Below are positions 1-64,000 of a stretch of 64,000 bases of DNA, one piece after another. The notes below the pieces were generated by a model, which did no database searches, was not told the DNA's origin, and saw only the letters and a program-made list of their open reading frames with translations. The stretch's first letter is position 1; each line of letters opens with the position of its first letter. The position numbers and the translations under genes were made by a program. This DNA comes from Bryum argenteum. Its lineage: Eukaryota > Streptophyta > Bryopsida > Bryales > Bryaceae. The DNA is taken from NCBI GenBank assembly GCA_037043015.1, contig CM073324.1, positions 23,948,097-24,012,096 on the forward strand. The letters are read 5' to 3'.

Positions 1-298
1 ATTGTTTTTGAGTACAAATATATCACGATCTTGTAATATATAAGGTCTCATAAGGTCTCATGACTCCAAATTTGACCCACATGAACTACACCATTTGAAT
101 AACTTACTTTTATTTTCGTGTATCAAGCTTTTAAAAACTTAAGTCTTTTGACGAAGAAATGACAGAACATATAGTAGATAATGAAGGGTTGAAGAGCATT
201 TCCATGCACCTGAATCTCTCCGCACCTCTCCATCCATCAGACAACTTGTAGCACTCATCTAACGTGAGCTCCTCTGTAACCTCTCCAGCTTGTACTCA
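1..298. other. No gene recognised
   Basis: AT-rich sequence with no open frame of note and no repeat that I can define, apart from a short direct repeat of the word AAGGTCTCAT near position 50. Confidence 0.5.
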
Positions 299-545
299 AA
301 TACTAGTAGAAAATGGCTATAAAGTGACATCTCTTGTGACTTGTCCCTAGTGACAAAAGAGTGCTTGTTTAAATTGTGCTTCTAAAAACATCCAAATGGT
401 TTAAAAAATTTCACTTTGCCTTATATCTAGTAGGCTATAGTATACCCTATCACAGAAAAATAAAATTATAGAAAAGTAATGAATATAATAATTAATTTTG
501 ATGTTTTAAGGACAATTAAATAGGCTTTCTTACGTCACTTCAGAT
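299..545. repeat. Degenerate relative of the CACTA-type MITE at 2664
   Basis: The left end carries ACTAGTAGAAAATG as in the element at 2664-2966, and the interior shares the words TTTAAATTGTGCTTCTAA and ATATAATAATTAATTTTGA with it. The right terminus is not recognisable, so this looks like an older copy that has lost one end. Confidence 0.4.
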
Positions 546-1675
546 GTTACTTTTTGTGCAACTTTTTACTAAGGTTAACCTACCTATTGAGCATTTAAAG
601 GAGTTACACACTACTAGGAATTTGGCCCCTATGCAACAGCTCTATTGTAGCATAATACTTCAGAAATCGTAAGTCGGGGTCCCTGTTAAAACATTGCTCG
701 AACCATGCTAACCGCGTTGCCCTCAGTAATGCCACGTCTAGGGTGTAACGTACGCTACAGTTACAGCGTTTACACCGTCTGCCAGGTCTGCTGGTGGTTA
801 CTAATTGTAGCTTCAGTCCATGAGTCCGGTTTTAATGCCTGGAGGGTAGCCAACTCTCTGGGAGCTGCTGCGCTGCGGCAGCAGACCCAACAGGCTCCCA
901 GATAGTCCAAGAACAACATCAATTGCGGATTCAGTTAAACCCTCGGCCCTGTCCAGTAAACACCTCGGCCCCACTGCCGCAGCCACCGGATTATGATTGC
1001 ACCGCCCCCCTCACCTCCGGATTATGATCTATCGGAACTGCCAGGTCTGCCGCTAAAGCCGCTCCTGCTGAAGCCTGTGTAAACGCACACAGCCAGCAGC
1101 CCTAGCAGGCTTGGCAGGCCCAGCAGGTGCAGTTGGCTGTGTAAACGCAGTAAGTGGTTGCCCTAAGAGAACCGTGGTTCGTATACCCCTTTAGGAGGGT
1201 GTGTAAGTAATGAAGTTGCCACGTGGCAGAGGTATGTCAATTCCTCGAAGTTTCGTTTCGGATATTGTTATTACCGATCTAATTCACATTGCCAATTGTA
1301 AGACTGGTTTTACTACGAGTTTTCACGGAAGGTGAATAAAACAAGTGTGAAATGGTAAATCTGAACTTATAGTTGATACGGTGTTTACTATTAGCATTAT
1401 CAATCGTGCAAAAAGTATATGCCATGTGGCGCATCTGGATTGGTTCAAGGTAAAGGAATTTAGAATACCCTATTTTCGGCCTGCAATTAACCACTGTCTA
1501 AAATAGGAATTCTTTTGTTAGTTAACCTACATGCATCAGACCAAAAGTAACAAGATTAAAACATGTGGTACTCCTTTTAAAGGTCTCATTTGTCACGAAG
1601 TGTTCAAAACACTCCCAAATGCACCATTTTAGTACCAATTAAGGAAATGGTGACAAGGTTTACAAATTAAAGTTA
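546..1675. other. Intergenic, with a GC-rich inverted-repeat segment
   Basis: Positions about 739-1165 are GC-rich and hold inverted copies of GCGTTTACAC (766-775; reverse copies at 1077-1086 and 1139-1148). The ends read TAGGG and CCCTA, which suggests a MITE, but no target duplication fits. No coding region is seen; the open frames are short and have no recognisable product. Confidence 0.3.
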
Positions 1676-1734
1676 TTGCTTCACCATCCGCTTCAATGTA
1701 TATGCTACCGTATCTTCATGCTTGATCTGTACAG

Positions 1735-2322
1735 TCATACCTCAAAACCCCAAAAACATGTTTCTAGTATGTACCTACACCGCCAACCTTTATTTACAGT
1801 TACAATACATAAGCTACTAAGACTCTTCCGAGAGAGATTCGGATTCTGTCTGCAACTGCTGCTCCTTATTTTCCACTCGGTCAGGCTCGCTATTTTCCCC
1901 ATCTTCGTCTTCTTCACACTTTGACCCGCTGGCAGTTGTGTAACGGAAAGCGCTCTTCGTTGTGGCTGCTAGTGTTGCTGTTGTCCAACCAAACGCTCTC
2001 TTCGTCTTGGAAATTGCTAGTGCGCTCCATCAAATTGCTGTGGTCCAAGCACTGTTGGTGGTTGCTGCCATTGCTGCAGCTGCTGCTCCTCATTTTCCAC
2101 TCGGTCAGGCTCGTTGTTTTCCCCATCTTCGTCTTCTTCACACTTTGACCCGGTCTCGTCTCCTGAATTCTCGCTTCCGCTTCCATCACTTGCTCTTGAT
2201 TCCTCCTCGCTGTCGCTGTCAGAGCCAGATTCCTCCCCATCCTCACTGTATGAGTCCTCGACCCCGCTCTCCACATTCTCTAATCTTGATTTTGTATTTT
2301 TATTTATTTTTCTTTCCAGCAC
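1735..2322 (-). pseudogene. Tandemly duplicated acidic reading frame, unidentified
   Basis: On the minus strand, 2322-2017 encodes a strongly acidic Ser/Glu/Asp-rich stretch of about 100 residues that contains KCEEDEDGEN and a Gln-rich end. A block of roughly 75 bp at 1860-1930 is repeated at 2080-2158, and both copies read KCEEDEDGEN followed by EPDRVEN. The open frame starts with GTG just after an in-frame stop, so any true exon needs a splice junction. The piece may belong to the same decayed transposon or gene as the frames at 2961-3377 and 3507-3887 upstream on this strand. I do not recognise the product. Confidence 0.3.
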
Positions 2323-2663
2323 TTTTCAGTGGCTTAGTTACCTGGACCGCCTCCTGCATTTGGTCGCCAAACTTGCCATGACGGACACTATCCACAACTA
2401 CTTGAATGCCATTTTGCTTTGCAGATTGAACTTCCTTCTGAGTGGGTTGTCTTTCAAACTCGTCCAATTGCGATACAAAAATGAAACTTAGAATTAATAT
2501 AAAGGATTAGTAGAAAAAGACATTGATTGTATTCTGAAATACACAACTTATTGAATCCAAGGGCAATATGAGAATCACATAGGCATGGGCAGAAAACACT
2601 TACAAACACAGTTACCAGACCTTGTACTCCTCTTGGGCCGATCTTATGGGTGAAACCCTTCCT

Positions 2664-2966
2664 CACTAGTAGAAAATGACAAAAAAATGACGGTCGTAAT
2701 GACGTGACCAGAATGACACAAAGTGTCAGTTTTAATTGTGCTTCTAATATCGTCAAATTTTTTTTCTGATATTTGTCCCTTTTTCTTAGATTTTTTTTGG
2801 TTGTAATAAGTATACCACACTCTAATAGATAAATAAATAAATTAAGGAAAAGTGACAAATATAATAATTTATTTTGACGTTATTAGAAGCATAATGAAAA
2901 GTGACACTTTGTGTCATTCCGGTCAAGTCGTTACGGCCGTCACTTTTTTGCCATTTTCTACTAGTG
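2664..2966. mobile_element. CACTA-type MITE, 303 bp
   Basis: Long inverted repeats begin CACTAGTAGAAAATG on both ends and extend inward for about 65 bp, including the paired words AATGACACAAAGTGTCA and TGACACTTTGTGTCATT. The element is flanked by the 3-bp direct repeat CCT (2661-2663 and 2967-2969). CACTA termini with a 3-bp duplication are the hallmark of the En/Spm (CACTA) superfamily. It has no coding capacity and interrupts a minus-strand reading frame. Confidence 0.85.
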
Positions 2967-3377
2967 CCTCTTGGTGCACTCATCGGCAACCACCTTGCAT
3001 TTGTCAGATTTAGCTTTGTATTTTGGGTTGAATAGTGACTCAAATATATCATTCCAAGACTCTACGGTACACCCACCAGCCACTGGAACACTATTCTTGT
3101 TCACAGCCATGGCAAAACACCTGCATAATCTCACTCGCCTCTCTCTAATATTATTCCCTATCATTTGCATAACTCACGCATCATCCCAGTCCCCAGGGTA
3201 AAGTTTTTTCAACCGAAGCTTAAATTTGACTTTGCTCAAAGTGTCGTGCTGAGACCAATCAATATGCCACGGGAAAGTGTAAGCCGCTCTCTCAAATGCA
3301 AAATGCTTCATGTGCTTCCAAAATGGGCCTACCGGGTGGGCCATAGCGTTTACATGGCAAGGAGGGACATCCCTCAC
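2961..3377 (-). pseudogene. Broken transposon-like protein frame
   Basis: Two minus-strand segments (3377-3174 and 3170-2961) lie in the same frame and are separated by one TGA. They read GPFWKHMKHFAFE, then GDWDD, IGNNIRERR and LFNPKYKAKSDKCK, a mixed basic and aromatic sequence. The second segment runs into the CACTA MITE at 2966, and the frame stays open on the far side of the insertion (KGFTHKIGPRG). The C-terminal part faintly resembles plant CACTA-associated transposase domains (Transposase_24 type), but this is a weak impression. The internal stop and the MITE make it a pseudogene. Confidence 0.4.
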
Positions 3378-3506
3378 AACCTCTCACGTTCCTAACATTC
3401 AACAAATGATCAAATGAAAGCAAACTACGAAAACCTGAAGGGCATGCAACCGGATTTGACGAATCACTCTAGAGATCCTTACCACCACCCTCTTGTTTTA
3501 CTTTAT

Positions 3507-3887
3507 TTAAACGGGACTGGGCGCTCTTGTCTTCTGCCCTTTTGGGGACTCTTGGGGGCTAAGTGAGCACTTCATTATCACTTTGTTTTTCTGTTTTTCC
3601 TGCTCTCTCAATTGGCTCATCAAGGTGTCAATCTCTGATAGAACTGCTAAGTTAGAATCCGTGTCGTTAGTAGCCAGCTCTTTCCCCTTGCATCCACCCT
3701 GATTGTCCTCCTCGGTCACAATCTTCGACTTCTTCTTCCTGGCGTTTTTGTTCTTCCGGCTGCAACCAAAAGTGAGGGAGCAGTCACCTGTACTCTTATA
3801 TTTGCACTTGACATTCTTCTTCCGCACCTGAGAGACGTCACTTGATTCCACGACTAGGTCCTCACAGAGCTGGCATGAACAATGCAA
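3507..3887 (-). CDS. Hypothetical Cys- and Lys-rich protein fragment
   Basis: A 126-codon open frame with an N-terminal CSCQLC motif, a basic Lys/Arg cluster (KNKNARKKKSK) and a short predicted helix (LMSQLREQEKQKNK). It lies upstream of, and on the same strand as, the broken frame at 2961-3377 and may once have been a neighbouring exon of the same transposon gene. No family is recognised and no splice structure could be fixed, so it may well not be expressed. Confidence 0.25.
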   Translation of the reverse strand: MHCSCQLCEDLVVESSDVSQVRKKNVKCKYKSTGDCSLTFGCSRKNKNARKKKSKIVTEEDNQGGCKGKELATNDTDSNLAVLSEIDTLMSQLREQEKQKNKVIMKCSLSPQESPKGQKTRAPSPV

Positions 3888-3899
3888 AAATTAGAGTGG

Positions 3900-6180
3900 A
3901 GGAAATAAACGTAGGAAATGTAGTAAAACGACAATAATTTAACGACGTTGAGAATGGTACTTTTGTAACCTTTTGATTATTCTCCACAAATGTTACCCTC
4001 TAATCTTGAGGAGACTTTATGAGAGAACGCACGGTTGGTTTGATCAACACACTCCGCACCGACTGCCCTGCGGGTAGGTTGATTCGCGTGGCGATGCTCT
4101 TAGGAATTCCTCGAGGTTCATTCGTTAGGCTCATAGGTGATTCATTTGTGGGACTCCTCAGTGGACGTTTTGAGGGTGCAATATTCTTCACTGGTGATTT
4201 TCAAAAGGGTTGGGGTCGAAAAGAGCAAGCTGCAAGAGACAAAGACTGTGACTGAGGAGAGGAGGACGCTAATGTAAGGAGTGGGTTCCAGGTGAGGTTC
4301 GCTCTTCTTCTCCACAACTTCTCTCATGTAGACCAACATCAAACTGCACTTGCTCTACGTGAACCTCTTCCACGTTGGGCTGCTCGGATGTTTGGTTAAA
4401 CTCTATCGACCTACGTTCGTCACCGTCTACATATCTTTCGAACTCTGGGAAACTTGGAAATTGAACTTGTAGTGGAGGATTTATAATTGGAATGCTAGGA
4501 GCGACTGGACAAATACAAGCAACCACAGTTCACTAAGACAAAGAGATTTCAGGAGAGTAAGAATATCTATCTTTTCTTGCTATTTGTTGAACTAACCTAG
4601 AAGTTAATGGCACGGAAGGATTGCAAACAGGCAAAGGTTGGGGGGAAGGAGTACATGCTATTGATACGAGTGTAGTTGCTGCTTGCTTACTTCTCGGGTG
4701 CGGTGCACAATCTTTAGCTGAAGCCCTTTCCAATTCACCTCTAGACTCTTTGATTCTTGTTGTCGCCGTAGGCTCTGCAAAAACTTCCACCCTGTCCGCT
4801 GCTCCATCTTTGACTGCTGCCGTTGTTGCCCCCTTTCCACCATCATTTCATCATTTTTACTATGGAGTTGAAGCACTATCAACAAACATATTCCATCTTG
4901 TGGACAAGAACTTTCTAGTCAAATATAACCACCTAACACTTCTGTAAGAGACAAACATGGCATGGCCTCTACTTTAAGTAGTGATGTGTTTGGTTTTATA
5001 TAGTAATTTACATACGGAGCTCGAGAACTTGGAGCAACATTGGGCATTTAATGATAACTATTGAAGAAATCAGAGGCTTGGAGACTAAACAAATACCTGT
5101 TTTACAGAAAGCCGAGCTTAAATACATGAGCTGGGGGCAACCTTCTCGTTCTTCCATGACAAGAAATTTGTTTCGCCTAACGAAGGTTCAATTGAATTGG
5201 CCATAGCACTTGAGTGTCTTCAGCTGGCATTGCCATGTTAGCTATCAGCCACCTGTCGTGTAATCTGATGAAGCCAACACCCCCTCTGGCTCCAGTGACC
5301 ATGGCGGTCGGCGTACAAACCGTTATGGTGTTCATTGACAATGTCAAACAATAGAGGGCACTCGGTGGAGAGCTTACATTCGGTGATAACATGTCTTTCA
5401 CTTGGGCAAATATTTGAGCTCTTCCTGTAGGTATTAATTCTCCTCATTCACAAATTCACCGATGCAACTTCCTTGTTACTATGGCGATGGTTCCTCAAGT
5501 ATATATGTGATGATGCTCTAGGTGCCTCAAATCTTTCTTCAATTGAAGATGATTTCACTAGTTCATGGTCGGACGGTGGAGAAGACGTAGAGGATGCTGT
5601 GAACCCAAAAACCACCATGAGGTGGCATTTGGTCACAAGGGGTTTTGAAGAGCAAGATTAGATGAGAAAAGAAGAGGGGAAGAAGGAAAGACAAGAAGAA
5701 GACAAGGAAATAGGGAAGAAGAAGAAGAGAACCACCGGCCGGATGGCTTGGAAGTGGTCTCTACTCTTTTGATTGGCATTCCTTCGTCTTAGGTCCAAAT
5801 GGGGCGTGCCATAGCTTTTTGGAAAGCTAAGCTCAATGTGCACCCGCCCCTAAAATCTCAAAGGCAGAAGATCAACGAGCTAAGACTGATTGCTGTTTGA
5901 CTGTGGCGGTTTTTGCCACTGCCGGGGGGAAAACTTTTTCAACACCCCGACTTTGGAAGCTCATATCTCCCTCTCTACAACTCGGAATTGAGCATGCTTT
6001 ATACCATTGGAAAGCTCTACTGGAGCTCTATCTAGTGTAGAAATCTCAAAGGAGTTGAAGAAAAATCGAGTGAGTTATGGGGGAAACAATCTGGCTGGCT
6101 TTCATAGGGCAAGAACAAGCTCTTATCTTAATAACAAAGGAACTAAATAAGGAGGAGGAAGATGAGTGAGGCAAGACAAG
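3900..6180. other. Decayed sequence without a recognisable gene
   Basis: Several minus-strand frames of 60-85 codons occur (for example 5447-5177, 5636-5448, 4790-4533 and 4526-4269). None shows a known domain and frames change repeatedly, as in eroded transposon sequence. Some adjoin one another in different frames with overlapping content, consistent with frameshift decay. A purine-rich run lies at about 5660-5730. Confidence 0.4.
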
Positions 6181-6186
6181 CAATTT

Positions 6187-6330
6187 GAGAAGGGCTCTCC
6201 TTCTCCTAACTACTAACACTTCAACAAAAAATCATTTTGAGAAGGGCTCTCCTTCTCCTAACTACTAACACTTCAACAACAAGATCATTTTGAGAAGGGC
6301 TCTCCTTCTCCTAACTACTAACACTTCAAG
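6187..6330. repeat. Tandem repeat, about 52 bp x 3
   Basis: Three nearly identical copies start at 6187, 6239 and 6292, each opening with GAGAAGGGCTCTCCTTCTCC, followed by TAACTACTAACACTTCAA. The first 14 bases contain a small hairpin (GAGAAGG...CCTTCTC). Confidence 0.9.
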
Positions 6331-6803
6331 AAAGATGATCAAGGTGAACAAAGAGAAAAAGGAGACCCATGGCCTTCCTCCTCCTAACTACATAGATGAA
6401 TAGGTAGGTGAACAAAATGGAGGAGAAGGGGGCCCAAGGCCTCCCTTCTCCTACTCTAACCTAAACTAAGAGGAAATGGAAGAGGTGATGATAGCTTGAA
6501 ACAAGCTATTAAGTACCAAATGGGAGCCGCCAAAGAGGCGGCTCACCATAACCCTAACTAAGGCCTAAGCCCTAACTAAGGCATGGATGAATGACCGCCA
6601 CTCCATGCGCTCTCCGTCCTCAAGCCTCCATCCTATCAACGACTTCATCAATGGATGTAGCTCCCACATGCTACCACAAGGTTAGATGAATGAATCTCTC
6701 AACAACCAAATTTCAAACACAACAAGGACATCAAAGACTACTTGTACAAGGCCCATGGTAAATTTCTAACCCAACTCCAAGTCCCTAATTCTTACGCTAA
6801 TAA

Positions 6804-6905
6804 AACCAAGGATCCACTAGGGGGCTTTTTACCTCCTCTAGTCCTTCCTTATCGAACCAAGGATCCACTAGGGGGCTTTTTACCTCCTCTAGTCCTTCCT
6901 TATCG
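6804..6905. repeat. Tandem repeat, 51 bp x 2
   Basis: Two apparently identical 51-bp units, each beginning AACCAAGGATCCACTAGGGG, at 6804-6854 and 6855-6905. The surrounding 6331-7590 shows no gene; it includes frequent copies of the word CCTCCT on either side. Confidence 0.9.
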
Positions 6906-7599
6906 AACCAATCACTCCTAATCTAAACTAAGCTCAAAATTCATGCTAAATAATCTACCAAAGGCCTTGCGACAACTAATCTTTAATATACCTATTGCAT
7001 TCAAAACTCAATTATCATAAATTCATCAAATTACCTCAAGATGTCATGGTTTGCAAACAATTCATTAATAAAAATCCATTATTAGTAACACTTAAGCAAA
7101 AGAGAGCTTACACGCTCTCACAGATGCAAGCAGCAAGTAGATTGTAGGCAGTTTGATCCCTGCACTTCCTGATGAATTTGTTGAGGAAAAATCTAGCCCG
7201 TACTTGCAAGAGTCCCTGAGCTCTTACCACGTCTCTGCATTATCAACAAGTGATGGGGGGATTTTGCGCGTGTTACACGCAAATGAAGCCCTCTCTCCTA
7301 TATTGCGAGTGATTCACAATTGCTTTGTGATCTTATTCATGGTAGCTTGGCTTGACGTTGGGAGGTCAAAATTTCTCACTTCGGATTCTTATTATCAGAG
7401 GATTATAAAGGAATAGTCAAATAGAGGCTAGGGTTAAATATCTTGGGTTTACTATAAAACAATGTACTATTATGTTTTAATCTAACGGCTTCCTCTTTAT
7501 GCAGAGGACTGCCGAGATTCTATGATCTATAAAGTTCTTTTTAATCAATGAGAGAGCTGCGAATTCCATGGAATCGGCTCACTCTTTTTATCAGCATTG

Positions 7600-9065
7600 A
7601 TTTTGACTAATCCTAGTTGTCTGCGTATTCTCTCAAATGCTATCCTCCCGAGTGCTTTCGTAAATATATCCATCAGTTGCTCCCTTGTAGGCACAAATTT
7701 GAGAGGAATTTCTTTTGACAGAGTTTTTTCTCATAGTAAATGATGTCGTACCTCTACAAGCTTTGATAAACCCGATTGTGCGGCAAGTTTAGGTTGCCTT
7801 GGTTGTCACCACAAATAATTGTTGGAACTCGTAGGTTTTGTAGCTTCAACTCTCCAAACATCCTTCTCAACCAGATTGCTTCCTTGGTGCCCTCCGTGAT
7901 CACCATATACTCTGCTTCTGTTGAAGACAACGCAACAATGGGTTGTTTTTTACTATTCCAGGTGATAGGTGTGCTACCAACTTGAAGGAGGAAAACAAAC
8001 CCAATAAGTTGTGGACTTCCGATCATGCACGTCTCCGACCCAATAAGCATTGATAAAGCTACAAAGACTATTACCCTCCCCTCTTTGATACAACAAAACA
8101 AAGTCAGAGGTGCCTCTCAACTACATGTAGATATGCTTAAGTGCGAGAAGGTGGAGCTCCTGTGGGCAACATATGAAGCGACTCACAGGACCGACAAGTC
8201 GACAAAAAAGGAGATGTCTGGTCTAGTGTGATGTAAAAAAATTAACTTACCGACCATGCGTTGGTATCTGGTAGGTGGAAGTGTCAGTTAGAAGAGCAGA
8301 CATGTCAGGCTCTAACTTGAGTTTCTCGATCATCGGGGTGTACGCAGGTCGACAGTCGGAGAGGCCAAAATGAGAGAGCAACTCACGCATGTACTAGCGC
8401 TGAGGATCAAAAATGAATTCCATCCCTACGGAGTAAGAGAGCAATCTCAGGTCGCACATCTTGAATTTACGCACGGACCGCAACCATAAGCACGTTGTTG
8501 TCTCCAGCTTTATACATGTCATCTATATAGAGGACCGACAATGTAAGTTTACCTTAATCCTCAAAGTTGTATAGATTGTTATTAGTTGTGGCCTAGAAGA
8601 TACCCATCCACCTTGTTGTACCATGCCCTTAGTGCTTGCTTTAGAGGGCCTTTTTCAGTTTGCTCGCTAATCTAGGTTGAAAGATGTCTTCAAATTGTGG
8701 TGGTGAAGCCACTGTCATAGATGTCCTCATCAATCACGTTATTAAGAAATGCGGTCTTGACGTCCAGGTAGAAGATAGGCCAATCATTTTGCCCTGCAAA
8801 AGCCACCACCCTACGGAGGATGTTCGACTTCACAACAAGAGAGAAGGTCTCTGTATACTCTGTACCGGCTTGCTGCTGGAATCGTTTTGCAACAAGACTA
8901 GCCTTGGGTTTGACGGTAGAGCCGTCTCCATTCGTCTTCACACGGTAAATCAATTTTGTTCAGATAGCTTTGCGGCCTGGTCGTAGAGGAACTAGGTCCC
9001 AGGTGTTGTTCTTATGAATCGAAGAGAGCTCATCATGCATTGCATTGCTCTATCTAGGTGCTGCA
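7600..9065 (-). pseudogene. Copia retrotransposon remnant (RT and RNase H)
   Basis: Reading the minus strand from 9065 to 7600 gives eroded Copia pol pieces in the normal order. First comes the start of reverse transcriptase (IYRVKTNGDGS, then YLDVKTAFLN at 8953-8690). Then come the RNase H end (SSTEAEYM, GDNQGNLNL at 8101-7754) and the typical C-terminus (near 7630, FTKALGR-like). The catalytic RT block between them is too damaged to read. No LTRs were found. The pieces resemble the same regions of the Copia element at 40236-45507, so this is an older, truncated relative in the opposite orientation. Confidence 0.8.
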
Positions 9066-9079
9066 GTGCTGCATGAACA

Positions 9080-9560
9080 CTTTCAAGCAATAGAAGATTC
9101 GCATAGAGTTTAATTGTAAAAACATCATTGCAAGGCTACTATTTGAGCTAAAATATTTTTTTGATAAATATTTTTGGTACAATTGAGTCTTTGAGATGAA
9201 GATGAACAAGTTTCTAGTAGTTGGGGCTTATTTTGTTGCAAATTTTATGTGGGTAGCATTTTCATTTCAAAGTGAGAATGATAGTTTTTTGTAGCATGTT
9301 ATGCACACTAAACCCTTAGGATCTCGCATCCTATTTTCATCTATATCACATATCTTCATCTATATCACATTTAAATGAGTTTTTGACTAAAAACACCCCC
9401 AAAGACATATAGGGGTTAAGTTGAAAAAATCAGTACTTTCACGAGGATCCCTTGTTCCATAATATCACCATACCGGGCCCTTCCTATTATCATCGACCCC
9501 AGAGCCCTCGAGATATCCGAATTTTCCTCTGGATTTTCCGGAATCAGCGAAAACGAACTT
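9080..9560. other. AT-rich dispersed repeat, no gene
   Basis: The stretch 9090-9330 resembles 23690-23890 (shared words TTGCAAGGCTA, TATTTGAG and ATCTCGCAATC-like). Together with 13020-13500, which matches 23400-23600 in reverse orientation, it suggests a dispersed AT-rich repeat. No coding region is seen. Confidence 0.4.
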
Positions 9561-10660
9561 TGGTGTCAATCATACTATTGTAACAGGGACAGAAATAGGC
9601 AAGTACTACAGTAGTGTGCAGGGTACACACGGCAAATTGTGATACTACCGGCAAATGCCAAAAACTTTGCAGGGCAGTAATACAAAGAGTTTTCTTCAGT
9701 ATGCGTCCGATACTGCAAGCTCTCCGTGTGCTCTTCCGGAATAAGCCGGTTGGATAGCAATGGTTCCAGATCTAAGACTCCTTGTACGATGTTTCCTACA
9801 GGAAAAAGAAAAACGGCGAGGATAGCCTTTCTCGTACGCTGCTGCTTCATCAAATGCTCACGGACGGGGACCATTTTTTGATCCCGCTATCTGACATCAT
9901 GGTCTGATATGGAATGTTCCGATATGCTATATCGGTTGTAACTCTTGAGTTAGTCTCGAGTTGTGGATTTCTGGTGGGCCTGGGCTCTGTCGGAGGCTTC
10001 TCGTTGACTCGAAAGCATCATGAATGTAACTTTTTCTCTCAACTTCTGAGTTCGTTTGTAAGTGTAAGGAGGAAAGGACAACATGCACAAACATTCAATA
10101 AAGCTTCAATCGTATCTTCTGCTGCCTGCCACCGTCTCCTTACTATTCGAAGACGGGATACACTCCGATAGAGTCTGCCCACTTAAACTATACATTCTGG
10201 TACGTTCTATACTTTGGTAAGCAGAAATACTCTCTCTCAAACTCAAGAAAATGCCGCAAGAAACCATGTTTCTAGTGCAATTCAGTAACAAGAACAAATT
10301 GCTACCTGCAAAGGATGGTCATCGCCATATTAAGTGATACTTTGGAAGCAGTACAGAAAGTTGACTTACAGCAAGCTGATCAGAGCTCTACCAGACTCCT
10401 GCAGCAAGCAACTAATAGAACCCAATCTACTTTCGAGCTCCAGTTACGACTAGCAAAATAAAATTCGACGACTCAAAGACTCGCATGAGCACACTTTTGA
10501 GCAAATTCCTGACTCTCCAATCCACATGGAACCCGGTTCGCTCAAGAAAAGCAGACGAAGTGCGATACTCAGCTGGTGAGAAAGCAACCAAGATCATGTC
10601 TCGCCTTCAATGCCCCCAATTTCTTCCACGTCGCGTATCTTTCAGTTGAAAGACCTTCCG
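9561..10660. repeat. Left flank of duplicated cassette A
   Basis: This segment is a diverged copy of 19560-20763. Both contain, in the same order, a CTCTTCCG/AAGTCGGTTGGA-type block, TTCCGATATGCTAT, GGTGGGCCTGGGCTCTGTCGG, TTTTTCTCTCAACTTC, AACTCAAGAAAATGCCGCAA and a GCGATACTC/GCTGGTGAG block. Frames are not conserved between the copies, so the segment is probably non-coding. TCCGATA-type motifs occur as inverted pairs (for example TTCCGATATGC...TATATCGG near 9920). Confidence 0.7.
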
Positions 10661-10666
10661 TTTATT
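10661..10666 (-). terminator. Poly(A) signal of gene A
   Basis: AATAAA on the minus strand, 18 bp after the stop codon of gene A. The surrounding TGTCAATAAAC is conserved at the same place behind gene B (20764-20769), which supports both genes ending here. Confidence 0.55.
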
Positions 10667-10683
10667 GACAATCGTTTCGACCA

Positions 10684-10875
10684 TCAGTCTTCACCCGCAT
10701 CGTTCTCCTGGTCTTCGTCCTCATCGCCCTCCTCGTGTTCGTCCTCATTGTCCTCCTCTTCATCATCGTCATTGTCATCAGAGTCCGAGTCGTCAATCCA
10801 GACGTTCAAGGACTGCAACTCCGCATTCGTAAATGCCCGACGTGGCTCCAAGTCGATCAGCTTCTTCAGCTCCAT
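10684..10875 (-). CDS. Gene A: small acidic VWIDD-module protein
   Basis: A 63-residue protein of unknown function. The N-terminal 27 residues form a module shared with four other genes in this window: a Leu/Ile/Glu segment, then NAELQSLNVWIDD. The rest is a nearly pure Asp/Glu tail with SDSDD at its start. The ATG at 10875 was chosen because gene B starts at the equivalent codon; the longer frame begins with TTG. A TATA box lies 176 bp upstream of the ATG, and AATAAA follows the stop. The unit thus looks like a complete compact gene without introns. A hydrophobic VWI followed by acidic and Ser residues resembles a SUMO-interacting motif, but that is only a hypothesis. No known family was recognised. 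Confidence 0.6.
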   Translation of the reverse strand: MELKKLIDLEPRRAFTNAELQSLNVWIDDSDSDDNDDDEEEDNEDEHEEGDEDEDQENDAGED

Positions 10876-11049
10876 ATCTAATTGTCTCTCAGCACTCAAT
10901 CGATCAGAAATTCAAAGTGTTGGGTTGCTACTACGGTGACAGTAGAAAACTCTGATTGTTCGAAATACGGCTATGGATCGATGACTATGCCGGCTAGCTC
11001 GCCAGCTCTCAAGTTTCTAGTGCTCTTGATGTAACAAGCTGCATCACTC

Positions 11050-11057
11050 TTTATATA
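11050..11057 (-). promoter_or_regulatory. TATA box of gene A
   Basis: CTATATAAAG on the minus strand, about 176 bp before the ATG of gene A. The region between TATA and ATG shares the words GAGAGCTGGC and CATCGATCCATAGC with the leader of gene B, indicating a conserved 5' untranslated region. Confidence 0.6.
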
Positions 11058-11119
11058 GGCCGGGAGGGGTGGGGGAGGAGATGCTTTTGGCTGGTGCAAT
11101 GCATCCTTTGCGGGGAATT

Positions 11120-11345
11120 TCATGCTCTCGAGGTGAGTGGGGAGCAGTGTTCGGGGAGCCAATATCCTCATAAAAATCTCAACCGGTCTTAGTATTACTT
11201 GGGCCGTTTTTTATGAAATATTTGTAAAGAAATTTCTATTTTATATTCTAACAAGCCAGTTTTTAGCCGACACTTGGACTCTTGGACTGGTTTTTTATGG
11301 AAATCAACCGACCGAAGTGGTCATGCTCTCAAGGTGAGTGGGGAG
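11120..11345. repeat. 24-bp direct repeats upstream of gene A
   Basis: CATGCTCTC followed by AGGTGAGTGGGGAG occurs at 11120-11143 and again at 11322-11345 with one base different. The roughly 180 bp between them are AT-rich. The repeats could mark an old insertion or a local duplication; no terminal inverted repeat is visible. Confidence 0.6.
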
Positions 11346-13797
11346 TGGACGTGTAAACTAGAGTTTGATTGCTTTGGCGTTTTCATCTTTTATATTTTTA
11401 TGACTTCTTATCATGGTTACTAAAGTACACAGAATATGCTATATATGTTCCAAGAATTTGTCATATACATCTGAATTTTTTGTACTTTTAAAATATATGG
11501 AATGTTCTAAAGATGAGAATTAACAAGTACAAAAATTGTGTTTATGATGCACATATACTACTAGCCATAAGTACATAGCCAAAATTTGAAAATACAAGAA
11601 TATTCATGTACCCCGATAACCTTGCTTCCTACTCCTTGAAAAGGCTTAACGGATACTTCCATTCCGTTTCTTTCTACTTTGCAAAGGAGTCACTTCCTTC
11701 GTGAAATAATTCCAAACTTCGTGCAAAGTGTAAGTGTTTCAATTTGAACAACAAAGGGTCACCCACTCACCCCATTTCTCACCCCTTACTCCCTTAGTCT
11801 CAACAAGTGGCAAGCTGGCTAGTTCTATCTCTTATCTAAAATAAGTCTGCGGTAACTCCAGTACATTCTTTTACCAAAAATGGAGGAATGGACTGGGAGG
11901 GTCTGTACAAATGGGCGAGACCCCCTATTGACTGGGCATCGGACTTTTTTGACAATTTTGGGGTGTCAAGTCTACGATAAGCGTTGAGAAGCAAACCTGG
12001 CATTTGACCAGCCCAGAAGGCCACCACCTAAGTAGTCGCCGGGTGGGTGAAGACTCACACAGTCACATGAACTTTACACTTCCCAGACACAAAACCAGTT
12101 TTTGACCTCACCTAACCGCAATTCAGGGAAAAAGTGTAGAGGTGACACCTCCCCAATAGCCGAGGAAAGTATGGTTATTTTTCCATAACATTGCCATCAT
12201 TGGCGGTATGGTCTACCAACTTCTCCACCATTGATCTTTGAGATGAACGGCCATCTTGTGTTATTATGTACTCCCTCTGTCCCATTATAATTGTTCAATA
12301 GGTTCTCTCAAATCTATGGAAGGGGGAGGGGGTTTTATACCCTGTTTGTTTCCACGGGCAATAAATAAGGGATAAATGACTTTTTTTCAATTTATTTGTT
12401 TTGGAGGATTACAATTAAATTATTCTGAAATTCTGAAATTTTGTGTACATTGTTCCATTAAAAATTTATAAATTAAAAATATAATATAGGGTTTTGTTTT
12501 ATTTTTAGCCAAAATTTCATTTTTGAAGAAAGTAACATAGATGAAAATAAAGATAAGTTATTCAAAGCTCGACAATACAATCTTGTAATATACTTGTTGT
12601 AGATCATGTGGACTATTATTGGCCTCTTAGATTAAGATAATTATTCTTTAGTGAGCTACACATCTTACAGCACTCACTCTCATTGAAAATTTTGCTTTTG
12701 GACTGTTTTAACTTGTCCGCATGTGTCCTTTTGTTGCAAGCGCTGGAGTTTGTCCTGAGACTTCTTTTGATGAAAAGGAACTTATCCGGACAATTGAATT
12801 TACATAAGTATTTACATGTAACCCTTAAATGGTTTGACTCATTTGTACAAAAAAAAGCACATTCTCAAAAATAATATCTTCAATGAAAACAATGGTAAGG
12901 TATTTAAATTTCAGCTGTATAATCTTGTGGTAAACATACTAATGATACTATAAATCATCCAAGTCAAATTTTGGGTCATGAGGCCTCAAAGATTGCAGTA
13001 GCATAACTTATTACTAGTTACTCAAAAACATCACAAATTCTTACTATTTTCACTTTAAAGTAAGAATGTTACGAATGGACTTATTGCAATAAAAAAAATC
13101 ATCAACTATGAAAGATGTTAATCTTTATCTCAATGACACCCTTGAACCAAAAAAAGCCATGGAAAAAATTTCTTTGCACAAATAATGGCCTTGCAATAGT
13201 GAAAAGTGGCAAGAATTATACAAAGGAAAATGGTCCAAAACTCAAACCTTTGCACTTGAATCTATTTATTATCTTCAACACATCTTTGATATTGTCAAGG
13301 TATAACCACTAAAACTATACTCTAGTTGGAATTCATCCCAAAAAAAAAGTCAAAATTCAACAGTGGATGAAGGAGATGTAGCTTCTCAAAATCATCCATT
13401 TATCACTGTTGAAACATCATTGCAACTCCAATACCAAAAGTATTTGGATAAAAAATCTTCCAACTAGAAGATTTTGGGCCTTCACCTTAAGATCATGATT
13501 TTGTAATTTTTTTACATTAAAGCATCTTAATCATTTCCCATGATTGCCTTACAATGGTAAAACATGCTTTATGTTTGAAAACTCTAAAACAAGAGCTGCC
13601 TTCACTAAAATGCATGTCATTTATTTATACCTCATTATATGGGTCTGAAATTTTGACCACATAGAACTAAACTTGATTAGGGTCCCAACTCAAGTGATTT
13701 CATCCCATATTAGACTCCGGATGAAAATGTGATGGCTCTTCAATATTTCTGTCCTTCATCCAAAATGTTGTTTTTCACCATTGGTACATTTAGGGCT
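11346..13797. other. AT-rich intergenic DNA, no gene
   Basis: No convincing coding region, RNA gene or structured repeat is seen. Parts of 13020-13500 match 23400-23600 in reverse orientation (AGTTGGAATTCATCC and its counterpart), indicating a dispersed repeat. Open frames here are short and AT-rich. Confidence 0.5.
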
Positions 13798-13802
13798 TAA
13801 GG

Positions 13803-14373
13803 TGTTAGAGAGAGGTTGCTCGTAGTTTATAAGAGCAACTAATAGTTATTAGAATATGATATAGTAAGCAATAGAAGCTAGGTGTTAGTCCTCTAGAGTG
13901 TGTGAAGAGGGCTGGTCCTAAGAGCCTTAGAGAGTGGAGAGAGGCCTTAACCTCTCGGTTATCCCATATTGATTGTAGCACCATGTGCCTACCTATGGAT
14001 ATATCCCCAATTCCGTAAAAATGGCGTTATGCCGCTAAAATGGCACAACTCAACTTTCTGAACTGCGGTTTAAAAACCATGTGATATAATAGAATATGAA
14101 GGTGATATTATGGAAAATGAGTGACAATGTATACAAAGGAGTGATATTATCAAAAAAATTGTGATATTACAGAATACACCATTCCATGCGAGCGCATATG
14201 TAAGATTTGGTGTGACAAAATGGCACATGGCATAGTGCCATTTTAACGGAATTGAGGTTATATATAAGAAAGGGCTTGGAATGAGTATGTATCTCACTCA
14301 AGCATTCATTGCTCTACTTGTTTGTAAGCTTTGATTGTTTGTATTCCTTCTCTCTCTCTATTGAGCTTCAATA
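13803..14373 (+). repeat. 5' LTR of Copia 1, interrupted by a MITE
   Basis: Begins TGTTAGAGAGAGG and ends TTGAGCTTCAATA. It is 571 bp long against 310 bp for the 3' LTR; the 261-bp excess equals a 257-bp MITE (14003-14259) plus a 4-bp target duplication. The terminal TA instead of the usual CA is deduced from the position of the target duplication. Confidence 0.9.
14003..14259. mobile_element. MITE family M4, copy 1 (257 bp)
   Basis: Inserted in the 5' LTR of Copia 1 and absent from the 3' LTR. The inverted ends are CCCCAATTCCGT...AAATGG on the left and, read inward from the right, AACCTCAATTCCGTTAAAAT. The duplicated target is ATAT (13999-14002 and 14260-14263). The exact length difference between the two LTRs supports a 4-bp duplication. 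The interior has several GTGATATTA words, the reverse of the AATATCAC words in the other copies. No coding capacity. Confidence 0.85.
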
Positions 14374-14386
14374 GGTTATGGGCCCA
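14374..14386 (+). other. Primer binding site of Copia 1 (half-tRNA type)
   Basis: GGTTATGGGCCCA directly follows the 5' LTR. It matches the primer site known from Drosophila copia, which pairs with an internal half-molecule of initiator methionine tRNA rather than with the tRNA 3' end. The other Copia element in this window uses the ordinary 3'-end type. Confidence 0.75.
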
Positions 14387-15244
14387 CCACACTTGTAGTG
14401 AGGTTGTGTTGCAACCATTTGGATGTGTTTGGAGGTGATTTGGAGCCATTAGGAGCTTTGAAGGTGCACTTGGTGCTACTTGGAGGTGTGTGCAACCACC
14501 TGGAGGTGTTTGCAACCATTTGGAGCTTTGGAGGTGCACTTGGAGGCATTTGGAGGTGTTTGGAGTTGTTTGAAGGTGATTTGGAGCAATTGGAGGCAAT
14601 TGAAGCACTTTGGAAGTGTTTGGAGGACACTTGAAGGCATTGGAGTATTGTTTGCTTCCCTTGTCTTAGTAAGAGTGTTACTAACACAAGGAGGTGCTGA
14701 TTTGCATAGTTGGCTACCAAATCCTTTGTTTGGAGTGGTTTTTGAGCTCTGGAGTGCTTATTGTGATCAATTTGAAGTGCACTTGAAGTATTGAGGGCTG
14801 AATCTACCATTTGAGGTGCATGTGTGCACACAAAGGGCTGATTTGATCCATTGTGGTGCTAAAGTGCTGATTTGAGACTCCTAAACTTAGTTTTTGAGTG
14901 ATTTGTTGATCTAGAAGCTTCTTTGACATAGATTGAGGGGTGATCTAGTGTAAGGAGTGCACAAGTGCTCATATGAAGCATTGAGGGCTGATTTGAGTGC
15001 TTAGAGGTGCAAATACACCATGTGTGTGTATTAGACATCTAGATCTAGCAATTGGTTGTCAAATAGCTTGAACGAGATGTGATGTGAGTGGGAGCAAGTG
15101 ACTCTTGCTCGTTTGAGTGTTGGGGAGGCTTATTGTGCATTGTTTTGTGCACAAGTGTGTTTGCACACTCCAAGGGGGCTGATTTGAGTCCTTGAAGCTA
15201 GATTTGAGTGCTTGGTGGTGTTAGGGCAGCATTTGTGCTTTGCC
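14387..15244 (+). other. Leader of Copia 1 with degenerate GGAGGT repeats
   Basis: An untranslated leader of about 860 bp. From 14400 to 14640 it consists of degenerate short repeats of TTTGGAGGTGTTTGGAG type. Long frames across it on both strands reflect this low complexity and are not genes. Confidence 0.7.
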
Positions 15245-17500
15245 ATGGCTTCCTCGGAGGGTGAGAGTGTTAGGGTGCTTGAGAAGGTCAATGGCACCAA
15301 CTTCAACTTGTGGAAGTTCAAGATGAACTTGGCACTCGATTCCATGGACTTGTGGGAGATTGTTGAAGGCACGGAGGAGGCTCCACCATCTGATGCAAGT
15401 GACAAAGACAAGAGGGAGTACCAAAGGAGGGTGAGGAAAGCCATGTCCATGATTGGGCTCAATTTGGTGGATGCCCAACTTGCTCACATCAAGAGTTGCA
15501 AAGGACCAGCGGAAGCATGGAGGGTGCTTTGCAGCATTCATGAGATAAGAAGTTTGGCCAACATCCTCTTCTTGAGGCGGAAGTTCTTCACAATCAAGAT
15601 GGAGGAAGGGGCTAACTTGTTGAAGCACATCAACAACATCAAGGCACTTGCGGATCAGCTTGCATGCTTGGATGTGCCCATGAAGGAGGAGGATATTGTT
15701 ATGACCTTGCTTGATAGTTTGCCACCATCATTTGAGCACTTGATAATGGCTTTAGAGACCTTGATCCTTGCTGACCTCATTATGGAGTTTGTGGTGTCAA
15801 GGTTGATGCATGAAGTCTCCAAGAGGAAGGAGAAGGGTGCTCAAAGTGGTGAGGCAGCGTTGGTGGCAGCCCAAAACAAAGGGAGGATGTCAAATGAGCC
15901 AAGGTTGTGCTACAATTGTGGCAAACGGGGCCACTTTGCAAGAAATTGCTTCGAAGACAAGAACAAGAAGGATAGTGCCAATGTTGCAAGAAACAAAGAC
16001 AATGAGGAGGATTATGCGTTCCTAAGCGCCGTTGTTGCAAGAAATGAGGAGATGTGGGAGGAGCATGCCTTTGCTAATGGAGATGGAGATGACAACACCA
16101 TGGCCAAGTGGATCATGGATTCGGGAGCCACCAAGCACATGTCACCTCATAGGGCAGCATTCCAAACATATGAGGTAATATCACCACCACGCAATGTGCA
16201 CTTGGGATATAATAGAATTGTGCATGCGGTTGGAATTGACACTATTGATGAAGAGGTGATGGTGATGGGAGTGAAGCACAAGATCAAGATAACGGAGGTG
16301 CTCCACATCCCCAAGTTAAAGAGGAACTTGATCTCCGTAGCTAAGCTTGCTCTAAAAGGTTTGAAGGTGGCGTTTGATGATGATGCATGCATTGTGAGGG
16401 GAGCCAATAGGAAGGTGATTGCTAGATTGCCTAGAGTAGGGAGTTTGTATGAAATGCCCTTCACCATGCATGAAATGGCCCATGTGGCAAACAAAATGTC
16501 AAAATCAGCTCCTGTGGACCGTTGGCATAGAAACCATAGAACCTCAATTCTGTTAAAATGGCACAATTCCTTGTGCCATATTGCCAAAGCCATGTTGTGC
16601 CAATTTGGTCGCGTTTCTGAAACGTGCCATTTTACCGGCATATTTTTGAACTCAAAAATCAAAAATTTATGCTTGCAAAATGGCACTTTTTTTAATATCA
16701 CCCACATCTTCCATTATATCAACAAATTTCTGTAATATTATCAAAAATTCCATAATATCACACTATTTGATGAATTTTGACCTTCAAATTCTGTCGTAGG
16801 GCAGTTTTTTCTCAACGGCCGCTCAAAAATATCTCTGGTTTTGAGCGGCCGCTCAGAAAAATTTGCTCTATTATGTCAAAAAAATGACAAAAACGAGTGT
16901 TGTTTTTTTCATTTTTTCCACCTTAAATCGTGCCATTTTACCAGAATATTGCCAAATTAACGGAATTGAGGTTATAGGCATTTAAATGTAAAAAGCGTCA
17001 AGGCCATTGAAAGCATGGAGAGTGACATGCAAATCAAGTGTCGTGACGAGGTGTTTGCCGAAGAGGTCACTTGTGAAGATGCAAATGTGGAGATGCATCC
17101 AAGTGGGAGTTTGGAGCCACCTACGGTGATTATGGTGGATGCGCCTCCAATTTCAGCGCGCTTTATACAAGAGGCAAAAGTTGGAGAGGAACCAAATGCA
17201 ATGCAAGAGTCACAAGAGACACAAGAAGAGGGGGTGGTGCAAGAGAGTCAACCACCACATGAGGAGATACGAGAAGGGCAGCGTGCACATAGCTCAAGGT
17301 ACCTAAGAAGGGAGAAGTGGCCACTTGGTGAGTGGTGGTTGAATCACATTTTTCCACCAAGCAAAGAAGTAGAACATGCAAATGTAGCTTCTTTTGATGA
17401 ATCTTTGAGCTTGGGTGATGCTTTGCAAAGTGTGGATGCAAGCAAGTGGGAGTTGGCCATGCGAGAGGAGTATGCATCTCTAATGACCTATGGCACATGA
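15245..17500 (+). pseudogene. Copia 1 gag-protease frame, split by a MITE
   Basis: The ATG at 15245 (MASSEGESV) fits the start of Copia gag; a longer frame would use a non-ATG codon. In order come a gag (UBN2-type) domain, a CCHC zinc knuckle (CYNCGKRGHFARNC), the aspartic protease motif DSGATKHMS and the start of the pre-integrase region (WHR). A MITE interrupts at 16540. After it, from 16978, the frame resumes with the pre-integrase sequence (HLNVKS) and then the acidic linker before RT, ending at DASKWELAMREE and a stop at 17500. MITE plus target duplication measure 438 bp, a multiple of three, so before the insertion the frame was continuous and about 605 codons long. Integrase core and RT are missing. 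Confidence 0.85.
16540..16973. mobile_element. MITE family M4, copy 2 (434 bp)
   Basis: Ends AACCTCAATTCTGTTAAAAT and, reversed on the right, AACCTCAATTCCGTTAA, flanked by ATAG on both sides (16536-16539 and 16974-16977). It sits in the coding region of Copia 1. The interior shares GCAAAATGGCAC, CTGTAATATTATCA and TTCCATAATATCACAC with copy 3. Confidence 0.85.
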
Positions 17501-17678
17501 GAGTTAGCTCCTTTGCCAAAAGGCCACACGAGTGCTAAAGCATGGAGAGGTGAACTTGTGGTGTTACCCAACGGAGGAGATAGTGGTTGGTGTGTTGATG
17601 AAGAAAGTTGCTAAGGTGGGCACTAGAAGATTACAATGTGATGGGATGGCGAGATGGAAACTACTCGCAAAGTGGGAG

Positions 17679-17988
17679 TGTTAGAGAGAGGTTGCTCGTA
17701 GTTTATAAGAGCAACTAATAGTTATTAGAATATGATATAGTAAGCAATAGAAGCTAGGTGTTAGTCCTCTAGAGTGTGTGAAGAGGGCTGGTCCTAAGAG
17801 CCTTAGAGAGTGGAGAGAGGCCTTAACCTCTCGGTTATCCCATATTGATTGTAGCACCATGTGCCTACCTATGGATATATAAGAAAGGGCTTGGAATGAG
17901 TATGTATCTTACTCAAGCATTCATTTCTCTACTTGTTTGTAAGCTTTGATTGTTTGTATTTCTTCTCTCTCTCTATTGAGCTTCAATA
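17679..17988 (+). repeat. 3' LTR of Copia 1
   Basis: 310 bp, TGTTAGAGAGAGG to TTGAGCTTCAATA, preceded by the purine-rich tract AAAGTGGGAG (17669-17678) and followed by the target duplication TAAGG. It lacks the MITE present in the 5' LTR. The RT-region remnant at 17501-17668 is short and carries stops. Confidence 0.9.
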
Positions 17989-17993
17989 TAAGG

Positions 17994-18324
17994 GACATTC
18001 TTTTGCTACTGAAAATGCAAAAAAAAAATAGTAGTCACAACCATTAAATTAAATTGATCTATTTACGGCAAAAGCATCCACTTGCTCTAAATAATTGAAA
18101 ATTGGAATCTATGGGATGTGAAAAGGTAAATATCACTTCAAGCACTTTAGAGCCCTATTAGAGCCTGAGAAATGGGAGGTCAAAGTTGAGAACCCAACAA
18201 AGGTCGGCATGCCTTTTTGTAAGACTATTGAACACCAAAATTTGATTTTAGTGTTGAATAGTCATTCATAAATGTATGACTGCTAAATAGGAAGAATGCA
18301 AAATGACTACTATTTTGCAAAAAT
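17994..18324. other. AT-rich spacer, nothing recognised
   Basis: No gene, inverted repeat or tandem repeat seen between the Copia 1 target duplication and the minisatellite. Confidence 0.5.
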
Positions 18325-18600
18325 ATAACCATGGTTGTGTTTTGAGTGATTTCAAGCACAAAGAATGAAAAAGATGACCATGTTGTGTTTTGAGTGATTT
18401 CAAGCCCGAAGAATGAAAAAGATGACCATGTTGTGTTTTGAGTGATTTCGAGCACAAACAATGAAAAAGATAGCCATGTTGTGTTTTGAGTGATTTCGAG
18501 CACAAACAATAAAAAAGATGACCATGCTGTGTTTTGAGTGATTTCAGGCAAAAACAATGAAAAAGATGACCCTAGTGTCTTTTGAGTGAGTTCAAAAGGC
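18325..18600. repeat. 48-bp minisatellite, about 5.5 copies
   Basis: Units contain TTGTGTTTTGAGTGATTTC followed by AAGCACAAAGAATGAAAAAG, with 5-15% variation. Because 48 is a multiple of three, the minus strand stays open and reads a 16-residue repeat (EITQNTTWSSFS type). There is no start context or domain to suggest a real protein. Confidence 0.9.
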
Positions 18601-18886
18601 ATGGTCTACCTAGAATATCTCAAATATCTTCGACTCAACGAGCCAACACCATAAAAATGATTTTAACTTTCATGGGTCCTGGTTTATAGTGTAAAGGACC
18701 CTCATATCAATTTTGTAATAGTGCAAGTTGGTTCTAGGGAGTAACAAGGATAGAGATGAAATATTGTAACGAATGGTACTACAAGGTACAAGGTACTCAC
18801 GATTCTATCGGGAAATGTAATAATCTCGCTATTCACTTAGGTATCACTACAGAGCTTTTTCTTCACATGGCCCCGTAACTTGAATG

Positions 18887-19559
18887 AACCTTAATTTCAT
18901 TAAAATGACGGTATTCTTTGTGCCGTTTTGCCAAAACCCAGATGATTCAGTTTAGTCGTCGTAACATGTATTTCGTTATAATGAGAATATTCAAATCCTC
19001 ACTTCAATGACATTTTAGCTTGAATCGAGCTAAATGGCCCACAGATTAGGTACTTCACTGGACAAAATAACCAGTCACCGATATTTTTAAATGGTCATAT
19101 CTTACTCAAATTTCGTCCAAGTTAGGCATATGAGGTGTTTTTTGGCATCTACTCTGTATGAAGTACCCAATCTGTGGGTACATTTAGCTTCACTTGAGCT
19201 AAACTGTATTTCCCAAAATTATTGAATATTCCTATTATAACAAAATACGTGTTTCTTCCGAAACGTGTCATTTTACAAGCATATTTTAAAACTCAATCTT
19301 ACAAATATTTATGCCTGCAAAATGGCACGTTTTCTTGGATCACACACGTCTTTCATAATGTCAATGAACTTCTGTAATATCACCAAAAATTCCATAATAT
19401 CACACCTTTTTTATTGTTTTTAAATCGCCGTTTGGAAATATTTGTCCTTTCATGTCAAAAATTGACAAAAAAAAAACCAATGTTATTTTTTTCATTTTAA
19501 GCACCATTCCCAAAATGCACCATTTGACGGAATAAGGCCATTTTAACGTGATTGAGGTT
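18887..19559. mobile_element. MITE family M4, copy 3 (673 bp)
   Basis: Ends AACCTTAATTTCATTAAAAT and, reversed on the right, AACCTCAATCACGTTAAAAT. The interior matches copy 2 (GAAACGTG, GCAAAATGGCAC, TTCCATAATATCACAC) but is longer. The flanks TGAATG and TATACC show no target duplication, and the termini are more diverged, so this is an older copy. It abuts the start of duplicated cassette B. Confidence 0.7.
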
Positions 19560-20763
19560 TATACCTCCCATACTGCAACCTCCTCCTCCGATAACGAATG
19601 CTCTTCCGAAGTAAGTCGGTTGGAGAGTAAAAGTTTCCAGATCCGAGACTCTACGTACGATGATACATCAGCATTTGCATTGAAGGCCCTTTTCGGGGAA
19701 ATTAAAAGAAACACAATATACAAAGGAGTTAAACATAGGGACTGCCTAACTAGAGGTGGCCCAGATTGCTGCATACATCAGCATTTGCATGGACGGGGAG
19801 TCGGGACTCGGGAACCACCTCAATTCCGATCCCCAGCTCTCTGACATCATGGTCCGATACAACATGTTCCGATATGCTATTTCGGTTGGGAATCTCTACA
19901 GTAGTTCCTCTACAGTCGTGGATTTCTGGTGGGCCTGGGCTCTGTCGGAGGCTTCTCTTTGACACGAAAGCAGCATGTACCTTTTTCTCTCAACTTCCTT
20001 GCAAATCCCTTTCCGGGGTGATTGAGAGTGACAAAGTTACATGCAAAGAGAAAGAGCAGTTGAAGCAACTTTCACACAGTGGAGTTCTGAGGCTAGCTTT
20101 TCTAAGACAAACTGCCTACAGGTCAACCCTTTTTCTCTCAACTTCTGAGTTCGTTTGTAAGCGTGAGAAGGAAAGGACAGCATGCACAAACATTCAGTAA
20201 AGCTTCGTGTGTTCTGCTATCTGCCTCCGACTCCTCACTTCTATTCAAGAAAGGCTAAACTCCGATAGAGTCTTCCCACTTAAACTATACATTCCGGTTC
20301 GTTCTGTACTTCGGTAAGCAGAAAGTGCAAAATACTCTCTCTCAAACTCAAGAAAATGCCGCAAGAAACCATGTTTTTGGTGCAACTCAGGAACAAGAAC
20401 AGATTGCTACCTGCAAAGGATGGCCGTCGTCATATTAAGTGATACTTTGAAAGCAGTACAGAAAGTTGACTCAAGCAAGCTGATTAGAGCTCTACTACAC
20501 TCCTGCAGCAAGCAACTAGTAGATCAAATCTGCTTTCGAGCTACAGACCTGTACTACTAGCAAAGTTCAAATTAAATCGACGACTCAAAGACTCGCATGA
20601 GCACAATTCTGAGCAAATTCCTGACTCGCCAGCAGACAGCGTGCGATACTCCGCTGGTGAGGAACCAACCAAGGTCATGTCTCGCCTTCAATGACCCCGA
20701 TTTCTCCCAGGTTCCCTATCTTTCAGCTCTCGAATGCCAGATACTGCTCTTGACTAACTTCTG
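19560..20763. repeat. Left flank of duplicated cassette B
   Basis: Diverged copy of 9561-10660 beside gene A, in the same orientation. Shared blocks include TTCCGATATGCTAT, GGTGGGCCTGGGCTCTGTCGG and ATGCCGCAAGAAACCATG. Open frames do not correspond between the two copies, so no gene is called. Confidence 0.7.
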
Positions 20764-20769
20764 TTTATT
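20764..20769 (-). terminator. Poly(A) signal of gene B
   Basis: AATAAA on the minus strand 18 bp after the gene B stop, in the context TGTCAATAAAC that is also present after gene A. Confidence 0.55.
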
Positions 20770-20786
20770 GACAGGCGTTTCGATCA

Positions 20787-20999
20787 TTACTCATCTCCAG
20801 CATCGTCCTCCTCGTCTCCTTGCTCGTCTCCCTCCTCGTCTCCTTCCTCGTCGTCTCCGCCCTCATCGTCCATCTCCTCATCGTCCTCCCCATCATCTTC
20901 ATCAGAGTCCGAGTCGTCAATCCAGACGTTCAAGGACTGTAACTCAGCATCATTAAACACCTGACGTTGCTCCAAGTCGATCAGCTTCTTGGGCTCCAT
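20787..20999 (-). CDS. Gene B: small acidic VWIDD-module protein
   Basis: A 70-residue protein, the closest relative of gene A. It opens with MEPKKLIDLE, continues with DAELQSLNVWIDD and then SDSDEDD, and ends in about 45 residues made almost only of Asp, Glu and Gly. Start and stop positions, the 5' leader words, a TATA box 168 bp upstream and a downstream AATAAA all agree with gene A. The coding sequence has stayed open while the flanking cassette diverged, which argues for selection. Function is unknown. The charge would suit a nuclear or chromatin-binding role or an activation domain, but this is inference only. Confidence 0.62.
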   Translation of the reverse strand: MEPKKLIDLEQRQVFNDAELQSLNVWIDDSDSDEDDGEDDEEMDDEGGDDEEGDEEGDEQGDEEDDAGDE

Positions 21000-21166
21000 A
21001 TCTATCTCTCGGTACTAGATCAAAAATTGAAAGTGTCAATTGCCACTAAGCTGACAGTAGAAACCTCTGATTTTTCGGAAAGTAGCTATGGATCGATGAG
21101 AGATGAAGCCGGCCAGCTCTCGAATGCCAGACAGTGAGTGCGTTTGACTGAACACGGTGCACGCTC

Positions 21167-21172
21167 TATATA
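21167..21172 (-). promoter_or_regulatory. TATA box of gene B
   Basis: GTATATAGAG on the minus strand, 168 bp before the ATG. The leader shares CTCTCATCGATCCATAGC-type sequence with gene A. Confidence 0.6.
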
Positions 21173-21187
21173 CAAATTTGAATATCC

Positions 21188-21233
21188 GGTATCGGATGTG
21201 AGTTTCTATCGGTATCGGATGTGAGTTTCTATC
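21188..21233. promoter_or_regulatory. Perfect 23-bp tandem repeat with TATCGGA upstream of gene B
   Basis: The unit GGTATCGGATGTGAGTTTCT plus ATC occurs twice without change just upstream of the gene B TATA box. The contained TATCGGA word recurs upstream of genes C, D and E, so it may be a protein binding site for the family. Confidence 0.55.
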
Positions 21234-21494
21234 GGTGGTAAATCGGAGACCCCACTTCTGGCATTCAGTAGCGTGTAGACACCAATCTCTCTTGGAAACA
21301 GTATCATTTGGTTTTGTGGATTTTGTGTGCATGTGATCATGAGTGGATGGGGCTCATTTGTGAACATTTTTTGCCCAATCCAGAAGAAGTGTGGAAATTT
21401 GTTTCATACTTCTAAGGAGTTTTTGTTGCATATTCTACTTTCAAATGATCCTGACCCTTTAAATTGACTAGTCTGTACAATTGCATTATCAGAA

Positions 21495-23220
21495 TGTATA
21501 GCGAGCATATTAAACAAAGATAGCAGTATGAAGGTGAAATTCCAATAAAGCAGGACGCATGACTTACCCACCCGACCCGACTATCGGGCATCGGAGGAGC
21601 TCTCTCATATCGGATCGCACACATGCTAACAATCCACGTGCTCCTCAATCAATCCTCTCCAGTGGCTTCATTCATATCTGAAGGAATTGTACAAGAGGAA
21701 TTTAACTAAGACTGATTGAACTTTAAGTTACTGCACTGACTCCGAAGCTCTTGAGACAACTCCACTCGCACATTCGTGGAAACCTACAAGTGGGAGCGCG
21801 CGCTCACCACAAACTCTGGTAGTATATCGGAATGGAGTCGAAGCCCCAGCAGCTCCCAACTTAGTTGGTTCGGAGCCGTTCGATGACCAAGTATCGGAGC
21901 TCATCCTACACAGTCTTGGCTGTATCAGACCCTTCCATGGCCAAGTATCGGACTTCTGTCACCTATGAATGCACCATTCCAGGTGACTCCGGCCCATGAA
22001 TATAAGCAGAGCTCCGAAGGAGCCATCGAGGGGAGCCTACGGAGGTTGACGTTACAGTGCCGCGTGCCACTTGGAAGTACTGGTTACACGTTTTGCGTTG
22101 CAAAAAAGGCTGAGGTGGAGAGGACAAACGTAAAAACAAAAAGTTTCTTTGGTTCGAAACAGACTACTACTTTTTTGCAGATTTCCAATACTGTTGTCAA
22201 ATCACAATGTTTTCGACGTGAGATTTCTCCAAAGATCCTTTTGAAGGCAGTTTTTGCAAAAATAGTTTGAAATGTGCCTGTGTACTCAATAATGATCAAA
22301 ATTGCAACCCGTGAAAGGCGTTAAGTAAAGGGGGAGGCCCCCATCGGAGGGACTCCCGGCCTGTGAGGGACCCGACCCGAGGAGGGCGGGAGCCCGACAA
22401 GGGAGAGCCTCCTAGACATCAAAGGTTAATTTACAGGGAGTAGTTACGATCAGGTCAAAGTTTTTTATAGTGTCGTTGCAACAAATTGCTTCAATTTGTT
22501 GGCCATGGATGTGATCATCCTACTTCTTCATTCCGAGTTGGAGGTGACCTTTACATGGGTTACTTTATTGCACTATGTCCATGCGGCTCTATGACTATCC
22601 TTTCCAGGAGGGGCAAACTATGTCTGATCCAAATTTGAACCCAAACCTAGTACCCAATTCGGTCAAAATGCATTTTTTCTACATTATCACGGTATAGAGA
22701 AGTTCAAAAATATCATACAAATTGAGATACAAATAAAAAGTTTTGTTGGATTGTTGAGAGAGATGTGGACATATCTTCGTAAAATACAGATGTTATTTTC
22801 ATAGCTTTGAAATCAAGAATTACGCAAGTTGATGTGGATAGTAGTCAAGGGATAGATGCTACTATTACAATACCCAGGGAGGAGATAGAAATCATGGAGG
22901 CGTCTTTGCACGAGCTTGCAACATCTTTTTTGGAGTAGTCTTAAATAGTCTTAGAGTATAAAAGAATTCTTAGGGTTGTAGGATTGTTATAACTCATAGT
23001 TGGTATTAAATTATATATTTTCTAGAGGATTAATATTTAGAATATTACATTCTTGTATGATTGATTACTCATATTTAATGTGTATATTTTGTATAAAGAA
23101 GATGACTATTTAGGTTAATTTGGCCTATTCGATTCTTATTATTGTTTTTTTAAAAAAATTCATTAGATAAGTATGTTCATTTTTTATTATTATTGAATGG
23201 TTTTGAGCCAAAAAATCATT
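21495..23220 (+). repeat. Left arm of giant inverted repeat
   Basis: The reverse complement of this arm is found at 24780-28260. Example pairs are CACGGTATAGAGAAGTTCAA (22689) with its reverse near 25300, GATGTTGCAAGCTCGTGC-type sequence near 22910 and 25070, and CACGTGCTCCTCAATC near 21637 with its reverse near 28070. By eye identity is roughly 90% in the inner half. Relative to the right arm this arm lacks about 1.7 kb containing gene C: it passes directly from CATGAATATAAGCAGAGCTC to CGAAGGAGCCATCGAGG near 22010. No gene is seen in the arm itself. Confidence 0.85.
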
Positions 23221-24779
23221 AGATAAGACAGTAAGTTTACCTTCAATTATTATTGAATCAATGGCAAGCATTTTGGTATAAACCAATTTTGTTTTCGAGT
23301 TTTCAAACATGGGGCATGTTTTGCCACTGCAAGCGAATTATGTGAAATCAAAAAAAGTTCTCCATGAACTATTTTTTGCATAACCATGATGTTAAATTCT
23401 AGTAACTTTGTAGTTGGAAGATTTTTATCTAAATATATTTGGTACTAGATTTGCAATGATGTTTTTACAATGGAAAAAGGGAAAAATTGGATGATTTTTG
23501 AGGAGCTATATCTCCAACCTTCGTTCATCCTTGAATTTCAACTTTAGTTTTTGGAATGGATTCCAATTAGAGTCTCTTTTTTAGTGGTATTAACCTTGAC
23601 CCAATCAAATGTGTTCTAAAGGTATGGCAAGAATTTGATGCAAGGGTCATAGTTTTGAACTAGTTTGAAAAGTATTTGCATATTTCACCATTGCAAGGCT
23701 ATTATTTGAGCCAAGATATTTTTTTCATTCATCTTTATGGTATAAGAGTGTTATTTCTAGTTGTTGTATATTTCATTGCAATTGGTTAATTAGTAGTATT
23801 TCTACTCGAAATGAAAGTGATGAATTTTTTAAGTCTGTTTTGAGAACTAACTTTTTGGTTTGAGGACTAATACCTTATGATCTCGCAATCTATGAGGCAA
23901 GATGACTCAAGATTTGATCCACATGACCTCCATAAGTATAATAGAAGTTTATATAGTCAAGATCTTAATATCTCACCTTCATTTTCACTTGTGACACTTA
24001 TAAGTAAATTAGTTCTTTTGGCTTATATAGTATGAACCCCATATTCGTTATATTGAAAGTATTTCACTCCCCCAAATTGAAACATGTTGTACAATCAAGG
24101 TAAAAAAATACTGCACCTTAGCCATATGTATTAACTCCTAAAAATCCTTGTGTGTTTTTGGAAGCTTGAAACCTCAAAACTGTGATTCTCTACCTCTATG
24201 CACTCTTGGGGGTGTGAATCATTTTTTTCCTCTTTTTTAAATTTTCAACCAGAAGATCTCCTATCTAAGACTATTTTTTATTTCTTTTCCAAAAAATTGG
24301 ATGTTAACCATTTAAGAGATTGTAGCATCCAAAGTTTGTCTCCCAAATTTTTTTGGGCAATGTCAACATTGTTTTTGACACTTTTGGAGGTTGTCCTTGT
24401 AAATTTAGTACTCTCTTTGACGTGGGGCCCTTTGGGACTTAAGTAGTGATATTGTCATGAACATATCTCCAAAAAAAATTCTCAAAAAATGCTTTATTAT
24501 AAATTGCCCTAGTTCGGCTCGCAAACCAAGAATTGTCGTAAAAGACTCGAAGTTTGGAATTTGGCTTTGCAAATTTTCCCACATACACTTTGTAGTATAG
24601 GGAGCACACATTAAGATATTTAGCCAAAAAATTTACTCTTAACGCATTTATTTAGGCTACCCAAAGTAGCACTAGCCCCATTTGGTCCTCTTGGATCTTT
24701 AGGGGTTAAATAGACGAATTTTCATTGAATTAGCAGGTGATCTTAATCCTAATAATTCTTGAAAAACATGACCTAAAAA
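23221..24779. other. Spacer of the inverted repeat, AT-rich
   Basis: About 1.56 kb between the two arms. Part of it (23370-24000) resembles dispersed AT-rich sequence at 9090-9330 and 13020-13500. No coding region recognised. Confidence 0.5.
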
Positions 24780-27700
24780 CTTTTTTAGTTCAAAACCATT
24801 CAATAATATTTGAAGATAAACGTACTTAACTAATAACATTTTTTTTTGAACAATGATAAGAAAGGAATGGCTGAATCAACCTTGTCATTGTCTTTATACA
24901 AAATATACACATTAAATATGAGTAATAAATCATACAAGAATGTAATATTCTAAATATTAATCCTCTAGAATATATATAATTTAATACCAACTATGAGTTA
25001 TAACAATCCTACAACCCTAAGAATTCTTTTATATATACTTTGAGACTATTTAAGACTACTCCAAAAAAGATGTTGCAAGCTCGTGCAAAGACGCCTCCAT
25101 GATTTCTATCTCCTTCCTGGGTATTGTAATAGTAGCATCTACCACTTGACTACTATCCACATCAACTTGCATAATTCTTGATTTCCAAGCTGTGAAAAGA
25201 ACATCTATATTTATCGAATATACATTTACATCTCTCTCAACAATCCAACAAAGCTTTTAATTTGCATCTCAATTTGTATAATATTTTTGAACTTCTCTAT
25301 ACCGTGATAATGCGGAAAATTTGGATTTTGACCGAACTGGGTAGGTTAAGGTTCAAATTTGGATTAGACATATCTCGTCCCCACCGAAAAGGACAGTAAT
25401 TGGAGCCGCATGAACGTAGTGCAATAAAGTAATCTTTGTAAATGTCACTTTCAACTCCATATGAAAGAGCATGACGCTCACGTCTATGGCCAAACGAAAA
25501 GAAGCACTTTCTCAAAACAATTCTATAAAACACTGTGATTTGATCCCAAGTTCCCAACGCCTTTTATGGATTGCAATTCTAATCATTTTTGACTACACAT
25601 GCACATTTCAAACTTTTTCTTTGCAAAAACTGCATTCAAAAGGCAGTTCGAGGTACTTCTGTACCCCACTCTACAGCACGATACAACAACAGAATGAAAT
25701 TAATCTTTTATTTCCAGTAAGTAGCAGTATCTCCGGAGAAATCTCACGTGGAAAACATAGTATTGACACCAGTATTGGGAAATGTGAAAAAAGTAATGTT
25801 TTGTTTCGATAAAAAGAAAGAAAGAAAAAACTCTTTTGTGTTTTTCCCCTCCACCTCAGCCTTTTTAGCAACGCAAAACGCGTTTCCAGGGTGGCACACG
25901 GCACTGTAGCGTCAACCTGCGGAAGCTCCCCTCGATGGCTCCTCCGATACACAAATAAATACCGATACTTCTCATTTGTTCTTTTTTTGTTTCCTTCAGG
26001 AAAATCGACGTCGAATAGTCTGCATGCTGGGATGGTTGTTGCAGTGAGGGAGATTTAATGAATTAGCTCACTGACAGCCAATCGAGCACATTTGTTCCTC
26101 CTTATCAGTACACTGCCCTCCGATATCACGTTCCGATGAAATCAAAGAGTAAGACAAAAGTATGACGGCCTCACCAGCTGCTCCTCGTCTGAAGCTCAAA
26201 AGTATGGTCGAGGCGAAAGTCACAAAATTAGTGGTGACCTCAATTCAACGAACTTTGGTATCTTCGGATGAGCTCCCATCAGATTACTCTGATTGCGTGA
26301 GAAATGAGGAAGAGCTCCTGAAAGAGTCTGTTTTTATGAAACAGTTTCACATTAATGACCCAGTTTCCCTCTCAAATTGAGCATTATGCCTTTTATGCTG
26401 TGGGTATGCCTCAGAAAATTGAGTGTATTCCAAATGGAAGTAGTGAATAAATATGATATATTTTTATTACATTTGCGGTTAATAGGGCTTCATGGAGTCT
26501 TGACTTCCATGGGGAAGGCTCAAATTCCAGCTCATTGTGTGTGGTTTGCTATCTGGTGAGTCTGGCCATAGATGACTAAACAGAGGCCCCTTAAACTATC
26601 GGAGGAATTACTGTTTTCTACTCACACGAGATGAGAATAAGATGAATTGATACGACTTTACGAACTAAGTACGAACTCAATCGAAACGACTGACTCTCCC
26701 GTTCGATTCAGAGGCAGGTGTGCACCTCCGGTGAAGGTTTCGATTTCACTCTCATTCAATGCACAAATTCCTACGCATTCACTTTGTCACCGTCACCACT
26801 GAGATAATCTTGTCAGACACTAAACAGAAAGCAGCCACTTCTCATTTCAGAGACAAGTACTCAACTTAATTCACAGTTTCACTCTTGTTAATGACAATCA
26901 AGAGGTCTGCATTCGCTCTAGAACAATCATGAATGCAAAAATAAAATCGCTTTCTCTATTGATATGCCATTGTCAGAGTGAGTCTTTTAGGAGTACGTAC
27001 ACGTACAAAAAGTTCCGACCTAGCTATGGTGAACAGAGCTCCTGCTAAGAACTCTGCCACAAACTAATCTACTGACAGTTCCTTGAAAGCTCCAGGGAAA
27101 TTCGACTATATAATTTGCAGTCATGACCCACTTTTCGCTAAATCCTGCAATTTCGGCCACAAAGCTCATTCAACCAGAACGAGGCAGGGGAAGATCATGC
27201 CCCGAGGACGTGACATATCAGCTCCTAGCTCGTCTCCATTCATCTTGAACCACAATACAACTTCTTTCAGAAATATTCACGTCGTCTAACTGGAAGAGCT
27301 TCCATCTTCTGCGAAGCAATTCAGCCGTCTCCTTCTTCGTCATCCTCAGTTCGGGCCAGCGTCCTCAATCTTCGATCCAGACATTCATGTCGCGTAAGTC
27401 AGTATCACTGAGTGTTAGACGCGCGTCCAGCTCGACGTACTCCTCGATGGTGTCCATGCCCCCTCCGATCCAGACATCTAAAGAGCGTAAATCAGCTTCA
27501 GTAAATCGAAGACTTGGCTCCAGCTCCATGAACTCCTCGATGGGGTCCATGAATCTGTAGTTCACCTAATGGAAGAGAGAAACTTGACAGGAGCTGAGAA
27601 GGAGTGTCTGATCAATCGAGCAACCTCTGAAGTTCTAGACACGGATAGTGCAATCGAGGCTGAGCAAGGAATGGACAAAGAGCTCTGTTTACATTCATGG

Positions 27701-28260
27701 GCCGGAGTCACCTGGAATGGTACATTTATGGGTGGCAGAAGTCCGATAATTGGCCATGGAACGGGTCCGATACAACCTAGACTATGTAGGATGAGCTCCA
27801 ATACTTGGTCATCGGACGGCTCCGATACAACTGAGCAAGTGTAAGTTGGGGAGCTGCTGGGTCCGTGAGTTTCCCGCTTCGACTCCATTCCGATATACTA
27901 CCAGAGTTTGTGGTGAGCGCGCGCTCCCACTTGTAGGTTTCCATGAATGTGCGAGTGGAGTTGTCTCAAGAGCTTCGGAGTCAGTGCAGTAACTTAGAGT
28001 TCGATCAGTCTTGTACAATTCCACTTGTACAATTCCTTCAGATATGGATGAAGCCACTAAAGAGGATTGATTGAGGAGCACGTGGATTGTTAGCTTGTGT
28101 GCGATCTGATGTGAGAGAGCTCCTCCGATGACCGATAGTCGGGTCGGGTGGGTAAGTCAAGCGTCCTGTTTTATCAGTTTCTTTTGGAATTTTGGAATTT
28201 CCAGAGTCCAATGCATACTACCTTTATTCTGCCATCTTTGTTTGATATGTTCGCCATAAA
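24780..28260 (-). repeat. Right arm of giant inverted repeat, carrying cassette C
   Basis: Inverse of 21495-23220. Positions 24780-25955 pair with 22020-23220, and 27690-28260 pair with 21495-22015. The intervening 25956-27689 holds gene C and its cassette and has no partner in the left arm. The outer part (27560-28170) also matches, in direct orientation, sequence after genes D and E (for example 35480-36000), so the arm is partly built from the same duplicated unit. Confidence 0.8.
27365..27550 (-). CDS. Gene C: two-module VWI protein
   Basis: A 61-residue protein with the module found in genes A and B present twice: EADLRSLDVWIGG, then DTDLRDMNVWIED at the C-terminus. The ATG at 27550 matches the start of genes D and E; the longer frame would begin with GTG. 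The preceding ACTACAGATTC is shared with gene E and might be a splice acceptor or simply leader. After the stop, sequence that would encode acidic residues (DDEEGDG) persists in another frame, as if an acidic tail like that of A and B had been lost. The TATA position carries only a degenerate ATGTAAAC. Function unknown. Confidence 0.55.
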   Translation of the reverse strand: MDPIEEFMELEPSLRFTEADLRSLDVWIGGGMDTIEEYVELDARLTLSDTDLRDMNVWIED

Positions 28261-28959
28261 GTCGGCGTGGGATTGGCAAGTTGTGCAGTCGGTTGAATAT
28301 CAGGTGCTGAGGCTCAGAAATGTCCCAGCCTCCCTATGACCTTACTCTCCGATATCATATTCTGATAATACAATTGTAAAAAAAATTTATATATATGCAT
28401 ATATATGGTTACTTATATAAATAAATATCTTTACTCATTTGACTGAGCCGCGTGTCAAAACAGAAACAGAAGTGAAATTTGCTGGGCTGTAGGCCCGTGA
28501 CATAAAAGAGGTGTGACTGCAAGAATGATGTCTTCAGAACATATCCATCTTGCTGCTCATTGGAAATAAAACCGATATATTCTAAAGCCGATAAGTTGCT
28601 ATAGACATTGTACATTAACAGGAGACAGTTAGAACTTCACAATTCTATGATACTGATAGTATTTTCATGTTTTTAACCCCCAAAGCTAACTGAGAACAGA
28701 TTCTGTCCGATTTGGCTTTTGTCAGCCTCTTGTTTTCTAACTTAGTTCACATGAAGTTTAAAACCTTTTGCAGGTTGAAGAGTTTTTCCATACCTTTTTA
28801 GGACATATTTGCCATCAAAGTTTGAAAACACTATTTCAAATCTGCCCAAATTGTGGTACATGCTCACTTTTTCTCAAAATCTGCCCAAAGTCAATTATGT
28901 GAACATGATTGGGGTAAAGACACTATTTTGTCATCCCACACTAAATATAATCTTCAGTG
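28261..28959. repeat. Copy of a dispersed segment between cassettes C and D
   Basis: Resembles 36415-36790 and 45690-46040: the blocks CTTGGCAGATTGTGCA-type, TCTCCGATATCATGTTCT and GACATAAAAGAGGTGTGACTGCA occur in the same order. An AT dinucleotide-rich interval lies at 28386-28430. No gene is seen. Confidence 0.6.
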
Positions 28960-31141
28960 TAGCTAGAATAGTGTATGGTTCCACTTGTTAGTTCAGTGAA
29001 GCTTGGTACATGGCTTGGTACCTTCGGAAGCTCCTCCGATACCTGGATATCGATATTTTTCTTTCGTTTAATGTTTTCTACGAAAAATGCAACGTGTATT
29101 AGTCCGCAAGCTGGGTCGGTTGCTGCAGGAAGCTTTATCAGCTCACTCCAATTAAGCAAATCCGGTCCCGTGCACTCCGATATCACGTTCCGATGAAATC
29201 AAAGAGTAGTGGATATCGGAGGCCTCACGAGCTCCTCATCGTCGAAACATAAAGCGTGGTCAAGGAGAAAGTCACAAAATTGCTGACACTCAACTCAACG
29301 AAGTTCGACATCTTTCGATGAGCTTCCGTCAGGTATTACTCCGATTCCATGAGGAATGAGAAAGGTTCGTAAAATTTCTATTTCTCATTCTGAAAGTTTC
29401 ACAGGTCTTAATGATTCTTTTCCTTTCATATTGAGCAATTTTGCTTTCATAATGTAGGTAAATTTCAGAAGATTGAGGGTAGTTTGAGTAGAACTTTAAA
29501 ATGGATACAGTATATCTATATTTTATTATTTCAGATTGAAGATTGGGCTACAATGCTGAGTCTTGGGAAGGCACTCTTTCCAGCTCAGTGTGGTTGGCCT
29601 TCTGGTGAGCGGGGCCCTAGATGACGAAGCAGAGGCCCCACAGCCTATCGGAGGTTTTACTCTTTTCAACTCACAGAAGATAACAAAAAGATACACTTTA
29701 TACAGCATAACGAATTGTGCATGAAACAACGGACTCTTATGTAAGTTGGATTCTAAGGTAGGTGTGCTCCTCCGCTGATGGCTTCAAAATCCAGTTTCTT
29801 TCAAAGCACAAACAACTACATAATTACTTTTTCACCCTCACCACTGAGATTATTCGCCATGACTTGAGAAAGCAGCCATTCATGATTGCAGGGACAAGTT
29901 TTGAACTCCTAAAACCGACTCGAGTTCACAGCTTCACTCTTGTTGATGACAATAAAGAGATCAAGACTCGCTCTTGTAGAACAATCTTGCAAAAACCAAA
30001 TTGCATCCTCTATTGTACTTTCATCGTCAGGGTTAGTGACTCTTTCCAGGAGCGAACAAAAAGTTGTGACCTAGCTATGGTGAGCAGAGCTCATGCTAAG
30101 AACTCCGCCCCAACTATTCTACAACTCCTTAGAAGCTCCAGCTACAACTAGAAAAAGACAAGCCGTCTTGATAATCTGCATTGCCATGACTCACTTTGTG
30201 CTAATGCCTGCGACAACGCTAATTCAACCAGAACGAGACATTACATTATATAGCAGGGGACGATACGCCGAGGAAGTGACTAATCAGCTATGGTCAATAC
30301 TTGAACAACCAGTTCAACTTCTTTCAGAACTCACGTCAGGACTCTAAGTGGAAGAGATTCCAGCAGTTCAGCCCTCTCCTTCCTCGTCATCCCCCCTGCC
30401 AGCTTCCTCATTCGTCGTCCTCGACTTCCTAGTCTTCGATCCAGACGTTCACGTCGCGTAACTCAGCATCACTGAATGTTAGACGCGCCTCCAGCTCGAC
30501 GATCTCCTCGATGCTCTCTCCCTCCTCTTCGACATCAATCCAGACGCCTATGTCGCGTAACTCGGCATCATTCAATGTCAGAGGTGCGTACAACTCGATG
30601 AACTCCCCAATGGTGTCCATGAACCTGTATTTCAGGTTGAGAGCAAAGGTTCAGAACTTAGCTGTAGACCAACCAGAGAGGCAGAGACTGATTTTCTCAA
30701 AAGGAAAAACTTGACAAGTGCTAGTGCGACCACTAACGTTCTAGACACGGAGAGTGCAATTGAGGATGAGCAAGTATGGATTTGGCAGAGAATGGGCAAA
30801 GTGCTCTGCTTAAATTAAGAGTCGCCAGGAAAAGTGCACTTCATATCGGTCACAAGACTCCGATACCGAGCCATCGGATAAACTATTACAATACAATACA
30901 AAGTCTATTATACAATACAATACAACTATTATGCAATTTGTGGTATGAGCTCCGATACTTGGCCATCGACCGGGTCTGATAGACTTAAGCACATGTGTGC
31001 CGATTAAGTGCTGCTGGGGCAGGGGCTTGTCGGCTTCGACCCCATTCCGATATTACCAGAATTGTGACAAGCAGGTCTACCTAGCCATGGGGTGAACGCG
31101 CGGGCCCGCTTGTAAATTTCCGCGATGGATGTGCAAGTGCA
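28960..31141. repeat. Duplicated cassette D
   Basis: A direct duplicate of cassette E (33312-35840) and, more diverged, of 25956-27689. It starts with TAGAATAGTGTATGGTTCCA and includes GATATCACGTTCCGATGAAATC, GTCACAAAATTGCTGACACTCAA, AGAAAGCAGCCATTCATGATTGCAGG (two words) and the gene D coding sequence. Homology with E stops near 31141, where about 1.47 kb of unrelated sequence intervenes before it resumes near 32616. Confidence 0.8.
30429..30620 (-). CDS. Gene D: two-module VWI protein
   Basis: A 63-residue protein starting MDTIGEFIEL. Module 1 ends NDAELRDIGVWID and module 2 ends SDAELRDVNVWIED at the stop; a Glu-rich linker (VEEEGES) joins them. Nearly colinear with gene E. Codons after the TAG stop would continue as EVEDDE in the same frame, so the acidic tail of genes A and B seems to have been cut off by a stop mutation. 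TATA is degenerate (TTAATTTAAGC about 200 bp upstream). TATCGGA or CATCGGA words are present further upstream (30860-30970). Function unknown. Confidence 0.55.
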   Translation of the reverse strand: MDTIGEFIELYAPLTLNDAELRDIGVWIDVEEEGESIEEIVELEARLTFSDAELRDVNVWIED

Positions 31142-32310
31142 GTTAACCCCTAATTCTCCGATGCGGCAAACCTGTCAAAAAAGCCTCAGAATTGTTGTTT
31201 TTCATTGCAGTGTGAAGCTTTTGAGTCTGTAACGGTGGGATCTAGTACATAGCTTGTATATCTATACGTACCTCAAATCTAAGATTCAAATTCCTTATTG
31301 TTAATGAGATCATATTAATGTTCAAAGATAGAAAACATTTCTTTTACCAGTTGCTAAATGGGATTCAAGTGTTTCGTGAGCCAAAAAAATCAGTTTAAAG
31401 AGTAAATTTGAATTAACCCTTAAATGCCCTTGGGGTCTGAAATGGGCAGCCTAAAATTGGATCACAGCATCTTTTGGACTTGGGCATCATGAATAGTGCA
31501 CTTTTTGAACTTGGGCATTGTGAATGAACCAATCAATGATGAGCTTGCAACCTCCTACAAGGTTATGTACCACCCCAACCTACCTACCATAATCCTTTCA
31601 AAGCACAAAATCACTCATACAAATTGTGATTTGAATTGTCAAATCTCACTTTTCCAATACATCAGAAGAAGGTGACCAGTTTGACATCAAAATATAAGTG
31701 AAAAGTTGGTACAGTGAGAGCTACAGGGAAGATTCAGTTGGAATCAAGCCCCTCGGGCTTGCTTGGGCGTTTAAGGGTTAAGGCTCCTTATTCCCAAGTG
31801 AAATGGGATCAAGTCTGTAGGACCTTTAAAACCTAGAGAAATGCTTGATGTTTGCTGAAATTCACATACAAAGGCCCATATTCAACAATAGAAATGGCAT
31901 ATGAAGAATAATTGGATTTAAGATCCCGTGAGATTGTACCTTAGAACCTAATGTACATGTACAAAAAACAAAACTTCGATATGTTTTTAAAATGCCTCAC
32001 AATCAAAGTTTGAAAAATCTATTTAAAATGTATCCAAAATTGCCCAAACTGCGGTATATGCTCATTTATTCTTGGAATCTGCCCAAAATTAATTAAAACA
32101 AAAAAAATTCAAAAATTCATCAAAATTTGAGAATTTACTATTTTTCAATTTTTGTTTTTTTCACATGTAAAAAAGGTAGTAAGGCATGGTCTCACCATTT
32201 GAATTTTCAATCCAAGAATTTTTTTAATGTTTCAAAGTGTCATGCACATGAAGAACTCCATCAGTCTCGAACTGTCATGCACAAGATAACTTCTTCAGGT
32301 ATGCGGATGA
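31142..32310. other. Sequence interrupting cassette D, no gene
   Basis: About 1.2 kb of AT-rich sequence with no open frame of note and no terminal repeats recognised, ending at a Harbinger-type MITE. The interval 31960-32060 resembles 28790-28870 and 36950-37030 (CAAAGTTTGAAAA, GCCCAAA), a short dispersed repeat. Confidence 0.5.
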
Positions 32311-32615
32311 GAGCATCTCCACCCATACTCGCTAAAGGTGACTCAGTCTCTAAAAATGCTCATCTATATTTGAAAAGCCCTTGAAATCACACTCCCCCAC
32401 CCTTAAAGGCTCCTCAAGCACCAAAAGTGCATGTGAAATAGTCATGCACCAATAGCAAGTAGAATGTCAGATTTAGTCAACTAAACTTAGATTTGGAGAG
32501 CCATTTCTTGACGCGCCATAGTAGAGAGTCAAGAGACATTTTTGAAGGGCCCTTAGCATTTTTCATCCACTTATTGCGTTTGTCAGACACTGGGCGCGTA
32601 GGGGTGGAGATGCTC
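32311..32615. mobile_element. Harbinger/Tourist-type MITE, 305 bp
   Basis: Inverted ends GAGCATCTCCACCCATACTC (left) and GAGCATCTCCACCCCTACGC (right, reversed), with 3-bp target duplication TGA (32308-32310, 32616-32618). A GAGCATCTCC terminus and a 3-bp duplication fit PIF/Harbinger MITEs of plants. No coding capacity. Confidence 0.8.
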
Positions 32616-32746
32616 TGAAGCCACTGGAGAGGATTTATTAACGAGTTAGTTTGTGTGTCACTCCGATAAAGAGACTGAGCTCTTCCGATGTCCGATAGTT
32701 CGGGCAAGGTGGGTCAGTCATGTGTCTAGTTCCAACCCAATTGACC

Positions 32747-33018
32747 GGATCCTTGTATTTCATTGCTACGAGCGTTTTTCGGAGCCTCCATCAACCAATA
32801 GGATTTTTTCTTCAGAATTTGTGGATTTCTCCATTTGGACCCCCCGGCGGCTGTTTTTGATAATTTTGAATTCAAATTTGAGGTCTGCGACCCCAATATT
32901 CCCCATAGAAGCCCACTCCTTGGCATTCAATGCCTATACATCAAAAAACTAGGGGGCTTATTAGCCATCCCCTCCCTGCGCTCCGAAAAACGCTCGTAGT
33001 TCTAAAATACAGAGATCC
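32747..33018. mobile_element. Mutator-type MITE, 272 bp
   Basis: Imperfect inverted repeats of about 40 bp: the left starts GGATCCTTGTATTTC and contains CTACGAGCGTTTTTCGGAGC; the right has the same in reverse. The 9-bp target duplication CAATTGACC lies at 32738-32746 and 33019-33027. A 9-bp duplication with long inverted repeats is typical of Mutator elements. No transposase inside. Confidence 0.85.
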
Positions 33019-33027
33019 CAATTGACC

Positions 33028-33311
33028 TGCTGCAGTCTTTATTTGGATCTAGCTACGAAAGGAAGTGACAAGGAAATAAGTGGGCGAACAAGTGAAATCT
33101 GAACTGGCTGATACGTCTGGCACTCTGGCCTATTCGTGCCAGAAGGATATAGAGAAACATGTGAGGTCACATGAATATCAACTGAAGGAATATTCTGGAG
33201 CGGAGATAGAAACTCGACCAGATCACATTTACTTTCCCAGATGAACACTCGGCGTTTTTAATTTCCTTCTTACCTGGATGCCTTGAGACCCTGGTCATAA
33301 AAGTGTATTAA
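33028..33311. other. Short spacer, nothing recognised
   Basis: Between the Mutator-type MITE and cassette E; no gene or repeat identified. Confidence 0.4.
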
Positions 33312-33382
33312 CTATTAGCTAGAATAGTGTATGGTTCCACTTGTTAGTTCAGTGAAGCTTGCTACATGGCTTGGTACCTTCA

Positions 33383-33778
33383 GAGCATGCCCAGCCCGCA
33401 CTGCAGGCCGGAGCATGGAGCCGGATATGAAGTGCCAGGGGCCCAGCCCACACACTAACCCGGTAACCCGGTCAAGAGGGTTGCAGTACCCTAAATTCTA
33501 GCCCACTAAAACTCCAAGTTATCCCCTGCCTCCACTCAAGTTTTAGTGTCCCCTTTAACTAATGAGTGAGAGCCACGTGGCAGAAATTTCATTGGCAAGA
33601 AATGATTTCTAAAGAAAGCTATGAAAAGTGGAATGTGAGGTGGTGTGATTGGTGGGTGATTAGTGAGCGGGCCCTGCCCTCCGTGTTGGGCTGGGCTTCG
33701 TAACCCCGGACAAGCGGCGCCTTTCGCATTTTGGGACGGCCTTGCGGGCCGGCCTGCCGTAGAGGGCTGGTCATGCTC
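33383..33778. mobile_element. Harbinger-type MITE, 396 bp, in cassette E
   Basis: The site is uninterrupted in cassette D (TTGGTACCTTCGGAAGCTCC). Inverted ends are GAGCATGCCCAGCCC and, reversed on the right, GAGCATGACCAGCCC; the target duplication is TCA (33380-33382, 33779-33781). The termini resemble those of the MITE at 32311. The ends are GC-rich, the middle AT-rich. Confidence 0.8.
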
Positions 33779-35212
33779 TCAGAAGCTCATCCGATACCTG
33801 GATACCGATATTTCCATTTCGTTTAATGTTTTCCACGAAATAAGAAACGTGTATTAGTCGGCGTGCTGGTTGGGTTGCTGCAGGGTGCTTTATCAGCTCA
33901 CTCCAATCGAGCAGATCCGGTCCTTCTTTCTATACACGTGCACTCCGATATCACGTTCCGATGTAATCGAAGAGTACTGGATATCGGAGGCCTCACGAGC
34001 TCCTCATCGTCCAAACATAAAGCGTGGTCAAGGAGAAAGTCACAAAATTGCTGACACTCAATTCAACGAAGTTCGACATCTTCCGATGAGCTTCCGACCG
34101 TCAGGTATTACTCCGATTGCATGAGGAATGAGAAAGGTTCGTGAAATTTCTGTTTCTCATTCTGAAAGTTTCACAGGTCTAAATGATTCTTTTTCCTTTC
34201 ATATGCATATTGAGCAGTTTTCCTTTCATGATGTAGGTAAATTTCAGAAAATTGAGGGTAGTTTGAGTAGAACTATAAAATGGATACAGTAATAACAGTA
34301 TATCTATATTACATTTTTCAGAAAATTGGGCTACAATGTTGAGTCTTGGGAAGGCACTCTTTCAAGCTCAGTATGGTGGGCCTTCTGGTGAGCGTGGCCG
34401 TAGATGACGAAACAGAGGCCCCATAGCCTATCGGAGGCTTTACTCTTTTCAACTCACAGAAGATAACAAAAAGATACACTTTACAGAGGATGACGAACTG
34501 TGCATGAAACAACAGATTCTTGTGCTGGAGTCCAAGGTTGGTGTGCTCCTCCGCTGATGGCTTCAACATCCAGTTTCTTTCAAAGAACAAACTACTACTT
34601 AATCACTTTGTCACCCTCACCACTGAGATAATTCGCCATGACTTGAGAAAGCAGCCATTCATGATTGCAGGGACAAGTTTTCAGCTCCTAAAACCGACTC
34701 GAGTTCACAGTTTCACTCTTGTCGATGATAATAAAGAGGTCAAGACTCGCTCTAGAACAATCTTGCAAAAACCAGATCGCATCGTCTATTGAACTTTCAT
34801 TGTCAGAGACTTTAGTGCCTCTTTCCAGGAGCGAACAAGAAGTTGTGACCTAGCTATGGTGAGCAGAGCTCCTGCTAAGAACTCCGCCCCAACTAATCTA
34901 CAGCTACTTAGAAGCTCCAGCTACAACTAGTAATTAAAAGACAAGTCGACTTGATAATCTGCATTGCGATGACTCACTTTGTGCAAATTCCTGCAACAAA
35001 GCTAATTCAACCAGAACGAGACATTACTATGTGTAGCAGGGGATGATACGCCGAGGAAGTGACAAATCAGCTATGGTCAATACATCGATATTGAACAACA
35101 GTTCAACTTCTTTCAGAAATCACGCCTCTCAGTGAAAGAGATTCCAGCAGTTCAGCCCTCTCCTTCCTCGTCAACCCCACTGCCAGCTTCCTCATTCGTC
35201 GTCCTCGACTTC

Positions 35213-35404
35213 CTAGTCTTCGATCCAGACGTTCACGTCGAGTAACTCAGCATCACTAACTGTGAGACGCGCGTCCAGCTCGACGAACTCCTCGATACTC
35301 TCTCCTTCCTCTTCGACATCAATCCAGACGCCTATGTTGCGTAACTCGGCATCATTCAATGTTAGAGGTGCGAACAACTCGATGAAGTCCTTGATGGGGT
35401 CCAT
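35213..35404 (-). CDS. Gene E: two-module VWI protein
   Basis: A 63-residue protein starting MDPIKDFIEL, with NDAELRNIGVWID (module 1), linker VEEEGES, and SDAELLDVNVWIED ending at the stop. It differs from gene D at about ten positions without any frameshift, which suggests that the frame is maintained. It has a good TATA box (TATATAT, 35565-35571) about 161 bp upstream of the ATG. As in D, potential acidic codons follow the stop. Function unknown; no known domain recognised. Confidence 0.58.
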   Translation of the reverse strand: MDPIKDFIELFAPLTLNDAELRNIGVWIDVEEEGESIEEFVELDARLTVSDAELLDVNVWIED

Positions 35405-35564
35405 GAATCTGTAGTACTGAAGATTGAAAGTAACGGAAGAGAGAAACTTGACAAGAAGTGTATGATCGATCGAGCAACCTCTGAAGTTCTAGGCCTCGTA
35501 TTGCTATCGAAGTGAACAAGACGCTGAACAAATAGAATGGACGAAAAGGCTGAGCCATTTGAAA

Positions 35565-35571
35565 TATATAT
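35565..35571 (-). promoter_or_regulatory. TATA box of gene E
   Basis: GCATATATATTTC on the minus strand, about 161 bp before the ATG, the same spacing as in genes A and B. Further upstream (35600-35700) are TCGGAGCC and CATCG-type repeats. Confidence 0.5.
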
Positions 35572-36414
35572 GCCGAGGTCACCAGGAGTTGAAGTTCAAG
35601 TCCGACATCGAATGGTCATCGAATGGGTCTGGTACTACCAAGCATGCGTAGTTTGAGTTCGATACTTGTCCATCGAACGGCTCCGATACGTCTAAGCATG
35701 TTTTAAGAGCTGCCAGGGCCGTGGCTTTCCGGCTTCGACTCCATTCCGATATTCTACCAGATTTTCGGCAAGCAGGTCTACCTAGCCATGCTGTGAGCTT
35801 CATTTGTAAATTTCTATGAACGTGCTATTGGAGTTGTCTCAAGGAATTCGGGTGCAGGAGGTTTCAAACAATTTCCTTCAGATATGGATACATCCACTGG
35901 GGAGGATTGGTTGAGGAGCACGTGGATTTTAAGCTTAATTGGCAGTGCGATCCGATAAATGAAGCTATTCCGATGTTAGTCGGCGGGTGGGCCAGTCCGT
36001 GCGACCAGTTCCAATCCCAAAGACTACTGTAGTCATCTCCGATATAGCAAGCTATTCCGATGTCGGTCAGTCGACGGGTGGGCCAGTCCTTGCGATCAGT
36101 TCCAATCCCAAAGACTAGACATCTCCATTTGAAGAGTCTGCTTCTTACAAACTCCAAATCGTATTCAAAACTGAGTTTGTTTCTTGAGAGATTGCCATTG
36201 AAATTATGAAAAAAGAAGATGGGAAGATTGGGACTGAAACGAAAAGATAGGTAGTCAAATGAGGTTTTCTACTGAATCAAAACTTTAGTAAGCAAAGCCT
36301 TGCACATCATTCTATTATCGTTATTTAATATATTCAGCATTATTGAAGTTTCTGCGATTTGATAATGTTGAATACAATTAAATCGCAGAAACTGAAATTT
36401 CTGCGATAATCAAG

Positions 36415-36790
36415 TGTCAAGCAGGACAAAGCGGCGTGGACTTGGCAGATTGTGCACCTGTCTAGCAGCTCAGTTGATTTTCCGGCTCATGACCTTATAC
36501 CCAGTTCTCCCTAGTACTCTATTCTCCGATATCATGTTCTAATCTACTATGCGAACATATCAAGGTGGTTACTCATGCATGTCAGAAGAGACATAAAAGT
36601 GGAACATGCTGGTAACATAAACGAGGTGTGACTGCATCATTCTCATCATGGCCATCTCAAGAATAAGATATATGCTCAACAGATTCTTGTCCCAAGTTGC
36701 CCTTTAACTCTTCTAAGTCCTGTAAGCAATCAAGTCTGGTCTGTGATTTTCAGCTCTAAGATCTTTTGATAAGAGTCTGAATCATTAAAA
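36415..36790. repeat. Dispersed segment, copy flanking DUF247 on the left
   Basis: Direct repeat of 45690-46040: shared words include GGCGTGGACTTGGCAGATTG/GGCTTGGACTTGGCAGATTG, CTCCGATATCATGTTCTAAT and TCTGTGATTTTCA. A third, more diverged copy lies at 28261-28760. Confidence 0.75.
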
Positions 36791-37534
36791 AGACGATGAC
36801 ACCAAAAGCACATCGCGAGCGGATTGAATGATTGGCATATTTCCCGAAGCTCATAACCTTGAGCGGGCTTTTCTCAATGGTCAGTGATCTAAGATTTCCT
36901 AACTTGGTATTAGCAACGCAACTGGATTCACAAGAGCGCATGCTGTTTTCAAAATTCCTTATACTTTAGGAGATATTGAAAGTCAAAGTTTGAAAATACC
37001 ATTTGAAACTTGCCTAAAACTTTGATATATGATTGTGAAGAGTCAGATTGTATCAAGTTTTCTAACAAAAATAGTTTCTTTGCCACTCAAAAGTATGGAA
37101 ACCCTTTTAACAGCAAGGAAAAATAACTATTTCTCCAACTTTGAACATTATGATCTCACAATTGATAAGGAATTTGAAAATGAGATTTAATATGGATATA
37201 CAAATACAAGTTAAGTACTAGATCCTATAGTTACATACTTAAAAATACATCGGCATTTGAAAATTTTCACCTTTCATCAAAAGAGGGTGGTTTTTTCCAA
37301 TTTCGAGACTTTCTCAAAGTTTTGAGGCTACTCGACTTCAGGGGTCAAGCAAAACATGAGTAGACATGTAGGTTGCCTACTATTTAGCTGACGAGACACC
37401 ACGCACATCACACACAAAATTCACATATCTTACTTAGGACATATTACCAATTGCTAACCTTGTATGAGCATATTAATATAATTTTATTTACATGTACATG
37501 TGTACAACATATTACCACTAAGGAACAAGAACCC
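36791..37534. other. 3' flank of the DUF247 gene
   Basis: AT-rich, no second gene. It would contain the 3' untranslated region of the DUF247 gene on the minus strand. Confidence 0.5.
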
Positions 37535-39307
37535 TCATGGTTTTCTAAAATGTGGTCTCATTCTATCACTACCTATATCATCCGCATATGTTTGAATCAA
37601 TGTGGAAGCTACAAGTAAGAAGGCTGCAAATATTGGCAATATCAACCAAGGTTTACTACAATAGCGTGTCTTGAACTCCCTGTATAACTTTGATAGTCTT
37701 TGATCACAACTCTTTCTAATCTCTCTTTTCATGTCATTGTGTATTTTAGATGAATTTTGTTCATTAAGACCTTGATCCACAAGTTTCCACATGTCAAGTG
37801 TTCTACTTCCACACCCATTATGAATTACACCACAATGGGTCAAGTATTCCATATCCTCAGAGGTGTCAACTAGATCCACCATGAGAAATATGTAATCACG
37901 AAACATTCTATTACCTACCTTCACATGATATTCCTCATATCGTGCCATGTTACGGATCATTGCAGTTGTTCGACCATATATCCTCATCTTGGGCAAAATT
38001 AAAAGTTCGGTCGCCTTATTGTAGGACATGTTGCACAATGGTCCTCCTACTCCCTTAATCTTCACACCTGCATCTTTCAACCTCATTGCCGATGGAATAT
38101 GAATATACTCCTCTTCTGTGTCAATCTCCCGTCCTAATCCATTCTTTCCACACATAACTTTATAGGCTGCATCTAGAATGTGATGACTTTCTAATAATTG
38201 TAGATCGAAATTATCATCTGCATAAAACTCATCAGAGACTGTCATAAATATATGAAGTGCAGCAAACACAGCAGCCTTCATCCAGTTCTCAAGATAAGAA
38301 TCGGCCTCCGATTGCTCACCGCTCCAGTCGGGTTGAGGACCACTTCCATAGCCCGGATTTAGAAAACTTACAATGTGCATGGTTGCACGCTTAATAAGAT
38401 CGAATGGGATTTGATTCTCTACTTTAGAGAGATCACAATTGAAAAATTCCTTGCACTTCGAAATATTCGAAAGGAATGCGATGTTCAATTCTTCTTTCAA
38501 AGGATCGTGATACCTCCACAGAGTCTTAAATGGCTCATTTAAATGAAGCAGGTCTATTCTCAGTGCAATGAAAAGGGCGTCGAATGCCAAAAGCTGCTTA
38601 ACATCCTCTTCCTTCAATTGGGTAGACTTCTCATTCAACCCATAGCATGCCAACATCTTTTTGGGTTCAGGAACAACATCGTCACAAAATTTTACCCATT
38701 TCTGTTCCTCATCCAATCTCAACAAGAAAGGGACACAAAGCTTCAAAGCTTCTGAGCCTGACACCGTATCAACACTTTTCAGGTTGTGGAGTCCAAATCG
38801 CCATTCCAGGGGCGTAAACATTTCGGGAGGTTGGCGGTCCTGCTCTGTCAATTTCGATATCTGAAACCCATCTGTTTCGCACTGCAGTTGTTCTACTGCA
38901 ATGCGGATTCTGTGCTCCACTTTCTCTCTCCAGATTACATGTTCTTGTTGTCGCCCTACATCAAGAGCCTGCCGAATTAGTCTCTGTCCTCACAGTCTCC
39001 CGAAGTCTTGATATCTATGCAAGTATCAAGGTGGTAAAGAAGTCTGACACTATTCATGAATTACATTTGTTTATGAGCATTCATTTGTTCTCTGAAATTC
39101 TTGAGAAGAACTCTTCATAGGGAACCTTGACCCTATTTATGTTTCTATGGCAAACTTTTTTAATTCCATTGAACTACTAATTGGAATAAGACGTTAATTA
39201 CACTAATCACTGTGAACTTTCAAACAATGCATGAGGATTTTACAAGGGTGAGAAAAACTCGGAGAGGTGAATAGGCGCTCACCATCGCCTGATGTGCTGG
39301 CGGCCAT
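37535..39307 (-). CDS. DUF247 (UPF0481) family membrane-anchored protein, 2 exons
   Basis: Exon 1 is 39307-39283 (ATG in MAASTSGD, then G at a GTGAGC donor) and exon 2 is 38955-37535 after a TTGATGTAG acceptor. The phases join correctly and give 481 residues, close to the usual 400-550 of the family. The frame on its own would start only with GTG. Family features seen: VENQIPFDLI, SAMRLKDAGVKI, YGRTTAMIRNMARYEEY, the MFRDYIFLMVDLVDTSEDMEYL block and the HCGVIHNGCG motif. One C-terminal membrane helix follows (PWLILPIFAAFLLVASTLI), with a short tail. DUF247 proteins are plant-specific and mostly uncharacterised; some act in grass self-incompatibility. The usual N-terminal motif about an Ile-x-Arg-Val-Pro start is only weakly present (VIWREK). 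A TATA box lies upstream. Confidence 0.85.
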
Positions 39308-39364
39308 TGCTGGTATATGGAGTTCGCTGAAAGACTCCGATGTATAGGATACTCAAACGGAGTG

Positions 39365-39370
39365 TATATA
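39365..39370 (-). promoter_or_regulatory. TATA box of the DUF247 gene
   Basis: AATATATACACT on the minus strand about 58 bp before the ATG at 39307, a distance that would leave a short 5' leader. A CATCGGAGT word lies between TATA and ATG. Confidence 0.5.
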
Positions 39371-39372
39371 TT

Positions 39373-40230
39373 TCAAAACGGAGGATTTATCAAGATACAC
39401 CACTTCTGATAAGTTGAAATTCTCTACTTCAAACTCCCAAGTTGTAGTACTTGGTTCGGTAAGTGTAAAACGAAAGCCTCGATATCGGATAATAAGAGTT
39501 GATCACCTGGTTTCAAAAAGGAAGTCAGTGCATCAAGACACGATAAAATTGCTACGATCCAAGCCAACCACCGACTCATACCACACCGACTTTGAAAACA
39601 TGCCGGATCTGGAATGCAGTACATTTACACCTTCAGACACTACAGTAGATTGGAGGACTCCATTATGAAGGCACTATTCTAGGTATCATACAACCATGTT
39701 GCCACAATTTCTAGTATCACCAATGTTTCAGGATTGCAGTCCCCAGAATCGTAGCCTCGCTCACATGTATATGGTCTGTTATCACTGATCTCTAACCTCC
39801 CTGAAGGTGTCATTTGAGCTTACTAACATACCTGGTTCTTGCAAGGTCGACGGATAAAGCTGAGCACCTCGGTAATTAGCGGGCGTTTCAGTTCCACAAC
39901 CGAAATTCCGCAACTGGCAGAACTCCAACCTTCTCGATAAAGCGCAACAATAAACGGAGCAGAAGACTCTAGCACACGTCCGGCAATTCCCAAAGCGCAA
40001 GAAGGAAAGGAGTATGGAGCGACAGCGGAGTAAGAACTTTTATAATGGGGGTGGGTGGACCCAGTTGTTGACAGAAATCGGTAGGATTCCTTACAACCAG
40101 TAGCATCGCATTCCGAACCATGTCCACGAGATTCCGGACAGCAAACACGGCATTCAGAATAACTGGGTGTCGAAGCCAGTCGAATTGCATTTCGTAGATA
40201 ACTGATCTACGCAACCTGACTGGGGAAGAA
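39373..40230. other. Intergenic, no assigned gene
   Basis: Open frames on both strands (39414-39668 plus, 40000-39782 minus) have no recognisable product. The minus frame of 40388-39969 runs into the Copia LTR and shows short internal repetition (the GAATGC/CGGAAT words), without a known domain. Confidence 0.4.
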
Positions 40231-40235
40231 CTATT

Positions 40236-40493
40236 TGTTGTTGTTGTAACTGCCAAAGCGACTAACTTAGAAAAGTTGTCTCGGCAGTCAGTAGGAAAAG
40301 TTGTCTCGGCAAATGATCGATTAGAAACATGATATCCGCAGAACTTCAGCCGAATAGTCATTCCTATTAAGAAAGTACAGAGTGGCATACTCTAGCTAAT
40401 CCCAACATGGTGGGGCCTCGGCCATGGGTATATAAGGATTAGCTAGCCTCACTTTGAAATCATCTGTTTTATCTAATATATCGATTCTCTACA
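40236..40493 (+). repeat. 5' LTR of Copia 2
   Basis: 258 bp, starting TGTTGTTGTTGTAACTGCC and ending TTCTCTACA. It contains a TATATAAGG promoter box (about 40428) and internal repeats of AAAAGTTGTCTCGGCA. Confidence 0.95.
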
Positions 40494-40619
40494 TGGTATC
40501 GAGCCCGGTTGTAAGAGTCCAGCTTTGCTTCACTATCACGAGAATAGTCCAAGGAGTCTGCAGTGTTTAGACAAGAGAAATAGTTCAAGTGGTGAGAGAG
40601 TCTAGAGCAAAGTTGAGAT

Positions 40620-43600
40620 GGCTTTCAGGATTCCTCTTTGGGAGATGCTTCTAAACTAGAAGGGAACCCAAACTATAGCGTTTGGAGTTTCAAGATTAGA
40701 AACATGATGTATAGAGAGGATACCGGAAGCTTGTAGAACCTCCAAAGCAGTACACGATAGCTCCCATCGATCCAAATTAAAATTGCGGCTTTTCAATCGA
40801 GAAAAAATAAAGCGTTGACAATGATAGCTCTTTCCGTTCATGACAACGTCACACCGCATATAGTCAATATCACCGAACCAGATGAGTGTTGGGCCGTTTT
40901 GAAAAACCTATATGCTAGCAATATTAACTCCAGAAAGCTCATGTTACGCAGGAAACTGGCCAACCTTAAGATGGAGGAAGGCACATCGATGTCAAGTTTT
41001 TTGCAGGTCCTAAAGGAGCTGATCAACGAATTTGCGTGCATCGGTCAGAACATTTGTGACTCAGAAATTGTTGAGCACGTGCTCATGGCACTCCCGGAGT
41101 GTTACGAAGGTCTTGTCAATACCCTCATGTATCGACCTGCGCTTCCTACCGTAGCAGAACTCATGACTATTCTCATGCAAGACGAACTTCGACGCGAGAT
41201 AAAAGGCAAGCGCAACAACGGAGAAGTACTCCTCGTCAAAGGAGGAACAAAGAAGAACTTTGCCAACAAAAGAGAAGATGGACGACCCAAACAGAAGAAA
41301 GTCGGCAGCGAGTGTCATTTCTGCGGCAGCAAAGAGCATTGGATGCGAGCATGCCCAGAACTAGCTGCTGAGCTCAAGAAGCGGAAGGCGGAGAGATCAA
41401 CGGTAAACTTAATCGATAACTTCGAAGGCGAGGATATCGACTCCGGCGACTCAGAGACCGAACTTGCAGTTAACTGCACCGAAGTGCATCTTGCAAATGG
41501 AAACGGACACCACACAAGCAGTGACTGGTACTTAGATAGTGGGGCCACGAAGCACGTAAGAGGCCTGAAGGACGCCTTAGAAACCTTAGAATTCGGTAGT
41601 CAATCAAAAGTGAGCACAGCCGGAGGCGAAACGCTCAACGTAGCAGGCGAAGGAGAAGTGGAATTTTCCACTAGCTCTGGAAAAATAAAATTTGATAACA
41701 CTTTGTACGTGCCTGGCATTACCAAGAACTTGCTATCTGTAGGAACTATAGCTGATAGAAAGGAAAACTTCAAAATCCTTTTCGACTCTGGACAAGCGTG
41801 GATACTCAAAGATTTTCCAATCCCTAGAGATCATCAAGTAGTGGCTACAGGAAGACGCAACAAGCGAAATGGTCTCTACAGATTTCGATCATCAATACTA
41901 GAATCTTCTGTGAACAACGTCATCAACCGTGAAGGTGACTCTTCAAGAGATTCCATGATCCTATGGCACAAGAGACTAGGCCACGCAAACATAAAGACAA
42001 TCTTTTTCATGGCCCAAAAGGCCAAAGCAGTAGGTCTACCACTTTTCAAACTCTCAAGTTTTGTATGCCAGGCTTGTCAATTGGGCAAACAATGACGAAC
42101 ACGAATACCTACGGGAGCATCTCGGCAGAGTGCCACAACCTCAACAAGTGCGTGCGCAAGCAGGGCCTCTTTGCCGTCACCACCTCAAGTCACTGTAGCC
42201 GACACAGCTCGACGTGCCACCACACCACTTGCCCTTCTACATTCGGATCTTTGCGGCCCACTTGCTGTTCCCTCACCGTCAGGCTCCAGGTATATCCTTA
42301 CAATTACCGATGACTTCAGCAGATATACTTGGATCTACTTTCTCAAGAAGAAAAGCGACACCTTGTCTAGATTTCTGTCTTTCAAAACCATGATAGAGCT
42401 GCAGGAAGGTTTCAAGATCAAAGCCATACGCTCTGACAGGGGAGGTGAGTACACAGCCTTAAGCTTTGCAAAATTCTGTGAAGATTCCGGAATTGTGAGG
42501 CAGTTCACTCAGTCCTATACGCCACACCAAAACGGAGTGGCTGAACGTAAGAACAGGAGCTTACTGGAAAAGGCTAGGAGCATGGCGTTTGACAGCCATC
42601 TTCCCGTTCATCTTTGGACCGAGGCTGTCTCAACTGCAAATTACTTAATCAATCGAACGGCAACAAGAGCAAATGGAGGTGCTTCACCATATGAGCAGCT
42701 GACAAGCTCGAAGCCTTCACTATCCCACCTCAAGGTATTCGGGTGCCGCACGTTTGTCCTGGACACATTACCGACCCGCAAGAAATGGGCACCACGTGCT
42801 ACTGCATGCATTTTCTTGGGATATGATCATGAATCGAAAGGTTTCCGCAACTACCATCAGAGTACTGGAAGGATTCTTATTTCCAAAGATGTAAAATTTG
42901 ACGAATCTTGCTTTCCGCTCATGAGCAACGCTGCAGACCAACCCACGCCCGAGACGCATCCTGACTGGTTCTCCTTCGACATCACTAGCTCTTTTGACTC
43001 ATCGGATCCCTCAACGTCCACTCCACAATTTGTCCCTGCTCAGCTCGAACTCACACGTGACCAGGTCTCAACTCCTGCACTAGCTTTTGATCCTGATCCA
43101 GAAGCTGCCGAACCATCTTCCAGCCACACCAACGAGTCTGCATCACCTGCATCACCAAGTCTCAGGTTCACCACTCACGTTCCTATTCAGGAAGACAATT
43201 TTTCTATTGACCTCCCGGTGCTTCCGGATGTTTCCTCTCATGCCCAGCTTCCTTTGCACACGTATCACCGGCGCCCAAGGCCTACTGAACGTGCATCAGA
43301 AGTTCCAACACGCAGCGGCCGTATCAGTCGAGTTCCATCTCGATTCCAGGATTTTCAACTCAACGAAGCTGAAGTCATCCCGACTGTCAACCTGCCAACT
43401 ACGGTCCATGAAGCACTTGATCATCCTGGCTGGAGAACCGCAATGGAAAACGAGTTGGCCTCCATTCACAAGAATGGCACATGGAATCTCGTACCCCTCC
43501 CACCTCATTGCAAGGTCATATCTACAAAATGGGTTTACCGCATCAAAACGAATGCAGATGGCTCCATCGACAAGCTTAAGGCACGCCTAGTAGCCAAGGG

Positions 43601-44948
43601 CTTTCAGCAGAAGGAGGGACAAGATTACTCAGAAACATTTGCTCCTGTTGTTAAATGGAATACATTACGCAGCCTGGTTTCCGTTGCCGGTCATCACGGT
43701 TGGCAAATCTTTCATCTCGATGTCAAGACTGCTTTCCTTAACGGCACCATCGAGGAGGATCTCTACGTCTCTCCACCTCCCGGTTTTGAACCTGCAACCG
43801 GATCCTATGCTTGCAAACTGAACAAAGCTTTATACGACCTCAAGCAGGCGCCGAGAGCTTGGTACAACACGGTGGACTCGTATTTGCTCAGGCAGGGTCT
43901 CAAAAAATCAACGGCAGACTCCAATCTGTATTATCACAATCGACAAGGTAAACTCACCCTGCTTATCCTATATGTCGATGATGTATACCTCACTGGAGAT
44001 GATGCTGACCACATCAACTTCATTCGAATGGAAATCAAAAAGAAATTTGACATGACAGACCTGGGTTTACTATCTTACTCCCTTGGACTTGAGTTTCTGT
44101 TCCTCCCCGAAGGCATCGTCATCACACAAGGGCATTACGTCCAAAGCATGTTGGCTGAATTTGGGCTTAGTGACTGCCGATCCGTTCCTACACCGATGTT
44201 GGAGAAACTCAAGCTTCAGCCTGATATGGAAGCACCATCGGCTGATGTTGCTCGCTACCAAAGCATGGTCGGTAAGCTCATTTTCTTGACTCACACCCGC
44301 CCCGACATATCGTATGCCGTGAGCATCGTAAGTCGGTTCATGACCTCACCGCAGGAACCTCATGCGCAAGCTGTGAAGCACATTTATTGTTACCTTCAAG
44401 GCACTATCGACTTTGCGCTCTTGTATCGGCGAGGGGAGGAAGAAAACCTTCACGGCTTTACAGACGCCGATTGGGCAGGTGACTCATACGACCGCAAATC
44501 AACAACTGGTTATATATTCATGTTGGGGAGCACACCAATTACTTGGAATAGCAAGAAGCAACCAACAGTGGCTTTGTCATCTACGGAGTCAGAATACATG
44601 GCGATTACAGAAGGAACAAAGGAAGCAGTGTGGCTGCGAAGACTCTTTGGAGAATTAGGAGTCCAAAACTTAGAAAAACCCACCACCTTGTATGGAGACA
44701 ATCAAGGGAGCCTTAACCTTGCACACAATCCAGTATACCATGGACGCACAAAGCACATAGAAGTCAAACATCACTTTATTAGATAGAAAGTCGCATCAGG
44801 TGAAATCAGCCTTGAATACATACCCACGAACGAGCAGTTGGCCGACATCCTGACAAAGGCTTTAGGTAGAACAGCATTTGAGAGGTTAAGAAGCCGACTA
44901 GGTCTAGTGAAAATCAATGATCGAAAACCTGGACCTTTACTTATTTGA
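40620..44948 (+). pseudogene. Copia 2 gag-pol frame with four in-frame stops
   Basis: One frame runs from about 40620 to a natural end at 44946-44948. It has stops at TAG 40734, TAG 40758, TGA 42093 and TAG 44784. Domains in order: gag (LEGNPNYSVW near 40660; long open part from 40815), zinc knuckle CHFCGSKEHWMRAC, protease DSGATKHV, pre-integrase HKRLGHANIK with CQACQLGK, integrase core (SDLCGP, RSDRGGEY, NGVAERKNR), RT with YVDDVYLTGDD, and RNase H (FTDADWAGD, SSTESEYMA, DNQGSLNLAHN). The 42093 stop falls between the integrase zinc-binding part and its core, not at a gag-pol boundary, so programmed readthrough is unlikely. The first ATG of the region (40618) is out of frame. Confidence 0.92.
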
Positions 44949-45255
44949 TAGGAGACTACAAAACTGCCACTTTCTCGAGCCTACAATAATCACGGCACAG
45001 GTCCAAGTATCTACACTTGCAGTTGGGCTAACTTCTTCATGATTGTCGTCAGCGAGTAGCTGGCTCTTCGAGAGAACAGACCAAATCCTTTCACAAGTCA
45101 GGAATCAAGATCCTAGTCTGCACGAATGGACGATTCTCCAGCAAATGTAGAAGAAGGATAAACGTCATCATCACAAGAGAATGTCTTCTCCAAAGCTCGT
45201 GTTTCTCCTGAAGCTGAAACGTTTCAACAATAGGAGAATTTGAAACGAGGGAGGG

Positions 45256-45507
45256 TGTTGTTGCTGTAACTGCCAAAGCGACTAACTTAGAAAAGCTGTC
45301 TCGGCAGTCAGTAGGAAAAGTTGTCTCGGCAGTCAGTTAGAAACAGTATCCGCAGTAACTAGCCGAATAGTCATTCCTATTAAGAAAGTACAGAGTGGCA
45401 TACTCTAGCTAATCCCAGCATGGTGGGGCCTCGGCCATGGGTATATAAGGATTAGCTAGCCTCACTTTGAAATCATCTGTTTCTGTCTAATATATCGATT
45501 CTCTACA
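45256..45507 (+). repeat. 3' LTR of Copia 2
   Basis: 252 bp, TGTTGTTGCTGTAACTGCC to TTCTCTACA, preceded by the polypurine tract. Confidence 0.95.
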
Positions 45508-45689
45508 CTATTTGCTCGTGGAACTCGGGTGTACAGTATCGACTGTACCCCACTAGGCCACGATTTCCATTGTGCCGACGTAGATTACTCCTCTTATTCA
45601 TGAGAAGGTGCGAACGGAGAAGTGCGTTACCGTGCATTACACGGTACTAACAGTTGCCAAATAGTGCCTTCAACTTTGACTAGGAAGAG

Positions 45690-46040
45690 GATAAGCGGCT
45701 TGGACTTGGCAGATTGTGCACCCGACTAATGTAGCTGTGTTGATTTTTCTGATACCCGATCCTCCCTAGTCCCCTATTCTCCGATATCATGTTCTAATAG
45801 ACTATGCAAATATATCAGATTGTGACCGCGCTACATGATAGAAGAGACATAAAGGTGGAATATGCTGGTGACATAAAAGAGGCGTGAGTGCACCAATCTC
45901 CAGAATAGGATACATGCTCAAGGGATCCTCGTCCCAAGTTTGTCCTTTGAAGCTTCTAGATTTCGAATTCCTACAAGCAATTAAGACTGATCTGTGATTT
46001 TCAAATCAACAGCCTTTTAATCAGAGTCTGAGCCTTGTCC
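45690..46040. repeat. Dispersed segment, copy on the right of DUF247 and Copia 2
   Basis: Direct repeat of 36415-36790, with a diverged third copy at 28261-28760. It lies in the 3' flank of TRM6. No gene within it. Confidence 0.75.
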
Positions 46041-46156
46041 AAAAATTTGAAGAGTATCTATCAACAAAACTTGCTTTTTCATTGATGGAATCACTCAACA
46101 TGGGAGTTTTTAATACTGATACGTTGCATTGCAGAAATAGACTCTACGTCCTTGGT

Positions 46157-49100
46157 TCAACTTCGGGCCTTGCTTACGCAAATGCCACTAAGCACCCAGC
46201 CCCCGGTGGAACTCGTTTGCATATTGGGATGAGTTCTTGAAGGCAAGACCTGCATAAACATAACTATTCTTAATCACCGACCACCTCATATTTTACAGAT
46301 AACAGCTGATCTAGATGTTCGCATATTTGGCAAGAAACAATTTAACCAAAATCATCGTTTGGAAAAGCCAATACCTGATACTCCCGGAGCCAAGGCTCTT
46401 GAAGCTGCAATCCAACTGCCATTCGTTCTGTCTGCAACTTATTCATGCACTCTGCAAGAGGCTGTCCAAATCAACTCTCTCTTAGTCCTACGAATCAATA
46501 AAGACAAGCCACAAGAATGCATAGAGAAGGAAAAAGCGCACCTGCAAGTAAGGATGGTAGATAACAAACGGAGCCGAGGGAGCCAGTAATGGTAGCAGCT
46601 TCTCTATCACTGTCCAGGGATCTATGAACGGTGCTCCTACTATCAAACTGCAATCACAGAAGAGTCATCAAAACACATTATCGAAAGAATAGAAACATTC
46701 AATAGGCACATTATCTGGACCTGAGCTTATTTTGGCATGTACCTGGTGAAGCCTTCGTTTGCCCAACGCTTAATGTCTTCCTCCGAAGCATTTCTACCAG
46801 GTTTTATGGACTTGCTAGCTTCGAAATCATCCGTTCTAGATTGAGCCCTCCGTTTTGATGAGTGTGCGGTCATTGTTGATTCGACGATGACTGCAGAAGT
46901 TTAAAAAGTCAGTTCGCTGTTTCACACAGCTTGATTTTTGTAGAGATTTTCGATTGAAGCTCACCTGTTTCTTCTACTTGAATGGTTGTTGTTGTGTTAT
47001 CAAGCTCTATAGATTCTGTTACACTTTTGCTCTCTAAAGTAAGGGTCACCTCCGTCTTGTCGCTTGTGCCATCCTGTGGTCTCTCCACCTCCATGGCATT
47101 GACTGCAGAGATTCACGAACTCCAATCAGCAGCCTGACCGATTTAAGAAAGCTACTGTCAACCTCAGAAATAAGAATAGGTAGTGGTACATTGAAAATTT
47201 GATAAACATCTCACCACTTGTAGACTCGTTTAGAATAATGTCAATCTCCGCTTCTTCGTTGGTTCCCTTCGAATCGGGCTCAGTCGACAGCTTTGCGTTC
47301 GCAGTCCTTGCAGAAATGAGCTGTGATACAGGAGCTCGCACTACCCTGAAAAAATTGCTCAGAACTTTACATGAATGAATTTCTCACAGACGAAGGATCA
47401 ACCTTAAAGTTTCGATGTCATATAAAGACCAATAGTATTCATTTTTGGCGAACGCATGATTCCTTTCAATGTTCTATCACATTGACCCCGATAGGAAGTA
47501 AAGAAGAGACATGAGTTACCTGCTGGAGGTAGAGGCATCGAAGTTGAATAGTCGAACCATGTCGATAGTCGGCGGTTTGTTCGTGTGATACGTGCTGCAG
47601 ACAGATCCATAACCTGTAGCACAATCCGCCGATGTTTCATCAGCTGATACTTCGCAAACCTTCAACTCCTGGATGGCTTGGCTAAGAGACCATTTGTAGA
47701 TGAATGGACATGGATCATGATTCAAACAAATCAACCAGGTGGAGCACTTTACCTCCTAAACGTTCAGCTACAGAGGCAGTAAGGAGGCCTCCAAGTAAAT
47801 CCAGAACAAGAACTTCCGCATTGGCCCCGACGTTTGCAAGAGACAGTATAAGTGCCAACATGTCCATTCGCAAATGCCTGCAGCAGCATTAAATCATCAA
47901 AATGAATATACAGAGTCCAAAGCGAATAAACCACTATGAAAAAGTGTGAGTTCGAGAAAAACGGTTACCCCGTTTTGTTGGGATCTTTGGCGAAGTAGGC
48001 CTCACATACACTGTACGTAAACACAAGTACGATATCCATCAGAGCCGAACATTTAATACACTGACTACGGAAATAGGTGTAGCCTAAATTGAATGATTCA
48101 CCACTGCTAATAATTTCTTAACTATGTTGAATAGACTTTGTTCCCGTTTCTTACAAGTATGGATGTGTTTGCTGCTTAATCAAAAGATTGACCTTGTGCA
48201 AAGAGTCATAGCCTTCGTGCGAAGTCACAATAAGTAATAGCTAAAACCATAGTCAGTGTAGCATAAACAACATACAAATCATTGGTTTACGACTTCTTCG
48301 TAAGAATAAACAAGAAGCGTGAAATCTAACCTTCTAGCAGACGGTCGTTTAACGACGACTCGTGGCGCATACTTCTTCTGTTTCTTCCGCAAATACTTCT
48401 CCTGCCACACAATGTCAATCAGTAAAAGATCCACAGCTCCATAGCACATCCAGAAGCGTAAAAAAAGGAAGAAAATAGAAAACAATTAAGCAAAACAATA
48501 CCTGTGAAAATGCCGTCTTCGTGTGAAAAGTAGCACTATTAGCAACCAAAGCCTCCATTATCGCCTTCCCAGAGACCCCTTCACTGCACAGCACATGATA
48601 AGAATCAGACCAAGCTCCATAGTCCAGGTACCAATGGATTTGATATAAACGTTGAGATTTGATGCGAATGGCGTTGAACCTGAAAAAACTAGTGGTTCAT
48701 GGTTATGAAACGTCCAAAAGATACAAATTAGATAGGACCAGATTCGATAGCTGATGAGCATAGACTAACACAATCAGTCTCTAAAGAAAAAACTTTGGTA
48801 GAGCAAATTCAGCAGAATCTAGAGGAGTGAGTAAGTACGTGCGCATCTTGTTGATATCTTCAGCAGAAAGTGTCTGTGCAGTATTATTATCAACCAAAGC
48901 ACGGTTATCTTTGCTCTTCGTTTCGTCAGCTTCTCCATCATCTTTCCCTGCGATCCCGTCACGTAAATCTGCACACGCACAAGCCACTTAGAATGCTAAA
49001 CAAAGCTCTGTCTCAAACGACATTCTAGAAAAGATAGCATAAAAAACATACAGAGTTCGGAGAGGTTTGAAACCCTAACCTGCTGCACCAGTGGGCGAAA

Positions 49101-49401
49101 CTCGAACAAATGAAGAAGCTCCTTTGGGACCAGATTGGACTTCAAAGACTGATCCAAAAGGGTGGCCAACGAGTGCATCCAGCATGCATTTTGTGTTCCC
49201 AATTTTCACACTTCTGCACGGTTCCAGAAATCAACGAATGAGCTCCTAACCCTAAAACGACGAAGGTGAGAATAAGTGTAATTTGATTACTTACGCATTC
49301 TTATTCAGGTGAGCGAACGTGAGCTTGTCTCCATTGTTGATGTCCAAGAGCACTGCACACCCTGAAGTAATCACAGTACCTCTACTCTTGTCCACTTCCA
49401 T
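46157..49401 (-). CDS. TRM6: TRM6, non-catalytic subunit of tRNA m1A58 methyltransferase
   Basis: Fourteen exons join in phase to 495 residues: 49401-49295, 49213-49080, 48968-48839, 48583-48502, 48401-48331, 48010-47969, 47877-47753, 47613-47520, 47345-47215, 47102-46965, 46890-46743, 46647-46542, 46461-46375, 46249-46157. All introns are GT-AG. Family landmarks: the N-terminal barrel (GCAVLLDINNGDKLTF), KIGNTKCMLDALVGHPFGS, DNRALVDNNTAQTLSAEDI, ATFHTKTAFSQEKYLRKKQKKY, the Rossmann part (VLVLDLLGGLLTASVAERLGG), LIVGAPFIDPW and the C-terminal EPWLREYQVLPSRTHP. TRM6 (GCD10 in yeast) pairs with catalytic TRM61 to methylate A58 of tRNA, including initiator tRNA, in the nucleus. An acidic, probably disordered insert (47345-46890) divides the Rossmann fold. 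The gene looks intact; length is slightly above the animal and plant norm. Confidence 0.95.
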
Positions 49402-50009
49402 TTTGGGCGAATTCGATGCAAAAACACTCCGAAGACTGATGTTCACAGCTCAAGATTAACACTCAAGCAAAAGGATCACATCGCCGTTTGCGGAAATCGT
49501 GGCCTGTATTAGAATGCACACGGTTGCATCAGCTTCGCAAAAAGAGACTAGACAGGTTCGGTTTCGAGACGGTGCAGAATGCAGCAAAGAACCCTAAAAC
49601 CCTAAAAGTTGAGGTTTTGGGTTGAATTTGTCACCGACAAATGTGCTCTCCGTGGGGGAGCTTCGCCTCTAGAAACAGAAACAGAAATAGACAGACAGGG
49701 ACTAGAGAGAAGTGGAATGTGCACCATAGCTCGAAACATTCCGCATGTTCTCATCCTGGACGGCAACAATACCTGCTGCATCTCTAAAACCCTAATTCCT
49801 AAAACCCTCCTCCTAAAACCTTCTCCTCTTCCCTTCGCCTCGCCAGTTCAATGCAAGTTCTCATCAATTAGCCTCCAAAAATTCTAGCCAACTATCACAC
49901 ACAAGGCTCGATCAGAATTTGAAGCTCTGGTTGACCCGGAAAGTGATCAATTCTGCGCAATGCTTAAAATGCCACTATGCGATTGAGGTCAAATTTACTG
50001 CGGGCAATT
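49402..50009. promoter_or_regulatory. Upstream region of TRM6 with telo-box motifs
   Basis: AACCCTAAAACCCTAAAA at 49590-49607 and TAAAACCCTAATT near 49786 (with further AAAACCCT words to 49820) are telo-box elements. In plants these are common upstream of genes for translation and ribosome biogenesis, fitting a tRNA-modification gene. The open frame at 49609-49887 on the plus strand has no recognisable product. Confidence 0.6.
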
Positions 50010-50671
50010 GAAGATTGGAATTGAACCAGTTGCAGTCGTCGAACGGGAAACACACATTCAATTTCGGAGCTCAGGCGACGGGGAGCGGAGCTTGCGAGCT
50101 CCTCCTGCCGTGGGAACGGGGAGCCTCTTGTTCGAGGGGAACGGGGAGCGGCCTGCGCAGGCCAAGTGCGGCTGCTTGGCCGCAGCGGCTGATGGCCTGG
50201 GCACACCAGGGTTTGCAGCCCAGCCAGTCCAGCCAGCATGGCTGGTGGGCTGGAACCCCTGCTGGGCCGGTGTGACCCTGCGTCAGCAGGCCGGTCCAGC
50301 GGGGGCTGCGACAAAAAGGGGGGCAGCCAGCCCCAAAAAATTTTCAAATTTTCAAATTTTTTAATTACAAATTCTAAAGAAAAGAGAAGAGTAAAAAATA
50401 AATAAATAAATAAATAAATAAATAAAATAGTGCCCGCTGCGTCGACGGGGCCTCCAGCCGGGCAGGGAGGCCCCCTGCTGAAGGCAAGGCCTTGCCTTAC
50501 CACCAGCACCTCCAGCAGTCCAAGCAGGGGATCTGGAGCCCCCTACAGCCCCGCCCCAAATGCAGGGCTGGGGTTTTGGCCCTACTGGGGCTGCTGGAGG
50601 GCCGGTGTGCCCACACCATGAGCGGCAGTCGGGCGCCGAGCAGGTTCGGAGGGCGGGTAGTGGGGCGTAGG
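50010..50671. other. GC-rich block of unknown origin
   Basis: A sharp rise in GC compared with neighbours. It contains perfect palindromes (GGCCTGCGCAGGCC, 50150-50163; AAGGCAAGGCCTTGCCTT, 50481-50498), repeats of GGGGAGCGG/GGAACGGGGAG, and an AT-rich interruption (50338-50430) with an (AAAT)n run. Long frames on both strands result from composition and show no domain. It lies directly beside the left target duplication of the Mutator-like element. Confidence 0.5.
50396..50427. repeat. (AAAT)n microsatellite
   Basis: About eight units of AAAT/AATA in tandem. Confidence 0.95.
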
Positions 50672-50678
50672 TCCTCCA

Positions 50679-50716
50679 CCCTCGTCTCTGCAACACACTG
50701 GACCAAATGGTCTGGC
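50679..50716 (+). repeat. Left terminal inverted repeat of the MULE
   Basis: Starts CCCTCGTCTCTGC and ends ACTGGACCAAATGGTCTGGC; its inverse is at 55548-55585. Confidence 0.85.
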
Positions 50717-51319
50717 TCCGCAGATGTGGGCCGTTAGTTGCTGAAAAGGGCTCTTCACCGCCGAATCAAGAGACATGGATCTGGGGAACGACGCAGGGAA
50801 CATGAAATGCATTGGGAACGCTGGATGAGCTAGTTCCTTATTGAGTGGAGGCTGACAGAGGCTCCGGGGTTGTTGGTTCCAAATATGGAGCCGAATGATG
50901 CCGCCATGTGGTCAAACAATGCCGTCATTGGAGATCGTGAACAGCCATTCAAGGTGTTTCATCACCCTGTTTCAACACACGAGTTGAGTGCCCACTCAAG
51001 CCCACCCTTGGGGCCTCTTTGAAGCCTAAGGCGATTTTTTTCCATTTTTTTTTTTTTTACCAATTTTTTTTAAAAAATTTTGGATTCTATAAATCATGCA
51101 ACTATAGAATCATCTTAATAATATGTTTATTGAAATTTAAACATACACATTTCATATATCATCAAAAGCACTTACACAATAAAATCATCTAAATAATGTA
51201 ATGGTGGTAAATACCACTATTATATGCACCTTGATTGAATCAAAATATTGAATACAACAAAGTATTGGAAGAAAATAGCAAAACTATATATTGAGCTTTT
51301 TATTCATGCTCTTAAAACT

Positions 51320-54300
51320 CTAACATATGTCTAACTCCTTGAAAAACAACTCAATGTCTTGCTCACTTTCAAAGTCACCTTGCTCCATCACAATGTTTTC
51401 ACCTTCTCTCAAAATCACGCGTTCACAATTCCTGCACTCCACCTTGTTGATCCCATTGAAAAAAATGTTTAGATCTCCACACTCTGGACAGGTCCTTTTG
51501 CACAACTTTGGCAGTTTCACTCGAGTTCTCTTCTTCTCCACAATATGTGCTCGCCGCAAAGTTTTGAGACCACTTGGTTTTGGGAAATTTCTCCTTCGTA
51601 AGCTCTCCACCAAATACACATTCACCATCCAATCTTCGTTTTTTACTTGGTTTTGCATGTCCAAGTCTTGTATTCGTCACATGAGCTTGAATGGGAGTTA
51701 TACTTCCTCCTTCTCTTGGCAAATGAATTTGAATTGGTCTTAGTCCCACATTCGCAACCCCCCTTAGAAGCTCCATCATTGAACCCGCCATTTCTCTAAA
51801 ATGGTTCGCTTGATCCGGAGTTAGTGCTTCCATTCTTTCTAAGGTTGCCAAACTTGAAAGTTGAGCTACCATTTCCACTAGATTTCCACCTCCACCATCG
51901 GGCCCGTTATGAGGTCCTCCGCTACACAAGTCGATTTGCTCTTCACTTGGCCCGTCATCACGCCTCTCCCTTGGTCCTCCACGGGGCATGTCCCTTGATT
52001 CTTCAACAAGCCCCTCGTATAAATCTTCTCCCATTTCATTTGCATCTAGTGGATGCATAAAACCATTTGGTTCGTAATTGCTTAGAACAAGTTCACGCAA
52101 GTGTTGAAAATTCATATCAACTATGAATGTTAGTGCCCACATGTGTTTACATATGGGGCCATAGTCGTCACACTCACACCATTCACGTGACAAATTCACA
52201 ATGTACCATTTGTGTGAGTCCGATTGGCTACAAATGGCAAATTCCATGTGACACTCATCAAGTACCTCCAAATTTGCTAGTCGATCATTTTTGTATCGTG
52301 TAACCAACCACGTAGCTTTTTGCAACCTCGTCGTTTGTCCTTCATCTCCGCCTCGCCGTGAATACTTCTGTGATTCACTTAGCCAGTGAATCCTGTTGTA
52401 ATGATCCACTAAAGTGCCTCCTCCAAAACGAAATCCTGTATTTGGATTGCCAATCAAGGCTAATAATAAATCATCCAGCCTTTGGTTCACTTTTCCTCCT
52501 AACAATGTGTACTTAACATATTGCGAGCAACGTTCAACCAAATTCGTGGTGTTTGCATGTCCATGTTGAAACATTCTACACCATCTGGGCCACATTTTCT
52601 TCCAAGGACAAGTAACACCTGCCCAACCATTTTCAACATATCGTAATACATTGGCATGGTTTACATACTTCATACGAAACGTAGCATATGCTTCATTGAA
52701 ACCATGCTCGGTTGGGTTTTCAAGCATGTCGCACATACTCTTGTATAAGTATCCACGTTCATTCTCCGGGACTTTTGATAGAAGATGTTCCACCCATGCC
52801 TTTTTTGCATGAAACCAGCATAGTAAAAGGTGACATTTAACTTGGACCCCTCCAGGTTCTTCATCTTGCCACGAAGGCAAATTTTCTTCTATTGCCTTGA
52901 TGAGAGCAGTTCTTTCTGTCTTAATTTTGTCGATAACGATAGCATTCGGTCGAATCGAGGCCATATCTCCAAATACAGCCTAATGCGGTTCCTTGGTGTC
53001 CACTGTCATAGATTGTCATTACTGCACAACATTAGGAATATTGGCATCCCTAAACCCCTTTTATTGGGACACATTGCCCCAAACAAAGGCATACCCCAAT
53101 GATTGGTCTTGAATGTGGAATCCAAAACCCATGTAGAGTTAGGGGTTATATCTTTGGCTCTGCTTGTCATTTCAGCTGTTTGTATTACTAATACAAACGG
53201 CCTTTTCATAGGGTCTGGATCCAAAGGATTATAAGGTTGAAAAAATATCACTTTTTTCTCCTCGATCCATTTGGGAACCATATTGGTGACAACTTCATAG
53301 TAATCAATACCACACCTTTGTTGCGCTTGCAACCGGTAGGAAAGATTTGATGCCTCTTTGTAATCTAGGAAAAAGCGATATGTTCGCTGTTCGTGCATAG
53401 GAGCCTTGGCACATAGGATCTCCTCACATCTTTCCGAATGCGAGACTGCCAATTTGATATTGTTCAGATTACCCAACATTTCAGCACAATTATCAATTGC
53501 GCTTTGATGTAATGGTAAAAAGAAATCATCCTCTTTGAATCGAGCTTTATGCCCAGTGTGGTTGGGATTAACCCAAATTTCACTAGGCTATCTTTTATCG
53601 TTTGGGGTAATAACTTTGACTGCAAACTTGCAACCCGCATGTTTTACAGTTGAACATTGGCGTTCCTTATTATTATTTGGATCGTACTCAGGAGTCTTTT
53701 TTCTCAACCTAGTGCCTCGATGACACACATAAACCATCACCGTAGATGGATATGGCACCATCTTACGATAGGTTCGAAGGATTTTCAAACACACCGAGTG
53801 TTCTACCCGTAGGTTATTGAGAAATTCTTCTTTTTCCAATTCTGGAACCACAAAATGTTCCGGGTAGCCCTTATAGGAACGCTCAATGTGCATCCCAAAT
53901 TGGCAACCGCTACAAGTTTTTATTATTTCTTGAATGAATGCTTTTGGTGTACCATTCAGGTTACCATCAATTACCCATTTCTCCTCTTCAATTTTGGTAA
54001 TTGTTTCCGCAATGGATAAATGAGACCCATTATTTGTATGGGCTTGCCGTACAATTGAACACCATTCCTTAATGTACGGCACAATGTATTCCGGTCGCTT
54101 CTTATTGAACAACCGATCTCCAAGACCTCCTCCTACGCCGACGGTGAATCTCCTTTTGAAAACTTCAACTTTTTTTAAGCAAGCCTTCCGCCATGATTCG
54201 TTAGACAATCCTTCCTTTTGCGGACAAAAAGTATAGTCTAATCGAAAAATAGTATCAGGTTCTAGATTTGCACCATATTTCCAAACCGAAATAAGGTATC

Positions 54301-54487
54301 TCGCCAGATCTTGCTTAAAGGTGTAATATTTTGTGGAAACAAACTTAAAGAGATCCACATTGCTTCCAGCCGCGCTTCCATCACCGTCCTCTAAAATCTC
54401 GCCGTCCAAGAGTGGTGGAAACTCAAAATTTATTTCATCATCAGAATCAAGATGCATAATCCCAAATCGTTCTTCAAAGTCTTCCAT
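51320..54487 (-). pseudogene. MULE transposase with SWIM zinc finger, inactivated
   Basis: Begins at ATG 54487 (MEDFEERFG) with an acidic N-terminus. A zinc-binding segment of FAR1/WRKY-GCM1 style (VCHRGTR, then CSTVKHAGCKF) is followed by the transposase core: WVLDSTFKTNHWG (first Asp), NAIVIDKIKTE (second Asp), CWFHAKKAW and NLVERCSQYVKY (Glu). A SWIM finger follows (WCECDDYGPICKHMWAL), and finally a Cys-rich ribbon (CPECG...CRNC). Damage: an in-frame TAG at 53588-53590, a stop plus frameshift around 52965-53010, and a frameshift near 51540-51600 before the ribbon. Related domesticated proteins are FHY3/FAR1, but the inverted repeats and target duplication show this is a transposon copy. 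Confidence 0.88.
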
Positions 54488-54619
54488 TCTCTCGTGCCCT
54501 CACATAAAAATCCTAACTCATGAAACTTGCTTTATCTGCAAAATAACACAACACATGTTATTATGCAGAATAACCTTCATTAACCACATTTTCATATTTT
54601 GTAATAATAGTTTCACCAA

Positions 54620-54808
54620 CATCCCGGGCCACCCATTGGCGGTGGCCGCCAACACCCGATTCCGGTTTGGTGGTGGCGGCCCCCACCACAATCCCGGGCC
54701 ACCCCTTGTTGGTGCCTACCAATCCCCGATTCTGGTTTGGTGGTGGTGGCCCCACTACAATCTCGGGCCACCCCTTGTTGGTACCGACCAATCCCCGATT
54801 CCAATTTT
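54620..54808. repeat. About 71-bp tandem repeat x 2.6 inside the MULE
   Basis: Units of CGGGCCACCCCTTGTTGGT, then CCAATCCCCGATTC, then GGTTTGGTGGTGGTGGCCCC. They lie upstream of the transposase start and may form subterminal binding sites. The region 54930-55290 is also rich in CACCACC but has no clear period. Confidence 0.85.
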
Positions 54809-55547
54809 GAATCCCCCATGGATTTGGATCCCTCAATGTTGAATTTCTCAATTTTGGATCCCTCATAGATAATTTCTGGTCCCGAAAATGGGGTGGTGGT
54901 GACACCCCTAAAGTACCGCTGGTCGGTGTCCCCGTGACACATCGGGTCGGGTTTCCTTGTATTCATTACTCAAAGTCCGGCACTACTAGCACCGGCACTC
55001 AAAAACCGGCACAAGTAGTACCGGCACTTGGTTTTGACTTCCCCACCACCTCAACACCACCTCACCACCACCCCATGGGGGGAGGCACCACCACTCCCTC
55101 CATAGTACTCTCTGTGGGATTCGGGAGGCCCTCCCCCCTCTATTGCAAAGAAGGTAATATGACACACAAATTTTTTGGAACACCACCCAAAAAGTGTGGT
55201 CTTGGGACTCATTCCCAAAGGCGTGGAGTCCCAATCCCAATGCTGAATGGGCAAGAATGGGGAGAGTCCCGAAATCCCCCTTTTTCTTAATGAAAATGCA
55301 AAAGTGCTTAAATTAAATAATTAAATGAAAGAATATTGTTCCAAGTTGGCACAACACGTGGGTTGAATATTTAATAGCAATTTTGAGCCCACCTTTTATG
55401 GTGTCGGTAACCCAATTTAGCTTGGAGTTGTGGAGCTGTTGAGTTGTCATATTCTCATCCAAGGAGTTCCCACCCGTTCCCAATGGATTCCCTTTTCACA
55501 ATCCACGGCTGCGATCGATTGCAGTAGATCAAGGGTCACAATTCGAT

Positions 55548-55585
55548 GCTAGACCATTTGGTCCAGTGCCATGTAGTGACGAGGG
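55548..55585 (-). repeat. Right terminal inverted repeat of the MULE
   Basis: Inverse of 50679-50716, followed directly by TCCTCCA. Confidence 0.85.
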
Positions 55586-55592
55586 TCCTCCA

Positions 55593-56981
55593 TTGTCCCG
55601 CCCTTAGAGGCGAGGGTGTGGGAGTGGATGCTGTTGTGATGAGCGACCTCGGAAACTTCTAGAACCTTCTAGCAGATCTTATCCTCCGGTTAGTTAAGTA
55701 AAAGTCCTACTGGTAGTTAAGGTGGTGTTCTATCTAAAAGCACCGTCACAGTATCTAAAATTACTGCCCTAACTGCACTTGTACTCAACCATCCAGGAGT
55801 CCTTCCTGGGGTATACATATTGAACCCTATACACGTTCTATCGATCTCTTTCAATACCATTTATTGCTTCATGTTTCTTCTTGCTCACATCAGATGCAAT
55901 AGCCAATAGCGCTTGTTTGCATGTGCTTTTCCAGATTCTCTTTTAGTCGACGGTGGCGGTAGAGATGAATCTCTCAAGGTGTGAGACCAGGGGAGCTCTC
56001 AAAGTAGAAAGTAGAAAGTAGTCTCTGAAAGTAAAAGGCACTTTGAACAGTGAGGAGCGGTGCAGTAAATACGTAGATTAGTGTTAGGTGCACTACTGAC
56101 CTAGAACACTAATTGTCAATAGAATTATGAACAGGGTTAGCTGGGGTTTTTGAGTAGGGTTAGCACCGCCTCTCCTAATCGAAACTTGCTTGGACAAAAA
56201 TCTTCAATTGTCATCAATCGTAGCTATAGCCTGCCCCCTCTTTTAGTCCCTCTCTCGTTTTAAATCTTTCGTAAGACCTCCATCACTAATCAAGCTATCG
56301 AGCCTCTCCTTAAGCCTTGGAGTTTAAAGTTTGAGATGCAAGCCACATTTGGAACCACTTTAGCCTCTAGGTTTGGACTTGAAACCACTGAAGTCTGGGA
56401 GATAACAGTGTGTAATTAACACGTCTTTGTTTGGGAGGCACATGATGAATCTTTAATCGGGGGCAGGAGGAACATAAGGGCAATAGTACAACTGCTGTAA
56501 TAGAGGATGATTAACAAGACATATGGGCGTCCATGATGCTATCAGGAGCTGGATTAATACAATTTCAAACTCAATTGTGCGAAACGGAAGCAAGAGAGGA
56601 GCTCCACTTGGGAGTCAAAGTGGAAATTGGAGATGATAATAAACTTGTGGGGGTGACTGTAACAGGGAGAGTTGTTTGTAAGTGGCCAGTAACGATGAAA
56701 TAGATGGTAGGCAAGAAGGAATTTTGAGATGGGCAAGCTTGGAAGATGCAGCCTTATATGCCTCCAAGGTGTTGAGAGATGATGTGCTTAATAATTGATT
56801 GAAAGAACTGCACAATTCTAGAATTTTGTTAGCATATTTGAAAATGTCGGAGACTTTACTATGTAAGCGATTGTAAGGTTAACAATTTTTTTCATATCTA
56901 CAAAGTACATGTTAAATGCTCAAAAAAACCAAGAAAAAGAGAAAATTGGTCAATCAATCACATGGAAGGAGAGAGCAAAGT
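55593..56981. other. Intergenic and 3' flank of the COP1-like gene
   Basis: No coding region recognised; frames are short. The part adjacent to 56982 would hold the 3' untranslated region of the COP1-like gene. Confidence 0.5.
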
Positions 56982-58896
56982 TCAAGGAGCCAGAACAAGA
57001 ACTTTAATGGTTCCTTGCGAGTTAGCGGCTATCATGGTGGGGCTCTCACTCTTCCAACACACTGCACTAATAAAATGGGAGCTAGCATCATCATCACTGT
57101 CTTCCGGGTTTTCAGACCCAAATCTATAACATGCTGCTGGTCTTGACATTGCCTGCCAATCACACAATCCAACATTCAGATCCGGGAACAAGCCATTGTT
57201 GCTACAATGTTGAAAAAGAGAACAAAGCGATGTTGAAAGAGAGCACATTTGGGTGCCACTGAAAAGAAAGCGAAAATGCATACCTTATGATAAACAACGA
57301 CTTCATTTCTTTCACTGCCGCATGCGATATACTCACTGTTGACACTCAGTCCTACGAAGTTCTTCTCATTTGTGTGTCCTCTGAGTGTTCGTATCTGTAG
57401 TCAATGCATACTTATTAGTGGTGGGATCTCTTGGAAATTGCAATTAGCAAAGGAAGAGAAGATTTTCAGATGCAAGGCTCAGGTTACAAGAATGAAGGCG
57501 TACCGAGCAGTCTCTTTGCACATCCCAAAGCCGAAGTGTGCTGTCGGTAGATGCCGAGGCTAATTCAGTCGGTGAAATGAACTTCACGTATGATACTGCC
57601 TTCCGATGTCCCTTGAATGAGTACAGTGGCATGCTTGCATTCCGCAAATCGAAGTACTGGATGTGATGATCAGCTGAACCAACCTATCAACGAAGGAACA
57701 AATCATGCTCTTAATGATCTGAAAGAGTATCCAAATAACACAGGAAACATGTTCAAGAGAGTATTATTTCGAATGCTGAAGTTTATGAACTCACTGCAAT
57801 GTGGTGACTGGAACCAGGATTGTATTTCACACAACAGATGTTGGCTCGCATGTCCAGGCTCAGTACGCTTGACTCTTGCCTTGTACACCACACCTTCACC
57901 TGCAAGAACCCCAAAACTTAAACGTCAGATAACAGCACTTGATTATTGATTCCAATAGTAGGTTACTTACCAATACCGAAATCTATGATGCTATTTATAA
58001 CGATGTACTGATGCAAGTGAGAAGTAAGTGTAAGTCGAAATTACTTGGCTATGTTCCATGCCATCTACGAATATTGCTTCAAATAAGTACCTTTCCATCG
58101 TCACTTCCAGACACTAGCATGGATGGCTCGGTTCGAGAAAAGTCCACACTCCAGGCTCGCTTCTCATGCTCCTCATATTCCATGATACTCTGTAATCAAC
58201 AAGAAAAAGTGCAACCAATCTTAGCTGGTCATTCATAGAAGATGTTAAGTGATTGTAGAATTGGTGTAGGAACCAACATGTACCTGTCTTGTGTTGACAT
58301 CCCAAACTGTAACTATGCCTTCATAGTCACTGCTGGCAATGAGTGGCTTCGCACACTTATTCCAGCTCAAGCAGCTCAGCTTGGACCTCGTCGGTATTTC
58401 CGCCACTGGACAATGAACATCTGCTACCTCATTTACAACCTGCTCCATTCGAGTCAATCAGTCAGATGAGAGATTTGAGGATAATATCAAGCTTGAATTC
58501 AAATGATAGCGGGGTAACGTACCGTTGCAAAATCAAAAACCTTGATCCGCCTTGATACACCCGCCGTTGCGAAGAATTCATCATCTCGATCAAATTCGAT
58601 ACTGCAAAGAAAAGAAGGAACTTGATACTTCAGAAAACTGCATTGGTAGATGATTTAAGGGTTTATGATCGGAATCTGTGAGGTTTTGTCTCTCACCTGG
58701 ATACTATGTTCGAGCTGTTAAATAAGTCGCCTTGGTGAAGCTCAGCAACAACATCAAGACGACTGTAGCGAGTGAATGCTGTCAACACAGACTCAAAATC
58801 TTCTAACCCATCCTGGTAGCTCTCCGATCCTTTACATGCCTCATCTTGGGTGCCAGCTAATGGAACAGCTAAATCCCGGGCGGCATGATTGAACAT
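56982..58896 (-). CDS. COP1: COP1-like WD40 propeller, 8 exons, N-terminal domains not found
   Basis: Exons 58896-58697, 58601-58523, 58439-58284, 58189-58091, 57899-57795, 57683-57504, 57394-57284 and 57152-56982 join in phase to 366 residues; all introns are GT-AG. The protein is clearly the C-terminal half of COP1: [86 protein letters not shown], the WDV repeats, [21 protein letters not shown] and [19 protein letters not shown], ending KVLVLAP. In COP1 this propeller binds VP-motif substrates such as HY5 and photoreceptors, within an E3 ubiquitin ligase that represses light responses. The RING and coiled coil (about 300 residues in Arabidopsis) are not seen upstream. An in-frame TGA directly precedes ATG 58896, so this is either the true start or a missed acceptor (TTTAG near 58868). 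Confidence 0.9.
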
Positions 58897-60494
58897 TCAT
58901 GAATGTTTGACATTATTTTCTCCCACCTGATCAATGCCTCAATGTCGAGCATTTTTTCTTTTTCTTTTTCTTTTTTTTTTTTGACATTTCTGCTTCGCAA
59001 TGTCCACAGTGAGAAGATTCGTTGTGACTGAAATGTCCCGATTTTTCCCAAACATGAAAATGGACTTGTGTGCATGATCGGTGCAGGGACGAGAAGAAAG
59101 TGCGATGCAAAGCAATCTGTGTCGAGAAGGTGTCTCCGAGAAAAGTTTGAGATCTAGGAAATCTTGAAGAAAGTCGAGGCGAGAATTGCGGAATCCACGG
59201 ATTTGGAGATTGCATGTAGGTGTGGAGGGGATTGGGTGAGCGCAGAAGTGGGGTGAATGTCCGGAAGTGGAGACGTTGGAAAATACGGCATGCCTACGGC
59301 GTAGGCTGTTAGGTCACCTACCCGACTTGCCTGCCATGGCGACACCTGCCGGGGTGACAGTTCTAAGAACTTTTGTCTCGACAATCGTCGTCAGTCAATC
59401 TCAAAATCGTGCATGCATGGAAATTTTTTGAGCGTCGTAGTATTCTCGATCAAAGGCAAGGTACAAGCGTTTCCAAGATCATTTGGATCCAGGCTTCATC
59501 ACAAACAATTCAACTACAAAAATCAAAGTCTTAGCATTCCTAAATCTGTCTCCCACTCTCAGCTAGCTACCTTTTTGTTGTGTAGATCTAGCATGAGACA
59601 CTCTTAGCTAGATGCCTTTGTTGTTGCCTTTGTTGTTGTAGATCTTGCACTCATGCTAGACTCCACTTCCGGCACTTCACGCTTACTTACGCATGGTCCT
59701 CCTTGAATGAGTTTCCGAGTACTCCTCACAAATCGTAAACTCGATGAATGTTATCTGTTTCTTGAGATTCATAGAGATCGTTCTGTTGTAACAACCCTCC
59801 GAAGTTGATCGAACTTGTGTCTAACAAAAAGAATCATATTTACCGCTTATACTAAGTATTAATTAGCAATGATCAAAACCGCGCACCAATGTCACTCTTT
59901 AAATCTCATGCTATATCAACTCTTTCAAGCCCTAGTATATACATACTAGGGTTTAATTTATAAGAAGGTAATCAACTTCAACCCAAAATCAAAAATGAAC
60001 TTACTCCTCAATTTCTCACTACTAGCACGTATGGTAGTCGAAAGTACTCGAGTATTGTTATTGATCAACTCGTGAGTGAAAACTAAATTACTCTTGAGTG
60101 AGTCGCAACTCGCAAGAATAGGATATGAAGAGGAACCAATTAATTCTCATGAATCATATTTAAGGCATTAGTCGGTCTCTAAAAGTGCCGCAAATCAATT
60201 AAGCTTGATAAGCTATTAGGATCGCCCATAATTCGGGTTTCTATGGCATGATCAAGTTCCAAAGAGCTTAAGATCATTGGAATTATAGCTCCAAAGAGGC
60301 TATTAAGATCATCGATTCACTAATCGCTGAGTTTTTCTCATTTATCACATCACTTTACAAAGGAGAATTGATCATGATTCGTTTATTTGTAGAGATTCGG
60401 AAAAACCAACAAAAATAACCCATACGGCACTTTTATTCTAAAATGATCAAATAAAAGTAGGATTTACTTTCTCTCGCACAACTCTAATCATGGT
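58897..60494. other. Upstream of COP1-like gene, no exon found
   Basis: Includes a Lys-codon/oligo-A rich tract on the minus strand (58950-58983). I searched by eye for a RING finger (Cys-x2-Cys and Cys-x-His patterns) and a coiled coil on the minus strand and saw neither. An ORF at 59384-59154 has no known domain. Confidence 0.5.
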
Positions 60495-62475
60495 GGAGTT
60501 TGAAAAAAATAAAAATCATGATATCGAAGTCGTATCTCAGAATTTGGGAATTATTCAATTCATGGATTTCATGAAATTAAAAAATGACCACAATCATTTT
60601 ACTTTACAATTGACCGATTGTGTAACTTTTGCTAATATCATAATAATTTTGCGTAATTTTTGAAAGCAATAAATTTTGACACTCAATTATGTTTTTATCT
60701 TATTTCATTACCATGATAGCCCATTGCAGGGGATTTCGGAACTCTCCACCGTGGGCATGATCAATATTCCTTAAGTCTCTTAAGATTCATTGATTCAGAA
60801 AAAATCACAAAAAGAAAAAGTAAAAGGAAAGAAAAGTCCGTGAGCTTACTTGTGATGGTTGTGAGAGTCCATGCCAAATGTGCAAGAAGACCTCCAACGC
60901 CCACGTCATAGAATGGCGAGGACCCTGCTTTTTAACAAAGAATGTGACTCATAAACAAATAAAAAGTTATTCAGGTCTACACCAACTCAAGCCTATGTCA
61001 AGCTTTATCGAGATGTCCAAAATCCACACAATCAGACTCTAATTATGCGAATCAGAGGAGTCAAGAGACACGTAAGTCAATTATTTTCAGTTATGAGTAA
61101 TGAAACCACTAGTTATTTATCACAATTTGTCGAGAAAGAACTCCTTTTCTAAAAATCGACCAATTTATTGTCTTTTCTCCTCGGAAACCATTCATTTCAA
61201 AATCTCAGAACAATGATTAAAACATGGGTTTAATACTTTTCTTCAATTTTTTACACTAATGGAGTCAGATTTTAGAATCGATTGATTTGATGGGCATGCA
61301 GCCCATGCAGCCCATGCAGCCCATCTTCAGGGACACCCACGTAAGCTCATCATTTGCACGAACAATTCACACTGTAAGCATAGTTACTGATTTTGAGCAT
61401 TAACGTGATGATTGAGTAAGCGTACAAATTAGTCAAGTTTCATAACACTCCCTATTCAACATACTTTGAAACAGTTTGAAAAACTCAAGAAACTCATGAT
61501 CTGAGAAGTCAGAATGATATTTGTAATTTCGGAATTCCGGAATTCATGGATTTTCATATCATTCGTAGAAAATTAATGACCACAATCATCCATTTTACTT
61601 CATAATTGACCAATGAATTGCCTTCTGATAAGTACTATCATAATATTGACAGAGTAATTTAGTAATTTTATTACCATGTTAGCCCATTGCAGGAGATTCT
61701 GGAACTCTCCACGGGCATGATCAATATTCCTTTTCTTGGAATTCATTAATTCAGAATAAACAAATAAATACATTAAAAATAAATAAAACATAACTTACAA
61801 AAAAATTATAAAAAAAAAAGTCCAGAGCTTACTTGTGATTGTTGTGAGAGTCCATGCCAAGTGTGCAGCTGCACCCCTCAACGCCCATGTCATAGAATGG
61901 CGCTCAAAGACCCTAGGGATCTAAAACAAAGAATGTGAGTCACAAACAAATCAATGAAAGTTAAAATTTAACACCAAATCAAGCCTCTGTCAAGCTATAT
62001 CGAGATACACAAAAATCCACACAGTCAGACTCTAGAAATGTTCTCATAAGTTGGTGGAACTAGTTTTGATTCGGGAGTTAGACTATAATTATAACATGAC
62101 CATCGTGACATGTTCTTCCCATTCCTTTGTGACCGTATCTCTGATCGCTCAAAGAACTCTATCGTACTAGGAGTGTAGATAATCAAGATCATTTCCAAGA
62201 GATACAAAAGTCGGACCAATCATCCTCACATTGTAAGTAATTCACTTCATAACTGAAATTACAGTCACAATAAGACACGAGTATAGTACTATTCTTCTAT
62301 TTCTCGCAAGTGCTAATGGAGATTTCAGAATCAATCGATTTGATGGGCATGCAGCCCATGCAGCCCATCTTCAAACATCCTCGTGAGCTCATTGCACGAA
62401 AATTTCACACAATCATACGTACTCAGCCTCGTGATGACTGAGTAACGTACAGATTAGTCACACACGGTCGTGTCT
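60495..62475. repeat. Tandem duplication of about 1 kb (two units)
   Basis: Units about 60495-61477 and 61478-62475 share, in order: ATGACCACAATCAT, AGCCCATTGCAGG, GGGCATGATCAATATTCCTT, GAGCTTACTTGTGAT, GTTGTGAGAGTCCATGCCAA, CATAGAATGGCG, AATCAAGCCTCTGTCAAGCT-type, AATCGATTTGATGGGCATGC and a run of GCAGCCCAT (three copies against two). Conserved minus-strand GTAAGCTC and ATGGTAAT words resemble splice donors, but frames between them shift by indels. A plus-strand stretch is Cys-rich in both units (TCDGCESPCQMC; TCDCCESPCQVCSC). No product is recognised. Confidence 0.75.
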
Positions 62476-64000
62476 GAATGCAAAGAAACCGCTCTAATTT
62501 CTATTTAACCATCTGAATGAAGAGTGAATGAGAAGCCAAACCTGGATATTAATACTCCACCGGTGATCATAGAGCTAGATCCTCTGGCTCAGGTCTTCAT
62601 AGGATCGACCACCACTGTCTGGTTGATAATCCCCGTCGCTACAAGAATAGAGCAAAAGCTCTCTCTGCCAGAAGTCGGGGCTACAGAATGATCGAGACCT
62701 TCTGTCAGTCGTATGACACAATTTCAGAAGCTACGAGTTCACAAAGAGTTGATCGATCATGCATTTGATGCTCCGGCATCCCTCTCACTGCAACTTATTT
62801 CTACATGTATGATCATTCTGCAATTCTGTACGTATGCATCACACAACCTCAGCTCACTCATGGGCATGCTCGCTCGAGAATGATCTGCCAAGGCTGCTTA
62901 ACTTCCCGAGTCCGAAACAGTCTGTGACACTCACTCACTCCAGGCTGAATTAGCGAAAGTTAACCCAAACAACGGAATGGTTCTGCAGCACAAGTACATG
63001 CTTGTAACCTACAATTGTCCGATCCCCTTTCAGTTGCATGCATCAACGTCTCAATACAATCAAACAATCATCACCCACAGAGTACTGGTCACATTCTCAT
63101 CTTGTCAAGTTCCACCTGAACCGTGACTTTTCAATGCATCATAACCTGGAACTTGGATATGAATTATCCAACCGGTGATCACTGAGATTGAACCTTAGTC
63201 CGGCACGTACGTCCACCAATATCGACCTTCAATCTGAGTGTCAACGTGTAACTAAATCGATCTCAGGAGCTAGCTACTCAGTCACGAAGTTAGAGTTGAT
63301 GGTTCAGCATCATTCTGCATCTGCATGCAGTGAGTGGCACTATTTGACCATGGATACATCTCGTACCATCACAACCTTCTTGCACCTCAAGCGATGTCCA
63401 CTTGTTCAACCGCGATGATTGTGAAGGTTCAACGCTTATCGCCCATCTCGCTCGTTCATGTGAAAGTCTTTCGGGTAAGAAACACATTCAACCAGCAGAT
63501 TAGATTAGCGTAACTATGGATTGAATAGAAATCATAAGTCTCCTGGGGGTACGTTGCTTTGAAAATCCATGCCACACTTCACAGCTCAGGACTGCTCACA
63601 AATCCCCTCCATCCTGCACGCGGCTTCTGGAACTCAACACCCTTTATCGTCCCTCCTGGACTTGTACCGATTCCCCTTCCGCACGCGCCTTCCTTTTCCA
63701 AGCAAATTGAAGTCATATCTTTGCCAGTCAAGGCACGGGATATCAAGTACTCGGTCTTGATTCGTCATTCATTGGTTGCGAGTCCACCTCATTCTTGAGA
63801 GTACTTGCAGCCACGTACAGTTACTTCCGAGCTCAGCCCGTCGAGATCGATCTAGCCTGGCAAGTACGAAAAATAGTGCGCCTGATTTGCACACAATCTG
63901 CATGATGAAGATTCTATTCGAGACGTAGCCGGCCTTGGGAGTGAGGCCTTCACAGACAAGGAGAAGCCGCGACAATAAGAGCTCCTATTCGATATAATCT
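62476..64000. other. No gene recognised at the window end
   Basis: Short weak duplication between 62530-62600 and 63145-63210 (CCGGTGATCA with similar flanks). Open frames of 60-80 codons have no known domain. A gene extending beyond the window cannot be excluded. Confidence 0.45.

Follow-up and report, generated by a model that had tools for sequence, protein, structure and literature searches.

Five open reading frames sharing an acidic module

The window, a 64,000-nucleotide stretch of the Bryum argenteum genome (C4:23,948,097-24,012,096), contains five short minus-strand open reading frames (ORFs) with a common acidic module. This raises the question of whether they belong to an undescribed gene family maintained by selection, or whether their frames are incidental to repeated DNA. 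Translation from ATG to stop resulted in 63 residues for ORF A (10684..10875), 70 for ORF B (20787..20999), 61 for ORF C (27365..27550), 63 for ORF D (30429..30620), and 63 for ORF E (35213..35404), in agreement with the initial annotation of the locus. The module layout that it described was also observed: A and B encode a single module and an acidic tail, preceded in A by DSDSD, and C, D, and E encode two modules, with the tail absent. The pattern proposed for the module, [DEA][ED]Lx4VWI[DEG], fits seven of the eight modules but not the second module of C, which has a T at the first position. A scan of all six frames of the window identified seven occurrences of this pattern, every one of them inside ORFs A to E, and when the window was simulated 100 times with a first-order Markov model, neither the strict pattern nor a version with its first position relaxed appeared. 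Judged from their sequences, the five ORFs are homologous.

Distribution of the family across the genome

The genome assembly (258.8 Mb in 25 contigs) was searched with D, the B module, C, the module of copy K, and one unit of copy L as queries, and the fetched stretches were then subjected to a local profile search with filters off. Among the best-scored candidates, the family includes at least 12 loci in three clusters, located on C4, C6, and C3; as the search ranks the best candidates only, more distant copies may be missed. The locus had been described as a cluster of five genes; all five ORFs are present, and the two other clusters bring the family to at least 12 loci.

The C4 cluster consists of A to E and lies entirely in the window. 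The C6 cluster includes the tailed, single-module copy F (C6:1,850,126-1,850,284, plus strand) and two minus-strand copies, G (near 1,849,100) and H (near 1,856,000). Both G and H are without an ATG, and their first module is interrupted by a common 14-base gap; they were therefore called pseudogenes. The C3 cluster includes three tailed, single-module copies on the plus strand, namely I (C3:2,713,103-2,713,261), J (C3:2,717,201-2,717,380), and K (C3:2,738,306-2,738,467), as well as the minus-strand copy L (C3:2,725,705-2,726,475), where three head-to-tail units of module and tail, each starting with its own Met, are fused in one frame of 256 residues. Both the tailed and the two-module types are present on C4 and C6, and the tailed type alone was found on C3. 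Given that both types are shared by C4 and C6 and that the cassettes of these two clusters align at about 70% at best, both types probably predate the C4/C6 split. The copies would have spread through tandem and segmental duplication.

Repetition in the window extends beyond the ORFs and covers whole minus-strand cassettes. The cassette with A (10030..10984, 955 bp) aligns at 78% with the cassette with B (20129..21099), and the cassettes with D (29024..30629) and E (33779..35413), each about 1.6 kb in length, align with each other at 89%. The cassette with C (25938..27564) is more divergent, at 68% to those of D and E and 70% to C6. Genome searches with cassette DNA identified the D cassette at four further loci among the best-scored candidates.

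Since entire cassettes of about 1-1.6 kb recur in a region with Copia and MULE remnants, they could be copies of a mobile element or of a structural RNA, with frames that are incidental. This reading is considered very unlikely. Cassette DNA was found at at least three loci for the A type and at least five loci (six matches) for the D type, all of them in the C4 and C6 clusters. The window had no match in Rfam at gathering scores, and no transposon-family match in Pfam was obtained for the nine family proteins scanned (the five from the window and four relatives). A match to a known transposon protein, which the initial annotation had named as evidence against genes at this locus, was thus absent from Pfam, and no dispersed high copy number was observed among the best-scored candidates. 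Additionally, when A and B were aligned to I, J, and K by BLAST, the matches started no more than six bases from the ATG and extended only a few bases past the ORF.

Architecture of the module, tail, and upstream blocks

The module spans about 26 residues, with a core of approximately [IVM]xL[ED]x6[DNE][AT][DE]Lxx[hydrophobic][NDG][VC]W[IL]. It is present in one copy per protein in A, B, F, I, J, and K, in two copies in C, D, and E, and in three fused copies in L. Every tailed protein (A, B, F, I, J, K, and L) has DSDS after the module, a sequence that resembles a CK2 site, and then a tail rich in D and E. A terminal AG[ED] with one further residue before the stop is common to A, B, F, K, and L and absent in I and J. 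The net charge of the proteins ranges from -14 to -33, and reaches -104 in L. The tail of A corresponds to a 24-bp tandem repeat in the DNA, and the tail of B is repetitive as well; as both are partly simple repeats, their acidity may be a by-product.

The frames of C, D, and E end right after VWIED, and acidic-coding DNA carries on downstream of their stops; this DNA can be aligned with the tail of G and H on C6, which is in frame there. Based on this alignment, apparent remnants of the acidic tail were located on the minus strand at approximately 27305..27364 past the TGA stop of C, 30369..30428 past the TAG stop of D, and 35153..35212 past the TAG stop of E. A module followed by an acidic tail appears to be the ancestral layout, from which the tail was apparently lost in C, D, and E. 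Upstream of the ATG, the tailed copies A, B, F, I, J, K, and L have short blocks in common, including one resembling CACTTTGAATT, and a further block, CATCGATCC, is present in A, B, F, I, and J. The sharing of these blocks suggests a common promoter or leader among the tailed copies.

Selection and maintenance of the reading frames

The initial annotation had proposed that the frames were kept open by selection. Codon models were fitted by maximum likelihood (iqtree2, GY+F1X4), where omega = 1 was tested on the same topology over a grid of eight kappa values. Five overlapping sets were analyzed, with P values uncorrected: omega was 0.454 for nine tailed units (P = 0.008 against omega = 1), a set that includes both A/B/F (0.274, P = 0.038) and the six C3 units (0.357, P = 0.0095); 0.579 for all 15 modules (P = 0.007); and 0.597 for C/D/E (P = 0.14), which is indistinguishable from 1. 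In pairwise tests on modules of just 28-34 codons, a Fisher P below 0.05 was obtained in two of 21 comparisons (18 between the tabulated units and three within C, D, and E), for B/F (0.031) and I/L2 (0.037). The D/E pair, with six synonymous and ten non-synonymous differences, had an omega of 0.41 and a Fisher P of 0.08. Mismatches fell at third codon positions in 20 of 37 cases between A and B (P = 0.007), 13 of 26 between A and F (P = 0.058), and eight of 16 between D and E (P = 0.13).

Conservation of the ORFs was compared with that of their flanks in 60-base bins. Between A and F, the ORF bins ranged from 0.81 to 0.85, above most flank bins. Between A and B, the 3' flank was conserved at 0.83-0.97 (one bin at 0.75) up to +840, exceeding the ORF at 0.75-0.88; between D and E, the 3' flank at 0.87-0.98 up to about +1500 equaled the ORF at 0.88-0.97. 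On the 5' side of both pairs, conservation fell away within 100-200 bases. Because the 3' flanks of A/B and D/E are conserved as much as the ORFs or more, much of the similarity in the window can be attributed to recent duplication or gene conversion. Similarity inside one cluster can overstate selection, and the evidence for selection comes from the distant clusters.

All eight gaps in the ORF pairs A/F, I/K, and J/K were multiples of three, compared with eight of 65 gaps in the flanks of six tailed pairs; only ORF pairs with more than one gap were counted, as two open frames that differ by one gap must differ by a multiple of three. Maintenance of the frames was also assessed by neutral simulation without indels, which assumed equal base rates, took F as the ancestor, and treated L as one unit. 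All seven tailed frames remained open in none of 20,000 runs, and again in none of 20,000 with branch lengths halved; these counts are indicative only, as the simulation ignores the picking of loci by their frames. When limited to the first 33 codons, the seven tailed loci were all open in two of 20,000 runs. Taken together with the omega estimates, these results support the maintenance of the tailed type by purifying selection, as far as sequence comparison can tell. The proposal of selection is therefore upheld for A, B, F, and the C3 copies, largely through copies outside the window, and is unproven for C/D/E.

It may then be that only the tailed copies are genes, and that C, D, and E are decaying duplicates with frames left open by recency and chance, a reading whose chance we would place just short of even. 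The omega of C/D/E fits such decay, as do the tail that each of them appears to have lost, the pseudogenization of the related G and H, and a D/E 3' flank that is as conserved as the ORF. Arguing against it, all three frames stayed open in just 79 of 20,000 neutral runs, a count that likewise ignores the picking of loci for open frames, and the ORF of C differs from those of D and E by one 6-base gap, which is a multiple of three by construction.

Searches for known families

No Pfam match above a curated cut-off was found for the nine family proteins at E up to 10, and many sub-threshold matches fell in the acidic run. The best of these were F to the VEFS-box (PF09733, E 0.002) and D to DUF1127 (E 0.0068). 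The VEFS-box of polycomb proteins was rejected as a candidate: the match of F (18.4 bits over 44 residues) does not reach the cut-off of 23 bits and spans only positions 10-53 of the 137 in the profile, and B scored 10.4 bits, again below the cut-off. The family presumably resembles the acidic segments of the histone chaperones FACT and YL1, where an aromatic residue stands beside a long D/E run; however, YL1 was matched by F at an E of only 4.1, and no Pfam match above cut-off was obtained.

Sequence searches of the PDB at E up to 10 returned nothing for D or for a profile of the seven tailed sequences. The family profile gave 44 pattern matches in viral contigs and five in bacterial and archaeal contigs, and no relative was confirmed among them. 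In the literature searched, no paper was found with the string LNVWIDD, and none joining SMAP1, Selaginella, and acidic. As the initial annotation had stated, no described family was recognized for the nine proteins in Pfam, or in the PDB for D and the tailed profile, and the family is undescribed as far as the Pfam, PDB, and literature searches reach.

Comparison with subunit 9 of the COP9 signalosome

The nearest lead was subunit 9 of the COP9 signalosome (CSN9, also CSNAP/MYEOV2; SMALL ACIDIC PROTEIN 1 and 2 in plants), which is alike in size (57-72 aa, from the PDB match below and passages of PMC11106232), in strong acidity, and in apparent disorder. With an SMAP1 sequence as the query, a single SMAP was found in the genome, at C4:11,497,465, as the sole match at E up to 10; its frame aligns with subunit 9 of the COP9 signalosome in PDB 9qo0 (E 2.7e-6). 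The resemblance of the C3 copies to this SMAP covers K[PL]SDAD and the residues after it, where K[PL]xDAD leads into hydrophobic, aromatic, and acidic residues: L has KPSDADLLTFNCWLDFPDSD and K has KLSDADLLTFNCWIDGPDSD, compared with KPSDADFFNDFEDDFDDTD in the SMAP.

The family could accordingly consist of diverged and amplified relatives of this acidic subunit, acting as its mimics or competitors, which we consider unlikely. In its favor, the local alignment score against the SMAP was reached by few shuffles for some copies (five of 2,000 for L1, eight for L2, four for D, and 13 for E) and by 19 of 2,000 for the score summed over ten family sequences. CSN9 is likewise described, in passages of PMC10355216, as tiny, disordered, and docking through its C-terminal stretch. 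However, six of the ten sequences taken alone were at 369 of 2,000 or worse (A 1,604, B 1,222, F 1,250, C 1,538, I 369, and K 797), a profile comparison with hhalign gave an E of 0.12 and a probability of 0.5%, and the six codons of the KPSDAD stretch common to the SMAP and L are all different. The SMAP1 query recovered the true SMAP and no family member at E up to 10, and the candidate was picked after the fact.

The MYEOV2 profile (PF15004) was not among the matches listed at E up to 10 for the nine family proteins; this profile is insensitive for plants, as Arabidopsis SMAP1 itself scores only 10.8 bits against a cut-off of 27 bits. The C-terminal SMAP block ADFFNDFEDxFDDxD is present in the SMAP of this genome and absent from the family, which instead has DA[DE]Lxx[LF]N[VC]W[IL]D. 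The family further differs from CSN9 in its additional acidic tail, its many copies, and a motif that is near the N-terminus or repeated, and the genome keeps one separate true SMAP. As the similarity is marginal, membership in CSN9/SMAP is not claimed, and SMAP is treated as an analogue and a weak lead to homology.

Predicted structure and a proposed mode of action

An AlphaFold model of D, built from five sequences, had a mean pLDDT of 46.7 and a pTM of 0.29, and included a single six-residue helix per module (residues 18-23 and 51-56) at low confidence. The model hints that D may be largely disordered. Starting from the observed sequences, their homology, the copies, the maintained frames, and the omega of the tailed type, we see about an even chance that the family consists of small, apparently single-exon genes whose expressed products would be largely disordered, strongly acidic proteins that dock to a partner through a tryptophan motif, with the tailed type under selection and the two-module type decaying or re-used.

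Under this docking model, a short helix starting at DAEL and the hydrophobic block VWI or CWL would hold the peptide in place by sitting in a groove on a partner that is basic. The acidic tail would add electrostatic binding, by analogy with the docking of CSN9/SMAP1 or of acidic histone chaperones. Passages of PMC10355216 describe the C-terminal part of CSN9 as packing in a groove of CSN3/CSN8, where its bulky hydrophobic residues are buried and the positive groove faces its negative charge, and CSN subunits are reported in part of PMC3968751 to be enriched in SMAP1 immunoprecipitates. The two-module type (C, D, and E) would have lost the tail and would now be decaying or being re-used. A more specific proposal is that these are lineage-specific, duplicated acidic micro-proteins, derived from or convergent on the acidic subunit of the COP9 signalosome, which would tune the control of cullin ligases by means of one to three copies of a docking motif anchored by tryptophan; we regard this as improbable.

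If translated, the family would represent an undescribed plant protein family where related genes differ in having one, two, or three modules, and a compact case of a short acidic docking motif being duplicated, truncated, and lost. The proteins closest to it in function would be those acting on histones or on the COP9 signalosome.

Neighboring features of the three clusters

Several other features were identified around the clusters. In the window, the C4 cluster adjoins a DUF247 gene at 37535-38989 on the minus strand, which is one uninterrupted frame (PF03140, E 4.7e-40) of a family that the Pfam description assigns to plants. Plus-strand frames of the Copia retrotransposon type (gag, Pol_BBD) are located at 15188-16735 and 40761-44786; the calls were made by Pfam for 15188-16735 and 40761-42095, and by reading ORF translations for the remainder of the second stretch. 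The region at 51423-54499 on the minus strand is composed of separate frames, of which 53006-53587 scored 26.2 bits against a MULE transposase with a cut-off of 27.6; no Pfam match at E 0.001 was found for 51423-52979 and 53588-54499. A tandem array at 18319-18595 includes 5.8 copies of a 48-bp unit with 89% matches. An element of about 370 bp at 31413-31781 is probably a repeat, with copies at 77-92% identity around both other clusters. The C6 cluster adjoins two very similar histone H3 frames, one of which was scanned with Pfam, and is also beside a frame that matches F-box beta-propeller and kelch families weakly. A CHX-type cation/H+ antiporter is encoded near the C3 cluster.
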